Below, one piece after another: positions 1 to 64,000 of a stretch of 64,000 nucleotides of DNA. Origin of the DNA: Roseibaca calidilacus (lineage in GTDB: Bacteria > Pseudomonadota > Alphaproteobacteria > Rhodobacterales > Rhodobacteraceae); NCBI RefSeq assembly GCF_001517585.1, contig NZ_FBYC01000004.1, positions 930,001-994,000 on the forward strand. The letters are read 5' to 3'. Under the pieces are notes generated by a model that saw nothing but the letters and a program-made list of their open reading frames with translations, searched no databases and was not told where the DNA came from. Numbering within the stretch: position 1 is the first letter of the stretch; every line of letters starts with the position of its first letter. The position numbers and the translations under genes are program-made.

Positions 1-2
1 CC

Positions 3-314
3 TATGCGGCGGCAAAACATGCCGTGGTGGGGCTGACCCGGTCGCTGGCGCTGGAACTGGGGCAAAGCGGCGTGACCGCGAATGCAATTTGCCCCGGTTT
101 CATTGAAACGCCGCTGCTAGAGCGGTCGGTCGAGAACATTACTGCCAAGACCGGCCTGAGCGTGGACGATGCCCGCGCCAGCCTGATCGCCGCCAACCCG
201 CAAAGGCGATTCATCCAGCCCGACGAAGTGGCGGGGGCGGCACTGTGGCTGTGCTCTGACGCGGCGGCGTCGGTCAATGGGCATGCCCTTAGCCTGTCGG
301 GGGGAGAGATATGA
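3..314 (+). CDS. SDR family oxidoreductase, C-terminal part
   Basis: This is the C-terminal 103 residues of a short-chain dehydrogenase/reductase whose start lies before the window. The reading frame is open from base 3 and its first codons give the SDR catalytic signature YAAAK (bases 3-17). It continues with the usual substrate-loop motif [13 protein letters not shown] and ends SLSGGEI. These enzymes use NAD(P)H to oxidise or reduce hydroxyl/keto groups. The stop overlaps the start of the MarR gene (ATGA), so it belongs to the aromatic-catabolism operon. A role on a 3-hydroxyacyl-CoA intermediate is inferred from the neighbours; the exact substrate cannot be read. Confidence 0.9.
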
Positions 315-781
315 GCCAAACACGTCCCCAAGCCTTGGAACCCTTGTCGAAAGACCGCCTGCGCCTGTGGCTGCGGTTGCTGAAAGTGACCGGCCATGTC
401 GAAAGCGAATTGCGCCGCCGCCTGCGCGCCGATCACGCCACAACCCTGCCGCGCTTCGATGTCATGGCGGCGCTGGCGCGTCACCCCAAGGGGCTGCGTA
501 TGAGCGACTTGTCCGAATTTCTGCGCGTCTCGAACGGGAATGTGACGGGCATTGTCGACCGGCTGACCGAAGAAGGGCTGGCGCTGCGTGTCGCCGTCGA
601 AGGCGACCGGCGCGCGCAACTGGCCCGGCTGACGCCTGCGGGCGAAGCCGCCTTTGCCAAGCTTGCCGCCGCGCATGAAGCGTGGGTGAACGACCTGCTG
701 GGCGCGCTGGACGGCCCGATGCTGGAACAGGCGTTCGACCTGCTGACCCACATAGAAACCCGCGAAAAGGACCGGCCATGA
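311..781 (+). CDS. MarR family transcriptional regulator
   Basis: A 156-residue MarR-type winged-helix regulator. The recognition-helix region [11 protein letters not shown] (about residues 73-83) is followed by a wing containing [12 protein letters not shown] with the conserved Asp-Arg pair. Helices at both ends fit the usual dimer interface, and the length is normal. It overlaps the SDR gene upstream and the enoyl-CoA hydratase gene downstream by 4 bp each, so it is translated with the operon. MarR proteins inside aromatic-acid CoA operons are typically repressors released by the CoA-thioester intermediate; that role here is inference from context. Confidence 0.9.
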
Positions 782-1572
782 ACGACGCGCCAGAGCATTT
801 CCTGTGCGAGGTGACAGATGGCATTGCCCGCCTGCGCCTGAACCGCCCCGAGCGCAAGAACCCGCTGACCTTTGAAAGCTACGCAGAATTGCGCGACTGG
901 TTCCGCGCGCTGCCATACCGCGACGATGTGCATGCCGTGGTCATCCTGCCCAATGGTGGCAATTTCAGTTCCGGCGGGGATGTGCATGACATTATCGGCC
1001 CGCTGACGCGGATGGGCATGAAAGACCTGCTGGCCTTCACCCGCATGACCGGCGATCTGGTCAAGGCCATGCTGGGCTGCCAGAAGCCTATCATCGCGGG
1101 TGTCGATGGGGTTTGTGCCGGTGCGGGCGCGATCCTCGCCATGGCAAGCGATCTGCGCATCGGCACGGCCGATGCCAAGGTCGCCTTCCTGTTTAACCGT
1201 GTGGGGCTTGCGGGCTGCGACATGGGCGCTTGTGCCATGCTGCCGCGGCTGATTGGGCAGGGGCGCGCGGCGGAACTGCTGTATTCGGGGCGCTCCATGT
1301 CGGCGGATGAAGGGCTATCATGGGGCTTTTTCAACAAGTTAAGCGACGATCTTGAAGTAGAATGCATGGATTGGGCCGCGCGTATTGCCGCTGGCCCAAC
1401 CTTTGCCAATGCCATGACCAAGACAATGCTGGCGCAGGAATGGTCCATGTCGCTGGAACAGGCGATTGAATCGGAAGCGCAAGCGCAAGCCATCTGCATG
1501 CAGGGCAACGATTTTCGCCGCGCCTATGACGCATTTGCCGCCAAGCGCAAACCGGTGTTCGAGGGGGATTGA
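778..1572 (+). CDS. Enoyl-CoA hydratase/isomerase family protein
   Basis: A 264-residue crotonase-fold protein. I take the ATG at 778, which overlaps the marR stop, because family homology starts there ([12 protein letters not shown]). The two oxyanion-hole segments are visible: [11 protein letters not shown] near residue 65 and [18 protein letters not shown] near residue 110. Crotonases hydrate, isomerise or cleave CoA thioesters. Within this operon it probably acts on a ring-derived or beta-oxidation CoA intermediate of anthranilate/benzoate breakdown. The following acyl-CoA dehydrogenase gene overlaps its stop, supporting a joint pathway. The precise reaction cannot be assigned from sequence. 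Confidence 0.9.
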
Positions 1573-2723
1573 TGGCGGATCGCACCTTCCTTGACTGGCC
1601 GTTTTTCGACCCGCACCACCGCGATTTCGCCGCGCGGCTGGATGACTGGGCTGCGGGCGAGCTGGCAGGCATTGACCATGCCGATACAGATGCCGCGTGC
1701 CGTGCCTTGGTCACGGCATTGGGGCAGGGTGGCTGGCTACAGCATTCCGCATCAGAGAAGGGCGTTCTGGACCTGCGCGCCCTGTGCCTGACGCGCGAAA
1801 CCTTGGCGCGCCATGACGGCTTGGCAGATTTCGCCTTTGCCATGCAAGGGTTGGGGACGGGGGCGATTACCCTGTTCGGCAGCGCCGCGCAGAAAGCCGA
1901 CTGGTTGCCGCGCACCCGCGCAGGCCATGCAATTGCGGCTTTTGCGCTGACCGAACCGGGGTCCGGGTCGGACGTGGCCAATGGCACGCTGTCCGCTATC
2001 CGCGACGGCGACGATTACATCCTGAACGGCGAGAAGACATGGATCTCCAATGGTGGGATTGCCGATGTCTACACGCTCTTTGCCCGGACTGGCGGCGCAC
2101 CGGGCGCACGGGGGCTGTCCGCCTTTATCGTCACGCCCGACATGCAAGGCTTTGCCGTGGCCGAACGGCTGCACACGATCGCGCCGCACCCATTGGCGAC
2201 CTTGCGTCTGACAGATTGCCGCGTGCCGGCCCACGCCATGATCGGCGCGCCGGGGCAGGGGTTCAAGATTGCCATGTCGGTGCTGGATGTGTTCCGCACC
2301 AGTGTCGCCGCCGCGGCCTTGGGCTTTGCCCGCCGCGCGCTGGACGAGGCCTTGACCCGCGTCACCACCCGCCATGTGCAGGGCGCGCCGTTGATAGACC
2401 TGCAAATGGTGCAAGGCCATATTGCCGATATGGCGCTGGACGTGGATGCAAGCGCGCTTCTGACCTACCGCGCGGCATGGACCAAGGACATGGGCGCGCC
2501 GCGTGTCACCCGCGAGGCGGCGATGGCCAAGCTATATGCCACCGAGTCTGCGCAGCAGGTCATTGACCGCGCCGTGCAACTGCATGGTGGTGATGGGGTG
2601 CGCAGCGGGCAGATGGTGGAACGGCTATACCGCGACATCCGGGCTTTGCGCATATACGAGGGCGCAAGTGATGTTCAGCGCGTGATTATCGCGCGGCAGG
2701 CAGTGGAGGGGCATCATGGCTGA
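1572..2723 (+). CDS. Acyl-CoA dehydrogenase
   Basis: A 383-residue FAD-dependent acyl-CoA dehydrogenase. The FAD/substrate signature [14 protein letters not shown] is present in the middle domain, followed by [10 protein letters not shown]. The C-terminal helical domain ends with the segment [10 protein letters not shown], whose Glu is at the usual catalytic-base position. The ATG at 1572 overlaps the previous stop; a TTG codon just before it would add only one residue. It oxidises an acyl-CoA to the enoyl-CoA and passes electrons to ETF. The position beside a CoA ligase and crotonase suggests a role in aromatic-CoA or glutaryl-type degradation; the substrate is unknown. Confidence 0.92.
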
Positions 2724-3549
2724 CCCTTACGATCCGGCGCGTGAAGGCGCGCAAATGGCGTTCGACGGGCGCATGTCCTATGCCGACTATCTGCGGTTGG
2801 ACAAGGTTCTGTCCGCGCAGGCTCCGATTTCGGACGCGCATGATGAAATGCTGTTCATCATCCAGCACCAGACATCCGAATTGTGGATGAAGCTGATGCT
2901 GTCCGAACTGGACGCCGCGCGCACCCATCTGGCGCAGGACCAGCTTGCGCCCGCGTTGAAAATGCTGGCCCGCGTGGCGCGGATCATGGAGCAGCTCAAT
3001 TCCGCATGGGACGTTTTGCGCACCATGACGCCATCGGATTACACCACGTTTCGCGCGCGTTTGGGACAATCCAGCGGGTTTCAGTCCTGGCAATACCGGA
3101 TGGTCGAATTCCGGCTGGGCAACCGTAACCCGGCGATGATGCGCCCGCATGCGCATGTGCCAGCGGTGCACGCGGCGTTGCAGGCGGAACTGGCGCGGCC
3201 CTGTCTGTATCAGACGGTGCTGGGGGTTGCGGTGCGCATGGGCCATGCGCTGCCCAAAACGGCGCTTGCCCCGCGCCAGACACCCACACCAAGCTTGCCA
3301 GAGGTGCAGGCGCTTTGGGCCAAGGTCTACCGCGACCCGGCGGCGCATTGGGCGCTTTACGAGTTGGCCGAGAAACTGGTTGATCTGGAAGATTACTTCC
3401 GCCGCTGGCGGTTTAACCATGTCACCACGGTCGAGCGTGTGATCGGTCTGAAAATGGGCACCGGCGGCACCGGCGGCACCAGCTATCTGCGCCGGATGTT
3501 GGACGTGGTGCTGTTTCCCGAATTGTGGAATGTGAGGACAGAGCTATGA
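2716..3549 (+). CDS. kynA: Tryptophan 2,3-dioxygenase
   Basis: A 277-residue haem enzyme that opens the indole ring of L-tryptophan with O2 to give N-formylkynurenine, the first step of the kynurenine pathway. Family hallmarks are clear: [18 protein letters not shown] near residue 40, [18 protein letters not shown] around residue 120, the proximal-His segment FNHVTTVER and the terminal loop [13 protein letters not shown]. Its start overlaps the acyl-CoA dehydrogenase end by 8 bp, and its own end overlaps the CoA ligase gene. Kynureninase and formamidase are not in the window. Its place in an anthranilate-CoA operon links tryptophan to anthranilate use. Confidence 0.96.
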
Positions 3550-5189
3550 CGGACCTGCGCCCCTCTGCCCATACTGACAGCTTTGCGCGCGATGCCTTGC
3601 CCCCGCGCGAGCAATGGCCGGATCTGGTTCTGGACGGGTTCGACTACCCCGACCGGCTGAACGCGGCGGTAGAGCTGACTGATGCCATGGTCGCGCGCGG
3701 GTTTGGCGACCATACCGCGCTTGTGGGCAATGGGCGGCGGCGCACCTACAAGGAACTGACCGACTGGACCAACCGTTTGGCGCATGTGCTGGTCGCGGAT
3801 CTGGGCATAAAGCCCGGCAACCGTGTGCTGATCCGGTCCGCCAACAACCCCGCAATGGTGGCCTGTTGGCTGGCCGCGACCAAGGCGGGCGCGGTTGTGG
3901 TCAATACCATGCCAATGCTGCGCGCGGGCGAATTGGCGAAATATATCGACAAGGCCGAAATTGAATTCGCGCTATGCGACACGCGGTTAATGGATGAAAT
4001 GACGGCCTGCGCCGCGCAAAGCCAGTATCTGAAAACCGTTGTCGGGTTTGACGGCACATCCAACCATGACGCCGATCTGGACCGCATGGCGCTGGAAAAG
4101 CCGGTGCGGTTCACGGCGGTCGAAACCGCCCAAGACGATGTGGCGCTGCTGGGTTTCACCTCTGGCTCGACCGGAGAGCCGAAGGCGACGATGCATTTTC
4201 ACCGCGATATCCTGATAATCGCCGACGCCTATGCGCGCGAGGTGTTGCAGGTCACGCCGGATGATGTGTTCGTCGGCTCGCCGCCCTTGGCGTTCACCTT
4301 CGGGCTTGGGGGGCTGGCGGTGTTTCCGTTGCGGTTTGGCGCAAGTGCTGTGCTGCTGGAAAACGCCTCTCCGCCGAACCTGATAGAGATCATCACCCGC
4401 TACCGCGCCACGATCTGCTTTACCGCGCCCACAGCCTATCGGGTGATGCTGCGCGCCATGGCGGATGGGGCGGACCTGTCCAGCCTGCGCATTGCCGTGT
4501 CGGCGGGCGAAACCCTGCCCGCGCCGGTCTATGACGATTGGCTGCGCGCCACGGGCAAGCCCATGTTGGACGGGATCGGGGCCACGGAAATGCTGCATAT
4601 CTTCCTGTCGAACCGGCTGGAGGACCACCGCCCCGCCTGCACCGGCAAACCCGTGCGGGGTTACAGCGCCTGCGTGGTCGATGCGGCGGGCAACCCCGTG
4701 CCCCCCGGCACCATGGGGCGGCTGGCGGTGCGCGGGCCAACTGGCTGTCGCTACCTGAGTGATGCGCGACAGGCCAGTTATGTCCAGAATGGCTGGAACA
4801 TTACCGGCGATACGTTCGTGATGGATGATGACGGCTATTTCCACTTTGCCGCGCGCAATGACGATATCATCCTGTCCGCTGGCTACAACATTGCCGGGCC
4901 AGAGGTGGAGGCCGCGCTGCTGGCCCACGCCGCCGTGGCCGAATGCGCCGTCATCAGCGCACCGGACCCGGAGCGCGGCGCGCTGGTCGAGGCGCATGTG
5001 GTGCTGGCCGAAGGCCATAACCCCGGCCCCGACATGGCCCGCGCGCTGCAAGAGCATGTCAAAGCCAGTATCGCACCCTTTAAATACCCGCGCAGCGTGG
5101 TGTTTGCAGACAGCCTGCCCAAGACACCGACGGGCAAGATTCAACGCTTTCGCATAGCGCCGGTGCATGGCGCGACGATCAAGGATTGA
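3546..5189 (+). CDS. 2-aminobenzoate/benzoate-CoA ligase
   Basis: A 547-residue member of the ANL (AMP-forming acyl-CoA synthetase) superfamily. It activates an aromatic acid with ATP and CoA. The P-loop [18 protein letters not shown] lies near residue 205, the hinge/A8 region [21 protein letters not shown] near residue 440, and the catalytic Lys motif [13 protein letters not shown] at the C-terminus. The ATG at 3546 overlaps the kynA stop. The N-terminal style and the immediate neighbour tryptophan 2,3-dioxygenase favour anthranilate (2-aminobenzoate) as substrate. Benzoate or a related acid cannot be excluded from sequence alone. Confidence 0.88.
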
Positions 5190-5244
5190 CCACCGCGCGG
5201 CCAAGGCCGCAATCTGCCAAAACCAAAACAGGGAGACGACAAGA

Positions 5245-6375
5245 ATGAAAAATCTGCTTCTCACCACCGCATTGGCTGCCCTTGCAACCGGCGCGCAAGC
5301 CGACATCAAGGTCGGGATGATTACCACGCTGTCGGGTGGCGGCGCGGGCCTTGGTCTGGATGTGCGCGACGGGTTCTTGCTGGCGCTGGCCCAAGCGGGC
5401 CGCGACGACATTGAACTGGTCATCGAGGATGACCAGCAAAAGCCCGATATCGCCGTGCAACTGGCCGACAAGATGATCCAGTCCGAGCGCGTGGATGTGA
5501 TGACCGGCATTATCTGGTCGAACCTTGCGATGGCGGTGATTCCGTCTGCGGTCAACCAAGGCGTGGTTTACCTGTCGCCCAATGCCGGGCCGTCGCAACT
5601 GGCCGGGCGCGGCTGCCATCCGAATTACTTCAACGTGGCATGGCAGAATGACAACCTGCACGAAGCGGCGGGCGCCTATGCCAACACCGCGGGCTATAGC
5701 AACAGCTTCATTCTGGCGCCGAACTACCCGGCTGGCCAAGATGCGCTGACGGGCTACAAGCGCATGTATGAGGGCGACTTGGCGGGCGAGGTCTATACCC
5801 AGCTTGGCCAGACCGATTATGCCGCTGAAATCGCGCAGATCCGTGCGTCGGGGGCCGATAGCGTGTTCTTCTTTCTGCCCGGCGGCATGGGCATTTCGTT
5901 CCTGAAGCAATATGCCGATAGCGGTGTGGATATCCCGGTGGTGGGTCCGGCCTTTAGCTTTGACCAAGGCATCTTGCAGGCGGTGGGCGAAGCGGCGCTG
6001 GGCGTGGTCAACACCGCGCAATGGTCGAAAGACATCGACATTCCGGTGAACACGGCATTCGTCGAAAGCTTTCAGGCCGAATTTGGCCGCTTGCCTTCGC
6101 TTTACGCCAGCCAAGGGTTCGACACGGCGAACCTGCTGATTTCTGCGCTGGAAAAGGCCGACCCGTCCGATAACGAGGCCTTCCGCGCAGCCCTGCGCGA
6201 GGCCGATTTCGACAGCACGCGCGGCGACTTCCGCTTCGGGCCGAACCAGCACCCGATCCAGACCATCTACGCGCGCGAGGTCATTCAGGAAGGCGATGTG
6301 TTCACCAACCGCATTATCGGGGTTGCGCTGGAAGACCATGCCGATGCCTATGCGGCAGAATGCCAGATGCCCTAA
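5245..6375 (+). CDS. ABC transporter periplasmic substrate-binding protein (Leu/Ile/Val-type)
   Basis: A 376-residue type I periplasmic binding protein. The ATG at 5245 is chosen because it follows a GGGAGA ribosome site and begins a classic signal peptide, MKNLLLTTALAALATGAQA, with mature DIKVGMITTLSGGG. The rest matches the two-lobed Leu/Ile/Val-binding fold. It should capture a ligand in the periplasm for the permease genes that follow. Because it sits in an aromatic-catabolism operon, the cargo is more likely an aromatic acid or tryptophan derivative than leucine; this is inference. Confidence 0.92.
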   Translation: MKNLLLTTALAALATGAQADIKVGMITTLSGGGAGLGLDVRDGFLLALAQAGRDDIELVIEDDQQKPDIAVQLADKMIQSERVDVMTGIIWSNLAMAVIPSAVNQGVVYLSPNAGPSQLAGRGCHPNYFNVAWQNDNLHEAAGAYANTAGYSNSFILAPNYPAGQDALTGYKRMYEGDLAGEVYTQLGQTDYAAEIAQIRASGADSVFFFLPGGMGISFLKQYADSGVDIPVVGPAFSFDQGILQAVGEAALGVVNTAQWSKDIDIPVNTAFVESFQAEFGRLPSLYASQGFDTANLLISALEKADPSDNEAFRAALREADFDSTRGDFRFGPNQHPIQTIYAREVIQEGDVFTNRIIGVALEDHADAYAAECQMP

Positions 6376-6384
6376 ACGGTTCTT

Positions 6385-6408
6385 GGCGGCAGGGATGTCC
6401 TTGCCGCC
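6385..6408 (+). terminator. Stem-loop after the binding-protein gene
   Basis: GGCGGCAGGG and CCTTGCCGCC form a GC-rich hairpin with a short ATGT loop, 10 bp after the binding-protein stop. There is no T-run, so it more likely protects or attenuates the upstream message than ends it fully. An equivalent hairpin follows the second binding-protein gene in this window (58321-58348). Confidence 0.5.
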
Positions 6409-6429
6409 AGTCCTGCTGGAAAGGTTCCC

Positions 6430-7350
6430 ATGTCCACCATCCTTGTCATCGAACAGGTCCTGAACGGCCTGCAATCGGGCGTCATGCTGTTTTTGATGGC
6501 AGCGGGCCTGACGCTGATTTTCGGCGTCATGGGGCTGATTAACCTTGCGCATGGCTCGCTTTACATGGTGGGGGCCTTTGCTGCCGCCGCCGTGGCGGGC
6601 GCGACCGGGTCATTCCTGCTGGCGCTGCTGGCGGCGCTCGTGGCGGCGGCGGCGGCGGGCGTTCTGGTGGAAACGCTGGTCATTCGCCGCCTATATGCCG
6701 CCGACCATCTGGACCAAGTTCTGGCGACCTTCGCGCTGATCCTGATCTTTTCCGAAGGCACGCGGCTGATCTTCGGGTCGTTCCCGCTATACTTGGACAT
6801 CCCAAGCTGGCTGTCTGGCCCGGTCACGCTGCCCGGCGGCATTCAATACCCGCTTTACCGCTTGGCGCTGATCGGGGCAGGGCTGGCGGTTGCCATGGCT
6901 TTGTGGCTGCTGATAGAGCGCACGCGCATCGGCATCCAGATTCGCGCGGGCGAAAATGACCGAGAGATGATTGCCGCCCTTGGTGTCGATATATCAAGGC
7001 TTTACACGCTGATCTTCGCGCTGGGGGCCGCCCTTGCGGGGCTGGCTGGCGCACTTGTAGGCGCGATCCAGTCGGTGCAGGTGGGCATGGGGGAACCCGT
7101 GCTGATCTTGGCCTTCGTCACGATTGTGATCGGCGGCATCGGGTCCATCAAGGGGGCGTTTATCGGCGCAATCCTTGTGGGGCTGACGCAAACTTTGGGC
7201 AGCGTGTTCCTGCCGGTGCTGTTTCGGCTGTTTCTGGACCCGGCCACGGCCATGTCCTTGGGCGCATCCTTGGCCAATATGGCAGTCTATATATTGATGA
7301 GCCTTGTGCTGATCTTCCGCCCCACCGGCCTGATGGGAGCGCGCGCATGA
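6430..7350 (+). CDS. Branched-chain-type ABC transporter permease (LivH-like)
   Basis: A 306-residue integral membrane permease of the LivH family. It starts VIEQVLNGLQSGVMLFLMAAGLTLIFGVMGLINLAHG, the diagnostic first hydrophobic segments. About eight membrane helices are predicted by eye, with the cytoplasmic coupling loop around GENDREMIAALGVDISR. It forms one half of the inner-membrane channel together with the LivM-like product of the next gene, whose start overlaps its stop by 4 bp. Confidence 0.93.
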   Translation: MSTILVIEQVLNGLQSGVMLFLMAAGLTLIFGVMGLINLAHGSLYMVGAFAAAAVAGATGSFLLALLAALVAAAAAGVLVETLVIRRLYAADHLDQVLATFALILIFSEGTRLIFGSFPLYLDIPSWLSGPVTLPGGIQYPLYRLALIGAGLAVAMALWLLIERTRIGIQIRAGENDREMIAALGVDISRLYTLIFALGAALAGLAGALVGAIQSVQVGMGEPVLILAFVTIVIGGIGSIKGAFIGAILVGLTQTLGSVFLPVLFRLFLDPATAMSLGASLANMAVYILMSLVLIFRPTGLMGARA

Positions 7351-8327
7351 TCCGCGAAAGCTACCTGAACGCCGCGCTTTTGGCCGGGCTGCTGGCGGTG
7401 CCGCTCTGCGCGCTGCTGCTGGATGAGCCCTTCATCATAACCCTTGCCACCCGCGCGGCCATTCTGGCGCTGGCCGCCGTGGGGCTGAACATTGCCCTTG
7501 GCTGGGGCGGGTTGGTCAGTTTTGGCCATGCCGCGTTTTTCGGGATCGGCGGCTATAGCATGGGCATTCTGGCGTTCCATGCGCAAAATTTCATGCCGCT
7601 GGATCTGGGTTTCATGGTGTTCGACGGCACGAAATCCATGCCCATTATCTGGCTGGTGGCGGTGGTCCTGTCAGCCTTCGTGGCGCTGCTTATCGGGCTG
7701 CTAAGCCTGCGCACCAGCGGGGTGTATTTCATCATGATTACCCTCGCTTTCGCGCAAATGTTCTATTACTTCGCCATTTCATGGTCGCGCTATGGCGGCG
7801 AGGACGGGATATCCATCTATATCCGCAACGATTTTCCCGGCCTGGACACGCTGGTGCCGATCCAGTTTTTCAGCATCTGCTTTGCCGCGCTTCTGCTGGC
7901 GCTATGGCTGAACGCGCGGCTGGTGGCATCGCCCTTTGGCCTTGCGCTGAACGCAGCGCGGCAAGTGCCGGTGCGGGTGCAGACCGTGGGGCTGGACCCC
8001 GCGCGCCTGAAACTGGTGGCCTTTGTCATCTCGGGCGCGATCACCGGGCTGGCAGGGGCGCTGTTTGCCGACCTGAACCGCTTTGTCAGCCCGTCCATGT
8101 TTTCGTGGCATCTGTCGGGTGAATTGATCGTGTTGATTATCCTTGGCGGTGTGGGCCGCCTGATGGGGCCGGTGGTCGGTGCGATGCTGTTTGTTACGCT
8201 GGAACATGTTCTGGGCGGGTTCACCACGCATTGGCATATCGCGCTGGGGGCGATCTTGCTGGGCGTCGTGCTGTTCGCGCGCGGCGGCGTGATCGGGCTG
8301 GTTTGTGGACCGAAGGGGCAATCATGA
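7347..8327 (+). CDS. Branched-chain-type ABC transporter permease (LivM-like)
   Basis: A 326-residue membrane permease of the LivM family. The family motif GLNIALGWGGLVSFGHAAFFGIG lies near residue 50, and LRTSGVYFIMITLAFAQM near residue 125. A cytoplasmic EAA-type loop surrounds AARQVPVRVQTVGLDPARLKL, and the end is the typical LLGVVLFARGGVIGLV. It pairs with the LivH-like subunit. ATGA overlaps at both ends show strict co-translation within the transporter set. Confidence 0.93.
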   Translation: MIRESYLNAALLAGLLAVPLCALLLDEPFIITLATRAAILALAAVGLNIALGWGGLVSFGHAAFFGIGGYSMGILAFHAQNFMPLDLGFMVFDGTKSMPIIWLVAVVLSAFVALLIGLLSLRTSGVYFIMITLAFAQMFYYFAISWSRYGGEDGISIYIRNDFPGLDTLVPIQFFSICFAALLLALWLNARLVASPFGLALNAARQVPVRVQTVGLDPARLKLVAFVISGAITGLAGALFADLNRFVSPSMFSWHLSGELIVLIILGGVGRLMGPVVGAMLFVTLEHVLGGFTTHWHIALGAILLGVVLFARGGVIGLVCGPKGQS

Positions 8328-9073
8328 CCCAGACCATTCTGGAAACCCGTGGTATTTCCAAATCCTTCGGCAGCCTGAAGGCCAGCGATAGCGTGTCCAT
8401 AGACCTGCGCGCGGGCGAAATCCATGCTGTGATCGGCCCAAATGGCGCGGGCAAATCGACGCTCATTCACCAGATCTGCGGCGGTCTGCGGCCCGATGCG
8501 GGGCAAGTGCTGCTGCAAGGGCAGGACGTGACCGCACTCAGCACCGCCGCGCGGGCACGCAAGGGGCTTGGGCGGACCTTTCAGATTTCGGCGCTGGCAA
8601 TGGAAGACAGCGTGCTGGAAAACGTGATGCTGGGCGCGCTGGGGGCCAGCGGGCGGCCTTGGCGGTTCTTGGCACCTGTCATGGGCGACCGCGCCTTGCG
8701 CGACCGCGCCGAGGCCGCCTTGGAACGCGTCGGCCTGCAAGACAACAGGCAGACCCGCACCGCAGCACTTAGCCACGGCCAGCGCCGCCAGTTGGAGGTC
8801 GCCGTGGCCCTAACCCTTGACCCGCGCGCCTTTGTCATGGACGAACCCATGGCAGGCCTTGGCGCGGAAGGGTCCAAGACCCTGACCGGCTTTCTGGACG
8901 GGTTGCGCGATCAGGCCCCGATCCTGCTGGTGGAACATGACATGGATGCGGTGTTTGCACTGGCCGACCGCATCAGCGTGCTGGTTTACGGGCGTATCAT
9001 CGCCACCGGGTCGGTTGATGACATCCGCACCAACCCAGAAGTGCGCGACGCCTATCTGGGGGAAAGCGCATGA
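8324..9073 (+). CDS. Branched-chain-type ABC transporter ATP-binding protein (LivG-like)
   Basis: A 249-residue ABC ATPase. The ATG at 8324 overlaps the livM stop; upstream in-frame codons overlap the permease and are not used. Walker A GPNGAGKST, a degenerate signature LSHGQRRQLEVA, Walker B AFVMDEPMAGL and the H-loop LLVEHDMDAVF are all present. It belongs to the LivG subgroup (longer, ending in AYLGESA). It powers uptake together with the LivF-like ATPase encoded next, overlapping by 4 bp. Confidence 0.94.
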   Translation: MTQTILETRGISKSFGSLKASDSVSIDLRAGEIHAVIGPNGAGKSTLIHQICGGLRPDAGQVLLQGQDVTALSTAARARKGLGRTFQISALAMEDSVLENVMLGALGASGRPWRFLAPVMGDRALRDRAEAALERVGLQDNRQTRTAALSHGQRRQLEVAVALTLDPRAFVMDEPMAGLGAEGSKTLTGFLDGLRDQAPILLVEHDMDAVFALADRISVLVYGRIIATGSVDDIRTNPEVRDAYLGESA

Positions 9074-9756
9074 CATTGCTGCGGGTCGAAAACCTGACTG
9101 CCCGTTACGGCGCCTCGCAAGCCTTGTTCGGGGTGGATTTCACGCTGGCCGAGGGCGAGGTTCTGGCGCTGATGGGCCGCAATGGCATGGGCAAGACCAC
9201 CACCGTCAAGGCCATTTGCCGGATGATCCCGTCGCAGGGCAGGCTGGAATTTTCCGGCCAAAACCTGCATGTTCTTCCCAGTTTCCGTGCCGCGCGCCTT
9301 GGCCTTGGGCTGGTGCCGGAAGGGCGGCGCTGTTTTGCCAGCCTGAGCGTGGCTGAAAACCTGATCGCCGCCGCGCGCCCCGGTCATTGGACATTGGAGC
9401 GCGTCACCCGGTTTCTGCCGCGCTTGGGCGAACGGTTGGGGCAGCGCGCGGCATCACTGTCGGGGGGCGAACAGCAGATGCTGGCCATTGGCCGCGCGCT
9501 GATGACCAATCCGCGCCTGCTGATCCTCGACGAGGCCACCGAGGGGCTGGCCCCCCTGATCCGGGCCGAGATCTGGGGCACCATCGCCGCGCTGAAACGC
9601 GACAGCGGCATGTCGATCCTTGTCATTGACAAGACGCTGTCGGAACTGGCGCAGGTGGCTGACAGCGCCGCGATCATCGCGCGCGGCAAGACCGTCTGGT
9701 CTGGCGCCATGGAAGACCTGAGCGCCGATGTCACCGAGCAATATGTGGGTGTCTAG
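9070..9756 (+). CDS. Branched-chain-type ABC transporter ATP-binding protein (LivF-like)
   Basis: A 228-residue ABC ATPase of the LivF subgroup. Walker A is GRNGMGKTT, the signature LSGGEQQMLAIG and Walker B LLILDEATEGLAPL. The H-loop position reads VIDKTLSEL rather than the VEQN common in LivF, a small oddity. It ends AEQ-type as TEQYVGV. The thioesterase gene begins 2 bp after its stop. It completes a five-gene importer of binding protein, two permeases and two ATPases. Confidence 0.93.
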   Translation: MTLLRVENLTARYGASQALFGVDFTLAEGEVLALMGRNGMGKTTTVKAICRMIPSQGRLEFSGQNLHVLPSFRAARLGLGLVPEGRRCFASLSVAENLIAAARPGHWTLERVTRFLPRLGERLGQRAASLSGGEQQMLAIGRALMTNPRLLILDEATEGLAPLIRAEIWGTIAALKRDSGMSILVIDKTLSELAQVADSAAIIARGKTVWSGAMEDLSADVTEQYVGV

Positions 9757-9758
9757 GC

Positions 9759-10160
9759 ATGTATGAATTTCACCAGAAGGTTCTGTTCAAGCATTGCGAC
9801 CCCGCCGGGATCGTGTTTTTCCCGCGCTACTATGAGATGGTCAATGATTGCGTGGAAGCCTTCTTTGCCGATGTGCTGGATTGGCCGTTTGAGGCCATGC
9901 ATGGGGCCGGGGCCGTGCCGACCCGCGCCATCGACACTGAATTCCTCGCGCCCTCGCGCCATGGCGATGCGCTGGTGCTGGAAATGCGGATCACAGCACT
10001 TGGCCGCACGTCCTGCGGCTATGGCATTGTTGCGCGCTGCGCTGGGCAAACAAGGTTCACCCACCGCGCCACGCTGGTCAATGTGGATGCGGCAGGCCGC
10101 CCCAATGCATGGCCCGCACGCGTGGCCGCGACGCTAGAGCAAGTGAAAGACCCGACATGA
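9759..10160 (+). CDS. Acyl-CoA thioesterase (4-hydroxybenzoyl-CoA thioesterase-like)
   Basis: A 133-residue single hotdog-domain protein. The active-site segment FKHCDPAGIVFFPRYYEM, with its Asp near residue 15, is the signature of the 4-hydroxybenzoyl-CoA thioesterase family. It should hydrolyse an aromatic acyl-CoA, releasing CoA. In this operon it may recycle CoA trapped as a dead-end thioester or release a hydroxylated aromatic acid. Its end overlaps the RidA gene start by 4 bp. Confidence 0.88.
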   Translation: MYEFHQKVLFKHCDPAGIVFFPRYYEMVNDCVEAFFADVLDWPFEAMHGAGAVPTRAIDTEFLAPSRHGDALVLEMRITALGRTSCGYGIVARCAGQTRFTHRATLVNVDAAGRPNAWPARVAATLEQVKDPT

Positions 10161-10567
10161 CGCATAAAACCATCCAACCGAGCGGCTGGCTGCCTGCCAA
10201 GGGCTATGCCAACGGTATGCTTACGCGTGACGGCGTTTTGCACATTGGCGGGCAGATCGGCTGGGACGGCGATCAGCGGTTCGTTGCCAATGATTTCGTG
10301 GGCCAGATGCGGCAGGCTTTGGCCAATATCGTGGCGATTGTCGAAGCCGCGGGCGGCCAGGCCAGCGACATTACCCGCCTGACATGGTTTGTCACCGACA
10401 AGCGCGAATATCTTGCGCGTCAGGCCGAGGTGGGCCGCGCCTACCGCGAGGTGATGGGCAAGCATTTCCCCGCCATGTCGATGGTTGTTGTGGCCGGGCT
10501 GGTCGAGGATGCCGCCTTGGTCGAGATTGAGGCCACCGCCCATATTGCAGCCGCAGAAAACCGCTAA
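10157..10567 (+). CDS. RidA family protein (enamine/imine deaminase-like)
   Basis: A 136-residue YjgF/YER057c/UK114 family protein. The ATG at 10157 overlaps the thioesterase stop. Conserved features are HIGGQIGWDGDQ near residue 30, the central DITRLTWFVTDKREYL and the terminal VEIEATAHI with the conserved Glu. RidA proteins hydrolyse reactive enamines/imines; members inside aromatic operons, for example those handling 2-aminomuconate, act on aminated ring-cleavage or dearomatised products. That suits an aminobenzoyl-CoA route. It is the last gene of the operon before a palindromic repeat. Confidence 0.9.
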   Translation: MTHKTIQPSGWLPAKGYANGMLTRDGVLHIGGQIGWDGDQRFVANDFVGQMRQALANIVAIVEAAGGQASDITRLTWFVTDKREYLARQAEVGRAYREVMGKHFPAMSMVVVAGLVEDAALVEIEATAHIAAAENR

Positions 10568-10568
10568 A

Positions 10569-10614
10569 GCATGTCGCGCAAAAGTGGTTCCCGGTTTTGC
10601 GCAAGTAGACATGC
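10569..10614. repeat. 46-bp palindromic intergenic repeat
   Basis: Nested inverted repeats: GCATGTC (10569) pairs with GACATGC (10608) and GCGCAAAA (10576) with TTTTGCGC (10595). It begins 1 bp after the ridA stop. The form resembles dispersed palindromic repeats I recall from alphaproteobacterial genomes and could also end transcription of the long operon. Confidence 0.6.
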
Positions 10615-10703
10615 GGTCATAAAAGGCTGGAGTGTGGCGCGTGAATGCAAATGAACGCGATGCACTCTGGACAAAGCTTGCGCAACGGGCCACTCTACCC
10701 CTG

Positions 10704-10876
10704 ATGGTGCCCGGCCCCGGTGGGGTTGGCTGAAAAGGGAACATGGTGCGGGCTTGCCCCTAGTCCATGACTGCCCCCGCAACTGTAAGCGGCAAGCACC
10801 CCCGACATGACCACTGGCCTTGCGCCGGGAAGGGTTGGGGGCGCGTTGAGCCGCAAGTCAGGAGACCTGCCATCAC
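10704..10876 (+). promoter_or_regulatory. Cobalamin (B12) riboswitch
   Basis: All conserved boxes of the cobalamin aptamer appear in order: GGTGCC near 10706, GCTGAAAAGGGAA near 10729, the B12 box core GCCCCCGCAACTGTAAGCGG around 10773-10792, a CACTGG element near 10812, GGGAAGG near 10829 and the final AGCCGCAAGTCAGGAGACCTG segment ending near 10872. It binds adenosyl- or methyl-cobalamin in the nascent RNA and normally turns downstream genes off when B12 is plentiful. The next genes are the 100-residue protein at 10996 and then metH. Confidence 0.93.
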
Positions 10877-10930
10877 CGCCCCGTTGCATGCCGCAACAGG
10901 GCGTTTGTTGGAACCGGGCGGGGTGCCTCG

Positions 10931-10965
10931 GGGGTCAGACATCGGCGCGCGCGCCCGACCCCTTT
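10931..10965 (+). terminator. Candidate riboswitch expression-platform terminator
   Basis: GGGGTC (10931) can pair with GACCCC (10957), with a GC-rich loop and a following TTT. It lies between the B12 aptamer and the next start codon, where a regulated terminator or a ribosome-site sequestering stem would be expected. The T-run is short, so this is tentative. Confidence 0.4.
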
Positions 10966-10995
10966 GGCAGGCCGTCCTCATGCGCGGAGGGCGCT

Positions 10996-11298
10996 ATGCT
11001 GTTAAACCACACGATCCTGCAACTTCGAACCACGGGGCTGCCGCCCAAGCGCGCCCGCGAATTGGGCCATCTGGGCTATTTGCAATGGCTGGGCAGTTTG
11101 CCCGGTTTTGCCAGTTACCAAGCAGAGGCCATGCGCGCCTATGCCGCCGCAAAACCCTATCTGCGCGAATCCCCGGCGCTGGCGGTGTTTTGCGAGCTAT
11201 TGGTGGAAAGCACGCGCAATCCCGCGCAGCCGCTGACTTTGATCTTGCCGTCCAAACAACGGCGCGGCGGCGCCAAAGGGCGGCGCGCGGTTATGTGA
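10996..11298 (+). CDS. Uncharacterised 100-residue protein under the B12 riboswitch
   Basis: The ATG at 10996 follows GGAGGGC. The 100-residue product is basic, mostly helical and has no signal peptide or membrane segment. Visible stretches are ARELGHLGYLQWLGSLPG, a Tyr/Ala-rich middle (AMRAYAAAKPYL) and a Lys/Arg-rich tail. I do not recognise the family. It sits 120 bp after the cobalamin riboswitch and 115 bp before metH, so it is the first gene that the riboswitch could control. A role in cobalamin or methionine metabolism is only guilt by association. Codon use looks like that of its neighbours. Confidence 0.7.
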   Translation: MLLNHTILQLRTTGLPPKRARELGHLGYLQWLGSLPGFASYQAEAMRAYAAAKPYLRESPALAVFCELLVESTRNPAQPLTLILPSKQRRGGAKGRRAVM

Positions 11299-11312
11299 TC
11301 CGGCCCTGAATA

Positions 11313-11325
11313 TGAATTGAATTCA
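11313..11325. promoter_or_regulatory. Palindrome matching TGAAN5TTCA upstream of metH
   Basis: The 13-bp sequence TGAATTGAATTCA fits the TGAA-N5-TTCA pattern known for MetR-type LysR activators of methionine genes. It lies 88 bp before the metH start. No metR gene is visible in the window, so the regulator is unknown. Confidence 0.45.
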
Positions 11326-11356
11326 TAGTCTGGGTGAAAATCATTCGGTTTTTTCC

Positions 11357-11389
11357 GGGTTCGGGCAAGGCTATATCCTGCCCGAACCC
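11357..11389 (+). promoter_or_regulatory. Long hairpin in the metH leader
   Basis: GGGTTCGGGCA (11357-11367) and TGCCCGAACCC (11379-11389) form a perfect 11-bp stem, extended by two G-C pairs after a bulged A. It ends 23 bp before the metH start codon and has no T-run, so it looks like a translational control element or protein site rather than a plain terminator. It does not match a riboswitch consensus that I can recall. Confidence 0.5.
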
Positions 11390-11412
11390 TCAGGCATGGA
11401 AGAACAGACCCG

Positions 11413-12459
11413 ATGAAAGATGTTGCCCTGCACGACTCGCCCGTTCTGGCAGAATTGCGCGCTTTGGTCAGCGAACGCATTCTGGTGCTGGACGGGGCCA
11501 TGGGCACGATGATCCAGACCCTTGGCCTGTCGGAAGAGGATTACGCGGGCGGCGGCCATATCCATGGCCCCACTTGCCGCCACCACACCGACCACCCGCA
11601 ACAGGGCAATAACGACCTGCTGGTGTTGACCAAGCCTGACGCGATCGAAGATATCCATTACCAATTCGCCATGGCGGGTGCGGATATTCTGGAAACCAAC
11701 ACGTTTTCCGGCACCACCATTGCACAGGCTGATTACGGGCTGGAAGGCGCGATCCATGATCTAAGCGTGGCGGGCGCGCAGGTCGCGCGGCGCGCGGCGG
11801 ACCGGGCGCAGGCCGCGGATGGCAAGCGCCGCTTCGTGGCCGGGGCCGTGGGGCCAACGAACCGCACCGCGTCCATCAGCCCCGATGTAAACGATCCCGG
11901 GTTTCGCGCAGTCACATTTGACGATCTGCGCCGCGCTTACGGGCAGCAGATGGAAGGGCTGATCGAAGGCGGCGCCGATATTATCCTGATTGAAACCATT
12001 TTCGACACGCTCAACGCCAAGGCCGCGATATTTGCGGCGTTCGAGGTGTTCCAGAAAATCGGCCAGCGCTTGCCGCTGATGATTTCGGGCACGATTACCG
12101 ATGCATCGGGCCGCACGCTGTCGGGGCAGACGCCCACCGCCTTTTGGCATTCGGTCGCCCATGCGCGGCCCTTTACCGTGGGGCTGAATTGCGCGCTGGG
12201 GGCCGACCTGATGCGCCCGCATCTGGCCGAGATTGCCGGTGTGGCCGACACATTCACCTGCGCTTACCCCAATGCCGGGCTGCCCAATGCCTTTGGCGGT
12301 TATGACGAAACGCCCGAGCAAACCGCCGCCCTTGTCGGCGGCTTTGCCCGTGACGGGTTGGTCAATGTGGTGGGCGGCTGCTGCGGCACCACGCCCGACC
12401 ACATCCGCGCGATTGCCGACGCCGTTGCCCCCTATGCCCCTAGAGAGGTGCCCGCATGA
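11413..12459 (+). CDS. metH: Methionine synthase, homocysteine-binding module
   Basis: A 348-residue homocysteine S-methyltransferase domain, equal to the first module of cobalamin-dependent methionine synthase. It begins [23 protein letters not shown]. The zinc ligands are visible as Cys260 (GLNCALG) and Cys323-Cys324 (GGCCGTT). It binds homocysteine and its zinc thiolate accepts the methyl group from methylcobalamin. In many bacteria this module is fused to the rest of MetH; here it is a separate gene whose last codons overlap the next gene by 4 bp, so the two subunits are co-translated. Confidence 0.95.
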
Positions 12460-15179
12460 CCCGTTATTTGCGACTATCTGGTCTGGAACCCTTCGTGCTG
12501 ACGCCCGATATTCCGTTTGTGAATGTGGGCGAGCGCACCAATGTCACCGGCTCTGCCAAGTTCCGCAAGCTGATCGTGAATCGCGACTACGCCACCGCGC
12601 TGGATGTCGCGCGCGAGCAGGTCGAGAACGGCGCGCAGATCATCGATGTGAACATGGATGAAGGGCTGATCGACAGCAAAAAGGCAATGGTCGAGTTCCT
12701 GAACCTTGTCGCCGCCGAACCCGACATCGCGCGCGTGCCGATCATGATCGACAGCTCTAAATGGGAGGTGATCGAAGCCGGCCTGCAATGCGTGCAGGGC
12801 AAATCGGTGGTCAATTCCATTTCCATGAAGGAAGGCGAAGACCAGTTCCGCGAACAGGCGGGGCTGTGTCTGGCCTATGGCGCGGCGGTCGTGGTCATGG
12901 CGTTTGACGAGCAGGGCCAAGCCGATACTTTCGCCCGCAAGACAGAGATCTGCGCGCGCGCCTACCGTATCTTGACTGAAGAGTTGGGCTTTCCGCCCGA
13001 AGACATCATTTTCGACCCGAACATCTTTGCTGTCGCCACGGGCATCGAGGAACACGACAATTACGGTGTCGATTTCATCAATGCGACGCGCTGGATACGC
13101 GAAAACCTGCCCCACGCGCATGTGTCGGGCGGCGTGTCGAACCTGTCCTTTTCGTTTCGCGGCAATGACACGGTGCGCGAGGCGATGCATGCGGTCTTCC
13201 TGTATCACGCCATCCGCGCGGGCATGGATATGGGCATTGTCAACGCGGGCCAACTGGCGGTCTATGACCAGATCGACCCTGATCTACGCGAGGCTTGCGA
13301 AGATGTGGTGCTGAACCGCCAGCCCAAATCCGGCGGCACCGCGACCGAGAACCTTTTGGACCTTGCCGACCGCTTCAAGGGCGGCAAACGCGAAGAGCGC
13401 GTGCGCGATCTGGCATGGCGCGAGTGGCCGATTGACAAGCGGCTGGAACATGCACTGGTCAACGGCATTACGGAATTCATCGACGCCGACACCGAAGAAG
13501 CGCGGCAAGCTGCCACGCGCCCGCTTGATGTGATCGAAGGGCCGCTGATGGCGGGTATGAACGTGGTGGGCGATCTGTTCGGCGCGGGCAAGATGTTCTT
13601 GCCGCAGGTGGTGAAATCCGCCCGTGTCATGAAACAGGCCGTGGCCGTTCTGCTGCCCTATATGGAAGAAGAAAAGCGCCTGAATGGCGGCACCGGGCGG
13701 CAATCCGCGGGCAAGATCCTGATGGCAACGGTCAAGGGCGATGTGCATGACATTGGCAAGAACATTGTCGGCGTCGTGCTGGCCTGCAATAATTTCGATG
13801 TGATCGATCTTGGCGTGATGGTGCCGCCGCAAAAGATTTTGCAAGTGGCGCGCGACGAAAAGGTCGATGTGATCGGTCTGTCAGGGCTGATTACGCCCTC
13901 GCTGGACGAGATGGTGCACTTGGCGTCCGAGATGGAGCGCGAAGGCATGGACCTGCCGCTTCTGATTGGCGGGGCGACCACGTCCAAGGTGCATACCGCG
14001 GTCAAGATCGCGCCGCGCTATTCCGGCCCTGCGGTCTATGTGCTGGATGCCAGCCGCGCCGTGGGGGTGGTCAGCAACCTGTTGTCACCCGCGAATAAGG
14101 CCGGGTTTGTGGATGGCATCCGCACCGAATATGCCGAAGTGACCGCCCGGCACGAACGCGCCGAGGCCGCGAAAGACCGTCTGCCGCTGGCCAAGGCCCG
14201 CGCCAACCCGCTGCGGCTGGATTGGGACAGCTACCACCCTACCGCGCCCAAATTCACCGGCACACGCGTGATCGATGATTGGGATCTGGCCGAACTGGCC
14301 GAATATATAGACTGGACGCCTTTCTTCCAGACTTGGGAAATGAAAGGGGTTTATCCCAAAATCCTTGACGACCCGAAACAAGGCGACGCCGCGCGCGCGC
14401 TGCTGGCCGACGCGCAAGACATGCTGAACCGCATTATTGCCGAGAAATGGTTCACCCCGCGCGCGGTGGTCGGGTTCTGGCCCGCCAATACGGTGGGCGA
14501 TGATATTCGCCTGTTCGCCGATGACAGCCGCAGCACGGAACTGGCCACGTTCCATACGCTGCGCCAACAGCATAGCAAGCGGGCCGGGCGGCCAAACCTG
14601 GCCTTGTCGGATTTCGTGGCGCCGCTTGGCACGCCCGACCATATCGGCGGCTTTGTCGTGACCGCCGGCCCCGAAGAGGTCGAGATCGCCGCGCGCTTCG
14701 ACCGCGCGAATGACAATTACGCCGCCATCATGGTCAAAGCCTTGGCCGACCGCATGGCAGAGGCCATGGCAGAGGCGCTGCACGCCCGCGTGCGCCGCGA
14801 TTATTGGGGCTATGCGCCGGACGAAGGCTTCACCGCGCAAGAGCTGATCGCCGAACCCTATGCCGGCATTCGCCCGGCGCCGGGCTACCCTGCGCAACCC
14901 GACCACACCGAAAAGCGCACGCTTTTCAAGCTGCTTGATGCAGAGGAGGCGACCGGTGTCACGCTGACCGAAAGCATGGCCATGTGGCCGGGATCATCCG
15001 TTTCGGGGCTGTATATGGCGCATCCGGACAGCTATTATTTTGGCGTGGCAAAGGTCGAACGCGACCAAGTTGCCGATTATGCTGCGCGCAAGGGCATGGA
15101 TATGGCAGAGGCGGAGCGCTGGCTGGCCCCGGTGCTGAATTACGACCCCAATGCGCGACAGGCGGTCGCGGCCGAATAA
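12456..15179 (+). CDS. metH: Methionine synthase, folate-, B12-binding and reactivation modules
   Basis: A 907-residue protein carrying modules 2-4 of MetH. Residues about 15-280 form the methyltetrahydrofolate (pterin-binding) domain with [14 protein letters not shown]. Next come the B12 cap and cobalamin Rossmann domain with [11 protein letters not shown], where His431 is the lower axial cobalt ligand, then the S-adenosylmethionine reactivation domain with [15 protein letters not shown] near residue 810. It transfers methyl from methyl-THF through cobalamin to homocysteine held by the preceding subunit. The total length of the two parts matches a one-chain MetH of about 1250 residues. Confidence 0.96.
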
Positions 15180-15180
15180 C

Positions 15181-15206
15181 CCCCCTCGCGCGCGGCGCGC
15201 GGGGCT
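15181..15206 (+). terminator. GC-rich hairpin after metH
   Basis: A run of C and CG alternation (CCCCTCGCGCG) faces CGCGCGGGG immediately after the metH stop, giving a very stable stem. No T-run follows, so it may be an mRNA 3'-end stabiliser. cobO begins about 40 bp later and could still be read through. Confidence 0.4.
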
Positions 15207-15243
15207 GCTATCCATCGGGACATTCAGCGCAAGGACAACGCCT

Positions 15244-15852
15244 ATGGACGACATCGCCCGCCGCCATAACGAGAAGATGAAGCGCATCAAGGAAGCGCGC
15301 GACAAGATCATGGCAACCAAGACCGAAGAACGCGGTCTGATCATGGTGCATACCGGCAATGGCAAGGGCAAATCCTCGTCCGGGTTCGGGATGATCATGC
15401 GCTGTATCGCGCATGGTATTCCGTGTTCGGTTGTCCAGTTCATCAAGGGCGGATGGGAAACCGGCGAGAAGATGTTCCTGCGCGAACGGTTCGCCAAGGA
15501 ATGCCGGTTTTTCGTGTCGGGCGAGGGGTTTACATGGGAAACGCAGGACCGCGACCGCGACGTGGCAGCGGCCCAAAACGGCTGGCGCATTGCCCAAGAA
15601 CAGATCTTGGACCCTGAAATCGGCTTCGTGTTGCTGGACGAGATCAATATCGCGCTGCGCTACGACTATCTGGATATCGACGAGGTGGTCGATTTTCTGC
15701 AAAGCCGCAAACCGCCGATGACCCATGTCTGCCTGACCGGGCGCAACGCCAAGCCGGAATTGCTGGAAGCCGCCGATCTTGTGACCGAGATGACGCTTCT
15801 CAAACACCCGTTCAAGGATGGCGTGAAAGCCCAGAAGGGCATCGAATTCTGA
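15244..15852 (+). CDS. cobO: Cob(I)yrinic acid a,c-diamide adenosyltransferase
   Basis: A 202-residue corrinoid adenosyltransferase of the CobA/CobO/BtuR family. The start at 15244 (MDDIARRHNEKM) is chosen because family homology begins there. A P-loop HTGNGKGKSSS at residues 36-46 binds ATP. Later motifs include VVQFIKGGWETGE and LLDEINIALRYDYLD. It attaches the adenosyl group to cobalt(I) corrinoids on the way to adenosylcobalamin. Its location after metH and before cobQ forms a small B12 cluster. Confidence 0.95.
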   Translation: MDDIARRHNEKMKRIKEARDKIMATKTEERGLIMVHTGNGKGKSSSGFGMIMRCIAHGIPCSVVQFIKGGWETGEKMFLRERFAKECRFFVSGEGFTWETQDRDRDVAAAQNGWRIAQEQILDPEIGFVLLDEINIALRYDYLDIDEVVDFLQSRKPPMTHVCLTGRNAKPELLEAADLVTEMTLLKHPFKDGVKAQKGIEF

Positions 15853-15861
15853 TCCGTTGCA

Positions 15862-15876
15862 GGGGGCTTTGCCCCC
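15862..15876 (+). terminator. Short hairpin after cobO
   Basis: GGGGGC-TTT-GCCCCC forms a compact 6-bp stem 10 bp after the cobO stop. No T-run follows directly; an A/T-rich repeat unit begins 27 bp on. Confidence 0.45.
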
Positions 15877-15902
15877 GCCGCGCGTGCCGCGCAACTCCCC
15901 CA

Positions 15903-15922
15903 GGATATTTTTCCAAGGATGA
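15903..15922 (+). repeat. Left arm of a 20-bp inverted repeat between cobO and cobQ
   Basis: The sequence GGATATTTTTCCAAGGATGA is matched in inverted orientation at 16070-16089 with one difference. Elements of the form 'ggcggGgaTATTTTTGgaAAGATGAA' are common near gene ends in Rhodobacteraceae as far as I recall, so both arms look like copies of a dispersed repeat. Confidence 0.6.
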
Positions 15923-16069
15923 AAAGGCTTTGTTTACCATTTTGGGCCAGGTTGGAGTTGCGGCACAGGGAGGGATCCCGATGGCCGCCAAGGGTGAAAG
16001 CACCGCGTCCTCCCCGGTTCCCCGGCCCAGGGCGCGGTGCCGACCCGGCTTTTGGCGCTCCGATCCTAT

Positions 16070-16089
16070 TCATCCTTGCAAAAATATCC
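16070..16089 (-). repeat. Right arm of the 20-bp inverted repeat before cobQ
   Basis: TCATCCTTGCAAAAATATCC is the reverse complement of the 15903-15922 copy except for one base. It is followed by CCGCCGGAGGC, which extends the dispersed-repeat form and supplies a GGAGG close to the cobQ start. The copies are too far apart (147 bp) for a simple terminator. Confidence 0.6.
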
Positions 16090-16102
16090 CCGCCGGAGGC
16101 GC

Positions 16103-17584
16103 ATGTCAGCCGCTCCGCGCAAGTTGTGGGATGTTGCCGTGACCGCTTTGATGATTCAAGGCACCGGCAGCAATGTCGGAAAATCGCTGCTGGTGGCGGG
16201 GCTGTGCCGTGCGGCGCGGCGGCGCGGGCTGTCCGTGGCCCCGTTCAAGCCGCAGAACATGTCGAATAACGCGGCTGTGACCGCCGACGGTGGTGAGATC
16301 GGGCGCGCGCAGGCGCTTCAGGCGCGCGCGGCGGGGCTGGAGCCGGTGGTCGACATGAATCCGGTGCTGTTGAAGCCGGAATCTGAGACCGGCGCGCAGG
16401 TCATCGTTCAGGGGAAGCGTTTGACCAGCACGCGCGCGGCGGATTACGCCGCGTTGAAGCCCGGATTGATGGGCTATGTGCTGGAAAGTTTCAAACGGTT
16501 GCGCGGGCAGCATGATCTGATTCTGGTCGAAGGTGCTGGCAGCCCGGCCGAAGTGAACCTGCGCGCCCATGACATTGCCAATATGGGCTTTGCCCGCGCC
16601 GCCGATGTGCCGGTAATTCTGGCGGGGGATATTGATCGCGGCGGCGTGATCGCTCAGATCGTGGGCACGCAAGCCGTGTTGGAGCGCGGCGATGCCGCGC
16701 AGATCGCAGGCTTTATCATCAACCGGTTTCGGGGTGATCCGCGTCTGTTCGACGATGGCTACAAGATGATCGCAGCGCGCACGGGCTGGCGGGGCTATGG
16801 GGTTTGCCCGTGGTTTGCCGATGCGTGGAAACTGCCCGCCGAAGATGCGCTGGACCTGAGCGCACCCGCGCGGGCGGCGGGCTTGCATATTGTCTGCCTT
16901 GCTCTGTCACGGATTGCCAATTTTGACGATCTGGACCCGCTGGCGCTAGAACCGGGGGTGCGCCTGACCATGCTTGGTCCGGGCCGCGCCATTCCCGGCG
17001 ATGCTGATCTGGTCATTCTGCCGGGAACCAAATCCACCCGCGCCGATTTGGCATTTTTGCGGGCGCAAGGGTGGGATCTGGACCTTTTGGCGCATTCTCG
17101 GCGCGGGGGGCATATTCTGGGCATATGCGGCGGCTATCAGATGCTGGGCCGGACCGTGGCCGACCCAGACGGGGTGGATGGCCCGCCCGGCACGACGCCC
17201 GGTCTTGGGCTGTTGCAGGTCGACACCGTCATGGCGGGCGATAAATGCCTGTCCCGTGTGCAGGGGGTGCATCTGGGCAGCGGGCAGCCGCTGCAAGGGT
17301 ATGAGATGCATATGGGCCGCACATGCGGCGAAGATCAGGCGCGCCCCTTCGCCACGCTTGCCGGGGGGCCGGAAGGGGCGGTCAGCGCGGATGGGCGCGT
17401 GGCTGGAACCTACCTGCATGGAATGTTTGCTACCGATGCGTTCCGTGCCGCATGGCTGGGCGGCTTTGGGGTGGCGCGGTCTGACATTGGGTTCGAGGCG
17501 ACGGTCGAGGCCACGCTGGATGCGCTGGCCGACCATCTGGAGGAAGCGCTGGATGTAGACGGCTTGCTGGCTGTCGCGCGTTGA
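16103..17584 (+). CDS. cobQ: Cobyric acid synthase
   Basis: A 493-residue glutamine-dependent amidase of cobalamin synthesis. The N-terminal dethiobiotin-synthetase-like domain has the P-loop [18 protein letters not shown]. The C-terminal class I glutaminase has [15 protein letters not shown] with the nucleophile Cys and the partner His in GTYLHGMFA. It amidates four side chains of adenosylcobyrinic a,c-diamide. The true start may be 16103, the GTG at 16138 or the ATG at 16151; GGAGG is only 3 bases before 16103, which favours a later start. It follows cobO, whose product is its substrate. Confidence 0.95.
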
Positions 17585-17684
17585 TCCCTGTTTTCCCGTG
17601 CGCGGCGACTTGCCCTGCAACTGAACGCTTGACTGCGGCGGCATGTTTCTTTCGGCGGCGCATGATATTTTTTGCAAGAATCTC

Positions 17685-17734
17685 TTGAACCGTGGCGTGT
17701 TTTCCCCAAGTATGTTAATGTGAATAACATTCAC
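17685..17734 (+). promoter_or_regulatory. Candidate promoter/operator before the DUF2852 gene
   Basis: A TTGAAC at 17685 could be a -35 box, with AAGTAT or TATGTT near 17708-17716 as a weak -10. The palindrome GTGAAT-aac-ATTCAC at 17720-17734 lies just downstream, 35 bp before the start codon, where a repressor would block transcription. Confidence 0.35.
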
Positions 17735-17769
17735 ACCAAGGCATGGCTTAATTTTGAGAAGGGGACGAC

Positions 17770-18171
17770 ATGACAACGCTTGCAGCACCGTCAAACTGGT
17801 TTCGCCGCGCGGAACTCTGGCTTGATGGCTACGGAAAACCGGCTTGGATTGCCGCAATGGTTCTGGGCTTTATCCTGTTCTGGCCGATCGGCCTTGCAAT
17901 TCTTGCCTACATGATCTGGGGGAAACACATGTTCAAATCATCTTGCCGCAAATCTTATGCTATCGGCGGCGCGGGCAAATCGTCCGGCAACAGCGCGTTC
18001 GATGCCTACAAGGCTGACACGCTGCGCCGTCTGGAAGATGAACAGGCCGCCTTTGACGCGTTCCTGACCCGCCTGCGCGAGGCCAAGGACAAGGCGGAAT
18101 TCGACCAGTTCATGGCCGACAATCGCAAACAACGCGACGCCGAAACACGCGATGTTTCCGCACCGCTCTGA
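17770..18171 (+). CDS. DUF2852 family membrane protein
   Basis: A 133-residue protein that I recognise as the DUF2852 family of alphaproteobacteria. One or two membrane helices span residues 27-55 (AAMVLGFILFWPIGLAILAYMIWG). The cytoplasmic-type tail has the family block AFDAYKADTLRRLEDEQAAFDAF and ends with a charged coil AKDKAEFDQFMADNRK. The function is unknown. The start at 17770 follows a GAAGGGGA ribosome site. It stands alone between cobQ and a terminator. Confidence 0.85.
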   Translation: MTTLAAPSNWFRRAELWLDGYGKPAWIAAMVLGFILFWPIGLAILAYMIWGKHMFKSSCRKSYAIGGAGKSSGNSAFDAYKADTLRRLEDEQAAFDAFLTRLREAKDKAEFDQFMADNRKQRDAETRDVSAPL

Positions 18172-18190
18172 ACCAAGCTGACCCAGGCGA

Positions 18191-18212
18191 CCGCCCCATT
18201 CGGGGCGGTTTT
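18191..18212 (+). terminator. Rho-independent terminator after the DUF2852 gene
   Basis: CCGCCCC-ATT-CGGGGCGG forms a strong stem directly followed by TTTT, 20 bp after the stop. This is a clear intrinsic terminator. Confidence 0.8.
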
Positions 18213-18334
18213 CGCGTTGTGGTCCTTGCGCCGCAGCACACAATATTCTGCGCATTCGGCTGCAAAGGGTGGTTGGCAGGGGTAGGTTGCCGCCGTAAGG
18301 TCCGCCCAACAGGCAGGCAACAAGGCAAACCGAC

Positions 18335-19525
18335 ATGGCGCGCTCCCAGTTCGGGACAAAAACACAGTTTTCGCGGCCCGTGCGCCAGATCGTCTTGATG
18401 TGGCTGGTGATCGGTCTGGTGGCGCTGGGGTCCTATTTTGCCTATCCGCGCGTGTCGGGCATCTTTCTGGCCAATGTCTGGCTGAATGGTGTGATCTTCT
18501 TCGTCTTCGTCATAGGCGTGCTGGCGACCTTTTGGCAGGTGATTCAGCTTAACCGCTCGATTGTCTGGATCGAGGGGTTCGCTGCGGAACGTCCGGGGCA
18601 TGAAGCGACCGTGCCGCCGGGCTTGCTGGTGCCGCTTGCCGCGTTGCTGAGAGGCCGGGGCAGGGGGGCACAGATTGGGTCTGCATCGGCGCAATCCATA
18701 CTTGATTCCGTCGCCACACGGCTGGACGAGTTGCGTGATATCACCCGCTATATCATCAGCTTGCTGATTTTCCTTGGCCTATTGGGCACGTTCTACGGGT
18801 TGGCAACCACGGTCCCTGCCGTGGTCGACACCATCCGCTCGCTGGCCCCGGATGACAACCAGACCGGGATAGAGGTGTTTGCAAACCTCATGTCCGGGCT
18901 GGAAGCTCAATTGGGCGGGATGGGGACCGCGTTTTCCTCGTCGCTGTTGGGGCTGGCCGGGTCGCTGGTCGTGGGCTTGCTGGAACTCTTTGCAGGCCAT
19001 GGCCAGAACCGTTTTTACCGCCAGTTGGAAGAATGGATGTCCTCCATCACCCGGCTGGGCTTTGCCGGGGGGGATGTCGATCAGGGGCAGGAATTGGGCG
19101 CGATTGTCCAAGTGCTCGATTCCATGGCCGAACAGATGGAAGCCATGCGCCGCCAGCAGCTTCAGGCCGATACCGAGCGCGCCCAACTGGATCAGGCACT
19201 TGGCCTGCTGGTAGAGGCCATCGACCGGCTAGCCGGCAGTTCCTTGGGCACGGCCGACCCCGCGCTAGAGCGGATCGCCACCGCGCAAGAACAGATCCTT
19301 GGCTATTACCAAAGCGATGACGGGCAGGGCGGGCCGCATTCCGATGCCGAGATCCGCTTGCGCCTGCGCAACATAGATGGCCAGCTTTTGCGCATTTCAG
19401 AGGAATTGTCGGCCGGGCGGCTGGAAACCACCGCCGATCTGCGCTCTGACCTGTCGACCCTGACATTAGCTGTGCGGCAATTGTCGCGGTCGGGCTTTGG
19501 AGCGGCGCGCAAGGACGGGGCGTAG
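18335..19525 (+). CDS. MotA/TolQ/ExbB-type proton channel family protein
   Basis: A 396-residue inner-membrane protein. Hydrophobic helices lie at about residues 19-37, 46-68, 138-160 and 193-220, with the conserved channel region GGMGTAFSSSLLGLAGSLVVGLLE in the last. The C-terminal 150 residues are soluble and helical. MotA/ExbB proteins form a pentameric ring around a partner with a single membrane helix and use proton flow. The next gene, 2 bp away, encodes exactly such a partner with an OmpA domain. The pair probably builds an envelope-spanning motor or anchor; the process served is unknown. Confidence 0.85.
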   Translation: MARSQFGTKTQFSRPVRQIVLMWLVIGLVALGSYFAYPRVSGIFLANVWLNGVIFFVFVIGVLATFWQVIQLNRSIVWIEGFAAERPGHEATVPPGLLVPLAALLRGRGRGAQIGSASAQSILDSVATRLDELRDITRYIISLLIFLGLLGTFYGLATTVPAVVDTIRSLAPDDNQTGIEVFANLMSGLEAQLGGMGTAFSSSLLGLAGSLVVGLLELFAGHGQNRFYRQLEEWMSSITRLGFAGGDVDQGQELGAIVQVLDSMAEQMEAMRRQQLQADTERAQLDQALGLLVEAIDRLAGSSLGTADPALERIATAQEQILGYYQSDDGQGGPHSDAEIRLRLRNIDGQLLRISEELSAGRLETTADLRSDLSTLTLAVRQLSRSGFGAARKDGA

Positions 19526-19527
19526 CC

Positions 19528-21636
19528 ATGGGCTTGTCGCGCAGGGGCAACCAACGCGATGTCAGCGGCGCAATCTGGCCCGGTTTCGTCGATGCGATGA
19601 CGGCGCTTTTGCTGGTTCTGATGTTCGTGCTGTCCATTTTCATGATCGTGCAATTCGTTCTGCGGGACACGATCAGCGCGCAAGACACGCAGTTGCGGGG
19701 GCTTAGCGCCGAGGTTGCGGAACTGACCAATGCGCTTGGCCTGTCGCGCGACCGGGTTGGCGCATTGGAAGGGCAGGTCAGCGGGCTGCAAGATGACCTG
19801 AGCGGTGCCGAAGCGCAGATCGCCGCCCAGCTTGCCACCATTTCCGGCCTGAACCGTGATCTGGCCGCGCGCGACAGCGCCTTGGCAGAGGCCCGCACCC
19901 AGATCACCGATTTTGAAGCGCAGGTCGCAAGCCTGATCGCCGCGCGCGACACGGCTTTGGCAGAGGGCGCGGCGCTGAGTGCCGAACGCGACGACCTGGA
20001 AGCCGCGCAAAGCCGCCTGATCGATGAGCAAGAGGCGCTGCAACTGGCGCTTGCCAGTTTGCGCGACGAGTTGGACGCCGAAACCGAATCTGCCCGACTG
20101 GCCGCCGCGCGCGCCGACGCAATAGAAGCCGCGCTGGCAGAGGCGCAGGCACAGGCCGAAGCGCAGGAACTGTCGCTGGCCCAGCTTGCCGCAGAGCTGC
20201 AAACGGCCGAAGAATCGCAAGCGCAGTTGCAGGGCGAACGCGCGCGGCTAGAGGATTTGTTGGCGCAATCCTCTGCCACCGAAGAAGACCTGCAATCGCG
20301 CCTGACGGCAACGCTGGAGCGCTTGTCGCACGCCGAAACCACGGGCGAAGGTTTACGCGCCGAACTGGCCGAAGCCGAATCCGAATTGTCGCTGCAAGAA
20401 GCCGCGCGCGTTGCCGCATTGGCCCGCGCCGAGGAGTTGGCCCTAGAGCTTGCCGCGCGCGATGAGCGCCTGACAGAGGAAGAAGCCTTGCGCATTGCCG
20501 CACAAGCGCGGGCAGAGGAATTGGCCGCAGCGCAAGCGGACCGCGACGGCGCACAGGACGCGTTGCAAGCCCAGATCGACCGGCTGCGGTCCGATCTGTC
20601 AGAGGCCGAGCGCGCGCAACTGGCAGAGGCCGCCGCCGCGGAAACCCTGCGCAGGCAACTGGCCGAGGCCGAGGGCGCGCTGACCGAAGAAGAACGCGCG
20701 CGCTTGGCCGAGCTTGCCGCCGCCGAAGCCTTGCGCGAACGTCTGGCCGAAGCGGATGCGGAACTGACCGCCCTGACCCTGTCGCTGGAACAAGAACGCG
20801 CCCGCGCCGAAGAGACATTGACTCTTTTGGCCGCCGCGCGCGGGGCCGAGGACGATCTGCAAGCAGAGCTTGACCGCGAGATCAGCGAGCGCGAACGGGT
20901 TGCTGCGCTGTTGTCGATCGCGCGCGAGCAGATTGCAGAGCAGGATGCCGCAAGCACCGAAGATGCGCGCCGGATGGAAGCCCTGAACCAGCAGGTTTCG
21001 GCGCTGCGCGGGCAGGTCGGCGGGTTGCAAGACCTGCTGGGCGAAGCCCGCGCCCGCGCCGAGGCCAGCGACACCCAGATCGAAACGCTTGGCGCGGAAC
21101 TGAACTTGGCACTTGCGGAACTGGCCGCCGAGCAAAAGGCGCGCGCCGATCTGGAAGCGGAAGAACGCCGACGGTTGGAGCGTTTCCAGTCGGAATTCTT
21201 CGGGCGGTTGCGCGATCTGCTGGAAGGACGCGATGAAATTCAGGTGGTTGGGGACCGGTTCGTGTTCTCCTCCGAGGTTCTGTTCGAATTGGGATCGGCG
21301 GAATTGTCGAGTTCCGGCCAAGGGCAGATTGCCAATGTCGTGCGAATCTTGCGCGAAGTGTCGGATCGCATTCCGCCCGAAATCGACTGGATTTTGCGGG
21401 TGGATGGGCATACCGACAATCTGGCAGTGTCACCCGGTGCTGAATTTGCCGATAACTGGGAGTTGAGCCAAGCGCGGGCGCTGTCTGTGGTGCGTTTCAT
21501 GACCGAAGAGCTTGGCTTTCCGCCCGATCGGCTGGCGGCCACCGGGTTCGGGGAATACCGGCCTGTAAACACCGCCAACACGGCGGCTGCGCGCGCGCAA
21601 AACCGCCGGATTGAACTGAAACTGACCGAGCGATAG
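19528..21636 (+). CDS. Coiled-coil protein with C-terminal OmpA-like peptidoglycan-binding domain
   Basis: A 702-residue MotB/TolR-like partner of the preceding channel protein. It has one N-terminal helix, WPGFVDAMTALLLVLMFVLS, with an Asp near residue 22 in the position of the MotB proton-carrying Asp. Residues about 50-560 are an Ala/Glu-rich coiled coil built from repeated LAEAE and ALRE-type heptads. The C-terminal OmpA domain (about 575-702) contains VDGHTDNLAV and ends NRRIELKLTER. The coil is long enough to cross the periplasm. Its stop lies 42 bp before the target duplication of the composite transposon. Confidence 0.85.
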   Translation: MGLSRRGNQRDVSGAIWPGFVDAMTALLLVLMFVLSIFMIVQFVLRDTISAQDTQLRGLSAEVAELTNALGLSRDRVGALEGQVSGLQDDLSGAEAQIAAQLATISGLNRDLAARDSALAEARTQITDFEAQVASLIAARDTALAEGAALSAERDDLEAAQSRLIDEQEALQLALASLRDELDAETESARLAAARADAIEAALAEAQAQAEAQELSLAQLAAELQTAEESQAQLQGERARLEDLLAQSSATEEDLQSRLTATLERLSHAETTGEGLRAELAEAESELSLQEAARVAALARAEELALELAARDERLTEEEALRIAAQARAEELAAAQADRDGAQDALQAQIDRLRSDLSEAERAQLAEAAAAETLRRQLAEAEGALTEEERARLAELAAAEALRERLAEADAELTALTLSLEQERARAEETLTLLAAARGAEDDLQAELDREISERERVAALLSIAREQIAEQDAASTEDARRMEALNQQVSALRGQVGGLQDLLGEARARAEASDTQIETLGAELNLALAELAAEQKARADLEAEERRRLERFQSEFFGRLRDLLEGRDEIQVVGDRFVFSSEVLFELGSAELSSSGQGQIANVVRILREVSDRIPPEIDWILRVDGHTDNLAVSPGAEFADNWELSQARALSVVRFMTEELGFPPDRLAATGFGEYRPVNTANTAAARAQNRRIELKLTER

Positions 21637-21678
21637 GCAAAGCATTTCCGCGGGCCGCCGGCATTGGCTGTGCTCACA

Positions 21679-21683
21679 TATCC
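21679..21683. repeat. Left 5-bp target duplication of the composite element
   Basis: TATCC lies directly outside the left terminal repeat of the left Tn3 copy. The identical TATCC lies directly outside the right terminal repeat of the right copy (45590-45594). Tn3-family transposition gives 5-bp duplications. Confidence 0.85.
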
Positions 21684-21721
21684 GGGGTCTGATGCCGGAG
21701 AGTGCAGAATCCTACGCTAAG
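21684..21721 (+). repeat. 38-bp terminal inverted repeat, left copy outer end
   Basis: Starts GGGGTCTGATGCCGG and ends CCTACGCTAAG. It is the exact reverse complement of 25341-25378. The GGGG start and 38-bp length are typical of the Tn3 family. Confidence 0.95.
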
Positions 21722-22328
21722 CGGTGAGAACCCGTTTCCCGTAATCGCGCAGATTGCCGTTCGGGTCGACATATCGGTAGAGTGTGACCGGTTTGACCCC
21801 CAATTCCTTACAAAGTTCTGAAACCGATGTGTCGCGGCTGGCCATAGCGGCCTGCGCCATTCGCACCTGCGCTTTTGTCAGAGCAAATTTCCTTCCACCT
21901 TTCCGGCCGCGGGCGCGGGCGGCTTGTAACCCGGCCATTGTGCGTTCGCGTATCAACTCGCTTTCAAATTCGGCGAGAGCGGCAAAGATGCCGAATGAAA
22001 GCCGTCCTGCCGCAGTTGTTGTGTCAATCTGCGCCCCTTGCCCGGTTAGAACCTTGAGGCCGACGCCACGCTCGGACAGCATGCTGACGGTTTTAACAAG
22101 GTGGTGGAGGCTGCGCCCCAAGCGGTCGAGCTTCCACACGACCAGCACATCCCCCTCACGCAATGCCTTGAGGCAGTCCTCCAGACCGGATCGGTCATCC
22201 TTCTTGCCCGACGCCAGATCTGAGTAAATCTGTTCTTCTTCCACGCTCGCTGTGATCAAGGCATCCCGCTGCAGGTCTAGGGACTGGCTACCGTCGGCTT
22301 TTGAGACGCGGGCATAGCCGATCAGCAT
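21717..22328 (-). CDS. tnpR: Serine resolvase of the left Tn3 copy
   Basis: A 203-residue small serine recombinase. The N-terminus MLIGYARVSKADGSQSLDLQRDAL has the catalytic Ser in the YARVS motif. WKLDRLGRSLHHLV and AEFESELIRERTMAGL follow, and a C-terminal helix-turn-helix around SVSELCKELGVKPVTLYRY binds DNA. It resolves cointegrates at the res site next to it. Its last codons reach into the terminal repeat. It is identical to the resolvase of the right copy. Confidence 0.95.
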   Translation of the reverse strand: MLIGYARVSKADGSQSLDLQRDALITASVEEEQIYSDLASGKKDDRSGLEDCLKALREGDVLVVWKLDRLGRSLHHLVKTVSMLSERGVGLKVLTGQGAQIDTTTAAGRLSFGIFAALAEFESELIRERTMAGLQAARARGRKGGRKFALTKAQVRMAQAAMASRDTSVSELCKELGVKPVTLYRYVDPNGNLRDYGKRVLTA

Positions 22329-22448
22329 GTTTCACAAACGTTCGTTTGAGGTGTTCTGAAAAGAAGCATGCTTTCAGCCATCAAAACAATTCCTTATTCA
22401 GTATCTTAATCATCAATAAACAAACCATTATAAGAAAGCAAAAGATAC
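22329..22448. promoter_or_regulatory. Divergent control region and putative res site, left copy
   Basis: The 120-bp A/T-rich gap between divergent tnpR and tnpA is where Tn3 elements carry res and both promoters. It includes the palindrome CAAACG-tt-CGTTTG at about 22333-22346, a likely resolvase subsite. The same sequence is present in the right copy. Confidence 0.6.
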
Positions 22449-25331
22449 ATGGCGCATCGTACCGTCCTGACCGAGCGGCAGCGCTCAGCACTTTTTGACC
22501 TTCCGACTGATCGAACCGTGATGCTGCGTCATTACACTTTGGCGGACGACGACTTGGAAATCATCCGCGCCCGTCGCCGCCCACACAATCGTTTCGGCTT
22601 TGCTCTCCAGCTTTGTGCGTTGCGCTACCCCGGTCGCTTGCTAACTCCGGGTGAGGTCATTCCACTGGAAGTCACGCGTTTTCTGGCGGCGCAACTTGGG
22701 CTGAAAGCGGACGATCTGGCGGGATATGCAAGCCGGGAAGAAACGCGCCACGAACACCTGGCTGCCCTGCGGGATCTTTATGACTACAAGATGTTCACTG
22801 GCCGAGGGTCGCGCGACCTGAAGGTCTGGATTGAGAACGAAGCCGAAACCGCCCGGTCGAACGAGGATTTGGCGCGGCGGTTCGTAGAGCAATGCCGGGC
22901 GACCCAGACCATCCTACCTGGGATCACGGTTATCGAACGGCTTTGCGCGGACGCACTTGTTGCTGCCGAGCGACGGATCGATGCGCGAATTGCTGACCGG
23001 CTGGATGATAAGACACGCAGCCGACTTGATGCCCTGCTGACGGAAACCGCAGACAGCTCCGTCACCCGCTTCGTCTGGCTCCGCCAGTTTGAGGTGGGTC
23101 AGAACTCAGCCGACATGAACCGCCTACTTGACCGGCTGGAATTCTTGCAGAGCATACCCGTGGAAAGATCTATTCTTGTCGGTGTGCCAGCCCACCGTAT
23201 CGCGCGCCTCCGACGGCAAGGGGAACGGTATTTCGCCGGTGATCTGCGGGATATTTCAGGTGATCGTCGCCTTGCCATCCTCGCGGTCTGCGCTTTGGAA
23301 TGGCGCAGCGCCATAGCAGACGCAGTGGTTGAGACCCACGATCGTATTGTCGGAAAGACGTGGCGGGAAGCAAAGCGTGCATGCGATGCTCGGGCAGATG
23401 ACGCCAAGGCTGCTTTGAAAGACACCTTGCAGGGCTTCTCAAATTTTGGATCAGCTCTGCTGGAAGCACATGAAGATCAGGCCTCCCTGATGGAGGCCGT
23501 CCAAAACGCCGGAGGCTGGGCATCGCTGAGGGGGCTTGTTTCCACCGCCGCCCAACTGACCGACACATTGGCGGCTGATCCACTGGCACATGTTGTTCAT
23601 GGGTATCATCGTTTCCGACGCTACGCGCCGCGCATGCTCCGGGCGCTCGATATTCAGGCAGCCCCGGTGGCCGAACCGTTGTTGGCAGCTGCCAGCATCA
23701 TCGCGGGTACGGAAACGACGACTACCCGGCCACTGACCTTTCTGCGCCGGGCTTCGAAATGGCATCGACACTTGAATCACGACGATGGGAACCGGCTTTG
23801 GGAGGTGGCGGTCCTGTGCCACCTGCGCGACGCGTTCCGTGCCGGCGACATCTGGCTCGCACATTCCCGCCGGTATGGCGATCTCAAAGACGCGCTGGTT
23901 CCCGCCGAAGTCGCCAGGGCCACGCCAAAACTGGCCATGCCATTCGAACCGGAAATCTGGCTGGCAGATCGTAAATCTCGTTTGGCTGACAGCTTGCAGC
24001 TACTGGCCCGCGCCGCCAGGGCCGGTGCCATTCCGGGAGGCTCCATCGAAGACGGCGTGCTCAAGATCGACCGCTTGACTGCCGCTGTCCCTGAAGAGGC
24101 CGATGCCATGGTGCTCGATCTTTACAAACGCCTGCCAGAGATCAGGATCACCGACCTGCTGCTCGAAGTGGATGACGCGATCGGCTTTACCGAGGCCTTC
24201 ACCCATCTGCGCACGGGCGTCCCATGCAAAGACAGGGTCGGCATGTTGAACGTGCTTCTGGCTGAAGGACTTAACCTTGGCCTCAGCAAAATGGCCGGGG
24301 CCACAAACACCCACGACTATTTCCAACTGTCGCGCTTGTCGCGGTGGCATGTCGAAAGCGAGGCGATGGCGCGCGCCTTGGCAATAGTGATCGAAGGCCA
24401 ATCCGCCTTGCCAATGGCCCGGTTTTGGGGCGGTGGCACCAGCGCGTCCAGTGATGGGCAATTCTTCCCCACCACGCGCCAGGGCGAAGCGATGAACCTG
24501 ATCAACGCCAAATACGGCCATGAACCCGGTTTGAAAGCCTACACCCATGTCTCCGACCAGTTCGGCCCCTTCGCCACCCAGACCATCCCGGCCACGGTGA
24601 ACGAGGCCCCCTTACATCCTGGACGGCCTGTTGATGACAGACGCAGGCCAGAAAATACGCGAACAGTATGCCGACACGGGCGGCTTCACCGACCACGTCT
24701 TCGCCGTCACCGCCCTTCTGGGCTTTCAGTTCATCCCCCGCATCCGGGATCTGCCTTCCAAGCGCCTTTACCTCTTCGATCCGGCATCCTGCCCAAAAGA
24801 ACTGAAGGGCCTGATCGGCGGCAAGGTCAGGGAACCCGTCATCAGCTCAAACTGGCCAGATATACTGCGCAGCGCGGCCACGATGGTGGCGGGCGCAATG
24901 GCCCCAAGCCAACTCTTGCGGAAGTTTGCATCCTATCCCCGACAGCATGAACTAGCGGTCGCATTGCGCGAAATCGGCCGGATCGAACGGACGCTCTTTA
25001 TCATCGATTGGCTGCTGGATGCCGATATGCAACGCCGTGCCCAAATCGGCCTGAATAAGGGCGAAGCGCATCATGCGCTGAAAAACGCCCTGCGCATTGG
25101 GCGCCAAGGTGAAATCCGTGATCGAACAGCCCAAGGCCAGCACTTCCGAATGGCCGGGCTGAACCTCCTCGCTGCCATCATCATTTACTGGAACACAAAC
25201 ATCTCGGTCACGCTGTCGATAGTCGCCACAGTGATGGTTTGGACTGCTCAGCAAACCTTCTGGCGCATATCTCACCCCTCGGGTGGGCGCACATCCTTCT
25301 CACCGGCGAATACAGGTGGCCCAAAAGATGA
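22449..25331 (+). pseudogene. tnpA: Tn3-family transposase, left copy, two frameshifts
   Basis: Encodes a Tn3-type DDE transposase of about 960 residues if repaired, starting MAHRTVLTERQRSALFDL. The frame breaks at a run of five C at 24607-24611: the family sequence VNEAP-YILDGLL is only read after a +1 shift. A second break near 25196 is a missing C compared with the right copy, which destroys the conserved ending HLSPLGW-type (HISPLGWAHILLTGEY in the right copy). Unless both are bypassed, this copy makes an 833-residue truncated product with an unrelated tail. It could still be mobilised in trans. Confidence 0.88.
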
Positions 25332-25340
25332 CCAAACGGC

Positions 25341-25378
25341 CTTAGCGTAGGATTCTGCACTCTCCGGCATCAGACCCC
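25341..25378 (-). repeat. 38-bp terminal inverted repeat, left copy inner end
   Basis: Reverse complement of 21684-21721. It fuses directly to a carbamate kinase remnant at 25378, so it provides the first codon of the remaining frame. Confidence 0.95.
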
Positions 25379-25632
25379 TGACAGATGTCGAAGCCGTTTT
25401 CCGTGATTGGGGTGGACCGGATCAGACCGCCATCGCAACCATCACGCCGGCAGCCCTTGACAAAATGACCTTTGCAGCTGGGTCCATGGCCCCCAAGATT
25501 GGTGCAGCCTGCGATTTCATTCGCGCGGGCGGCAGAATAGCGGGGATCGGTCGCCTGCAAGATGCGCGCGCGATTGTCGAGGGACAGGCAGGAACGCAGG
25601 TGCGCGCCGATCAGTTGGGGCTACCCGCCTGA
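25378..25632 (+). pseudogene. Carbamate kinase, C-terminal remnant
   Basis: The open frame directly after the transposon end reads LTDVEAVFRDWGGPDQTAI, then FAAGSMAPKIGAACDFI and AIVEGQAGTQV, the C-terminal 84 residues of an ArcC-type carbamate kinase of about 310 residues. The N-terminal two thirds, with the ATP- and carbamate-binding residues, are absent. The enzyme makes ATP from carbamoyl phosphate in the arginine deiminase pathway. The truncation at the terminal repeat shows that the transposon inserted into, or deleted part of, this gene in an earlier location. Confidence 0.85.
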
Positions 25633-25672
25633 ATTTTGCCCCACGCCATTGACCAGCGAGAAAGGACAGCCC

Positions 25673-26206
25673 ATGCCGCGCCTGCCAAACACGCCCACCC
25701 CGCAGGTTCTGCCGGGCAGGCTTGCGGATTGGCGGCGCGCGCTGTCGCGCCATTACAAGCGGCTGGGCCATGCGTCACGCCAAAGCCGCTTCATGGTCGA
25801 TTTGCCCGATAAAGCGCTGCAAATCGTGGCGGACCGCGCCCGCCCGGACATCGTCCTTGGCATCTCGGCAGAGGGGCGGACTGTCGGGGTGCTGGAACTG
25901 TTCAAAGGCCGCGATGGGCATGCGGAGATCGGAATCTCCGTTGAAGATACCTTTCAAGGCAAGGGCTATGGCAAGGCTCTTTTTTTGGATGGGTTGGCCG
26001 CGGCGAGCAAGCTTGGGGTGCGCACAGCGGATCTTTATTTTGCCAGTGAAAACCATGGTATCCGCAGTCTTGTTCACAGTGCCGGTGGCCAGACCCAGCA
26101 ATGCGGCGCTGAATGCGAAGCCCATATCGATATTGGGCATTTCACGGACGGCTTGGTAGATACGCATGATCCCGGCATACCCAGACCGACCCGTCTTCAT
26201 CACTGA
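25673..26206 (+). CDS. GNAT family N-acetyltransferase
   Basis: A 177-residue protein with the GNAT acetyl-CoA core. Key parts are VGVLELFKGRDGHAEIGISV (beta strands), then EDTFQGKGYGKALFLDGLA, which contains the Q-G-K-G-Y-G acetyl-CoA loop near residue 100. ATG 25673 follows GAGAAAGGA at good spacing; the frame upstream overlaps the kinase remnant and is not used. The last 25 residues look unrelated to the fold and the C-terminus may be altered. The substrate is unknown. It probably belonged to the same arginine/anaerobic locus as the carbamate kinase remnant just upstream. Confidence 0.8.
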   Translation: MPRLPNTPTPQVLPGRLADWRRALSRHYKRLGHASRQSRFMVDLPDKALQIVADRARPDIVLGISAEGRTVGVLELFKGRDGHAEIGISVEDTFQGKGYGKALFLDGLAAASKLGVRTADLYFASENHGIRSLVHSAGGQTQQCGAECEAHIDIGHFTDGLVDTHDPGIPRPTRLHH

Positions 26207-26381
26207 CTTGACTGCAGAAAGCTACGAAAAAGGGCGCGTTTGCGGTGGATAGAGAGCTCGTTATGCCCCGGCAGATAACGTAGATCAGCAAGCCCGAGGA
26301 AGAGCCATGCCATGATGATTTCGGTTTTGTGCTTTGGTCTTGCAGCACCTGTCAGACAGCACAATCAGAGGATCATGTAAC

Positions 26382-27023
26382 ATGAACTATCACGCAAGAA
26401 TGCTGGCAACGGGCGCTTTGAGCGTTGCGACTCTCATGGGCTGCACCAATATGGACGGCACGGCAAACCAGCCTGGCACCGGCGCAGTGATCGGCGGGCT
26501 GACCGGGGCTGCGGCAGGACAGATCATCGGCGGTAATACCGGTGCGACGGTGATCGGCGGTGCACTCGGCGCGGCCTTGGGTGGCGTGATTGGCACACAG
26601 ATGGCCGCACAAGAGCGCGAGCTGCGCCAGTCGCTGGCGGGCACTGGAGCTTCGATCACGAACACCGGCAGCGACTTACGGGTCGTCTTGCCCGAAGCCG
26701 TTACGTTCCGCACCGGGTCTTCGGTCGTCGAGTCCGGGTTCCAACCTGCTCTGGCGCAGGTTTCACAAAGCCTGAGCCGTCACCCGAATTCCAGCGTCCG
26801 AGTGGTTGGACATACCGATACCGTCGGATCGGCGGCGCTGAATAACCAGCTGAGCCAAGACAGGGCCTTGGCCGTGGCGCGGGTTCTGATCCGCAATGGC
26901 ACCAACGCAAACCGGATCGTGGTGTCGGGACGCGGGTTCTACGAGCCGATCGCTTCGAACAACACCGTGGAAGGTCGTGCAGAAAACCGCCGGGTCGAAA
27001 TCGTGATTACACCGACCGGCTAA
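26382..27023 (+). CDS. OmpA family lipoprotein with glycine-zipper domain
   Basis: A 213-residue outer-membrane lipoprotein. The lipobox ends LMGC with the acylated Cys21. A Gly-rich hydrophobic zipper follows at residues about 38-70 (GAVIGGLTGAAAGQIIGG), then an OmpA-like peptidoglycan-binding domain with VVGHTDTVGSAALN and final GRAENRRVEIVI. The start at 26382 is chosen because it gives the lipoprotein signal. It should anchor the outer membrane to the cell wall. IS66 is inserted 93 bp after its stop. It is cargo of the composite element. Confidence 0.88.
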   Translation: MNYHARMLATGALSVATLMGCTNMDGTANQPGTGAVIGGLTGAAAGQIIGGNTGATVIGGALGAALGGVIGTQMAAQERELRQSLAGTGASITNTGSDLRVVLPEAVTFRTGSSVVESGFQPALAQVSQSLSRHPNSSVRVVGHTDTVGSAALNNQLSQDRALAVARVLIRNGTNANRIVVSGRGFYEPIASNNTVEGRAENRRVEIVITPTG

Positions 27024-27108
27024 CACGATTTGCGCATGACATCTTTTGAAACGGGCAAGGGCGGCACCTTTGCCCGTTTCATTTTGGCAAAACGTGAATC
27101 CAAAAAGA

Positions 27109-27116
27109 AATCAACC
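27109..27116. repeat. IS66 target duplication, left
   Basis: AATCAACC, identical to 29852-29859, marks the insertion of IS66 into the island. Confidence 0.9.
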
Positions 27117-27219
27117 GCAAGCGGCGGCTACGCCCCATTGGTTCCGGGCTTGCGCTTTGGTGAGATGGTGCGGATCGGAGGGCGCGCAGTAGCTCATAAT
27201 GTACTACGCAACGAGTTCC

Positions 27220-28890
27220 CTATGCACCCTTGTCCTGCTGGGCATATGCCCATGGCATCAGCGCATCGATGCCCTTGTCGAGATGGCCATTGGCCAGCTT
27301 GGTGAAGAGATCACGCAGATAGGCATAGGGTTCGACGCCGTTCATCTTGCATGTGCCGATCAGGCTGGCGAAGCGGGCCCAATTGCGCCCGCCCTCGTCG
27401 TGGCCGGCGAAGAGCGCGTTGCGGCGGTTCATGGCCGGGCTGCGGATGGCGTTTTCGACAAGGTTGGAGTCGATGTCGACGCGTCCGTCCTCGAGGAATA
27501 GCCTGAAGCCGTCCTGCCGTTTCAGCATGTAGGCCATGGCCTCACCGAGGTCGGATTTGCGCGAGACGCGGGCGGCCTGTGCCTTTAGCCAAGTGAAGAA
27601 TTCATCGACAAGCGGGTGGGACATTTCCTGCCGGACAGCCCGGCGGCGGTCCGGGTCGAGCCCCCGGATGGCGTCCTCGATCTTGTAAAGCGCCGCGATC
27701 CGCAACAGCGCCTCGTCCACGATGGGCGATCCCTTCTTCGGCTTGGCCTTGATCAGCTTGCGCCTGCCGTGCGCCCAGCAGAAAGCCAGCTGCAGCGGAT
27801 CGCCACCTGTGCGCTTGGATGTGGCCAGATGGGTATAGCCACCATAGGCATCGACCTGGATCGTGCCGTTGAAGCCGTCGAGGATTTCGGCGGCATACGC
27901 GCCTTTCCGTCCGGGACGATAATGGAACACCACACCCGGCGGCGCAGTCCCACCCCAACCGCGATCATCGCGCAACACGGCCCACAAATAGCCAGTCTTG
28001 GTCTTTCCACGCCCCGGGTCGAGAACCGGGGCGGTGGTTTCATCGACGTAAAGCCGCGTGCTCTCGGCCATCAGGCGCTTGGCCATGTGGTCAACGACAG
28101 GTGCGATCAGCGCCCCGGTACGGCCCATCCAGTCGGCCAATACGGATCGGTCGATCGGGACCCCGTGCCGCGCCATGACCATGGCCTGCCTGTTCAGTGG
28201 CATGTGCTCGGAATGCTTGGAGACGGCAATCTGTGCCAGCAACGCCTCGGTGGGCCAGCTGCCCTCCAACAGATGCGCAGGCGCCTTGGCTTGCACCACG
28301 CCTGTGCGCCCCTTGGGGCAGGCGTATTTCGGGCGGATCGTGACGATCACCTGATAGCGCGCCGGGATGTAATCCAGCCGCTCGCTCCGGTCTTCGCCAA
28401 TCTTGACCATGTCCCCGCAGCCGCAGGGGCATGCGATACTTTCAGGCTCGACCACCCGTAGGGTGCGCGGCAGGTTTTCCGGCAGTGCCCGTGCCTTGCG
28501 GGGTGCGCGTGGTTTGCGCTTGTCGGGGTCTGTCTCGCTGACCGCGATCCTGTCTTCGACAGCGGCGATCTGCGCCTGTGTCTCGGCGATGGCAGTTTCC
28601 AGATCTTCCAGCGCCAACTCTAGCTGGGCGGGGTCCAGCTTCTCGGATTTCGGCCCGAACTTGGTGCGCCGGTAGTCCTGAACCTGGCCTTCCAGCTTCT
28701 CGATCAGCGCCTTCAGCTCGGTGATGAAGGCCTCCTTTTCGGCTACCACTGCCTGTTCATGCTGCCGTGCCGCGCGTTCAACCCGCGCCTCAAACTGTGC
28801 GGCGTCCAGCGCTGCCTTTTGGGCGGCAAAGGCATTCACCACCTCGGGCGGCAGGTCTGGAAACTGGCTAAGATCGAGCGTTTGCGACAT
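27220..28890 (-). CDS. tnpC: IS66 family transposase TnpC
   Basis: A 556-residue DDE transposase. The N-terminal part is a Glu/Ala-rich leucine-zipper region (residues about 20-110), followed by a zinc-finger-like segment CPCGCGDMVKI. The catalytic core includes YVDETTAPVLDPGRGKTKTGYLWA and IQVDAYGGYTHLA, then LVENAIRSPAMNRRNALFAG and a C-terminal segment EPYAYLRDLFTKLANGH. The length is normal for IS66. It is the main transposase of the element. Confidence 0.96.
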   Translation of the reverse strand: MSQTLDLSQFPDLPPEVVNAFAAQKAALDAAQFEARVERAARQHEQAVVAEKEAFITELKALIEKLEGQVQDYRRTKFGPKSEKLDPAQLELALEDLETAIAETQAQIAAVEDRIAVSETDPDKRKPRAPRKARALPENLPRTLRVVEPESIACPCGCGDMVKIGEDRSERLDYIPARYQVIVTIRPKYACPKGRTGVVQAKAPAHLLEGSWPTEALLAQIAVSKHSEHMPLNRQAMVMARHGVPIDRSVLADWMGRTGALIAPVVDHMAKRLMAESTRLYVDETTAPVLDPGRGKTKTGYLWAVLRDDRGWGGTAPPGVVFHYRPGRKGAYAAEILDGFNGTIQVDAYGGYTHLATSKRTGGDPLQLAFCWAHGRRKLIKAKPKKGSPIVDEALLRIAALYKIEDAIRGLDPDRRRAVRQEMSHPLVDEFFTWLKAQAARVSRKSDLGEAMAYMLKRQDGFRLFLEDGRVDIDSNLVENAIRSPAMNRRNALFAGHDEGGRNWARFASLIGTCKMNGVEPYAYLRDLFTKLANGHLDKGIDALMPWAYAQQDKGA

Positions 28891-28954
28891 GCGCCCTTCT
28901 ACCAGATCCGGAACAGAAAGCCCAATAAAACAATGCCAAATTCGACCCGCTGAG

Positions 28955-29308
28955 TCATCCTGCCGCAGTCGGTGCCAGCACCCTTTGCGCCACCACCCGC
29001 CGCCAATCCAGACCTTCGAACAAGGCTTCCGCCTGCGCCCGAGACAGCCGCATAACCCCGTCCTGAATCTTCGGCCAGGCGAAGCTGCCCTGTTCCAGGA
29101 CCTTGTAGATCAGCACCATTCCGGTGCCATCCCACACAAGGATCTTCAACCTGTCCCCGCGTTTTGACCGAAACACCACCGTCACCCCGGAATGCGGATC
29201 GAGCTTCAGCTCCGTCTGCACGATCAGCGCCAGAGCGTTGTGCCCACAGCGGAAGTCTACTGGCTTCGTCGCGATCAGGATCGGCAGCCTCTGACCCGCG
29301 ACGATCAT
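28955..29308 (-). CDS. tnpB: IS66 accessory protein TnpB
   Basis: A 117-residue IS66 Orf2-type protein with the family core KPVDFRCGHNALALIVQ and RGDRLKILVWDGTGMVLIYK. Its start overlaps the tnpA stop by 4 bp. It is needed with TnpA and TnpC for efficient IS66 transposition; the biochemical role is not settled. Confidence 0.95.
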   Translation of the reverse strand: MIVAGQRLPILIATKPVDFRCGHNALALIVQTELKLDPHSGVTVVFRSKRGDRLKILVWDGTGMVLIYKVLEQGSFAWPKIQDGVMRLSRAQAEALFEGLDWRRVVAQRVLAPTAAG

Positions 29309-29763
29309 GTCGCCCCGCGCAATGCACGCACCAGCGCCGCCGCGCGCTCCACTGTAACATCACCGGGAATACGCAAGCGCAGGTCGGACCCGACCTCAAT
29401 CGTCAGCACACCAGAGCCATCCTGCGCGGCCGCGGCCGTGGAAAACACCGGCTGATCCATGGGCTCGGGCAGAATTGACAGCGGCACAAAGGCAGGCTCC
29501 GCCGCCTCCGACGCAGGCGATCCGTTCAGCGCATCCATCAGGTCACCCGGCAAAGCCAACCGACCCTGTCGGGCATGGCGACGCCAATCTGACAGGTGAT
29601 GTGGGAGCAAATCGTATTTGCGTGCCACATCCACAACCCGCGCCCCAGGCTGATAACTCTCCGCGACAATCTTCGCTTTCACTTCCGATGGCCATCGGCG
29701 ATTGCGCCGTCGCGGTTCAACAATTTCACACCGACCCATAAATCCGTCGCCACCATCCGCCAT
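29305..29763 (-). CDS. tnpA: IS66 accessory protein TnpA
   Basis: A 152-residue protein from the ATG at 29763 (MADGGDGFMGRCEIVEPRRR); a later ATG at 29739 is also possible. It has a Tn3/IS66 helix-turn-helix, SEVKAKIVAESYQPGARVVDVARKYDLLPHHLSDW read in pieces around residues 28-62, that should bind the element ends. It is the first of the three IS66 genes. Confidence 0.9.
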   Translation of the reverse strand: MADGGDGFMGRCEIVEPRRRNRRWPSEVKAKIVAESYQPGARVVDVARKYDLLPHHLSDWRRHARQGRLALPGDLMDALNGSPASEAAEPAFVPLSILPEPMDQPVFSTAAAAQDGSGVLTIEVGSDLRLRIPGDVTVERAAALVRALRGAT

Positions 29764-29851
29764 GCGAAACCTCCATCTGCGCGCAGACCTTCTCGCAGGC
29801 ATGCCACGCGTCAGGAACAGGACAAATCAATGGGGCGTGGCCGTCGCTTAC

Positions 29852-29859
29852 AATCAACC
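29852..29859. repeat. IS66 target duplication, right
   Basis: AATCAACC, identical to 27109-27116. Confidence 0.9.
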
Positions 29860-30046
29860 AAATGCAAACCTGCATCAGTCGCTGCTCGAACCCGATGGTG
29901 CATTGTACTCAAGACGGCACGTTACCCTGCCGTTGAATGATTGTTTCAAGTATCGACGAAGCCGCGTGAACCACTTTTTGGGTCTTACCCGGATTTGGTG
30001 ACGGGGTTTCGTCATGTTTGAACAGAACAAGAAAGGTTCCATTGTC

Positions 30047-30241
30047 ATGGACAACAAAGCTCCTGCATCAAATACCGCCGAAAAGATGAAAACTGTCAAA
30101 TCGGCTTGGGATGCGGCCCCCGCAGGCCCCAAGAAGGACGCGGCGCTGAAGCATTACCAGGCTGCCGAAAAAGCACAGACTGCCAAGAATGACAGCGACT
30201 GCAACCGCGAACTCGACGCGGCCAAGAAAGCGCTCGTCTAA
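30047..30241 (+). CDS. Small uncharacterised helical protein
   Basis: A 64-residue, highly charged soluble protein starting MDNKAPASNTAEKMKTVKSAW. ATG 30047 is chosen because AGAAAGG lies 10 bases before it; an ATG at 30014 would add 11 residues. It is rich in Ala, Lys and Asp, with repeated AAPAGPKKDAAL and AEKAQTAKND segments that form amphipathic helices. The family is not recognised with certainty, but such proteins are common in stress-related plasmid and island loci of alphaproteobacteria. A strong terminator follows 22 bp later. Confidence 0.65.
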   Translation: MDNKAPASNTAEKMKTVKSAWDAAPAGPKKDAALKHYQAAEKAQTAKNDSDCNRELDAAKKALV

Positions 30242-30262
30242 GGCGCGCACGCGTTTTGACCA

Positions 30263-30290
30263 CGCTCCCCGGCATATCTGCCGGGGAGCG
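30263..30290. terminator. Hairpin between convergent genes
   Basis: CGCTCCCCGGCA and TGCCGGGGAGCG form a perfect 12-bp stem with a TATC loop. It sits between the 64-residue protein gene and the Crp-type regulator gene, whose 3' ends face each other, so it can serve both. Confidence 0.7.
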
Positions 30291-30291
30291 A

Positions 30292-31023
30292 TCATCGCAG
30301 CAAGGGGCCGTCCTGATCCAGGTAATCGGTATCAAAGTCCGCAAGCCTGACAAGGCCGGCAAAATCATCGAACGTGACGCGGCCTTTCTGGAAAGTAACA
30401 AGTCCCTGTTCGCGCATTTGGCGCAACACGCGGTTCACATGAACCGCGCTCAGCCCCAAAACATCGGCCAGATGATATTGGGTCAACGGACAGTCGAATC
30501 CGGTTTTGTTACCAATGCCGACAAGCTTCAGGCGCGCACCCAGTTCCAGCAGGAAATGCGCCATGCGTTCTTCTGCAGAGCGGCGGCCAAGGTTGACAAG
30601 ATGCTCGACCACCATCGCTTCGTCCCGAGAGGCGGCCCAAAGAACTGCAGTTGCTAGTCTTGGCGCTTCTGCAAAGCTGTCGAAAATGTCTGTCGCCAGA
30701 ACTTCCGAAGCCTCGATCCGCGTGACAGCTTCCGTGCTGTGATCGGCGGTGCGGAACAGGATACTGCGCAGCCCCAGAAAATCGCCCGGAAGCTGAAAGT
30801 CCACGATCTGTCGCTCGCCATCTGGCAGCACTTTGAACGAGCAAGCCCATCCTTCGGCGAGGATGAAGGCGGAGTGATTTTTTTGACCTTCATGGATCAA
30901 TTCGTGATTGGCCTGAAATATGCGCCTGCGGCGATGGTATCGTTCCAGGGTCTGAAGATCGGTTTCGGACAATGCAACGAAAGCAGACAGTTTGAGCGTC
31001 AATGGACTTTGCATTATGGACAT
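30292..31023 (-). CDS. Crp/Fnr family transcriptional regulator
   Basis: A 243-residue regulator starting MSIMQSPLTLKLSAFVALSE. Residues about 20-140 form the cyclic-nucleotide-binding-like barrel (ANHELIHEGQKNHSAFILAEGWACSF and DFQLPGDFLGLRS). Residues about 150-225 form the DNA-binding domain with recognition motif QYHLADVLGLSAVHVNRVLRQMREQGL seen in pieces. The N-terminal Cys cluster of oxygen-sensing FNR is absent, so it is not an Fe-S sensor. It may control cargo genes of the island; the signal is unknown. Confidence 0.9.
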   Translation of the reverse strand: MSIMQSPLTLKLSAFVALSETDLQTLERYHRRRRIFQANHELIHEGQKNHSAFILAEGWACSFKVLPDGERQIVDFQLPGDFLGLRSILFRTADHSTEAVTRIEASEVLATDIFDSFAEAPRLATAVLWAASRDEAMVVEHLVNLGRRSAEERMAHFLLELGARLKLVGIGNKTGFDCPLTQYHLADVLGLSAVHVNRVLRQMREQGLVTFQKGRVTFDDFAGLVRLADFDTDYLDQDGPLLR

Positions 31024-31202
31024 CTCGGGTTTTACCCTCGTTTGGCAGTGTCTTCCATTACCCTGCGAATATCCCGAAAACTTATTGAACAAGCTGCTTT
31101 AGATCAGTCCATCTTAGCACGATATCCCTACGATCACGAGGCGCCACCGCGCAAAGAGGAAGCGCTCCGTTCGACATACCCTACCAGAAAGCAAAGCAGA
31201 TC

Positions 31203-31436
31203 ATGCCCGTACCCCAAGACATTGCCGGAACAGCTGCCTTGTCCATTTGCGAGTCGCTCCTGCTCGCGTTGAATGATCGTAACATCCTGCCGGAAAAGGA
31301 AATCGTCGGCATTCTGAAAGACGCTGCCGCTGCCCATGAATTTGTGCCTGAGTCGGAGAATTCGGAAACTCATGCGGCGGTGGCCGCGTTGATCAACGCA
31401 ATATTAGCCGGAGGAAATTCGGTCCGGCGTCGCTAG
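31203..31436 (+). CDS. Small uncharacterised protein
   Basis: A 77-residue acidic-to-neutral helical protein, MPVPQDIAGTAALSICESLL. It contains the segment LLALNDRNILPEKEIVGILKDAAAAHE and a C-terminal Ala-rich helix. An AGAAAG ribosome site lies about 10 bases upstream. I recall similar short proteins in rhizobial and roseobacter genomes, annotated as hypothetical. A hairpin near 31483-31513 separates it from a small gene on the opposite strand. Confidence 0.6.
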   Translation: MPVPQDIAGTAALSICESLLLALNDRNILPEKEIVGILKDAAAAHEFVPESENSETHAAVAALINAILAGGNSVRRR

Positions 31437-31482
31437 GGACGTTGATGTGCCGATCTACGAAAGCGCGCTTTTCAGGGTTTTT

Positions 31483-31513
31483 CGCCCCGCCACACGAGGG
31501 TGTCGCAGCGGGG
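31483..31513. terminator. Possible bidirectional terminator
   Basis: GCCCCGC (31483) can pair with GCGGGGC (31507) around a 17-base loop; TTTTTC precedes it. It lies between the convergent 77-residue and 52-residue protein genes. Confidence 0.45.
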
Positions 31514-31533
31514 CCTCCTGCCAGGTTCAAAGA

Positions 31534-31692
31534 TTAGCCTTTGCGGGCGCCTGCCTTGCCCTTGCCAGACGTCTTGTGGAACATCGCGTCAGTCTGGCTT
31601 TCCTTACCGGCAGATTCCCGTGTTTTATAGTCGCTGGGGTTCTTGACACTTTTCGGAGTGCCGCTGGCCTTTTTCTTCTTATCTTTTTCCAT
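31534..31692 (-). CDS. Lysine-rich 52-residue protein
   Basis: A short frame on the minus strand, from the ATG at 31692 to TAA at 31534. It encodes MEKDKKKKASGTPKSVKNPS and then DYKTRESAGKESQTDAMFHK, ending in a Gly/Lys tail. A GAAAGGCGCAAG stretch upstream provides a ribosome site. It is very basic, with no Cys and probably unfolded when free, like small nucleic-acid- or stress-associated proteins. It lies 37 bp downstream of the CsbD-like gene and on the same strand. The family is unknown to me. Confidence 0.6.
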   Translation of the reverse strand: MEKDKKKKASGTPKSVKNPSDYKTRESAGKESQTDAMFHKTSGKGKAGARKG

Positions 31693-31729
31693 GTCTTGCG
31701 CCTTTCACTGAAATGACCTTGTTCCGGCA

Positions 31730-31936
31730 TCAGCTGCGATGGAACAGGCCTTTGAACTTGCCGAATGCTTTCTGGAATATGCCTTCGGCCTTACGGACCT
31801 TGCCCTCGGCTCTTAGTTGCGGGTCATCGGTCAGTTTTCCGACGGCCTCCTTGGCAGAGCCTTGAACCTGTTTCGCGCTAACTTCGATGCGGTCTTTGTG
31901 AACCGCCCCGGGTTTACCGGAGGTTTTTTTGTTCAA
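31730..31936 (-). CDS. CsbD family stress protein, 5' end replaced by IS3
   Basis: The frame encodes 68 residues, of which KDRIEVSAKQVQGSAKEAVG onward is a CsbD-family domain (helical stress-response protein), ending FGKFKGLFHRS. The first 12-13 residues (NKKTSGKPGAV) are translated from the terminal repeat of the IS3 element, with TTG at 31936 as the only start. Native CsbD proteins begin with Met-x-x-Lys-Asp-Arg-Ile, so the original start codon and promoter are lost. It may be expressed from the IS or be dead. Confidence 0.7.
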   Translation of the reverse strand: MNKKTSGKPGAVHKDRIEVSAKQVQGSAKEAVGKLTDDPQLRAEGKVRKAEGIFQKAFGKFKGLFHRS

Positions 31937-31939
31937 AAT

Positions 31940-32842
31940 TTACGCGACTTTTTCAAGGTTGTTCATGCTTGCATAGAATTGCTCCTCTACTTCTTGGGGC
32001 GGTTTGTGGCCAATTGCGCTGTGCAACCTTTCGGTATTGTACCAGCTCACCCATTGCAGGGTTTCCCACTCGACCTGGCTCATTGATTTCCACGGGCCAA
32101 GAAAGTTGATCACCTCAGTCTTGAACAGGCCAATTGTGCTTTCGGCGAGAGCATTGTCATAGCTGTCACCGACGCTTCCAACCGAGGTATCGATGCCCGC
32201 GTCCGCCAACCTTTCGGTATACCGGATGGATAAATATTGGCTGCCCCGATCCGAGTGGTGGATAAGGCCATCGCTTTCCGCAGGACATCTTTGGCAGACC
32301 GCCTGGTTCAATGCATCGAGGACGAAGCTTGTTGTCATAGAGGTGGACACTCGCCAACCTACGATTTTGCGGGCGAAGACATCGATGATAAAAGCAACAT
32401 AGACCATGCCCCGCCAAGTCGATACGTAGGTAAAGTCGGACACCCAGAGCTGATTGGGGAATGCCGCTTTGAACTGCCGGTTGACCTTGTCATCTGGGCA
32501 CGGCTGGGCGGGGTCAGGGATCGTCGTCTTCTTCTTGCCGCGGGTAACCCCATGTAATCCTGAGATTTGCATCAAGCGCTCGACTGTGCAGCGGGCGATG
32601 TCTTGCTTGTCGCGGCGAAGCTGATGCCAAACCTTGCGTGCCCCGTAACGCCCTCTGCTTTTCTTGTGGACCTGCTTTATCTTAACCAAATCGTGGGCAT
32701 ACTGCTTGGCCCGGTTGCAGGCCAAGTCAGGATTGCGGGCAATCGCGGCACGCGCATAGAAGGTAGATGGGGCAATCTGCAGTACACGGCAGATCGGCTC
32801 GACCCCGAACACCTCTCGGTGATCTGCGATGAAAGCGGTCAT
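31940..32842 (-). CDS. IS3 family transposase OrfB (integrase core)
   Basis: A 300-residue rve-type integrase. It starts MTAFIADHREVFGVEPICRVL with the HTH_21-like region SRGRYGARKVWHQL. The DDE residues are in FTYVSTWRGMVYVAFIIDVF, LIHHSDRGSQYLS and GDSYDNALAESTIGLFKTEV. It ends in the usual NTERLHSAIGHKPPQEVEEQ. Its ATG overlaps the orfA stop, so it is made by coupled translation or as an OrfAB fusion after frameshifting. Confidence 0.95.
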   Translation of the reverse strand: MTAFIADHREVFGVEPICRVLQIAPSTFYARAAIARNPDLACNRAKQYAHDLVKIKQVHKKSRGRYGARKVWHQLRRDKQDIARCTVERLMQISGLHGVTRGKKKTTIPDPAQPCPDDKVNRQFKAAFPNQLWVSDFTYVSTWRGMVYVAFIIDVFARKIVGWRVSTSMTTSFVLDALNQAVCQRCPAESDGLIHHSDRGSQYLSIRYTERLADAGIDTSVGSVGDSYDNALAESTIGLFKTEVINFLGPWKSMSQVEWETLQWVSWYNTERLHSAIGHKPPQEVEEQFYASMNNLEKVA

Positions 32843-33180
32843 TTGCGAAATGGGCGGTCGAGCTCCGCCTGGGCAAAATATGCCGACGCCTTCTTCAAAA
32901 TCTCATTTGCTTGGCGCAGTTCGCGGTTCTCTCGTTCGAGTTCCTTGATGCGTGCCTTCTCTTCGCTGCTGGGACCAGAGCGCTCACCAGCATCCCGGGC
33001 CGCCTGCACGTGCCACGCTCGTAAAGTGTCTGGCGAACAGCCAAGCTTTGGCGCAATCACACAATATGCCGCGTTATCGCTGCTGTAATCAGGCCGCTGA
33101 TCGCGGAAAAGCCGAACCGCACGTTCGCGGAATTCGGCGGTGTATCTCGGGGTTTGCTTCTTCTTGTCCATGGGGGCCAT
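32839..33180 (-). CDS. IS3 family transposase OrfA
   Basis: A 113-residue DNA-binding protein with a helix-turn-helix (PRYTAEFRERAVRLFRDQ, then LGCSPDTLRAWHVQA) and a leucine-zipper C-terminal part ELERENRELRQANEILKKAS. It is the usual upstream partner of OrfB and recognises the element ends. Confidence 0.95.
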   Translation of the reverse strand: MAPMDKKKQTPRYTAEFRERAVRLFRDQRPDYSSDNAAYCVIAPKLGCSPDTLRAWHVQAARDAGERSGPSSEEKARIKELERENRELRQANEILKKASAYFAQAELDRPFRK

Positions 33181-33242
33181 CTTCTGAGAGTTTTACCCTC
33201 CGGTAAACCCGGGGCGGTTCAGGTGGGCAGATACGGCCACAC

Positions 33243-33656
33243 TCAAGTCACCACCGTTTGCTGATGAGAGATCCTCAGCCATGTTTCGTTATCTTTTAGA
33301 TAAGTCGAGGCGCAGAGTGCTTTGTAAATTGGCACGTCGGGCTTCTCGGCAGAGACACGGTAGGTGAGAATGGCAATGTCGCGACACCGCACGATGCGCC
33401 GTTCAGCCATTTTGACAGACCGCCAGCCGGTTCGCTGTTGAAGATGGGTCCAGATCTGGTCGCCCTGAAGGATGCCGGGAGGGTAGGGGAACACCATGAC
33501 GGCGTTGGTCGCCGTCGTCGCCCGCGCGTTGTCTGCGCCGCTGGTCCAGAACTGTTCCTCCATGTCCCACAGAGCACCCTGTTCACGCGGGGACAGCGAT
33601 CCGAGCTTATGCGCCGCATGGGCCAATGTCTTCGAAATCTCAGATGAAGTGTTCAT
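33243..33656 (-). CDS. NTF2-like (DUF4440/SnoaL-type) protein
   Basis: A 137-residue protein starting MNTSSEISKTLAHAAHKLGS. After an N-terminal helix (SPREQGALWDMEEQFWTSG), the beta-rich part NAVMVFPYPPGILQGDQIWTHL and IAILTYRVSAEKPD match the cone-shaped NTF2-like fold, which commonly opens with a helix and Trp/Phe-rich strand. No catalytic residues can be assigned. Its ATG overlaps the stop of the preceding membrane-protein gene by 4 bp, so both are one transcription unit. The function is unknown. Confidence 0.7.
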   Translation of the reverse strand: MNTSSEISKTLAHAAHKLGSLSPREQGALWDMEEQFWTSGADNARATTATNAVMVFPYPPGILQGDQIWTHLQQRTGWRSVKMAERRIVRCRDIAILTYRVSAEKPDVPIYKALCASTYLKDNETWLRISHQQTVVT

Positions 33657-34078
33657 TCGTCTGACCCTCCTGCGCCGATCAAGAATACCTGAAGCAGCAA
33701 AAAGGCAATTCCGAGTGCCACCCATATCGCTTTGCTCGTGCTCATGCGGTCGCCAGTGACCGTGTCGGCAGATCGTTTTAGGCTGCCCGACACCCGACTT
33801 TCCGGCAACAATTGGCTCAGATCGCGTGCGACCATTAGGTGATCGCCAGCCAATGTCGGCACGTCCCAAAATCTAGCAAGCTGTTTTCCCAGCCGCGTTT
33901 GCGCCGCCAAGCGCCCCAGCGTGACCAATTCAGCGGTTTCTTTCCATGGATCGAGGCCGAGGCGCGCGAGCGCGGAAAGGACCGTCACGGCATATCCCCG
34001 CCGGTCCTTGCCAACCGAAGCGTAGAGAAACCGCTCAAATTCGGGCGGGTGCGGGTTGAGCACATTCTGTGCGTTCAT
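33653..34078 (-). CDS. Uncharacterised protein with a C-terminal membrane anchor
   Basis: A 141-residue protein from the ATG at 34078 (MNAQNVLNPHPPEFERFLYA), preceded by AAAGGA. Residues 1-110 are soluble and helical, with a region resembling LSALARLGLDPWKETAELVTLGRLAA. One membrane helix near the C-terminus, IWVALGIAFLLLQVFLIGAG, would leave the body in the cytoplasm. I have seen similar proteins near NTF2-like genes in alphaproteobacteria but know no function. It overlaps the NTF2-like gene. Confidence 0.65.
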   Translation of the reverse strand: MNAQNVLNPHPPEFERFLYASVGKDRRGYAVTVLSALARLGLDPWKETAELVTLGRLAAQTRLGKQLARFWDVPTLAGDHLMVARDLSQLLPESRVSGSLKRSADTVTGDRMSTSKAIWVALGIAFLLLQVFLIGAGGSDE

Positions 34079-34348
34079 AGCCAATCCTTTCTTTGGTTGC
34101 AGGTGCGCGGATCGCCCCTGTTTCCCATAGGCTACGCGCAGAACGGCCCTCGTGCGCTTACACAGGTCAGTGCTGGCGACTGGCCCGGGGTATTTTCAAC
34201 CGGCGCGGCTCTCGGAACTAACTTGTGTCAGCGCGCATCGTATAGGTCTTGGCTATAAGAACAAATATCCTGCGGCTGTTCAGTGCCCGAGACCTTGAAC
34301 CGAAAACAGTGATGGACGACCGACATGCCAACGTCGCGGAGGCCAGAA

Positions 34349-34663
34349 ATGACCATGCGGACTACCAAAACGACGGTGACGTTTGCGCACCCGTTTACCT
34401 TGGCGGGATACCAAGGCGAACTGCCTGCGGGAGAATATGAAGTCCTTGTCGAAGAAGAACTACTCCAAGGGCTGAGCTTCGAGGCTTATCGACGGACAGC
34501 GACCTACCTGATGGTCCACGGCAGCGGGGGGCATGCAGGACGCACCGAATTGCGCGCGACGTCCGACAACGAGTTGAAAGAGGCTTTGGGCCGGGACGCG
34601 GCTCTGAAACATACCAAAATTCACAACGAAGCGGAGGTTTCGCCACAAAAGGATCTGCCCTGA
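34349..34663 (+). CDS. Uncharacterised LPAGEYE-motif protein A
   Basis: A 104-residue protein starting MTMRTTKTTVTFAHPFTLAG. The ATG at 34349 follows GCGGAGG at 6 bases. Its motif block PFTL-x-G-x4-LPAGEYEV at residues 15-32 is repeated at the same residue positions in the product at 36565, so the two are paralogues. The predicted fold is beta-rich at the N-terminus, then EELLQGLSFEAYRRTATYLMVHG. The function is unknown. It is the first gene of the transglutaminase-containing cargo cluster. Confidence 0.75.
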   Translation: MTMRTTKTTVTFAHPFTLAGYQGELPAGEYEVLVEEELLQGLSFEAYRRTATYLMVHGSGGHAGRTELRATSDNELKEALGRDAALKHTKIHNEAEVSPQKDLP

Positions 34664-34743
34664 AACACCGCGCATGGCTGAAGCCCAGCATTTTCGGTGC
34701 GTTCATCGGCTATTTTTTGATTGGCGTGACTAGCTTTAACTAG
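34660..34743 (+). CDS. Possible 27-residue membrane peptide with CTG start
   Basis: A short frame beginning CTG, overlapping the TGA of the previous gene (CTGA), and encoding KHRAWLKPSIFGAFIGYF then LIGVTSFN. This has a basic head, the LKPS pattern and a membrane helix, as in small inner-membrane proteins that I recall from Rhodobacterales and Rhizobiales. No ATG or GTG is available, which lowers confidence; translational coupling would be required. Confidence 0.3.
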   Translation: MKHRAWLKPSIFGAFIGYFLIGVTSFN

Positions 34744-34898
34744 GGCCGTTGCCTGCGAGCGGCACAGCGGTTCGTCGAACTCACGTTTTCGCACGCTGCA
34801 GATATAGTCACTTTGTAACAGATAATCATGCGAATGAATTTACCCGCGCCGTCGTTCTCGTTTGAGACACGCGCGCGCCCAAAGTAAAGGAGCCGAAA

Positions 34899-35105
34899 GT
34901 GACCGACAGGCAACCAGTGCTGCCCGGACGTAGTTCGGGACAGGATTCCTCCTCCGCAAACCTGCCAGCGCAGGGCTGTGGGGTTCAGGTGCGCGAAAGA
35001 AATGGCATCTGGGAGGTGCGGGTCGATGACCAATTTCGCGGCGACTACCTCCAGAAAGAACATGCACTCGCCGCTGCGGCCTTGCACAAGTTGTCGCACC
35101 GATGA
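34899..35105 (+). CDS. Small uncharacterised protein (DUF2188-like)
   Basis: A 68-residue protein read from the GTG at 34899, which follows AAAGGAG at 7 bases. The last 45 residues, VQVRERNGIWEVRVDDQFRG then DYLQKEHALAAAALHKLSHR, resemble DUF2188-type small domains with a Trp-x-Val strand and a terminal helix. The first 25 residues are Ser/Gly-rich and probably unstructured. It has no known function. An ORF at 35102-35305 overlaps its stop, but I cannot support it as a gene. Confidence 0.55.
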   Translation: MTDRQPVLPGRSSGQDSSSANLPAQGCGVQVRERNGIWEVRVDDQFRGDYLQKEHALAAAALHKLSHR

Positions 35106-35412
35106 CCGGTAGCATCGATTTGGCGGTCGCACAGGACTTTTCGATCCAGTTTGCCCAAAGCGACGGCATACTATCGAGATCGAATTTCCGGGTCTGCCCA
35201 CCGCCGGCCGCATGCGCTCAACGGCTGACCGAAGCACGAACACCTGGGTGTGTAAAAGCACGCGTGGCAATCGTTGGCCTCTGGCAAGGAGATTGGACGC
35301 GATGAGTCTGAATGAAATACCGGGTGGTGTTGCAATAGCGAATTGCAGTTCTCCGATTGGAAGTGCGTCCTTGGACGATGATACAAAAGTGTCCTCTCGT
35401 GGGGCGTCTGAC
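35106..35412. other. Gap without a supported gene
   Basis: The 307 bases before the first transglutaminase gene contain only frames with poor ribosome sites and unlikely composition. I see no hairpin, RNA gene or insertion sequence end here. The promoter for the following gene is probably within it. Confidence 0.4.
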
Positions 35413-36219
35413 ATGCGCGTGAGCGTCGGGTGTCGTCTGCGCTATAGCTTCCCGCAACCAACGCCCATGATCGCGATGCTGCACGTGCACCTTTCGCGCT
35501 TCGAAAGTCTTGAACGCGCAGATGATCTCGTTGCATCGCCAAGCGTGCCGCTCGAAAGCTACCGGGACGGCTTCGGCAATCGGTGCACGCGCCTTGTCGC
35601 GCCGGAGGGCGACTTTACACTGTCGATAGATGGCATCTTCCGCGATACGGGCCTGCCCGACCCCGTCATTTCTGGCGCAAAACAGCACGCCGTTCAGGAT
35701 CTGCCGTTCGAGACCATCGTATTTCTGCAAGGAAGCCGCTACTGCGACACCGATCTTCTTTCCGAGGAAGCGTGGCGGCTTTTCGAAAACACCGATCCCG
35801 GGTGGGCACGCGTTCAGGCAATCTGCGATTTCGTGCACCAACATGTCCGCTTTGACTACATGCGGGCGAAGGCAACACGCACGGCATCGCAGACGTTGGC
35901 AGAGCGCGACGGTGTCTGCCGCGACTTTGCCCATCTCGCAATTGCGTTGTGCCGCTGCATGAACATTCCCGCGCGCTACTGCACCGGATATCTAAGCGAC
36001 ATTGGTGAACCTCTCCCGCACCCTCCCGGTGATTTTGCCGCGTGGATGGAGGTATTCCTTTCTGGGGAATGGCACATGTTCGATCCCCGGAACAATAAAC
36101 CGAAGTTTGCGAGAATTCTGATCGCGCGCGGCCGCGATGCCGCCGATGTCCCTTTGACCCAGACATTCGGCCGGAACACTTTGACGGAATTCACGGTCTG
36201 GACGGATGAATTGACCTGA
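35413..36219 (+). CDS. Transglutaminase-like protein (catalytic His not conserved)
   Basis: A 268-residue protein with an N-terminal transglutaminase-type beta domain (MRVSVGCRLRYSFPQPTPMI) and a transglutaminase/protease core. Cys169 is in DGVCRDFAHLAIALCRCMNIPARYCTGYL, read here in parts. The position that carries the catalytic His in the neighbour at 37357 reads Ala209 in DFAAWMEVFL, and FDPRNNKP holds the Asp. It may be a peptidase-like or binding relative rather than a full enzyme. I start at the ATG at 35413 because family homology begins there. Confidence 0.82.
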   Translation: MRVSVGCRLRYSFPQPTPMIAMLHVHLSRFESLERADDLVASPSVPLESYRDGFGNRCTRLVAPEGDFTLSIDGIFRDTGLPDPVISGAKQHAVQDLPFETIVFLQGSRYCDTDLLSEEAWRLFENTDPGWARVQAICDFVHQHVRFDYMRAKATRTASQTLAERDGVCRDFAHLAIALCRCMNIPARYCTGYLSDIGEPLPHPPGDFAAWMEVFLSGEWHMFDPRNNKPKFARILIARGRDAADVPLTQTFGRNTLTEFTVWTDELT

Positions 36220-36350
36220 CTGTTTTCGGCTTCTTTGGCGAAGCGCCATGTAAAGCGGGGCGACAGTCCCCATATAAGTAATTCCGATGCCAAGTATCCC
36301 GGTCCGTCATGGAAGAGGAGTTGGCGCCGGCCAATCAAGGGATCGATGAC

Positions 36351-36488
36351 ATGTCTTTCAATGACCTGACGAAGCGGGCAGCGGCCGCAATGACGCCAAA
36401 GCCTGTGGAGACCTCGAAAGCCACTGCACAGAAGATCGAGGCTGAACCCGCTGGCAAGGACGCGCCAACGAAACCCAAGACATCTTGA
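36351..36488 (+). CDS. 45-residue Lys/Thr-rich small protein
   Basis: From the ATG at 36351, with AAGGGA eight bases before it, the frame encodes MSFNDLTKRAAAAMTPKPVE, then TSKATAQKIEAEPAGKDAPT, ending KPKTS. An in-frame ATG at 36309 would give 59 residues. The product is charged, Ala/Pro/Lys-rich and probably disordered. It lies between the first transglutaminase and the second LPAGEYE gene. The family is unknown. Confidence 0.5.
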   Translation: MSFNDLTKRAAAAMTPKPVETSKATAQKIEAEPAGKDAPTKPKTS

Positions 36489-36564
36489 GCTTTGCACAGG
36501 CTAAGCGCTCCTTTCTTGAAAGGGGCGCAGGCGAACCGCTGTATTACCGGAGAGGATCACGCCA

Positions 36565-37098
36565 GTGGAAGAACTGACAAGCAAGACAGTCGCGGTTTTT
36601 TCCCGGCCGTTCACCGTTCCGGGTTTTGCCGAAACACTCCCCGCGGGTGAGTATGAGATTGAAACGGAGTTGGTGTCACCCCCTGACAGCCAAGATCCCG
36701 AAACCTGGAAAGCCTCTGTCTTGGTGAGGCTTCATTCGCGGATTGCGCATCCGGGCCTTGCGCGGACCCTGACCGTTTCGCTTGCCGACCTTGACCATGC
36801 TCGGGCGAGGGACAAACTGACAGGCCGGGCGTTGTCTGACTTCTACCTTGAGGAAATGCTGGCTGATCCGATGGTCCGCCTCGTGATGAAGGCAGACGGC
36901 GTCTCTGAGGCGCATCTGCGACATCTCTACTCGGGGCGAGAGATAGCTGGTCCCGATCTGAATGTGCCTGCGGCGAGTGCGCCCACGCAAAAGGCACGGG
37001 ACGATGCCTCAATCAGGGCTGCAGAAAACGAAGGGATGCCTACGCGGCCGGGATCGCAGATTCCTGTGCACCTGCACCACGCAGTGGGACAAACTTAA
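36565..37098 (+). CDS. Uncharacterised LPAGEYE-motif protein B
   Basis: A 177-residue protein read from the GTG at 36565 after GGAGAGG. It shares PFTV-x-G-x4-LPAGEYE at residues 15-31 with the 104-residue protein at 34349, at identical positions. It then extends with SVLVRLHSRIAHPGLARTLTV and an acidic-basic second half, LEEMLADPMVRLVMKADGVS. The tail is Ala/Pro-rich. The stop overlaps the zinc-ribbon gene (TAATG). The function is unknown; the paralogy implies paired or duplicated roles in this cluster. Confidence 0.75.
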   Translation: MEELTSKTVAVFSRPFTVPGFAETLPAGEYEIETELVSPPDSQDPETWKASVLVRLHSRIAHPGLARTLTVSLADLDHARARDKLTGRALSDFYLEEMLADPMVRLVMKADGVSEAHLRHLYSGREIAGPDLNVPAASAPTQKARDDASIRAAENEGMPTRPGSQIPVHLHHAVGQT

Positions 37099-37307
37099 TG
37101 GCGCACAAGTCAATCGGTGACAGTGCAATGCCAGAGATTGCGTCCGCGCGGGCCCACGGCGACGTTCCGCGCGAACGCCAATGCCTGCGATGCGAAACCT
37201 TGTTCTGGAGCGAGGGTTTCGGAGAGCGGATTTGTCGGCGCTGCAAAGGCTTGAACGCTTGGCGTAATGCGGCACCTGTCAGTTCGGGTGCATCGCACCG
37301 CAACTGA
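37098..37307 (+). CDS. Small zinc-ribbon protein
   Basis: A 69-residue protein whose ATG overlaps the previous TAA. Cys29-x2-Cys32 (QCLRCE) and Cys46-x2-Cys49 (ICRRCK) form a compact zinc ribbon around [10 protein letters not shown]. Such proteins often bind nucleic acid or a protein partner. It is co-translated with LPAGEYE protein B and is followed by the second transglutaminase-like gene. Confidence 0.65.
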
Positions 37308-37356
37308 TCAGCATCGACACGCGTGCTGCATTCCTCAAACCACACTGGACCCCGTT

Positions 37357-38244
37357 TTGGCCCGCCTCGACATCCTCCACACCACAACCTACCGGTACCG
37401 TCAGGCGGTTAAACTTGGACCGCACCGGCTGATGCTGCGTCCCCGCGAAACGCGAGAGTTGCGGCTGTTCTCACACGAACTGTCCATCTCGCCGCCAGCG
37501 ACCGTAACCTGGGCGCATGATGTGGCCGGCAACGCGATCGCTACCGCCGTCTTTGACGCTCCGACAGATCATTTGGTGATCGATAGCCGCGCCATGGTAG
37601 AACTGAGTGCGCCAGCCTGGCCAGTCTTTCCCATCGCGGCTTCGGCCGCACAATTTCCCTTCATCTATTCTGCCGACGAATGGACGGACCTCGGTGCGCT
37701 GACGGTTCCTCAATACCACGATGCCGATGGCCGCTTTGCCAACTGGATCGACGGTTTTGTGATGGCGCGCCCGACCGACACGCTGTCGCTTCTGAAAGAC
37801 ATCAGCAATGGCGTGTTCATGCAGATTTCTTATCAGAGCCGTGACGCAGAAGGCACCCAGTCGCCGATCGAGACACTCGACCGGGGATGGGGCTCGTGCC
37901 GTGATTTCGCGGTCCTGCTCGCAGAATCTGCCCGCCGTCTTGGCCTGGGCGCTCGTATTGTCTCGGGCTATCTGTCCGATCCCGAAACAAGCCTCATCGG
38001 GTCGGCAGGCGCCGGATCTACACATGCCTGGGTCGAGATATTTATCCCCGGCGCTGGCTGGATTGCCTTCGATCCAACCAACCGAAGCGTCGGATCGCAG
38101 AACTTGATACCAGTTGCCGTCGGTCGGGGCATTCACCAAATTTCTCCAATAGCGGGAAAGATATCGGGAGGCCCAAATGTCTTTTGTGATCTTTCGGTTG
38201 GAGTTTCGGTTCGAATGTCAGTGCCTTTTGGTGACGCAATCTAA
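37357..38244 (+). CDS. Transglutaminase-like protein with complete Cys-His-Asp triad
   Basis: A 295-residue protein read from the TTG at 37357 ([20 protein letters not shown]), the family's N-terminal strand. An ATG at 37267 would add 30 unlike residues and overlap the zinc-ribbon gene. After the beta domain, Cys181 is in [20 protein letters not shown], His223 in [19 protein letters not shown] and Asp239 in AFDPTN. This is the usual order of a transglutaminase or cysteine peptidase. The start is uncertain, as no good ribosome site is seen. It is the last gene of the cluster. Confidence 0.85.
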
Positions 38245-38449
38245 AAAGCGTGGATTGGTCTTACAATGTCCATAATGCTAAGGTACCTTTGCAAGCAAAA
38301 AACCTTTACACTGCAGTCTGAAAAGTCAGCGTCCGAAGCGCAGGACTAATTTCGTCACCGTAGGCAACTTAAGTTTGGTTTACCTTCGAGGTATATGCTC
38401 GCGGTGGAGTTTCGACGCTTCAAATACGAACTCTAGGCCCGCAACTTCC

Positions 38450-38595
38450 TTTTTCTGGATCACCCCAGCCCTTTGCTGATCGGCGGCGAAGTACTCGGGG
38501 ATCATGCTCTTGCCATTGTTGAATGGACCGGCAAGCGGCGAACCGCGTGGACGTAGGGGTGGCGACCGCTCCAGCAGCAGCTGCATCGCGTCATG
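38450..38595 (-). pseudogene. TniB-like ATPase fragment
   Basis: The minus strand reads LLLERSPPLRPRGSPLAGPF followed by NNGKSMIPEYFAADQQ. The GPFNNGKSMI stretch matches the Walker A motif of TniB, the ATP-binding transposition protein of Tn5053/Tn402-type elements (about 300 residues). Only about 50 residues remain. It shows that another transposon once lay here. Confidence 0.6.
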
Positions 38596-38650
38596 CGTCG
38601 GCGCAGCAGTGGGATAACCGGGGAAATCGAATGCCCCGTTTTCGGCCCCG

Positions 38651-38764
38651 ATGGCCGAAGCTCTGACCGGTGCCAGCCGCGCCGCCATCCAGCGCAACCT
38701 CGCCTGGATGGAAGCGCGTGGTCTGATCTGTGAGGTGACCGGGCAAGGACGCTATCGGATGTGA
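38651..38764 (+). pseudogene. C-terminal helix-turn-helix fragment
   Basis: The frame MAEALTGASRAAIQRNLAWM then EARGLICEVTGQGRYRM ends in a stop. It looks like the terminal winged helix of a plasmid-type regulator (DUF1612-like) or Fic-associated protein. The N-terminal part is missing and the 5' end abuts the TniB fragment. Confidence 0.5.
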
Positions 38765-38930
38765 CGGACCACGAACTGAAGACTGCTCCAGACTTCGCTT
38801 ATCACGTTGGTGGCAAAGGCACCAAAGCCCTCACGCAGCAGAGTATCCTGAGAAGCCCTATTCACTTAATGCATTTGTTGCACTTATTTCATATATGGTG
38901 GTAGTGAACAGAAAACGAGAGGAGACCACC

Positions 38931-39395
38931 ATGAACATGTTGGCACACCGGCATCTCCCACCGACCCCGCAGGACGCAGCGATCGCGCGCGTCTCGGGAC
39001 AGGCGCTGTCGCGCTTTGCCCGGGCACGCGCGCCGTTGAAGCTTCGCGTGACGGACTCCGAGCAGATGGAGCCGATAGAGCTTCCTGCGGGCGCTGTGTC
39101 ACTGCTCATTGAAATCCTCGAGGCGATGGCAGCGGGGCGCGGGGTCACCATCATCCCCGAGAATGCAGAGCTCTCGACAGTGCAGGCAGCTGAGGTCCTG
39201 AACGTCTCGCGGCCGTTCCTGATCAAGCTGCTCGAGGATGGCAGTATCCCGCATCGGAAGGTCGGCAAGCATCGCCGCGTCCGCATGGAAGACGTCATGT
39301 CGTACAAGGCAGCCATCGACAACGAGCGCGAAGCCGTCCTTGATCAACTGGCCGCCGACGCACAGGACCAGGACATGGGCTATGGCTCGAAATGA
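38931..39395 (+). CDS. Excisionase-type HTH antitoxin
   Basis: A 154-residue protein starting MNMLAHRHLPPTPQDAAIAR after a GAGGAGA ribosome site. The central helix-turn-helix ELSTVQAAEVLNVSRPFLIK followed by DGSIPHRKVGKHRRVRMEDV is of the MerR/excisionase type found in antitoxins paired with PIN toxins. The N-terminal half probably wraps around the toxin. It overlaps the PIN gene by 4 bp (ATGA). The pair would form an autoregulated toxin-antitoxin operon. Confidence 0.85.
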   Translation: MNMLAHRHLPPTPQDAAIARVSGQALSRFARARAPLKLRVTDSEQMEPIELPAGAVSLLIEILEAMAAGRGVTIIPENAELSTVQAAEVLNVSRPFLIKLLEDGSIPHRKVGKHRRVRMEDVMSYKAAIDNEREAVLDQLAADAQDQDMGYGSK

Positions 39396-39960
39396 GCCAG
39401 TATACGGTGCTGTTCGACGCGAATGTCCTCTACCCCGCGCCAATTCGGGACGCGCTTATGCAATTGGCTGTCACGGATCTTTTCAAGGCGAAGTGGACGG
39501 CTGACATCCATCGGGAATGGATCGACGCCCTTCAACGTAATGAACCTCATCGGGAGCGGGCGGCGCTGGAGCGAACTCGCGACTTGATGGACAGGGCGAC
39601 ACGCGACGGCCTGGTCACCGGTTACGCGGCATTGGTGCCGACCCTACACTGCCGGACCCCGACGATCGACATGTTCTGGTGGCCGCAATCGTTGGGCGCT
39701 GTGACGCCATCGTAACCCAGAACCTGAGGGACTTCCCACCAGAGACACTTGCGCCCTTTGGCATCGAGACCCAGCATCCCGACGACTTCTTCCGGAACCA
39801 ACTATCTCTCGCGCCGGGCTTGGTCTGTTCAGCGCTGCGGAAAGTTCGGGCGCGCCTCAAGAATCCGCCAAAAAGCGTCGACGAGTATCTCGCGATCCTG
39901 ACGCAGCAAGGGCTGGTCGCCACGGTTGCCGATTTGGAGCAGTTCGCCGATCTGCTTTGA
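39392..39960 (+). pseudogene. PIN-domain toxin, frameshifted
   Basis: A PIN-domain RNase toxin of about 190 residues if repaired. The first frame gives SQYTVLFDANVLYPAPIRDA with the metal-binding Asp and reads through LTRDGLVTG-type sequence. It is broken by one missing base between 39649 and 39650; the second frame continues the expected LPDPDDRHVLVAAI and then GRCDAIVTQNLRDFPPETLA. As written, the product is 107 residues with a wrong tail lacking half the acidic catalytic set, so the toxin is probably dead while its antitoxin is intact. Confidence 0.85.
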
Positions 39961-39985
39961 TCGCTGCCGATTGGCCGCCAATCCG

Positions 39986-40150
39986 TCAGCGCCGGAGGTC
40001 GTGGCGGGTGTGATTTGGCAAGCCGCCAACGAGTCCGGCGACCGCCTGCGTTTCCGTGCGGGGCCCGATGCCAAAGCGCTGCTGGACGAGCGCAAGGCCA
40101 AGAGCAAAGCAGATTTCTTCGGCGGTCTGAAGGGAATGATGGATGGTTAA
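39986..40150 (+). pseudogene. SDR oxidoreductase, C-terminal fragment
   Basis: The frame SAPEVVAGVIWQAANESGDR then LRFRAGPDAKALLDERKAKS and FFGGLKGMMDG is the last 54 residues typical of a short-chain dehydrogenase. No Rossmann fold, active-site Tyr or start is left. It is another piece of gene debris between the PIN and Fic genes. Confidence 0.65.
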
Positions 40151-40197
40151 AGGTGCCACTTGCGGCAGCTCGACGTTTCACGCCGAAGCGACGCGCG

Positions 40198-41436
40198 CTA
40201 AGCGGGCAGATCCCCATCTGCGAACAGGTTCGGGAAAAGTCGTTCGCGGTAGTCGAGAGGAAACGCCAGCCGTACAGGCGTCTTCGGTGAGGCAGATGAC
40301 AGATAGCCCGCCGCACTCAGCTTGCTCAACGTGTTGCGCGCTGTGCGCTCGGATGTCTTGAGCACGATCTGCGCTTCGCCGCGTTCCAGCGTGCCATAGC
40401 GAAGGACTGCCGAGATGAGGTCGGGCGCACGCTTGTCGTCGATCGTGTCTTTGACCAAGCGCCGGTAGCGCTTTTCCAAACCGCCAAGGTCGAAGAGCTT
40501 GGCTGAGAACGTGATCTGATCCAGCGTTACCTTCAGGAACCATTCGCAATAGGTCTTCAGCGCGGCCTCGGATAGATTGCCCCGCCCGTCGCGATCTCCA
40601 CGGCGTGGGGAATCGGCCATGTCCATCATGCGCTTGTATTCGCCCCGATCCGCCAATCCGCGCGCCAGACCGCGCGAGATAGACCAAAGCCCCTGACCTC
40701 CGATACCCGCCTCGAGCGCCATCGCATGTGACATCAGGCGGCTGACCCGCCCGTTCCCGTCGGGAAACGGGTGGATGAAGTTGAGCCGGTGGTGCGCCGA
40801 GGCGATAGCGATGATCCGCCCGCTCGCCGAGCGGGCCGCGACCTGAAACCGCTTGTCGAAGTGATCAATGAAGGCCGCGACCCGACCCGAAGACGGGGGC
40901 AGATGGCGACCGACGGCAACTTCGCTGTCACCCTCCTGCCGCATACGACCCGGAATGATTGGCTCGCTTGTTCCATCCGGGTGTTCGATCCGCCGGAACT
41001 CGTCGGGCATCTCGTCGTAGAAGGCCTTGTGCGCCCAGGTGAGGAAGGCGGCGGACGTTGGTCGTGGCAAGGTGCCGTCTTGGTGCAGCTTGTCGATCGA
41101 CCGCTGGACGATGACATGGGCGCGGGCTTCCAGCGCAAGAGGTCGTGTCTCAGCCTCAAGCTCGGCTCCGGCGAGGGCGCGTTCGATGTCACGCGGGCGC
41201 GTGTTGTGCCCCTCGATCAAGTTCGAGTAGTAGCAGTTCATCACCCTGACCAGGTCAGCCAGTTCGGCCGCACTGTCCGGGTGCAGGCCCTGTCCCAGCC
41301 CTGCCGCCTCGCGCTGGATTTCGACCGACAGGTCCGCCAGGCTGGCAGGTATGTGCTCCTCGAAGAAGCAAGGTTCGATCCTGCCGGGTGTCTCTATCAT
41401 TTCTTGCCGATCGTGATTATCCAGAATTTTGAGCAT
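40198..41436 (-). CDS. Fic family protein with N-terminal inhibitory motif
   Basis: A 412-residue Fic (AMP-transferase) protein. The catalytic loop HPFPDGNGRVSRL lies at residues 222-234 with His222. The sequence SNLIEG at residues 71-76 fits the inhibitory motif (S/T)xxxE(G/N), whose Glu75 would clash with ATP and keep the enzyme off, placing it in the class with an internal N-terminal inhibitory helix. The C-terminus has a winged helix (LERGEAQIVLKTSERTARNT), so it may bind DNA. It probably adds AMP to a protein. It stands alone in the cargo. Confidence 0.92.
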   Translation of the reverse strand: MLKILDNHDRQEMIETPGRIEPCFFEEHIPASLADLSVEIQREAAGLGQGLHPDSAAELADLVRVMNCYYSNLIEGHNTRPRDIERALAGAELEAETRPLALEARAHVIVQRSIDKLHQDGTLPRPTSAAFLTWAHKAFYDEMPDEFRRIEHPDGTSEPIIPGRMRQEGDSEVAVGRHLPPSSGRVAAFIDHFDKRFQVAARSASGRIIAIASAHHRLNFIHPFPDGNGRVSRLMSHAMALEAGIGGQGLWSISRGLARGLADRGEYKRMMDMADSPRRGDRDGRGNLSEAALKTYCEWFLKVTLDQITFSAKLFDLGGLEKRYRRLVKDTIDDKRAPDLISAVLRYGTLERGEAQIVLKTSERTARNTLSKLSAAGYLSSASPKTPVRLAFPLDYRERLFPNLFADGDLPA

Positions 41437-41557
41437 TTGTTACCACTTTACGCCATGAAGTCCAAGCTTTTGCCGATGTGCGTTGCCGATCATGGATGCC
41501 GATGTCCTATGTCCAGGTGTGACGCATTCGCAGCGTCATCAAAGGAGCATTCCACCG

Positions 41558-41839
41558 TCATCGTGTGATCTCGCCTGCCAACACAGCTCTTCCATGAACC
41601 GCGAGCGTCGCGGTGAACCTTGGACAGCCGAACTGCCGGATGACATCTAGGACCCGCGCGTCGTAGGCAGCTTGTCCGATGATGCGACACAGGTCCGACG
41701 CGTGAAACTGGCGGTTCGAACTCGGAGCAGCCCTGATCTGATCGTGCAGCTCGCGCTCCCGTGGATCCGCTGCCTGTCTTGGCGTGGGCGCTTCCGTCTG
41801 TCGGCTTTCCGAACCGGGTGAGGTTCGCCATCGGCGCAT
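41558..41839 (-). CDS. Uncharacterised 93-residue protein
   Basis: A minus-strand frame from the ATG at 41839. The first 30 residues are Arg/Ser/Pro-rich. The last 60, including FHASDLCRIIGQAAYDARVL and RQFGCPRFTATLAVHGRAV, could form a small alpha/beta domain. I do not recognise the family. It lies 54 bp from the inner end of the right Tn3 copy, and an 8-bp inverted repeat (41859-41880) sits between. Gene status is uncertain. Confidence 0.35.
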   Translation of the reverse strand: MRRWRTSPGSESRQTEAPTPRQAADPRERELHDQIRAAPSSNRQFHASDLCRIIGQAAYDARVLDVIRQFGCPRFTATLAVHGRAVLAGEITR

Positions 41840-41893
41840 GAACCCGAGTAGGTAGCCGGCGGGAACCCTGTCGTTCCCGCGCGCCCGGTTAAA

Positions 41894-41931
41894 GGGGTCT
41901 GATGCCGGAGAGTGCAGAATCCTACGCTAAG
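41894..41931 (+). repeat. 38-bp terminal inverted repeat, right copy inner end
   Basis: Same sequence as 21684-21721. The flanking bases are TTAAA, which do not match the other inner end. Confidence 0.95.
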
Positions 41932-41940
41932 GCCGTTTGG

Positions 41941-44824
41941 TCATCTTTTGGGCCACCTGTATTCGCCGGTGAGAAGGATGTGCGCCCACCCGAGGGGTGA
42001 GATATGCGCCAGAAGGTTTGCTGAGCAGTCCAAACCATCACTGTGGCGACTATCGACAGCGTGACCGAGATGTTTGGTGTTCCAGTAAATGATGATGGCA
42101 GCGAGGAGGTTCAGCCCGGCCATTCGGAAGTGCTGGCCTTGGGCTGTTCGATCACGGATTTCACCTTGGCGCCCAATGCGCAGGGCGTTTTTCAGCGCAT
42201 GATGCGCTTCGCCCTTATTCAGGCCGATTTGGGCACGGCGTTGCATATCGGCATCCAGCAGCCAATCGATGATAAAGAGCGTCCGTTCGATCCGGCCGAT
42301 TTCGCGCAATGCGACCGCTAGTTCATGCTGTCGGGGATAGGATGCAAACTTCCGCAAGAGTTGGCTTGGGGCCATTGCGCCCGCCACCATCGTGGCCGCG
42401 CTGCGCAGTATATCTGGCCAGTTTGAGCTGATGACGGGTTCCCTGACCTTGCCGCCGATCAGGCCCTTCAGTTCTTTTGGGCAGGATGCCGGATCGAAGA
42501 GGTAAAGGCGCTTGGAAGGCAGATCCCGGATGCGGGGGATGAACTGAAAGCCCAGAAGGGCGGTGACGGCGAAGACGTGGTCGGTGAAGCCGCCCGTGTC
42601 GGCATACTGTTCGCGTATTTTCTGGCCTGCGTCTGTCATCAACAGGCCGTCCAGGATGTAAGGGGGCCTCGTTCACCGTGGCCGGGATGGTCTGGGTGGC
42701 GAAGGGGCCGAACTGGTCGGAGACATGGGTGTAGGCTTTCAAACCGGGTTCATGGCCGTATTTGGCGTTGATCAGGTTCATCGCTTCGCCCTGGCGCGTG
42801 GTGGGGAAGAATTGCCCATCACTGGACGCGCTGGTGCCACCGCCCCAAAACCGGGCCATTGGCAAGGCGGATTGGCCTTCGATCACTATTGCCAAGGCGC
42901 GCGCCATCGCCTCGCTTTCGACATGCCACCGCGACAAGCGCGACAGTTGGAAATAGTCGTGGGTGTTTGTGGCCCCGGCCATTTTGCTGAGGCCAAGGTT
43001 AAGTCCTTCAGCCAGAAGCACGTTCAACATGCCGACCCTGTCTTTGCATGGGACGCCCGTGCGCAGATGGGTGAAGGCCTCGGTAAAGCCGATCGCGTCA
43101 TCCACTTCGAGCAGCAGGTCGGTGATCCTGATCTCTGGCAGGCGTTTGTAAAGATCGAGCACCATGGCATCGGCCTCTTCAGGGACAGCGGCAGTCAAGC
43201 GGTCGATCTTGAGCACGCCGTCTTCGATGGAGCCTCCCGGAATGGCACCGGCCCTGGCGGCGCGGGCCAGTAGCTGCAAGCTGTCAGCCAAACGAGATTT
43301 ACGATCTGCCAGCCAGATTTCCGGTTCGAATGGCATGGCCAGTTTTGGCGTGGCCCTGGCGACTTCGGCGGGAACCAGCGCGTCTTTGAGATCGCCATAC
43401 CGGCGGGAATGTGCGAGCCAGATGTCGCCGGCACGGAACGCGTCGCGCAGGTGGCACAGGACCGCCACCTCCCAAAGCCGGTTCCCATCGTCGTGATTCA
43501 AGTGTCGATGCCATTTCGAAGCCCGGCGCAGAAAGGTCAGTGGCCGGGTAGTCGTCGTTTCCGTACCCGCGATGATGCTGGCAGCTGCCAACAACGGTTC
43601 GGCCACCGGGGCTGCCTGAATATCGAGCGCCCGGAGCATGCGCGGCGCGTAGCGTCGGAAACGATGATACCCATGAACAACATGTGCCAGTGGATCAGCC
43701 GCCAATGTGTCGGTCAGTTGGGCGGCGGTGGAAACAAGCCCCCTCAGCGATGCCCAGCCTCCGGCGTTTTGGACGGCCTCCATCAGGGAGGCCTGATCTT
43801 CATGTGCTTCCAGCAGAGCTGATCCAAAATTTGAGAAGCCCTGCAAGGTGTCTTTCAAAGCAGCCTTGGCGTCATCTGCCCGAGCATCGCATGCACGCTT
43901 TGCTTCCCGCCACGTCTTTCCGACAATACGATCGTGGGTCTCAACCACTGCGTCTGCTATGGCGCTGCGCCATTCCAAAGCGCAGACCGCGAGGATGGCA
44001 AGGCGACGATCACCTGAAATATCCCGCAGATCACCGGCGAAATACCGTTCCCCTTGCCGTCGGAGGCGCGCGATACGGTGGGCTGGCACACCGACAAGAA
44101 TAGATCTTTCCACGGGTATGCTCTGCAAGAATTCCAGCCGGTCAAGTAGGCGGTTCATGTCGGCTGAGTTCTGACCCACCTCAAACTGGCGGAGCCAGAC
44201 GAAGCGGGTGACGGAGCTGTCTGCGGTTTCCGTCAGCAGGGCATCAAGTCGGCTGCGTGTCTTATCATCCAGCCGGTCAGCAATTCGCGCATCGATCCGT
44301 CGCTCGGCAGCAACAAGTGCGTCCGCGCAAAGCCGTTCGATAACCGTGATCCCAGGTAGGATGGTCTGGGTCGCCCGGCATTGCTCTACGAACCGCCGCG
44401 CCAAATCCTCGTTCGACCGGGCGGTTTCGGCTTCGTTCTCAATCCAGACCTTCAGGTCGCGCGACCCTCGGCCAGTGAACATCTTGTAGTCATAAAGATC
44501 CCGCAGGGCAGCCAGGTGTTCGTGGCGCGTTTCTTCCCGGCTTGCATATCCCGCCAGATCGTCCGCTTTCAGCCCAAGTTGCGCCGCCAGAAAACGCGTG
44601 ACTTCCAGTGGAATGACCTCACCCGGAGTTAGCAAGCGACCGGGGTAGCGCAACGCACAAAGCTGGAGAGCAAAGCCGAAACGATTGTGTGGGCGGCGAC
44701 GGGCGCGGATGATTTCCAAGTCGTCGTCCGCCAAAGTGTAATGACGCAGCATCACGGTTCGATCAGTCGGAAGGTCAAAAAGTGCTGAGCGCTGCCGCTC
44801 GGTCAGGACGGTACGATGCGCCAT
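41941..44824 (-). pseudogene. tnpA: Tn3-family transposase, right copy, one frameshift
   Basis: Same transposase as at 22449. The first frame runs from the ATG at 44824 to a G5 run (minus-strand C5) at 42662-42666, where it leaves the family sequence. The second frame, from before 42642, carries YILDGLLMTDAGQKIREQYA and continues to the intact C-terminus HISPLGWAHILLTGEYRWPK. With one base removed, the product is about 960 residues, normal for Tn3. The CCC-T context allows +1 slippage in principle, so the frame may be restored during translation; otherwise it is a pseudogene. Confidence 0.85.
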
Positions 44825-44944
44825 GTATCTTTTGCTTTCTTATAATGGTTTGTTTATTGATGATTAAGATACTGAATAAGGAATTGTTTTGATGGCTGAA
44901 AGCATGCTTCTTTTCAGAACACCTCAAACGAACGTTTGTGAAAC
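44825..44944. promoter_or_regulatory. Divergent control region and putative res site, right copy
   Basis: Inverted counterpart of 22329-22448, with the same CAAACG-CGTTTG palindrome near 44927-44940 and divergent promoters for tnpA and tnpR. Confidence 0.6.
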
Positions 44945-45556
44945 ATGCTGATCGGCTATGCCCGCGTCTCAAAAGCCGACGGTAGCCAGTCCCTAGACCT
45001 GCAGCGGGATGCCTTGATCACAGCGAGCGTGGAAGAAGAACAGATTTACTCAGATCTGGCGTCGGGCAAGAAGGATGACCGATCCGGTCTGGAGGACTGC
45101 CTCAAGGCATTGCGTGAGGGGGATGTGCTGGTCGTGTGGAAGCTCGACCGCTTGGGGCGCAGCCTCCACCACCTTGTTAAAACCGTCAGCATGCTGTCCG
45201 AGCGTGGCGTCGGCCTCAAGGTTCTAACCGGGCAAGGGGCGCAGATTGACACAACAACTGCGGCAGGACGGCTTTCATTCGGCATCTTTGCCGCTCTCGC
45301 CGAATTTGAAAGCGAGTTGATACGCGAACGCACAATGGCCGGGTTACAAGCCGCCCGCGCCCGCGGCCGGAAAGGTGGAAGGAAATTTGCTCTGACAAAA
45401 GCGCAGGTGCGAATGGCGCAGGCCGCTATGGCCAGCCGCGACACATCGGTTTCAGAACTTTGTAAGGAATTGGGGGTCAAACCGGTCACACTCTACCGAT
45501 ATGTCGACCCGAACGGCAATCTGCGCGATTACGGGAAACGGGTTCTCACCGCTTAG
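44945..45556 (+). CDS. tnpR: Serine resolvase of the right Tn3 copy
   Basis: Identical in length (203 residues) and sequence to the left-copy resolvase at 21717-22328, with the catalytic Ser in YARVS and the C-terminal helix-turn-helix. It is transcribed outward toward fliG. If it acts on the two inverted res sites of the composite, it could invert the cargo. Confidence 0.95.
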   Translation: MLIGYARVSKADGSQSLDLQRDALITASVEEEQIYSDLASGKKDDRSGLEDCLKALREGDVLVVWKLDRLGRSLHHLVKTVSMLSERGVGLKVLTGQGAQIDTTTAAGRLSFGIFAALAEFESELIRERTMAGLQAARARGRKGGRKFALTKAQVRMAQAAMASRDTSVSELCKELGVKPVTLYRYVDPNGNLRDYGKRVLTA

Positions 45557-45589
45557 CGTAGGATTCTGCACTCTCCGGCATCAGACCCC
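45552..45589 (-). repeat. 38-bp terminal inverted repeat, right copy outer end
   Basis: Reverse complement of 41894-41931. The base after it starts TATCC, the outer target duplication. Confidence 0.95.
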
Positions 45590-45594
45590 TATCC
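45590..45594. repeat. Right 5-bp target duplication of the composite element
   Basis: TATCC, identical and in direct orientation to 21679-21683 at the far end of the element. Confidence 0.85.
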
Positions 45595-45624
45595 TATGCA
45601 CCCGGTCGCCGCGCGTAGGGTGGT

Positions 45625-46719
45625 TCACCCCTGCTGCGGTGGGGGCAGAAGGTCCAGGTCACCGGCATCAGCCATGGCGCGGATCGCGGCGGCAACCCGG
45701 CTTTGGGCGGCGTCAAGCGCTTCGGCAGAGGGTTTGGGCAGGGCACTCGCATCCTCGCGCATTGTCTCTGCAAGGCGCTTGCTGATGTTATCCAACAGAA
45801 AATCCATCGTGGGGCGGCTGCCGACGTCATTTGCAGACAGGATCAGGCGCAGATCGTCCTCTGACAGGCTGCGCAGCACCGACGCCACGTCGCGCGCGCC
45901 CACCCGCTGCGGAATATCCTGAAAGGTAAAGATTGACCGGCGCACCCCGCTTGCAAAGTCGCGGTTGGCCTGTTCCATTTCCGATAAAAGCTGGTCCCGC
46001 AGCGCGGAAGGAGAGGAATTCAGAATATTCCCGATCCGCTGCGCCGAAGGGCTGCTGAAGGCCCGAGCGGGGATGTCGCGCAACTGGTCCGCCAGCGATT
46101 GCCCGATCCGCGCCACCGCACCCGGAGAGATGCTGTCCGTGCGCGCCACCGCAAGGGCAAGGGTTTGGGCGGTGTGACGGGGCAGGGCGGCAAGCAGGCG
46201 CGCGGCTTTTTCAGTGCTGAGTTTGGACAAAACAACAGCGCCCACCACCGTGCTTTCGTTTTGCAAAATTGCGCACAGAGCGGGCAGTTCCGCCAATTCG
46301 ACCACCGACCATGGGTCATCCCCCCCGCCGCCGCGCGCAACGGCGCGCAGCCTTGTGCTGACCTTGCTGTCAAGTTTGCCATCCAGCAGCGTCAGCGCGT
46401 CTTCTATACTTTCTGGAAATGACATGCCGACCTGTTCCAGCATCTCGACGAATTCTTCGACCACCGCGCACATGGTGGGCCGATCGATCAACCGCAGAGA
46501 GGCGAGGGCCTGTGTCATCGCAGCTTGGTCTTGTTCCGGCAGGCGCGATAGCGGCAGATCCACCCCTTCGGCCAACAGAACGCGCATGACAATGGCCGCT
46601 TTCTGTGCCCCGCTGAGATGGTCAGTGCGCGCGCGTGGGGCAGGGGGCGCAGCCCTTCCCGCCGCCTGCCTTTGTGGGGCGAGATTAGCCGAGGGAACGG
46701 CAATACTTGATCCGGACAT
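45625..46719 (-). CDS. fliG: FliG-like flagellar motor switch protein
   Basis: A 364-residue FliG homologue. LSGAQKAAIVMRVLLAEGVDLPLS near residue 38 is the N-terminal FliF-binding part. The middle and C-terminal domains are visible as LSTEKAARLLAALPR and RRSIFTFQDIPQRVGARDV, then FLLDNISKRLAETMRED and AAIRAMADAGDLDLL. It forms the rotor switch ring that receives torque from MotA. Here it is alone, not in a flagellar operon. Its 3' end faces the composite transposon, only 31 bp from the target duplication. Confidence 0.85.
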   Translation of the reverse strand: MSGSSIAVPSANLAPQRQAAGRAAPPAPRARTDHLSGAQKAAIVMRVLLAEGVDLPLSRLPEQDQAAMTQALASLRLIDRPTMCAVVEEFVEMLEQVGMSFPESIEDALTLLDGKLDSKVSTRLRAVARGGGGDDPWSVVELAELPALCAILQNESTVVGAVVLSKLSTEKAARLLAALPRHTAQTLALAVARTDSISPGAVARIGQSLADQLRDIPARAFSSPSAQRIGNILNSSPSALRDQLLSEMEQANRDFASGVRRSIFTFQDIPQRVGARDVASVLRSLSEDDLRLILSANDVGSRPTMDFLLDNISKRLAETMREDASALPKPSAEALDAAQSRVAAAIRAMADAGDLDLLPPPQQG

Positions 46720-46785
46720 AAGCAGCCTGCTGAAATGACACTTGCTTCACATTCGCCGGAACAGTTGAATTTTCCGTTGATGCCG

Positions 46786-46814
46786 CAAAAAAACGCCCCT
46801 GTGAGAGGGGCGTT
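46786..46814 (-). terminator. Rho-independent terminator
   Basis: On the minus strand, AACGCCCCT-CTCAC-AGGGGCGTT is followed by a T-run (46786-46793), just after the small secreted-protein gene. Clear intrinsic terminator. Confidence 0.85.
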
Positions 46815-46818
46815 CAAA

Positions 46819-46983
46819 TCAGCTTGTGGTCGGTGTGATGCAACTTCCGCTGTCGCTGTCATAAACCTGACCTTCGGCGCAGGCATTGGCCGTCACGTCC
46901 TTGTGCCAGCCGCAACCGCCGGCAAGTGCCATCCCGGGAAGCGCGCCGAGAATGAATGCTGCGAGAGTCATTTTCAGTTTCAT
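46819..46983 (-). CDS. Small secreted Cys-containing protein
   Basis: A 54-residue protein: signal peptide MKLKMTLAAFILGALPGMALA followed by a short mature part GGCGWHKDVTANACAEGQVY and SDSGSCITPTTS, here shown in parts. Three Cys in the mature part could form a disulfide with one left free. The start and stop are clear and an intrinsic terminator follows at once, which supports a real gene. The family is unknown to me, though similar short adhesin-like secreted proteins occur beside purB in related genomes. Confidence 0.7.
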   Translation of the reverse strand: MKLKMTLAAFILGALPGMALAGGCGWHKDVTANACAEGQVYDSDSGSCITPTTS

Positions 46984-47052
46984 GCGTCACCTTTCATCTT
47001 GGGTATTTGAAAGGGTAGCACGAATATTGCGTTTTCAATACATGTTTTGAAA

Positions 47053-48357
47053 TTACGCGTCAAAGACCCTGCTGAATATCGTCTCGACATGTTTGGTGTG
47101 GTAATCGAGGTCAAATTTTGCGCGGATCGCCTCTTCGGTAAGCGCGGCGCGCACATCTGCATCGGCCAACAATTCATCAAGAAAATCGGCGCCGTGTTCC
47201 CAGACCTTCATCGCGTTGCGCTGCACGAGGGTATAGGCGGTCTCGCGGCTGACACCGGCTTGGGTCAGCGCCAGAAGCACGCGCTGGCTGTGGATCAGAC
47301 CGCGGAACTTGTTCATGTTGGCGATCATGTTGTCGGGATAGACCACCAGCTTGTCGATCACACCTGTTAAGCGGGCCAGCGCGAAATCCAGCGTCACGGT
47401 CGCGTCCGGGCCGATCATGCGTTCGACCGAAGAATGCGAGATGTCGCGCTCATGCCAAAGCGCGACGTTTTCCATGGCCGGGATGACTGCCATGCGCACC
47501 AGCCGTGCAAGACCGGTCAGGTTTTCCGTAAGCACCGGGTTGCGTTTGTGCGGCATGGCCGACGAACCCTTTTGGCCCTTGCTGAAAAATTCCTCGGCCT
47601 CCAGCACTTCGGTGCGCTGCATATGGCGAATTTCTATGGCGATATTCTCAATGCTGCTGGCAATCACGCCCAGCGTGGCAAAGAACATGGCGTGCCGGTC
47701 GCGGGGGATGACCTGCGTGCTGATCGGTTCCGGGGCCAGGCCCATCTGTGCGCAGACATGCGCTTCCACCGCCGGGTCGATATTGGCAAATGTGCCGACA
47801 GCGCCCGAAATCGCGCCCGTGGCCACTTCGGCGCGCGCGGCTTCCAGACGGTCGCGGTTGCGCTTCATCTCGGCGTAGAACCGCGCCAGCGTCAGGCCCA
47901 TGGTGGTCGGCTCGGCATGAATGCCGTGGCTGCGGCCCATGCGGATGGTGAACTTATGCTCCATCGCGCGGCGCTTCAAAGCGTCCAGCAAGCCGTCCAT
48001 ATCGGCCAGCAGCAGATCGGCGGCGCGCACAAGCTGCACGTTGAAGGTGGTGTCCAGCACATCTGAACTGGTCATGCCCTGATGCACGAAGCGCGCTTCG
48101 TCATTGCCAATGATCTCTGCCAGATGGGTCAGAAAGGCGATCACGTCATGCTTGGTGACGGCCTCGATCTCGTCAATGCGGGCGACGTCAAATTCTACAT
48201 CCTTTGCTTTCCAGACCGCTGCGGCGCTTTCTGCCGGGATCACACCCAGTTTTGCTTGCGCATCGCAGGCATGGGCCTCAATCTCGTACCAGATGCGGAA
48301 TTTCGTTTCCGGGGACCAGATGGACACCATTTCAGGGCGGGAATAACGCGGGATCAT
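47053..48357 (-). CDS. purB: Adenylosuccinate lyase
   Basis: A 434-residue fumarase/aspartase-superfamily enzyme. It splits SAICAR and adenylosuccinate, both releasing fumarate, in purine synthesis. The start at 48357 (MIPRYSRPEMVSIWSPETKF) is the family N-terminus. Conserved parts are QGMTSSDVLDTTFNVQL (active-site TSSD), MGRSHGIHAEPTTMGL with a catalytic His, and the signature GSSAMPHKRNPVLTE near residue 265. Transcription is away from the glycosyltransferase gene. No odd features. Confidence 0.96.
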   Translation of the reverse strand: MIPRYSRPEMVSIWSPETKFRIWYEIEAHACDAQAKLGVIPAESAAAVWKAKDVEFDVARIDEIEAVTKHDVIAFLTHLAEIIGNDEARFVHQGMTSSDVLDTTFNVQLVRAADLLLADMDGLLDALKRRAMEHKFTIRMGRSHGIHAEPTTMGLTLARFYAEMKRNRDRLEAARAEVATGAISGAVGTFANIDPAVEAHVCAQMGLAPEPISTQVIPRDRHAMFFATLGVIASSIENIAIEIRHMQRTEVLEAEEFFSKGQKGSSAMPHKRNPVLTENLTGLARLVRMAVIPAMENVALWHERDISHSSVERMIGPDATVTLDFALARLTGVIDKLVVYPDNMIANMNKFRGLIHSQRVLLALTQAGVSRETAYTLVQRNAMKVWEHGADFLDELLADADVRAALTEEAIRAKFDLDYHTKHVETIFSRVFDA

Positions 48358-48568
48358 GCAGGCAGACCTTTTCATGCAAAGCGGTTGGCTGTCTGATAGC
48401 GGCTTGCGAAAGGTGCTGCAAGGCACGGCACCTTAGTTAACATAATACAGATTATGGGGCAAATTGATTTGTCGCCTTGCCCCGCGTGGTTTGTTACTTT
48501 TTCTTAGCTGATAATCGAAGGAAAATACCATTTCACCCACGGCATCCAGACAGGTCTGGCGCGACGCA

Positions 48569-49465
48569 ATGTCAGCTTGCGTCGATATCTGCATCCCGTT
48601 CTTCAAGGATGACCCGGTGCTGCTGATCGAACAGATTGCGCGCCAGACTGATGCGGATCGCTACAGGCTGCTGGTCTGTGATGACGGATCGGGTTTGCCC
48701 GACCTGTCGCAGCGCGTGGCCCAAGCGTTGCAAGCCCATCCCGGCCCTGCCGTGTTCTTTACCCTTGCTGCCAATTGCGGACGCGCGCATGCGCGCAACG
48801 TCATGTTGCAGGACATCCGTTCTGACTGGGTGCTGATGCTTGACGCCGATATGGCGCTGGACCGTCCCGATTTCATAGAAGTTTACCGCAGTGCGGCGCG
48901 GCGCATGGGGCACGCCTGTTGCGTGGTCGGCGGGTTCCGGATTGACCCGTCCGATGTTACGCCCGCAACCCGGCTGCACGCGGCGCAATCTGCCAAATCG
49001 GAATGCAAACCCGCAAGCCAGCGGGCGCGCGACCCCGGCCGGTTTGTCTACAGTTCTTCGGTCTTTGTGCATCGCTCTATCATAGAGCGGCATATTTTTG
49101 ATCCGCAATTTCAGGCATGGGGATGGGAAGATGTGGAATGGGGCTGGCGGATCGTGCAAGACAGCCCTGTCTACCACATAGACAACCCGGCGCGGCATCT
49201 GGGGCTGGACCCGGACAGGGTTTTGGTTGCGAAATACGCCGAATCTGTTGATAATTTTCGTAGAATCCGGCGCTTATACCCCGAGAAAACCCGACATATG
49301 CCCATTGCGCGCGCATCCTACATGTTGTCATTTTTGCCGTTCCAGACCCGGCTTGGCCGCGTGCTTAAGTGGGTCGCGTTGCTTGGCGCATTGCCCGCTG
49401 GCTTGCGGGTCTATGCGCTAAAGCTCTATCGTGCGTCGCTATATGCAAGGGTGTATCATGACTGA
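48569..49465 (+). CDS. Glycosyltransferase family 2 protein
   Basis: A 298-residue GT-A fold glycosyltransferase. DICIPFFKDDPVLLIEQIAR at the N-terminus binds nucleotide sugar, DDGSG is at residues about 36-40, and the metal-binding LMLDADMALDRP near residue 92. A galactosyltransferase-like C-terminal part WGWEDVEWGWRIV contains the acidic acceptor-site motif. It likely builds an exopolysaccharide or lipopolysaccharide part. Its stop overlaps the deacetylase gene by 8 bp. Confidence 0.88.
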   Translation: MSACVDICIPFFKDDPVLLIEQIARQTDADRYRLLVCDDGSGLPDLSQRVAQALQAHPGPAVFFTLAANCGRAHARNVMLQDIRSDWVLMLDADMALDRPDFIEVYRSAARRMGHACCVVGGFRIDPSDVTPATRLHAAQSAKSECKPASQRARDPGRFVYSSSVFVHRSIIERHIFDPQFQAWGWEDVEWGWRIVQDSPVYHIDNPARHLGLDPDRVLVAKYAESVDNFRRIRRLYPEKTRHMPIARASYMLSFLPFQTRLGRVLKWVALLGALPAGLRVYALKLYRASLYARVYHD

Positions 49466-50225
49466 AAGCGATCACGACCAGCGGCGAAGCTTGTCGCGCC
49501 GGGTTGCGCGGCGATTGACCGGCATGGTGCGCGTGGCGCCCTTGCTGCGGTCAGATACTCGGTTTCGACTGTCTTTCGCTTTCGACGATTGCCCCGATAG
49601 CGCCTGCACCCGCGGGGTCCAGATTCTGGAACAAAGGGGCTTGCACGCGACGTTTTTCATCGCGACGGGCTTGCTGGGGCAAAATGGTGTGTCCGGCCCG
49701 ATCACAACACCAAGCAGGCTTCGCGAATTGGCCGCGCGCGGGCATGAGATTGCGCTGCACACCCATGCGCATGATGACCTGACGCATCTTTCAGTGACGC
49801 AAGCTGTTGAGGATGTGACGCGGAATATCAAGGAATTGGAAGACATTCTTGGCGCGCCCCCTAGCCCGCATTTCGCGTATCCCTTTGGCGAAACAACGCT
49901 GTCGCTGAAACGTGCGCTCATCCCGTATATCACCACGGCGCGCGGCGTGCGCAGCGGTGTGAACAAGGCATTTGCAGATCGGATGCAGCTTTTTGCCTGC
50001 GATTTGGGCAGCCACCGGCCCGATTATGTGACAGCCGCGCGCCGGATGATGAAACATGCCGCGAATTCGGGCGGTTGGCTTGTAATGTTCACGCATGATG
50101 TTGCGCCCGACCCAAGCCCTTATGGCGTGACACCAGATATTCTGGAATGCCTGTTGGATGATGCCGCAGCCCTTGGGGCAGAGTTGCGCCCTGTGCGCGA
50201 TGTCTGGGCAAGCCTATCTGCCTGA
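49458..50225 (+). CDS. Polysaccharide deacetylase family protein (NodB homology)
   Basis: A 255-residue carbohydrate esterase family 4 protein from ATG 49458. LSFAFDDCPDSACTRGVQIL contains the first Asp-Asp metal-binding motif. HEIALHTHAHDDLTHLS has the H-x3-H pair, and AYPFGETTLSLK the third motif. It removes N-acetyl groups from a sugar polymer using a metal ion. It is co-translated with the preceding glycosyltransferase, which suggests joint modification of one glycan. Confidence 0.88.
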   Translation: MTESDHDQRRSLSRRVARRLTGMVRVAPLLRSDTRFRLSFAFDDCPDSACTRGVQILEQRGLHATFFIATGLLGQNGVSGPITTPSRLRELAARGHEIALHTHAHDDLTHLSVTQAVEDVTRNIKELEDILGAPPSPHFAYPFGETTLSLKRALIPYITTARGVRSGVNKAFADRMQLFACDLGSHRPDYVTAARRMMKHAANSGGWLVMFTHDVAPDPSPYGVTPDILECLLDDAAALGAELRPVRDVWASLSA

Positions 50226-50241
50226 ATATTATATTCAAAAC

Positions 50242-50269
50242 TTGCAATATATATTTGGGGTCATATATA
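50242..50269 (+). promoter_or_regulatory. Candidate promoter of the SulP gene
   Basis: TTGCAA at 50242 and TATATA at 50264, with a 16-bp spacer, sit in an unusually A/T-rich gap and 65 bp before the SulP start codon. This fits a sigma-70-type promoter. Confidence 0.5.
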
Positions 50270-50333
50270 AGGGTGTGAATTGCAGCGCGGCCCCGTTTAC
50301 CGGTGCGCGCTGATTGAACCCAAGGGCCCCAAT

Positions 50334-52094
50334 ATGCTCCAGCGCTATCTTCCCATTCTGTCATGGCTTCCCGGATATTCGCGCGCCGATCTGACAAATG
50401 ACGCAATCGCCGCCGCTGTCGTGACGATCATGCTGATCCCGCAAGGCATGGCCTATGCCATGTTGGCCGGGCTGCCGCCGCAAGCCGGGCTATACGGCGC
50501 GATCCTGCCATTGCTGCTATATGCGGTGTTTGGCACATCGCGGCCCTTGGCGGTTGGCCCGGTGGCCGTGGTGGCGCTGATGACGGCGGCCTCTGCCGGG
50601 GCGATTGCGCAAGCGGGCAGCGCGGAATTTCACTACGCCGCCTTGTGGCTTGCGCTGATCTCTGGCGCGCTGATGCTGGCAATGGGGTTGTTCCGGCTGG
50701 GGTTTATCGCCAATTTCCTGTCGCATCCGGTGATATCGGGTTTCATCACCGCCGCCGGAATATTGATTGCCGCCAGCCAGTTGCGCCATCTTCTTGGCGC
50801 ACCCATCGGCGGCAAAACGCTGCCGCAGGTGATCCCCTCGATCGTGGCAAACCTTGGCAATATCAACCCGGCAACGGTGATCGTCTCTGCCGCGCTGCTG
50901 GCCTTTCTGTTCTGGGCGCGCAAAGGGGCCGCGCCGCTGCTGGAACGGTTCGGGCTTGCCCCGGCGAGCGCCAAACTGCTGGCGAAAACAGCCCTTCTGG
51001 TGGCGGTGGTCGTCTCTACCCTGCTGGCATGGGGGTTGGGGTTGGAACGCTTCGGCATTGCCATTCTGGGCGATATTCCGCGCGGCTTGCCCGAATTCGG
51101 CCTGCCGCCGATGGATCTGGGATTGATCCAGCTTTTGCTGGTGCCTGCGGTCATGATCGCCATCGTGGGCTATGTTGAAAGCATATCCATCGCGCAGACC
51201 TTGGCTGCCAAGAAGCGGCAATCGGTGAACCCGGACAACGAACTCATCGCGCTGGGGCTGGCCAATATCGGCGCAGGCGTGTCGAATGCCATGCCGGTTA
51301 CGGGTGGGCTGTCGCGCACCATTGTGAACTATGACGCGGGCGTGTCCACCCCGGCGGCGGGCGCGATGACGGCCTTGTCCATCGGGGCCGCGATCATGGT
51401 TCTGACGCCGCTGATGTATTTCCTGCCGCGCGCCACGCTGGCCGCGATCATTATCGTTGCGGTGCTGAGCCTGCTGGATTTCCGCGCCCTGCCCCGCACA
51501 TGGGCCTATTCGCGCGCCGATGGCGCAGCAATGGCGGCGACCATGGTGTTTACGCTGCTGATGGGCGTGGAAATGGGGCTGATGGCCGGTGTCGGCCTGT
51601 CGCTGGGTCTGTTCTTGTTCCGCACCTCGCGCCCGCATATGGCTGTGGTGGGGCAAGTGGCCGGGACCGAACATTTCCGCAATGTCGAGCGTCACCGCGT
51701 TGTGACCGACCCGGCGGTATTTGCCATTCGGGTGGATGAATCGCTCTATTTTCCCAATGCGCGCGCGCTGGAAGACCGGATTGTTCAGGCGCTGTCCGAC
51801 CAGCCCGACCTGCGCCATGTGGTGCTGCAATGCACGGCGGTCAATTATATCGACGCCTCTGCGCTGGAAAGCCTGGAAGCGGTGAACACGCGGCTGAAAG
51901 ATGGTGGCGTTACCTTCCACCTGTCCGAAGTGAAAGGCCCGGTCATGGACCAATTGGCACGCGGGCATTTCCTGCACGATCTGACGGGCGAGGTGTTTCT
52001 GACACAATTCGACGCCATGGCGAAATTGTCGCCGGATCTGACCCGCAGTTGCGCGGCAGAACAGCGGTGCGACACGTTGTTGCGCTCTGCCTGA
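50334..52094 (+). CDS. SulP family anion transporter with STAS domain
   Basis: A 586-residue membrane transporter of the SLC26/SulP family. The start at 50334 gives MLQRYLPILSWLPGYSRADL, the normal N-terminus. It has the motifs IMLIPQGMAYAMLAGLPPQAGLYG and SNAMPVTGGLSRTIVNYDAG in 12-14 predicted helices, and a C-terminal STAS domain (about residues 455-560) with VNYIDASALESLEAVN. It moves sulfate, bicarbonate or another anion; which one cannot be told. It is a separate transcription unit with its own likely promoter. Confidence 0.92.
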   Translation: MLQRYLPILSWLPGYSRADLTNDAIAAAVVTIMLIPQGMAYAMLAGLPPQAGLYGAILPLLLYAVFGTSRPLAVGPVAVVALMTAASAGAIAQAGSAEFHYAALWLALISGALMLAMGLFRLGFIANFLSHPVISGFITAAGILIAASQLRHLLGAPIGGKTLPQVIPSIVANLGNINPATVIVSAALLAFLFWARKGAAPLLERFGLAPASAKLLAKTALLVAVVVSTLLAWGLGLERFGIAILGDIPRGLPEFGLPPMDLGLIQLLLVPAVMIAIVGYVESISIAQTLAAKKRQSVNPDNELIALGLANIGAGVSNAMPVTGGLSRTIVNYDAGVSTPAAGAMTALSIGAAIMVLTPLMYFLPRATLAAIIIVAVLSLLDFRALPRTWAYSRADGAAMAATMVFTLLMGVEMGLMAGVGLSLGLFLFRTSRPHMAVVGQVAGTEHFRNVERHRVVTDPAVFAIRVDESLYFPNARALEDRIVQALSDQPDLRHVVLQCTAVNYIDASALESLEAVNTRLKDGGVTFHLSEVKGPVMDQLARGHFLHDLTGEVFLTQFDAMAKLSPDLTRSCAAEQRCDTLLRSA

Positions 52095-52169
52095 CCGTGC
52101 GACGGAAAGCCGGTCTTGCTGCGTTGGACAGTAACACGCGCGAACCCGGCTGACCGAAGGAATATATTT

Positions 52170-52703
52170 ATGTCGCTGAAAAGCACACCCTCTCGCTATG
52201 GCAGCGTTGCCATGGCCTTTCACTGGCTGACGGCGCTGGCCATTCTGGCGCTGATGGTCACAGGGCAAATGATGGACGGGCTGCAAGATGCCGCCCGCCA
52301 GATCGCCATTCTGAAATGGCATGTGCCGATGGGGCTGGCAGTGCTGCTGCTGACGCTGGCGCGCATTGCATGGTGGTTTTTTGCCGACCGCCACCCTGCC
52401 CCACTGGGCACTGGCTGGCAGGCACTTGCTGCCAAGGCAGGCCACACAGCCCTTTACGCGCTGCTATTGGTGATGACCGTGTCGGGCGTGGCGCTTATGG
52501 CGCTGTCGGGCGCGGGAGAGGTCGTGTTCTTCGGCAGCACTGCCCCGCTGCCCCAGTTCAGCGATTACCTGCCCCGCATACCCCATGGTCTGGGCGCGAA
52601 ACTGCTGATCGCGCTGGTCGCGCTGCATGTCGCAGCCGCGATCTGGCACCAACGTGTGAAGCGCGACGGGGCCATGACCCGTATCCTGCCTGTGCGCGAC
52701 TAA
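52170..52703 (+). CDS. Cytochrome b561 family protein
   Basis: A 177-residue membrane haem protein. The start at 52170 (MSLKSTPSRYGSVAMAFHWL) is the family N-terminus; upstream codons are not used. His residues in AFHWLTALAILALMVTGQMM, ILKWHVPMG, AGHTALYALLLVMTVSG and ALHVAAAIWHQ give the four haem-ligating positions of the b561 fold. It transfers electrons between quinol and a periplasmic or membrane acceptor. It is 75 bp after the SulP gene. Confidence 0.9.
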   Translation: MSLKSTPSRYGSVAMAFHWLTALAILALMVTGQMMDGLQDAARQIAILKWHVPMGLAVLLLTLARIAWWFFADRHPAPLGTGWQALAAKAGHTALYALLLVMTVSGVALMALSGAGEVVFFGSTAPLPQFSDYLPRIPHGLGAKLLIALVALHVAAAIWHQRVKRDGAMTRILPVRD

Positions 52704-52727
52704 CGCATAGCAAGCCGCCGCTACGCA

Positions 52728-52759
52728 AAACGCCGCCCCAATCCGGAGCGGCGTTTTTT
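52728..52759. terminator. Terminator between convergent b561 and acpP genes
   Basis: AACGCCGC and GCGGCGTT form a stem with an inner GG/CC match and a run of T (52754-52760). It ends the b561 transcript and could also act on acpP from the opposite side (A-run 52726-52731). Confidence 0.8.
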
Positions 52760-52789
52760 TGGCTTTCGCCAGAAACCTGCGAGGCTGGC

Positions 52790-53023
52790 TTAGGCAGCTT
52801 CGGTGATGAATTTCACAGCATCGCCGAAGGTCTGGATGTTCTCGGCGGCGTCATCGGGAATCTCGATGCCGAATTCTTCTTCAAACGCCATGACCAGTTC
52901 GACCGTGTCCAAGCTGTCCGCGCCCAGATCGTCAATGAAGGACGCGCCTTCCGTGATCTTGGCTTCGTCGACGCCCAGATGTTCGACAACGATCTTCTTC
53001 ACCCGATCCGCGATATCGCTCAT
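52790..53023 (-). CDS. acpP: Acyl carrier protein
   Basis: A 77-residue, very acidic carrier protein. Ser37 in [18 protein letters not shown] receives the phosphopantetheine arm that carries growing fatty acids. The start at 53023 ([20 protein letters not shown]) is the family N-terminus. It is transcribed after fabG, the next enzyme of fatty acid synthesis, with a 117-bp gap. Confidence 0.97.
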
Positions 53024-53140
53024 GTTAGTCCTCATATTGTTATGGCCAGCCTTGGCCCGGAAATGTCCCTCGCCCACCCGTCCGGGCCTGCGTTGCGCGC
53101 CCAATAGGGTTATTGTGCGCTTACGTCAAGCCCTGCCGGG

Positions 53141-53878
53141 TCAGACCATCGCCATGCCGCCATTCACATGCAGCACCGCACCGGTCACATAGCCCGCCTC
53201 ATGGCTTGCCAGATACAGGACCGCGCCCGCGATTTCTTCGGGGGTGCCCATGCGCCCGGTGGGGATTCGCGCGTTGATCGCAGCTTTCTGGTCGTCATTA
53301 AGCGCGTCGGTCATGGGCGTGGCGATAAAGCCGGGTGCCACGCAATTGACGGTGATCCCGCGCGAGGCCACTTCCTGCGCCAGCGCCTTCGACGCGCCCA
53401 CAAGCCCGGCCTTTGCGGCGGCATAGTTCATCTGTCCCGGATTGCCGGTCGCGCCCACGACAGAGGTAATATTCACCACCCTGCCCCAGCGCGCTTTCAT
53501 CATCCCGCGCATGGCCGCGCGCATCAGCTTTGCAGAGGCCGACAGGTTTACGTCGATCACATCCTGCCATTCTGCGTCGGACATGCGCATGGCAAGGTTG
53601 TCGCGGGTAATGCCCGCGTTGTTGACCAGAATATCCACGCCGCCCATGGCGTCGCTGGCTTGTTTTATCAGCCCGGCCACGGCATCGGGGTCCGACAGGT
53701 TGCAAGGCACCACATGCGCGCGCTCTGCTAGCTCCAAGGCCAAGGCCGATAGCGGGGCTTCGCGCGTGCCCGACAGCGCCACAGTCGCCCCGGCCCCATG
53801 CAGCGCGCGCGCAATCGCTGCGCCAATCCCGCCAGAGGCCCCGGTTATGAGTGCGCGTTTTCCTGTCAGATCGAACAT
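53141..53878 (-). CDS. fabG: 3-oxoacyl-ACP reductase
   Basis: A 245-residue SDR enzyme that reduces 3-ketoacyl-ACP with NADPH. The coenzyme motif ITGASGGIG is at residues 11-19, DILVNNAGITRDN near residue 83, the catalytic Ser in INITSVVGATG and Tyr/Lys in NYAAAKAGLVG. It ends YVTGAVLHVNGGMAMV, as FabG does. The next gene on this strand is acpP, so it is part of the fatty-acid cluster. It is divergent from the glycerate kinase gene. Confidence 0.95.
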   Translation of the reverse strand: MFDLTGKRALITGASGGIGAAIARALHGAGATVALSGTREAPLSALALELAERAHVVPCNLSDPDAVAGLIKQASDAMGGVDILVNNAGITRDNLAMRMSDAEWQDVIDVNLSASAKLMRAAMRGMMKARWGRVVNITSVVGATGNPGQMNYAAAKAGLVGASKALAQEVASRGITVNCVAPGFIATPMTDALNDDQKAAINARIPTGRMGTPEEIAGAVLYLASHEAGYVTGAVLHVNGGMAMV

Positions 53879-53972
53879 GGCCGCCCTTTCGCGTTATGGT
53901 TGTGATAAACACTTGTTATTTGGTCCTATAACAAGCACCTAAGGGGTAATCAAAGACGAAAGCAGACCCATC

Positions 53973-55199
53973 ATGCAACAAGCCTTCCCGAATCCGGACC
54001 AAATGCGCGCGGCCTTTTTGGCGGCGGTGGCCGCGGCGGACCCTGCGTCGGCGGCAACGCGCGCTTTGCACGCGCATCAGTTCAGCCTGCCCAAGGGGCG
54101 TTTGTTCGTGCTGGCCATAGGCAAAGCCGCGGGCGCGATGATGGGTGCGGCGCTGGCTGTCCTGCCCAAGCCGCAGACAGCCCTTGTCGTGACCAATTAT
54201 GAGAATGCCGGGCCAGTCGCCGGCGCGCGCGTGATGGCCGCAGGCCACCCGGTCCCCGATGAGAACGGCTTGCAGGCCGGGCTGGCTGTGCACAAGATGC
54301 TTGCACGCACAACGCGCGATGATGCGGTTCTGGTGCTGGTGTCGGGCGGTGGCTCTGCGCTGGTGCCTGTGCCGGTGTCGGGTGTCACGGTGGATGACAA
54401 GATCAAGGTCAACCGGCTGCTTCTGGGGGCTGGGCTGGACATAACGCAGATGAACCTTGTCCGCCAGCATCTGTCGCGGCTGAAAGGCGGCGGGTTGCTG
54501 CGCGCGGCGGCCCCTGCCCCGGTCACAGCGCTGATCCTGTCGGATGTTATCGGGGATGATCTGCGCGTCATTGCCTCTGGCCCGACAGTTGCGCCCATCG
54601 GCACGCGGGCAGATGCCATGCGGCTGCTGGAAGATCGCGGGCTATGGTCCGTCGTTCCGGAAAGCGTGCGCGGTGTGCTGCGCAGCGATGATGCCCCGCG
54701 CCCGTTGCCAGAGGCCGCAAACCATTTGATCGGGTCGAACACGCAATCAGTTGCGGCGGCAGCCCGCGCCTTGCCCGGCGCGCTGGCCGACCCGGTGCCG
54801 CTGCTGGGCGATGTGGCAGATGCCGCCACGCGGATCGTGGCACTGGCAGACCGCCCCGGCATGACCGTTCTGGGCGGCGAAACCACCGTCACTTTGCGCG
54901 GCACGGGCATGGGCGGGCGCAATCAGGAACTGGCCTTGCGCGTGGCGCTGGCGTTGGCGGGCCGCCCCGGTTGGCGGTTCTTGTCGGCGGGCACCGATGG
55001 GCGCGATGGCCCGACAGATGCGGCGGGCGCAATCGTCGATGGCGGCACGGTCGCCCGCATTCAGGCCGCCGGGGGCGATCCGCAAGCACTTTTGGCCAAT
55101 AATGACAGCTATGCCGCGTTAAAGCTTGCGGGCGATCTGTTGGTCACGGGGGGCACCGGCACGAATGTGGCGGATATTCAGATCATGGCGGTCGCCTGA
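53973..55199 (+). CDS. Glycerate 2-kinase (MOFRL/DUF4147 family)
   Basis: A 408-residue kinase of the type long annotated as TtuD hydroxypyruvate reductase. The N-terminal DUF4147 domain contains GKAAGAMMGAALAVL near residue 52 and LVLVSGGGSALVPVPVSGVTVDDK near residue 113. The C-terminal MOFRL domain has GMGGRNQELALRVALAL and FLSAGTDGRDGPTDAAGAIVDG. It makes 2-phosphoglycerate from glycerate for the glyoxylate or tartrate routes. It shares the promoter region with fabG. Confidence 0.9.
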   Translation: MQQAFPNPDQMRAAFLAAVAAADPASAATRALHAHQFSLPKGRLFVLAIGKAAGAMMGAALAVLPKPQTALVVTNYENAGPVAGARVMAAGHPVPDENGLQAGLAVHKMLARTTRDDAVLVLVSGGGSALVPVPVSGVTVDDKIKVNRLLLGAGLDITQMNLVRQHLSRLKGGGLLRAAAPAPVTALILSDVIGDDLRVIASGPTVAPIGTRADAMRLLEDRGLWSVVPESVRGVLRSDDAPRPLPEAANHLIGSNTQSVAAAARALPGALADPVPLLGDVADAATRIVALADRPGMTVLGGETTVTLRGTGMGGRNQELALRVALALAGRPGWRFLSAGTDGRDGPTDAAGAIVDGGTVARIQAAGGDPQALLANNDSYAALKLAGDLLVTGGTGTNVADIQIMAVA

Positions 55200-55420
55200 T
55201 AGCCCAAAGCTAGCGCGCATAGGTCAACACCGGCCTCCGACAGTTGCGGCCGCCATCCATGCAGCAATGGACAGCGGTGCTTTCGGCCAGGTCGCGGGCT
55301 CATTCGCGCCCGAACCCCCACGCGCTTGGCCGCCACGGGGTGCGCGCCCCGGCAATGGCGCTCGCGGTTGCAAGCTTGCCCTCTTGCCGCCGCGCGGGCT
55401 TTGCCCTATGCGCTTTTGCC
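55200..55420. other. Gap before guaA with no clear feature
   Basis: 221 bases with only a run of G/C-rich weak hairpins, such as around 55323-55350, and no recognised riboswitch. In-frame codons upstream of guaA are open from 55244 but unlike the family, so I treat them as a leader. Confidence 0.4.
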
Positions 55421-56980
55421 ATGACACAGCATGATTTCTGCCTCATCATCGACTTCGGTTCCCAAGTCACGCAGCTGATTGCGCGGCGCTTGCGCGAGTG
55501 GAATGTCTATTGCGAAATTCACCCGTTCAACACGGTGGATGATGCTTTTCTGACCGCGCGCGCGCCGAAAGCGATCATCCTGTCGGGCGGGCCGGGATCG
55601 GTGCCCGAAGCGGACAGCCCGCGCGCGCCGCAAATGGTGTTCGACATGGGCGTGCCCGTTTTCGGCATTTGCTACGGCCAGCAAGTGATGATGGAGCAGC
55701 TTGGGGGCTGCGTCGAATCCGGCCACCATGCCGAATTTGGCCGCGCTTATATCGAACCCGCGTCGGGCCATGCGGGCGATACGATCTTCAAAGGGGTGTT
55801 CGACGCGGGCCGCGAGCAGGTCTGGATGAGCCATGGCGACCGCGTGACCGCCCTTGCGCCGGGGTTCGAGGTGATCGCCACCTCGCCCAATGCGCCCTTT
55901 GCCATCGTCGGCGACCATGCGCGCCACTTCTATGCCGTGCAGTTCCACCCCGAAGTGCACCACACGCCCAAAGGCGCGCAGATGCTGGGCAATTTCCTGA
56001 CACTTGCGGGTTTTTCGGGCGATTGGACAATGGGCGCTTACCGCGCCGAGGCGATTGCAAAAATCCGCGAACAGGTGGGTGACAAGCGGGTTATTTGCGG
56101 GCTGTCGGGCGGTGTGGACAGTTCGGTCGCTGCCGTGCTGATCCATGAGGCGATTGGCGACCAACTGACCTGCGTTTTCGTGGACCACGGCCTGCTGCGC
56201 CAGAACGAGGCGGAAGAGGTCGTGACCATGTTCCGCGACAATTACAATATTCCGCTAATCCATGCCGACGAATCCGACCTGTTCCTGGGCGAGTTGGAGG
56301 GCGTCAGCGACCCCGAAACCAAGCGCAAGATCATTGGGCGTCTGTTCATTGACGTATTCCAGAAATACGCCAGCCAGATTGAAGGCGCAGAATTCCTCGC
56401 CCAAGGCACGCTTTACCCCGACGTGATCGAATCGGTCAGCTTCAGCGGTGGCCCGTCCGTCACTATCAAATCGCACCATAATGTGGGCGGCTTGCCCGAA
56501 AAGATGGGGCTGAAACTGGTCGAGCCTTTGCGCGAGCTTTTCAAGGATGAAGTGCGCGCTTTGGGCCGCGAATTGGGCCTGCCCGCCAGCTTTATCGGCC
56601 GCCACCCTTTCCCCGGTCCGGGTCTGGCTATCCGCTGCCCCGGAGAGATCACGCGCGAGAAGCTGGACATCCTGCGCCGTGCGGACGCCGTCTATATTGA
56701 CCAGATCCGCAAGCATGGGCTGTATGATGAGATCTGGCAGGCTTTCGCCGCGATCCTGCCCATGCGCACCGTGGGTGTGATGGGCGACGGGCGCACCTAT
56801 GATTACGCGCTGGCCCTGCGCGCGGTCACGTCCGTGGATGGCATGACGGCAGATTACTACCCGTTCACCCATGAATTCTTGGGCGAAACCGCGACCCGCA
56901 TCATCAACGAGGTGCGCGGCGTGAACCGGGTGTTTTACGATTGCACCAGCAAGCCGCCGGGCACGATCGAACTGGAATAA
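55421..56980 (+). CDS. guaA: GMP synthase (glutamine-hydrolysing)
   Basis: A 519-residue bifunctional enzyme that turns XMP into GMP. The N-terminal class I glutaminase has [16 protein letters not shown] with Cys near residue 85 and the His-x-Glu [10 protein letters not shown]. The ATP-pyrophosphatase domain has the P-loop [18 protein letters not shown], and the C-terminal dimerisation domain ends KPPGTIELE, the invariant GuaA tail. ATG 55421 fits the family start ([20 protein letters not shown]). Confidence 0.97.
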
Positions 56981-57116
56981 GCCCGTCAATCGCATCAATC
57001 GACGCGACGTTTGGGCTTTTCCAAGCCAATTCTCCATGCTACGCAAGGATTAGGACGGAAAAACCGTCGGTTCCGCAGGGTGCGGGGCATAATCAAAAAC
57101 ATACCGGGAGACCACC

Positions 57117-58298
57117 ATGAAGAAATTGCTTCTCGCCAGCACCGCGCTGGCGCTTTCCGCTGGCATCGCCTCTGCCCAAGAGGTCAAAATGGGTGTGCTT
57201 TTGGGCTATACCGGCCCGATCGAAGATATCACGCCCTACATGGCCGACAGTGCCGAACTGGCGATGAAAGAAGTCAGCGACAGCGGCCTGTTTCTGGACG
57301 GCGCGACCATCACGCCCGTGCGCGCTGATTCGACCTGTGTTGACAGTTCCGCCGCGCAAGCCGCCGCAGAGCGTCTGATCTCTTCGGATGGCATTGTCGC
57401 CATGGTGGGCGCGGATTGCTCTGGCGTGACCATGGCCGTGTTGCAGAACGTGGCCATGTCGGCTGGCGTGCCGATGATTTCGCCCTCTGCAACCTCGCCC
57501 GCTTTCACGACGACAGAGTCGAACGGCATGTTCTTCCGCACCGCGCCGTCAGATGCGCGCCAAGGCGTGATCCTTGCCGATATCGTGCTGGAGCGTGGGT
57601 TCAACAGCGTGGCGCTGACCCATACCAACAACGATTACGGGTCGGGTTTTGCGACCGCATTCGCCGAAGCCTACACCGCTGGCGGTGGCACCATCACCAC
57701 CACCGTCCCGCATGAAGAAGCCAAGGGCGATTATTCCGCCGAAGTCGGCACGCTGGCCTCTGCCGGTGGCGATGCGCTGGTCATTCTGGGCTACACCGAT
57801 GGCGGTGGTTCGACCCTGCGCACGGCCTATGAACTGGGTGCGTTCGAGCAGTTCTTCATGGGCGACGGCATGTATGGCGATGCGCTGATTGCCAATACCG
57901 GCGAAGCGCTGGAAGGCACCGTGGGCACCATTCCTTGGGCGCAAGGCGATGGCGCAGAGGCATTCGCCGCCGTGGCCGAAGCCGCAGGCGTGCGCGCAGA
58001 CAGCAGCTATACCCGCGAAAGCTATGACGCCGCCGCAATTCTGGCACTGGCCGCGCAAGCCGCAGGCGAAGCGACCCCCGAAGGCATTGCCGCCAACATT
58101 CTGGCCGTGGCCAATGCGCCGGGTGAGCCGATCCTGCCGGGCGAGTTGGCCAAGGGCTTGGAGATTTTGGCAAATGGTGGCGATATCGACTATGTCGGCG
58201 CGACCAATGTCGAGCTTGTCGGCCCCGGCGAAGCGGCGGGCAGCTTCCGGGAATACATCGTCGAAGACGGTGAATATAAGACTGTGAAGTTCCACTAA
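57117..58298 (+). CDS. Branched-chain amino acid-type ABC transporter substrate-binding protein
   Basis: A 393-residue periplasmic binding protein with signal peptide MKKLLLASTALALSAGIASA and mature EVKMGVLLGYTGPIEDIT. MVGADCSGVTMAVLQNVA and MISPSATSPAFTTTE are the usual ligand-lobe segments. Cys residues near 72 and 101 (STCVDSS, ADCSG) may form a disulfide. It feeds the four transporter genes that follow. Unlike the first importer in this window, no catabolic gene adjoins, so an amino acid or urea-like ligand is possible; the ligand is unknown. Confidence 0.92.
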   Translation: MKKLLLASTALALSAGIASAQEVKMGVLLGYTGPIEDITPYMADSAELAMKEVSDSGLFLDGATITPVRADSTCVDSSAAQAAAERLISSDGIVAMVGADCSGVTMAVLQNVAMSAGVPMISPSATSPAFTTTESNGMFFRTAPSDARQGVILADIVLERGFNSVALTHTNNDYGSGFATAFAEAYTAGGGTITTTVPHEEAKGDYSAEVGTLASAGGDALVILGYTDGGGSTLRTAYELGAFEQFFMGDGMYGDALIANTGEALEGTVGTIPWAQGDGAEAFAAVAEAAGVRADSSYTRESYDAAAILALAAQAAGEATPEGIAANILAVANAPGEPILPGELAKGLEILANGGDIDYVGATNVELVGPGEAAGSFREYIVEDGEYKTVKFH

Positions 58299-58320
58299 CC
58301 TTTCGGTAGGAAACGGGTTC

Positions 58321-58348
58321 GCGGCCCAAGGGCATTCCCTTGGGCCGC
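58321..58348 (+). terminator. Perfect stem-loop between binding-protein and ATPase genes
   Basis: GCGGCCCAAGGG and CCCTTGGGCCGC form a 12-bp perfect stem with a CATT loop, 22 bp after the stop. Such stems keep the abundant binding-protein message stable relative to the membrane genes. Confidence 0.6.
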
Positions 58349-58371
58349 AAGCCATATTGAGGACCAGCCAT

Positions 58372-59163
58372 ATGTCCATGATCCGGGTGGAAAACCTGCA
58401 CAAGCATTTCGGGGGCTTTCATGCCGTCGATGGCGCGACACTGGAGATTGCCGAAGGCTCTATCACCGGCCTGATCGGCCCGAATGGCGCGGGCAAGACC
58501 ACGCTGTTCAACGTGATCGCGGGGGTGTTGCCGCCGACATCCGGCACCGTCACCATGCTGGGCGATAGTATTACCGGCCTGCCGCCGCATGAATTGTTCC
58601 ACAAGGGCTTGCTGCGCACGTTCCAGATTGCGCATGAGTTCCATTCGATGAGCGTGCGCGAGAACCTGATGATGGTGCCGCCGCGCCAGTCGGGTGAAAA
58701 CCTGTGGGATGCGTGGTTCAAGGGCGGCAAGGTCGCGCAGGAAGAGGCCGCCATCCGCAAACGCGCCGATGAGGTGCTGGAATTTCTGACCATCGACCAT
58801 ATTGCCGATGAGAAAGCGGGCCAGATTTCGGGCGGGCAAAAGAAGCTGCTGGAACTGGGCCGCACCATGATGACCGATGCGAAAGTCGTCTTTCTGGACG
58901 AGGTCGGCGCAGGCGTGAACCGCACGCTTTTGAACACCATCGCCGATGCGATTGTCCGCTTGAACCGCGAAAAGGGCTATACCTTTGTCGTGATCGAACA
59001 TGACATGGATTTCATTGGCCGCATTTGTGACCCGGTCATCTGCATGGCCGAAGGCAAAGTGCTGGCAGAGGGCACTCTGGACCAGATCAAGGCCAATGAG
59101 GCGGTGATCGAAGCCTATCTGGGCACCGGGTTGAAGAACAAGGTCAAGGACGGCGTGGCATGA
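58372..59163 (+). CDS. ABC transporter ATP-binding protein (LivG-like)
   Basis: A 263-residue ATPase from ATG 58372 (MSMIRVENLHKHFGG). Walker A GPNGAGKTT, signature ISGGQKKLLELG, Walker B VVFLDEVGAGVN and H-loop VVIEHDMDFIG are complete. The longer C-terminal tail (AYLGTGLKNKVKDGVA) is LivG-type. It pairs with the LivF-like ATPase 72 bp downstream. Confidence 0.94.
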   Translation: MSMIRVENLHKHFGGFHAVDGATLEIAEGSITGLIGPNGAGKTTLFNVIAGVLPPTSGTVTMLGDSITGLPPHELFHKGLLRTFQIAHEFHSMSVRENLMMVPPRQSGENLWDAWFKGGKVAQEEAAIRKRADEVLEFLTIDHIADEKAGQISGGQKKLLELGRTMMTDAKVVFLDEVGAGVNRTLLNTIADAIVRLNREKGYTFVVIEHDMDFIGRICDPVICMAEGKVLAEGTLDQIKANEAVIEAYLGTGLKNKVKDGVA

Positions 59164-59235
59164 GCCCGGTCGCTTGGGGCCGGGCAACGGGTGCCGAACG
59201 CAAGAAAACCATGAACAAGAAGAAGGGGCACGCGC

Positions 59236-59946
59236 ATGGCTGAGCCTTTCCTGATCGGCGACGCCATGAGCGGCGGCTATGGCGGCGCGGATATTCTGCA
59301 TTCCTGCACCATTGCCGTGGAAAAGGGCGAGATCGCTGTCATCGTCGGCCCGAATGGCGCGGGCAAATCGACCGCGATGAAGGCCGTTTTCGGTATGTTG
59401 AAGCTGCGCGAGGGCGCGGTGCGGCTGGCGGGCGAAGACATTACCGCCCTGACCCCGCAAGCCCGTGTGGCCAAGGGCATGGGCTTTGTGCCGCAGACAA
59501 GCAATATCTTCCCGTCGATGACGGTTGAAGAAAACCTTGAAATGGGCGCATTCATCCGCCGCGACAATATTCGCACGACGATGGAACAGGTTTACGCGCT
59601 GTTCCCGATCTTGCGCGACAAGCGCGGACAGGCGGCAGGCGAGTTGTCGGGCGGGCAGCGCCAACAGGTTGCCGTGGGCCGCGCGCTGATGACGCAACCG
59701 AAAGTGCTGATGCTGGACGAACCCACCGCAGGCGTCAGCCCCATCGTGATGGATGAACTGTTCGACCGCATTATCGAGATTGCTCGCACCGGCATTTCCA
59801 TCCTGATGGTGGAACAAAACGCGCGACAAGCGCTGGAGATTGCCGATAAAGGCTATGTGTTGGTGCAAGGCGCCAACCGTTATACCGACACCGGTGCGGC
59901 GCTTCTGGCCGACCCGGATGTGCGCAAATCGTTTCTGGGGGGCTGA
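59236..59946 (+). CDS. ABC transporter ATP-binding protein (LivF-like)
   Basis: A 236-residue ATPase starting MAEPFLIGDAMSGGYGGADI. Walker A GPNGAGKST, signature LSGGQRQQVAVG, Walker B VLMLDEPTAGVSP and LMVEQNARQAL are intact. AGAAGGGG precedes the start. It forms the second nucleotide-binding subunit of the importer; the permease gene starts 5 bp later. Confidence 0.94.
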   Translation: MAEPFLIGDAMSGGYGGADILHSCTIAVEKGEIAVIVGPNGAGKSTAMKAVFGMLKLREGAVRLAGEDITALTPQARVAKGMGFVPQTSNIFPSMTVEENLEMGAFIRRDNIRTTMEQVYALFPILRDKRGQAAGELSGGQRQQVAVGRALMTQPKVLMLDEPTAGVSPIVMDELFDRIIEIARTGISILMVEQNARQALEIADKGYVLVQGANRYTDTGAALLADPDVRKSFLGG

Positions 59947-59951
59947 GGGCA

Positions 59952-60962
59952 ATGGAGTTTCTGAACGCATTCATCAGCCTGTCGAATTTCATGCTGATCC
60001 CGGCCTTGGCCTATGGCAGCCAGTTGGCGCTTGGCGCACTGGGGATTACGCTGATCTATTCCATCCTGCGCTTTGCGCATTTCGCCCATGGCGACACGAT
60101 GGCATTGGGCACCGCAGCCGTGATCGGCGGCACCTTCGCACTGCAAGGGGCTGGCATCAGCATCGCGCCGCTGCCCACGGCACTACTGGCCATTCCCTTG
60201 GGCGTGGTGGCCATGGTGATTTATCTGCTGGCCGCCGACCGCTTGGTTTACCGCTACTACCGCCGGGTGCGGGCAAAGCCGATGATCTTTGTCATGGCCA
60301 GCCTTGGTGTGATGTTCGTGACCAATGGCATCACCCGCCTGTTCATGGGCGTGGGCGAAACCCGGTTTGAAGATGGCGCGCGGTTCGTGTTCAGCGTGCG
60401 CGACTTCCGCGAGTTTACGGGTCTTGCCGAAGGGCTGGCGCTGCGCAACGCCCAAGCGATCACTATCATCACCGCGCTGGTCGTCATGGTGGCGCTATTC
60501 TGGTTCCTGAACCGCACCCGCGCCGGAAAATCCATGCGTGCCTATTCCGACAACGAGGATCTGGCGCTTTTGTCCGGCATCAACCCCGAGCGCGTGGTCA
60601 CGATCACTTGGGTCATCACCGGTATTTTGCTGGTCTTGGCGGGCACGCTTTACGGGTTGGACAAGGGCTTTCGCGCCTTCAACTATTTCCAACTGCTGCT
60701 GCCGATGTTTGCCGCCGCCATTCTGGGCGGGCTGGGCAACCCCTTGGGGGCGATTGTGGGCGCCTATGTCGTCGCACTGGCGGAAATGGGCGTGACATTC
60801 GCGTGGCGCCGCGTGGCCAGCTACCTGTTGCCTGACGGGATCGAACCCTCGGGCATGGTCCAGCTTCTGCCGGTTGATTACAAATTCGCCGTGACCTTCA
60901 TGATCCTTGTCATCGTGCTGCTGTTCCGGCCTACCGGTATCTTCAAGGGGAAAGTGCTATGA
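59952..60962 (+). CDS. ABC transporter permease (LivH-like)
   Basis: A 336-residue membrane protein with eight or so helices. It starts MEFLNAFISLSNFMLIPALA and then YGSQLALGALGITLIYSILR, followed by FAHFAHGDTMALG, the LivH hallmark. The coupling loop is around MRAYSDNEDLALLSGINPE. It ends LLFRPTGIFKGKVL and overlaps the next gene by 4 bp. Confidence 0.93.
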   Translation: MEFLNAFISLSNFMLIPALAYGSQLALGALGITLIYSILRFAHFAHGDTMALGTAAVIGGTFALQGAGISIAPLPTALLAIPLGVVAMVIYLLAADRLVYRYYRRVRAKPMIFVMASLGVMFVTNGITRLFMGVGETRFEDGARFVFSVRDFREFTGLAEGLALRNAQAITIITALVVMVALFWFLNRTRAGKSMRAYSDNEDLALLSGINPERVVTITWVITGILLVLAGTLYGLDKGFRAFNYFQLLLPMFAAAILGGLGNPLGAIVGAYVVALAEMGVTFAWRRVASYLLPDGIEPSGMVQLLPVDYKFAVTFMILVIVLLFRPTGIFKGKVL

Positions 60963-62257
60963 CCGCGCGCGGATACGGTTTGTTCGCCCTGATGGCTTTG
61001 GCCTTGGCCTGTGTCGGCGCGTTCCAAAGCTGGCAACTGGCCATCACCATCCTGAATATGAGCCTGATCTCGGCCATCATGGCGCTGGGTGTTAACATGC
61101 AATGGGGCTATGCGGGCCTGTTCAATGTGGGCGTGATGGGCTTTACCGCCGTGGGCGGGCTGGCCGTGGTGCTGATCGCACAGCCCCCCGTGCCCGAAGC
61201 TTGGGCCGCCGGGGGTGCCAGCGCGCTGCTGGGCCTGATGCTGGGCGTGGCCAGCATTCTGGCCGCCGTGGTGGTCTACAAGCGCCTGCCCAAGGGGCGG
61301 CTGCGGGGCTTGGCCATTATCGGCGTGTTGGTCGCAGGATATTTGGTCACCTCGGCCGTATTCGGCCCCGCGACCAAGGCGATCGAGGCGGTCAACCCTG
61401 CATCCGAGGGCTATCTTGGCGGGCTTGGCCTGCCGGTGGTCCTGGCTTGGCCGGTGGGCGCGCTGTTTGCCGCGGGCGTGGCATGGGTTGTGGGCAAGGT
61501 CAGCCTTGGCCTGCGCTCTGACTATTTGGCAATTGCCACATTGGGCATTTCGGAAATCGTCATCGCGGTTCTGAAATTCGAAGGCTGGATGTCGCGCGGT
61601 GTGAATAACGTGTCCGGCATTGACCGGCCCGTGACCCGCCCGGTGGAACTGCAAGCGGCACCTTGGGTGCAATCGCTAGCCGAAACGCTTGGCTGGAGCG
61701 TGTCGCAAACCGCCTCTGTCGTCTCTGGGCTGGGCTATGCGGGGCTGTTCGCGCTGGTGCTTGCGGTGCTGATCTGGCTGTCAGAGCGCGCCTGGAATTC
61801 ACCCTGGGGCCGCATGATGCGCGCGATCCGCGACAACGAAGTGTCGGCCCGCGCCATGGGCAAGAATGTCACGCAGCGCCATCTGGCGATCTTCGTGCTC
61901 GGCTCGGCAGTTTGTGGCCTTGCAGGCGCGATGATGGTGTCCATGGACGGGCAATTGACGCCGGGCAGCTATGAACCGTTGCGCTTCACTTTCCTGATCT
62001 GGGTGATGGTCATTGTCGGCGGGTCCGGCAACAATTGGGGCGCGGTGCTGGGTGGCTTCGTGATCTGGTTCTTGTGGGTGCAGGTCGAACCGGCCGGGCG
62101 CTGGTTCATGGAACTGGTCACATCGGGCATGGCAGACGGGTCGGACCTGAAAGCGCATCTGTTGTCATCGGCCAGCTATATGCGGCTTTTGACCATGGGC
62201 GTGGCACTGCTGCTGATGCTGCGCTTTGCCCCGCGCGGGCTGATCCCAGAGCGATGA
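60959..62257 (+). CDS. ABC transporter permease (LivM-like)
   Basis: A 432-residue permease, longer than the other LivM-like protein in the window (326) because of an extra hydrophobic region around residues 70-170. The family core ALGVNMQWGYAGLFNVGVMG lies near residue 42, LRSDYLAIATLGISEIV near residue 185 and RAIRDNEVSARAMGKNVT near residue 288. It ends MLRFAPRGLIPER. It completes the second five-gene importer. Confidence 0.92.
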   Translation: MTARGYGLFALMALALACVGAFQSWQLAITILNMSLISAIMALGVNMQWGYAGLFNVGVMGFTAVGGLAVVLIAQPPVPEAWAAGGASALLGLMLGVASILAAVVVYKRLPKGRLRGLAIIGVLVAGYLVTSAVFGPATKAIEAVNPASEGYLGGLGLPVVLAWPVGALFAAGVAWVVGKVSLGLRSDYLAIATLGISEIVIAVLKFEGWMSRGVNNVSGIDRPVTRPVELQAAPWVQSLAETLGWSVSQTASVVSGLGYAGLFALVLAVLIWLSERAWNSPWGRMMRAIRDNEVSARAMGKNVTQRHLAIFVLGSAVCGLAGAMMVSMDGQLTPGSYEPLRFTFLIWVMVIVGGSGNNWGAVLGGFVIWFLWVQVEPAGRWFMELVTSGMADGSDLKAHLLSSASYMRLLTMGVALLLMLRFAPRGLIPER

Positions 62258-62258
62258 G

Positions 62259-62840
62259 ATGAGCCGCGCGATCCTGCTTCCGGCGGCGGGTGCGTCGCGC
62301 CGTATGCAGGGGCGCGACAAGCTGCTGGAACTGGTGGACGGTGTGCCGCTGATACGGCGCGCCGCCCTTCGTGCAATGGCGACAGGTGCGCGTGTTCTGG
62401 TGACCTTGCCGATGGGCAGCCAGCGTCACGACGTGTTGGCAGGACTGTCAGTGTCTATAGCGGAAATTGACGCCACCGAAGGCATGGCCGCCAGCCTGCG
62501 CGCGGGCGGCGCTTGGGCCAGCGATAGCGGGGCAAGCGCCCTGATGGTTGCTCTGCCCGACATGCCCGACATCACATCGCAAGACATGTCATTGCTGTTT
62601 ACCGTTCAGGAAGCGACACCGGACGCCCCGTTGCGCGCCACCACCGAAAGCGGCGCGCCGGGCCATCCTGTGATCTTGCCGCGCGGGTTGTTTTCGGCCA
62701 TGGCCGGGCTACAGGGCGATGCAGGCGCGCGGGCGATCTTGGTCGACCACCCACCCCGGCTGCACCCCCTGCCCGGCCAACGCGCCCTGACCGATCTGGA
62801 CACGCCAAAGGCTTGGGCGGCATGGCGCGCAAAGCGTTAA
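62259..62840 (+). CDS. MobA-like nucleotidyltransferase
   Basis: A 193-residue protein starting SRAILLPAAGASRRMQGRDK, the nucleotide-binding loop of the molybdenum-cofactor cytidylyl/guanylyltransferase type, with LMVALPDMPDITSQD carrying the Asp-x-Pro metal motif near residue 95. It transfers a nucleotide to molybdopterin or a related cofactor. ATG 62259 is 1 bp after the LivM stop. Its link to the importer is positional only. It faces the glutathione transferase gene, overlapping 4 bp at the 3' ends. Confidence 0.82.
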   Translation: MSRAILLPAAGASRRMQGRDKLLELVDGVPLIRRAALRAMATGARVLVTLPMGSQRHDVLAGLSVSIAEIDATEGMAASLRAGGAWASDSGASALMVALPDMPDITSQDMSLLFTVQEATPDAPLRATTESGAPGHPVILPRGLFSAMAGLQGDAGARAILVDHPPRLHPLPGQRALTDLDTPKAWAAWRAKR

Positions 62841-63538
62841 TCGCGCTTACCGAACAGCACTTTCTGCGCTTCGCGGTCCGTGGTCACGTCGCTGCGCTGA
62901 TCCGCCGCCAGCGCGCGGCCCTTTTGCACCGCAGGTCGTGCGCCGACCTCGTCCAGCCATCGCGCCAGATGGGGTTTGTCGTCCAGCCGTTGCTCTTGGC
63001 CTTCCCAGAGCGAGGCCCAAGGCCAAATCGCCATATCCGCGATGGAATAGAACTCTCCCGCAACGAAGCGGTTCTCGGCAAGTTGCTTGTTCATAACGCC
63101 CAAAAGGCGCGCCGTTTCATTGCGGTAACGGTCCTTGGCATAGGGCAGATCATTCGGCGGTTCCATCGCCGGGGCGTATTTCAGGAAATGATGCGCCTGC
63201 CCCGCCATCGGGCCAAGCCCGCCCATCTGCCACATCAGCCATTGGTCCACCGCCACGCGGTCGCGTTCGGTTTCTCCGTAAAACTGACCGGTCTTGCGCG
63301 CCAGATATTGCAGGATCGCGCCGGATTCGAAGATGGAAATCGGTGTGCCATCCGGTCCGTCCGGGTCCACGATCGCGGGCATCCGGTTGTTCGGCGCGAT
63401 TTTCAGAAAGTCCGGCTTGAACTGGTCGCCCGCGCCGATATTCACGAAATGGGTGTTATAGGGCAGCCCCATCTCCTCCAGCGCGATAGAGATTTTCCAA
63501 CCGTTCGGCGTGGGCCAATAGTGCAACTCTATGGTCAT
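62837..63538 (-). CDS. Glutathione S-transferase family protein
   Basis: A 233-residue thioredoxin-fold protein with start at 63538 (MTIELHYWPTPNGWKISIAL). It belongs to the YfcG/YghU (disulfide-reductase-like) subgroup, judged by NNRMPAIVDPDGPDGTPISIFESGAILQYL with the glutathione-binding Glu-Ser pair, then the all-helical domain from about residue 85 with WLMWQMGGLGPMAGQAHHFL. Asn12 in the TPNGWK motif is the usual residue near the glutathione thiol. It acts in the cytosol on disulfides or peroxides. Confidence 0.92.
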   Translation of the reverse strand: MTIELHYWPTPNGWKISIALEEMGLPYNTHFVNIGAGDQFKPDFLKIAPNNRMPAIVDPDGPDGTPISIFESGAILQYLARKTGQFYGETERDRVAVDQWLMWQMGGLGPMAGQAHHFLKYAPAMEPPNDLPYAKDRYRNETARLLGVMNKQLAENRFVAGEFYSIADMAIWPWASLWEGQEQRLDDKPHLARWLDEVGARPAVQKGRALAADQRSDVTTDREAQKVLFGKRD

Positions 63539-63660
63539 GATCCGTCCTTTGCTTTTGCGTTGCTTCACAAGCTATGGGTTCGGCGTGGCTTGTCCAAGGG
63601 GGACGCGAAAAAACATGGCGCGCGACCGATCGCGGCATTGCTTGAAATTTGGCGGATTAC

Positions 63661-63673
63661 TTGTATATACCAA
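63661..63673 (+). promoter_or_regulatory. Possible toxin-antitoxin operator/promoter
   Basis: TTGTATATACCAA is a near-palindrome 24 bp upstream of the AbrB-type antitoxin ATG. It fits operators bound by such antitoxins and includes a TATATA -10-like box. Confidence 0.4.
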
Positions 63674-63696
63674 CAGATATCCAACAGGTGTGCGAC

Positions 63697-63921
63697 ATGA
63701 TCGAAACCAAAATCCGCAAAGTGGGCAATTCGGCGGTCATGACATTGACCACAGAAATGCTGACGATCCTGGATGCCAAGGAAGGCGACACGCTGTTCGT
63801 GCTACGCGGGGATGACGGCAGTCTGAAGATCACACCAAATGACCCGACGCTGGAAGCAGCTTTGGCGGCGGCTGAAATCGTGATGGATGAAAATCGCGAT
63901 CTGCTTCAGGCGCTTGCGTGA
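63697..63921 (+). CDS. AbrB/MazE-type antitoxin
   Basis: A 74-residue protein starting MIETKIRKVGNSAVMTLTTE, a SpoVT/AbrB-type swapped-hairpin DNA-binding domain. The acidic C-terminal tail (EIVMDENRDLLQALA) is the part that would block a partner toxin. ATG 63697 is chosen since the KVGNS motif normally lies near residue 8. Its stop overlaps the following toxin gene by 4 bp (GTGA). Confidence 0.88.
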   Translation: MIETKIRKVGNSAVMTLTTEMLTILDAKEGDTLFVLRGDDGSLKITPNDPTLEAALAAAEIVMDENRDLLQALA

Positions 63922-64000
63922 CAGGGCCGGTCTGGGTTCCCTTTTCCGCGATAATTGCCATTCATGACCGCCAAATCGCCCGGCATGGTGGGGCTGCTGG
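63918..64000 (+). CDS. Doc-type toxin, N-terminal part
   Basis: A frame read from the GTG at 63918, overlapping the antitoxin TGA, gives VTGPVWVPFSAIIAIHDRQI and then ARHGGAA before the window ends. This matches the start of Doc (death-on-curing) Fic-fold toxins, whose N-terminus reads like W-x-P-x5-I-H-x-x-Q-I-x-x-H-G-G. The catalytic HxFx(D/N) motif lies outside the window. Doc toxins phosphorylate EF-Tu. Confidence 0.8.
   Translation, partial: MTGPVWVPFSAIIAIHDRQIARHGGAA

Follow-up and report, generated by a model that had tools for sequence, protein, structure and literature searches.

Two inverted Tn3434-like transposons around a 16.5-kb core in Roseibaca calidilacus, very probably a composite transposon of the TnPpa1 type

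The window, that is the whole stretch of DNA that was analysed, comprises 64 kb of Roseibaca calidilacus. It contains an OmpA-domain gene ending at position 21636 and a convergent fliG gene ending at position 45625 on the opposite strand, and a block composed of two inverted Tn3-family units and a core sits between these two genes, neither of which is broken. The fliG product displays three FliG domains (Pfam), with a score under the NCBIfam fliG cut-off. The features of the block are as follows (G027 is the genome of a different species of the same genus).

21679..21683, + strand: TATCC, left copy of the 5-bp target duplication, directly outside the outer left terminal repeat
21684..25378, + strand: left Tn3434-like unit, tnpR-side end outermost, about 91% identical to the Tn3434-type units found in P. 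pantotrophus DSM 11072 and P. aminophilus
21684..21721, + strand: outer left 38-bp terminal repeat
21717..22328, - strand: tnpR of the left unit, resolvase (Pfam Resolvase, E-value 4.8e-45)
22449..25350, + strand: tnpA of the left unit, frameshifted near 24607 (common to the right unit) and near 25195
25341..25378, - strand: inner left 38-bp terminal repeat
25379..41893, no strand: core of the composite, 16.5 kb, 91-93% identical to G027 C4:16112-30563 over about 12.5 kb
25379..25383, + strand: TGACA, most likely where the left unit had earlier inserted, within the carbamate kinase gene (comparison with G027)
25379..25632, + strand: 3' remnant of a carbamate kinase gene, truncated by the terminal repeat to about 84 codons
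27117..29852, - strand: IS66-family element with 8-bp direct repeats AATCAACC, missing at the same place in G027
31899..33221, - strand: IS3-type element with rve integrase core and 25-bp inverted repeats; in G027 its place is taken by about 2 kb of different DNA
41889..41893, + strand: TTAAA, most likely where the right unit had earlier inserted (relatives have TTGAA here)
41894..45589, - strand: right Tn3434-like unit, inverted, mirror of the left unit
41894..41931, + strand: inner right 38-bp terminal repeat
41941..44824, - strand: tnpA of the right unit, with the frameshift common to both units
44945..45556, + strand: tnpR of the right unit, mirroring that at 21717-22328
45552..45589, - strand: outer right 38-bp terminal repeat
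45590..45594, + strand: TATCC, right copy of the 5-bp target duplication, directly outside the outer right terminal repeat

Over about 3.7 kb, the two units are the same except for one single-base indel, and their four 38-bp terminal repeats are identical. Transposons of the Tn3 family have terminal repeats of about 38 bp starting with GGGG. The characteristic features of this family are found here, namely a Tn3-type DDE transposase, the 38-bp ends, a resolvase gene and a 5-bp target duplication; a resolvase gene is present in the transposon members of the family and not in its IS members. The Pfam domain DDE_Tnp_Tn3 was detected on both pieces of tnpA, searched apart (E-values of 2.3e-42 and 1.2e-66). 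No third copy of the unit was detected in the genome of R. calidilacus (3.35 Mb, 4 contigs). The frameshift common to both tnpA copies sits in a homopolymer run and is found in none of the 14 other aligned copies, and the left tnpA carries an additional frameshift near the end of the gene.

The first part of the core encodes a GNAT-domain protein, an OmpA-family protein, a Crp/Fnr-type regulator and a CsbD-like protein. The remainder is composed of genes for two transglutaminase-like proteins, an HTH/PIN gene pair, a gene for a Fic-domain protein and the two IS. Elsewhere in the same genome, the IS66-family element is represented by one full copy on contig C4, one copy split over the ends of contig C1 and one partial copy, and the IS3-type element by three near-identical copies on C4 together with a less similar one on C3. 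Both elements are probably later insertions in the core, and these copies are compatible with, though no proof of, an insertion after its arrival.

Concerning the flanks, the sequence-only reading had pointed out that the pentanucleotides directly outside the outermost ends (21679-21683 and 45590-45594) are equal and in direct orientation, TATCC and TATCC, and that the inner flanks TGACA and TTAAA are unlike each other; both observations are exact. The identity of the outer flanks extends over 5 bp and not 6, the next base outward being different on either side. Neither unit taken alone has a 5-bp target duplication, and the duplication of TATCC brackets the whole composite. In the rest of the window, the chance of a match is 0.0020 for two random 5-mers and 0.0032 among AT-rich 5-mers. 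Single units provide a comparison: an end scan allowing up to 10 mismatches was realized on 80 of the 200 confirmed related loci, from which 19 single units with both flanks were listed, one of them being dropped for an N in its flank, and the 5-bp flanks match in 2 of the 18 evaluable units.

Two units inserted independently beside resident DNA could also have come to this arrangement if recombination, or the resolvase, acted between the inverted copies and flipped the segment between them. Such a flip is known in the same transposon family: PMC4133298 describes in pAMI8 of P. aminophilus an inverted pair of Tn3434a copies with a flipped segment of about 15 kb. The pAMI8 pair resembles that of the window: its two copies are identical, inverted and separated by about 16 kb, with the tnpR side outward. 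However, its outer flanks are unmatched, and on one side an outer flank equals, in reverse complement, the inner flank of the other copy (TTCAT and ATGAA), as expected from an inversion, the other side being unmatched. No reverse-complement match of this type was detected between the flanks of the window in either pairing. The equality of the outer flanks would then be fortuitous, as the sequence-only reading had argued, and the chance of this is 0.002-0.003. Moreover, the core is not found between the OmpA-domain gene and fliG in four relatives and is placed on another contig in G027, so that a flip of resident DNA appears extremely improbable.

These four relatives (G002, G003, G026 and G027), examined out of the 36 other genomes of the genus that were searched, all have the OmpA-domain gene and fliG adjoining, with a spacer of 33 to 130 bp between aligned ends. 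The sequence-only reading had proposed to look for the empty site in close relatives and had counted an empty site lacking the single TATCC as a refutation. The host genes are indeed adjacent and the block is absent, but the single TATCC is found in none of the four spacers, which, taken literally, is the refuting outcome. We regard this absence as uninformative because the spacer is too diverged to align at such a distance. Between the window and G027, the host segments on either side of the block share 78-81% identity, and 71% around fliG alone.

The counterpart of the core in G027 contains neither the Tn3 units nor the two IS. The only match to a Tn3 unit in that genome, a draft of about 50 contigs, is a weak one of 51 bp. 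The G027 sequence runs past both ends of the core, over 8 kb fetched on the left and 88 bp up to the contig end on the right. At the left end, TGACA leads into an intact carbamate kinase gene of 309 amino acids. Named by eye, the neighbours of this gene resemble those for arginine deiminase and ornithine carbamoyltransferase. At the right end, the sequence reads through CGGTTGAA in the four examples examined (G027, the two Rhodobacterales plasmids Roseicitreum pRA02 and Pacificitalea pDY25-B, and contig C2 of R. calidilacus itself), whereas the window displays CGGTTAAA followed by the terminal repeat; the target position is TTGAA in these four sequences and TTAAA in the window. Since the core is uninterrupted in G027 through TGACA and TTGAA, the inner flanks are best read, from these comparisons, as former target sites of single units, and TATCC as the new one. 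Together with the matching outer flanks, this fits a composite transposition by the outermost ends.

Among the 36 other genomes of the genus, a match to the core at this level along its length is found only in G027, the others containing parts at lower identity. The 8.1 kb located left of the core in G027 have only three short matches (71-75%) in the genome of R. calidilacus. Because the core is more similar (91-93%) than the host segments and the left flank of G027 is so little matched, the block probably came into this chromosome from a different lineage, or else from a replicon that has disappeared since. No donor with both units around the core was detected in the genomes searched, and the left part of the core gave no match against plasmids.

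The presence of a foreign core between two copies, with matching outer flanks, would also result if a unit had first inserted at TATCC and a circle containing the core and the other unit had then integrated by homologous recombination, or if the whole structure were a cointegrate. Circle integration and cointegrate pathways leave the copies in direct orientation, whereas the copies of the window are inverted, and an extra inversion of a unit via its 38-bp ends would be required. In addition, a cointegrate derived from a donor unit with its own target duplication would have matching inner flanks, and those observed here differ. We consider this history very unlikely. An artefact of assembly at identical repeats is also conceivable, as the copies differ by a single base and the frameshifts, situated in homopolymer runs or close to them, may point to sequencing errors. 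The four unique flanks are nevertheless joined as in independent genomes, the OmpA-domain gene with fliG in the relatives and the core as a contiguous segment in G027, and if the assembly had wrongly fused a single unit with a circle, the copies would lie in direct orientation. An artefact is therefore hardly credible. Whole-block transposition is thus, of the histories considered, the one that fits the evidence.

A transposon of this organization has been published. According to PMC3281130, TnPpa1 of P. pantotrophus DSM 11072 (size 44,286) is composed of two inverted Tn3434 copies and transposes with 5-bp duplications, and the authors knew of no other element of this type. For the single units Tn3434a, Tn6122 and Tn5393, that article reports duplications of 6 bp, which disagrees with the 5 bp observed here and in TnPpa1. 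Among the plasmid records with several matching places, NC_022050 and NZ_CP038206 were examined. The latter, from strain DSM 11072, contains a pair of 44,283 bp (L181:3567-47849) with the outer flanks TTCCC and TTCCC and the inner flanks AAATG and ATATT; we take this pair, unannotated in the record, to be TnPpa1 from its strain, size and units.

Like the window element, TnPpa1 has two identical inverted units, about 91% alike to those of the window, around a core of ordinary cellular genes, and its outer 5-bp flanks match while the inner ones do not. The cores differ in size (16.5 kb in the window, about 37 kb in TnPpa1) and in content. The ends turned outward also differ, being the tnpA-3' ends in TnPpa1 and the tnpR-side ends in the window; as the unit ends are near-identical, either pair could presumably serve. 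The tnpA of the measured TnPpa1 copy is open (964 codons), whereas both copies of the window are frameshifted. Finally, TnPpa1 has been seen to transpose (PMC3281130), whereas the past movement of the window element is deduced from comparisons with relatives. Taken singly, Tn3434 and Tn3434a resemble the units of the window in having about 3695 bp, 38-bp ends, tnpR and tnpA and no passenger (for Tn3434a, according to PMC3281130). They are single units without a core, whereas the window contains a pair of such units that would have acted together.

Other composites with Tn3-family ends are built differently from that of the window, which is bounded by complete transposons with a resolvase gene. 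IS1071 is an insertion sequence and not a complete transposon with a resolvase gene. In PMC3925955, the composites Tn5271 (two IS1071) and TIME-COMP1/2 are bounded by an IS or by 262-bp miniature elements, respectively. The sequence-only reading had described Tn3 units at both ends of a composite as uncommon; uncommon they are, yet TnPpa1, Tn5271/IS1071 and TIME-COMP are already in print. No further composite of two complete Tn3-family transposons is named in the titles and abstract openings of the open-access papers retrieved by the literature searches. No locus with two complete units was detected among the 80 of 200 loci scanned, a weak negative given flanks of at most 10 kb and many short contigs, and in each of the two stretches that had hinted at two copies (G314 and G408) the end scan recognised a single end. 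The kind of element is therefore already known through TnPpa1, and that of the window looks like a second example.

From these data, we conclude that the 23,906-bp block is very probably a composite transposon of the TnPpa1 type that moved as a whole by its outermost ends. The sequence-only reading had proposed a transposition of the whole block by its outermost repeats, and this proposal is supported by the flanks, the lack of an inversion signature, the adjacency of the host genes in the four relatives and the unoccupied core of the congener; the anatomy of the block, like these flanks, this adjacency and this core, was observed directly. In the proposed history, two copies of a Tn3434-like cryptic transposon would have come to lie inverted around ordinary genes, one in the carbamate kinase (arcC) gene at TGACA and the second within a gene of unassigned function, at TTRAA. 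The pair may derive from two insertions, or from one insertion followed by an intramolecular replicative inversion, two origins that are not separable because the outer flanks of the donor are lost. A Tn3-family transposase would then have used the two outermost 38-bp ends, both on the tnpR side, and the whole block would have been inserted in the spacer where the OmpA-domain gene and fliG converge, with duplication of TATCC, presumably through a replicative cointegrate resolved by TnpR. We infer this order of events, as well as the source from which the block arrived, either another cell or a replicon that was later lost.

The frameshift common to both tnpA copies may be older than the duplication of the unit, may have passed between the copies by gene conversion or may result from an error of sequencing. 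If it is older than the duplication, the transposase came from elsewhere, while a homopolymer error or gene conversion would have no bearing on the origin of the transposase. As both copies are frameshifted, a present movement would need a transposase in trans, and on its sequence the composite looks immobile unless one is so supplied. A broader conjecture, which we regard as rather doubtful, is that Tn3434-type units make mobile islands whichever pair of ends faces outward, and that this one was moved by a transposase acting in trans, both tnpA copies being already broken when the pair was formed. If true, such islands would be non-autonomous passengers of any relative of Tn3434 entering the cell.

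The composite arrangement thus appears to recur in another genus of Rhodobacteraceae-type bacteria, and the unoccupied counterpart of the core in a congener allows all three target sites to be named. The window element and TnPpa1 suggest that ordinary cellular genes can pass between lineages in Tn3434-type composites, and that these can be built whichever pair of unit ends faces outward.

The alignment of the tnpA genes reveals that the two Tn3434-like units of the composite transposon share a homopolymer frameshift, located at position 24607 in the left unit and at the mirror position in the right unit (41894-45589). This frameshift is absent from all 14 of the other aligned copies. A second frameshift, close to the 3' end, is found in the tnpA of the left unit only. 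Among the matches listed, the copy closest to the window unit is the one at locus L216 (G116, contig C38), with 96% identity. Its tnpA frame displays just 148 open codons, counted from the same start as the window tnpA, and this defect is separate from the frameshift of the window. Some tens of bases are also missing from the L216 unit by comparison with the window unit.

In the core of the composite, the IS3-type element (31899-33221) occupies the place of approximately 2 kb of other DNA in the congener genome (G027, contig C4, 19891-21883), and its arrival may therefore have been accompanied by a deletion or a replacement. The PIN-domain gene of the HTH/PIN pair (39392-39960) is seemingly broken across two frames, whereas it is annotated as a single gene in a plasmid relative.

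For the inverted Tn3434a pair of the Paracoccus aminophilus plasmid pAMI8 (L179, 2713-26404), an inversion predicts reverse-complement flanks on both sides, but just one such pair is present (TTCAT/ATGAA). Since the comparison of the other pair, AGGAG and CCTCA, gave no reverse-complement match, the history of this locus may involve more than a simple inversion. Equal 5-bp flanks are rare at single Tn3434-like units (2 of the 18 evaluable, from 80 of the 200 confirmed loci, L067-L146), a rarity that perhaps reflects frequent rearrangement at these elements.
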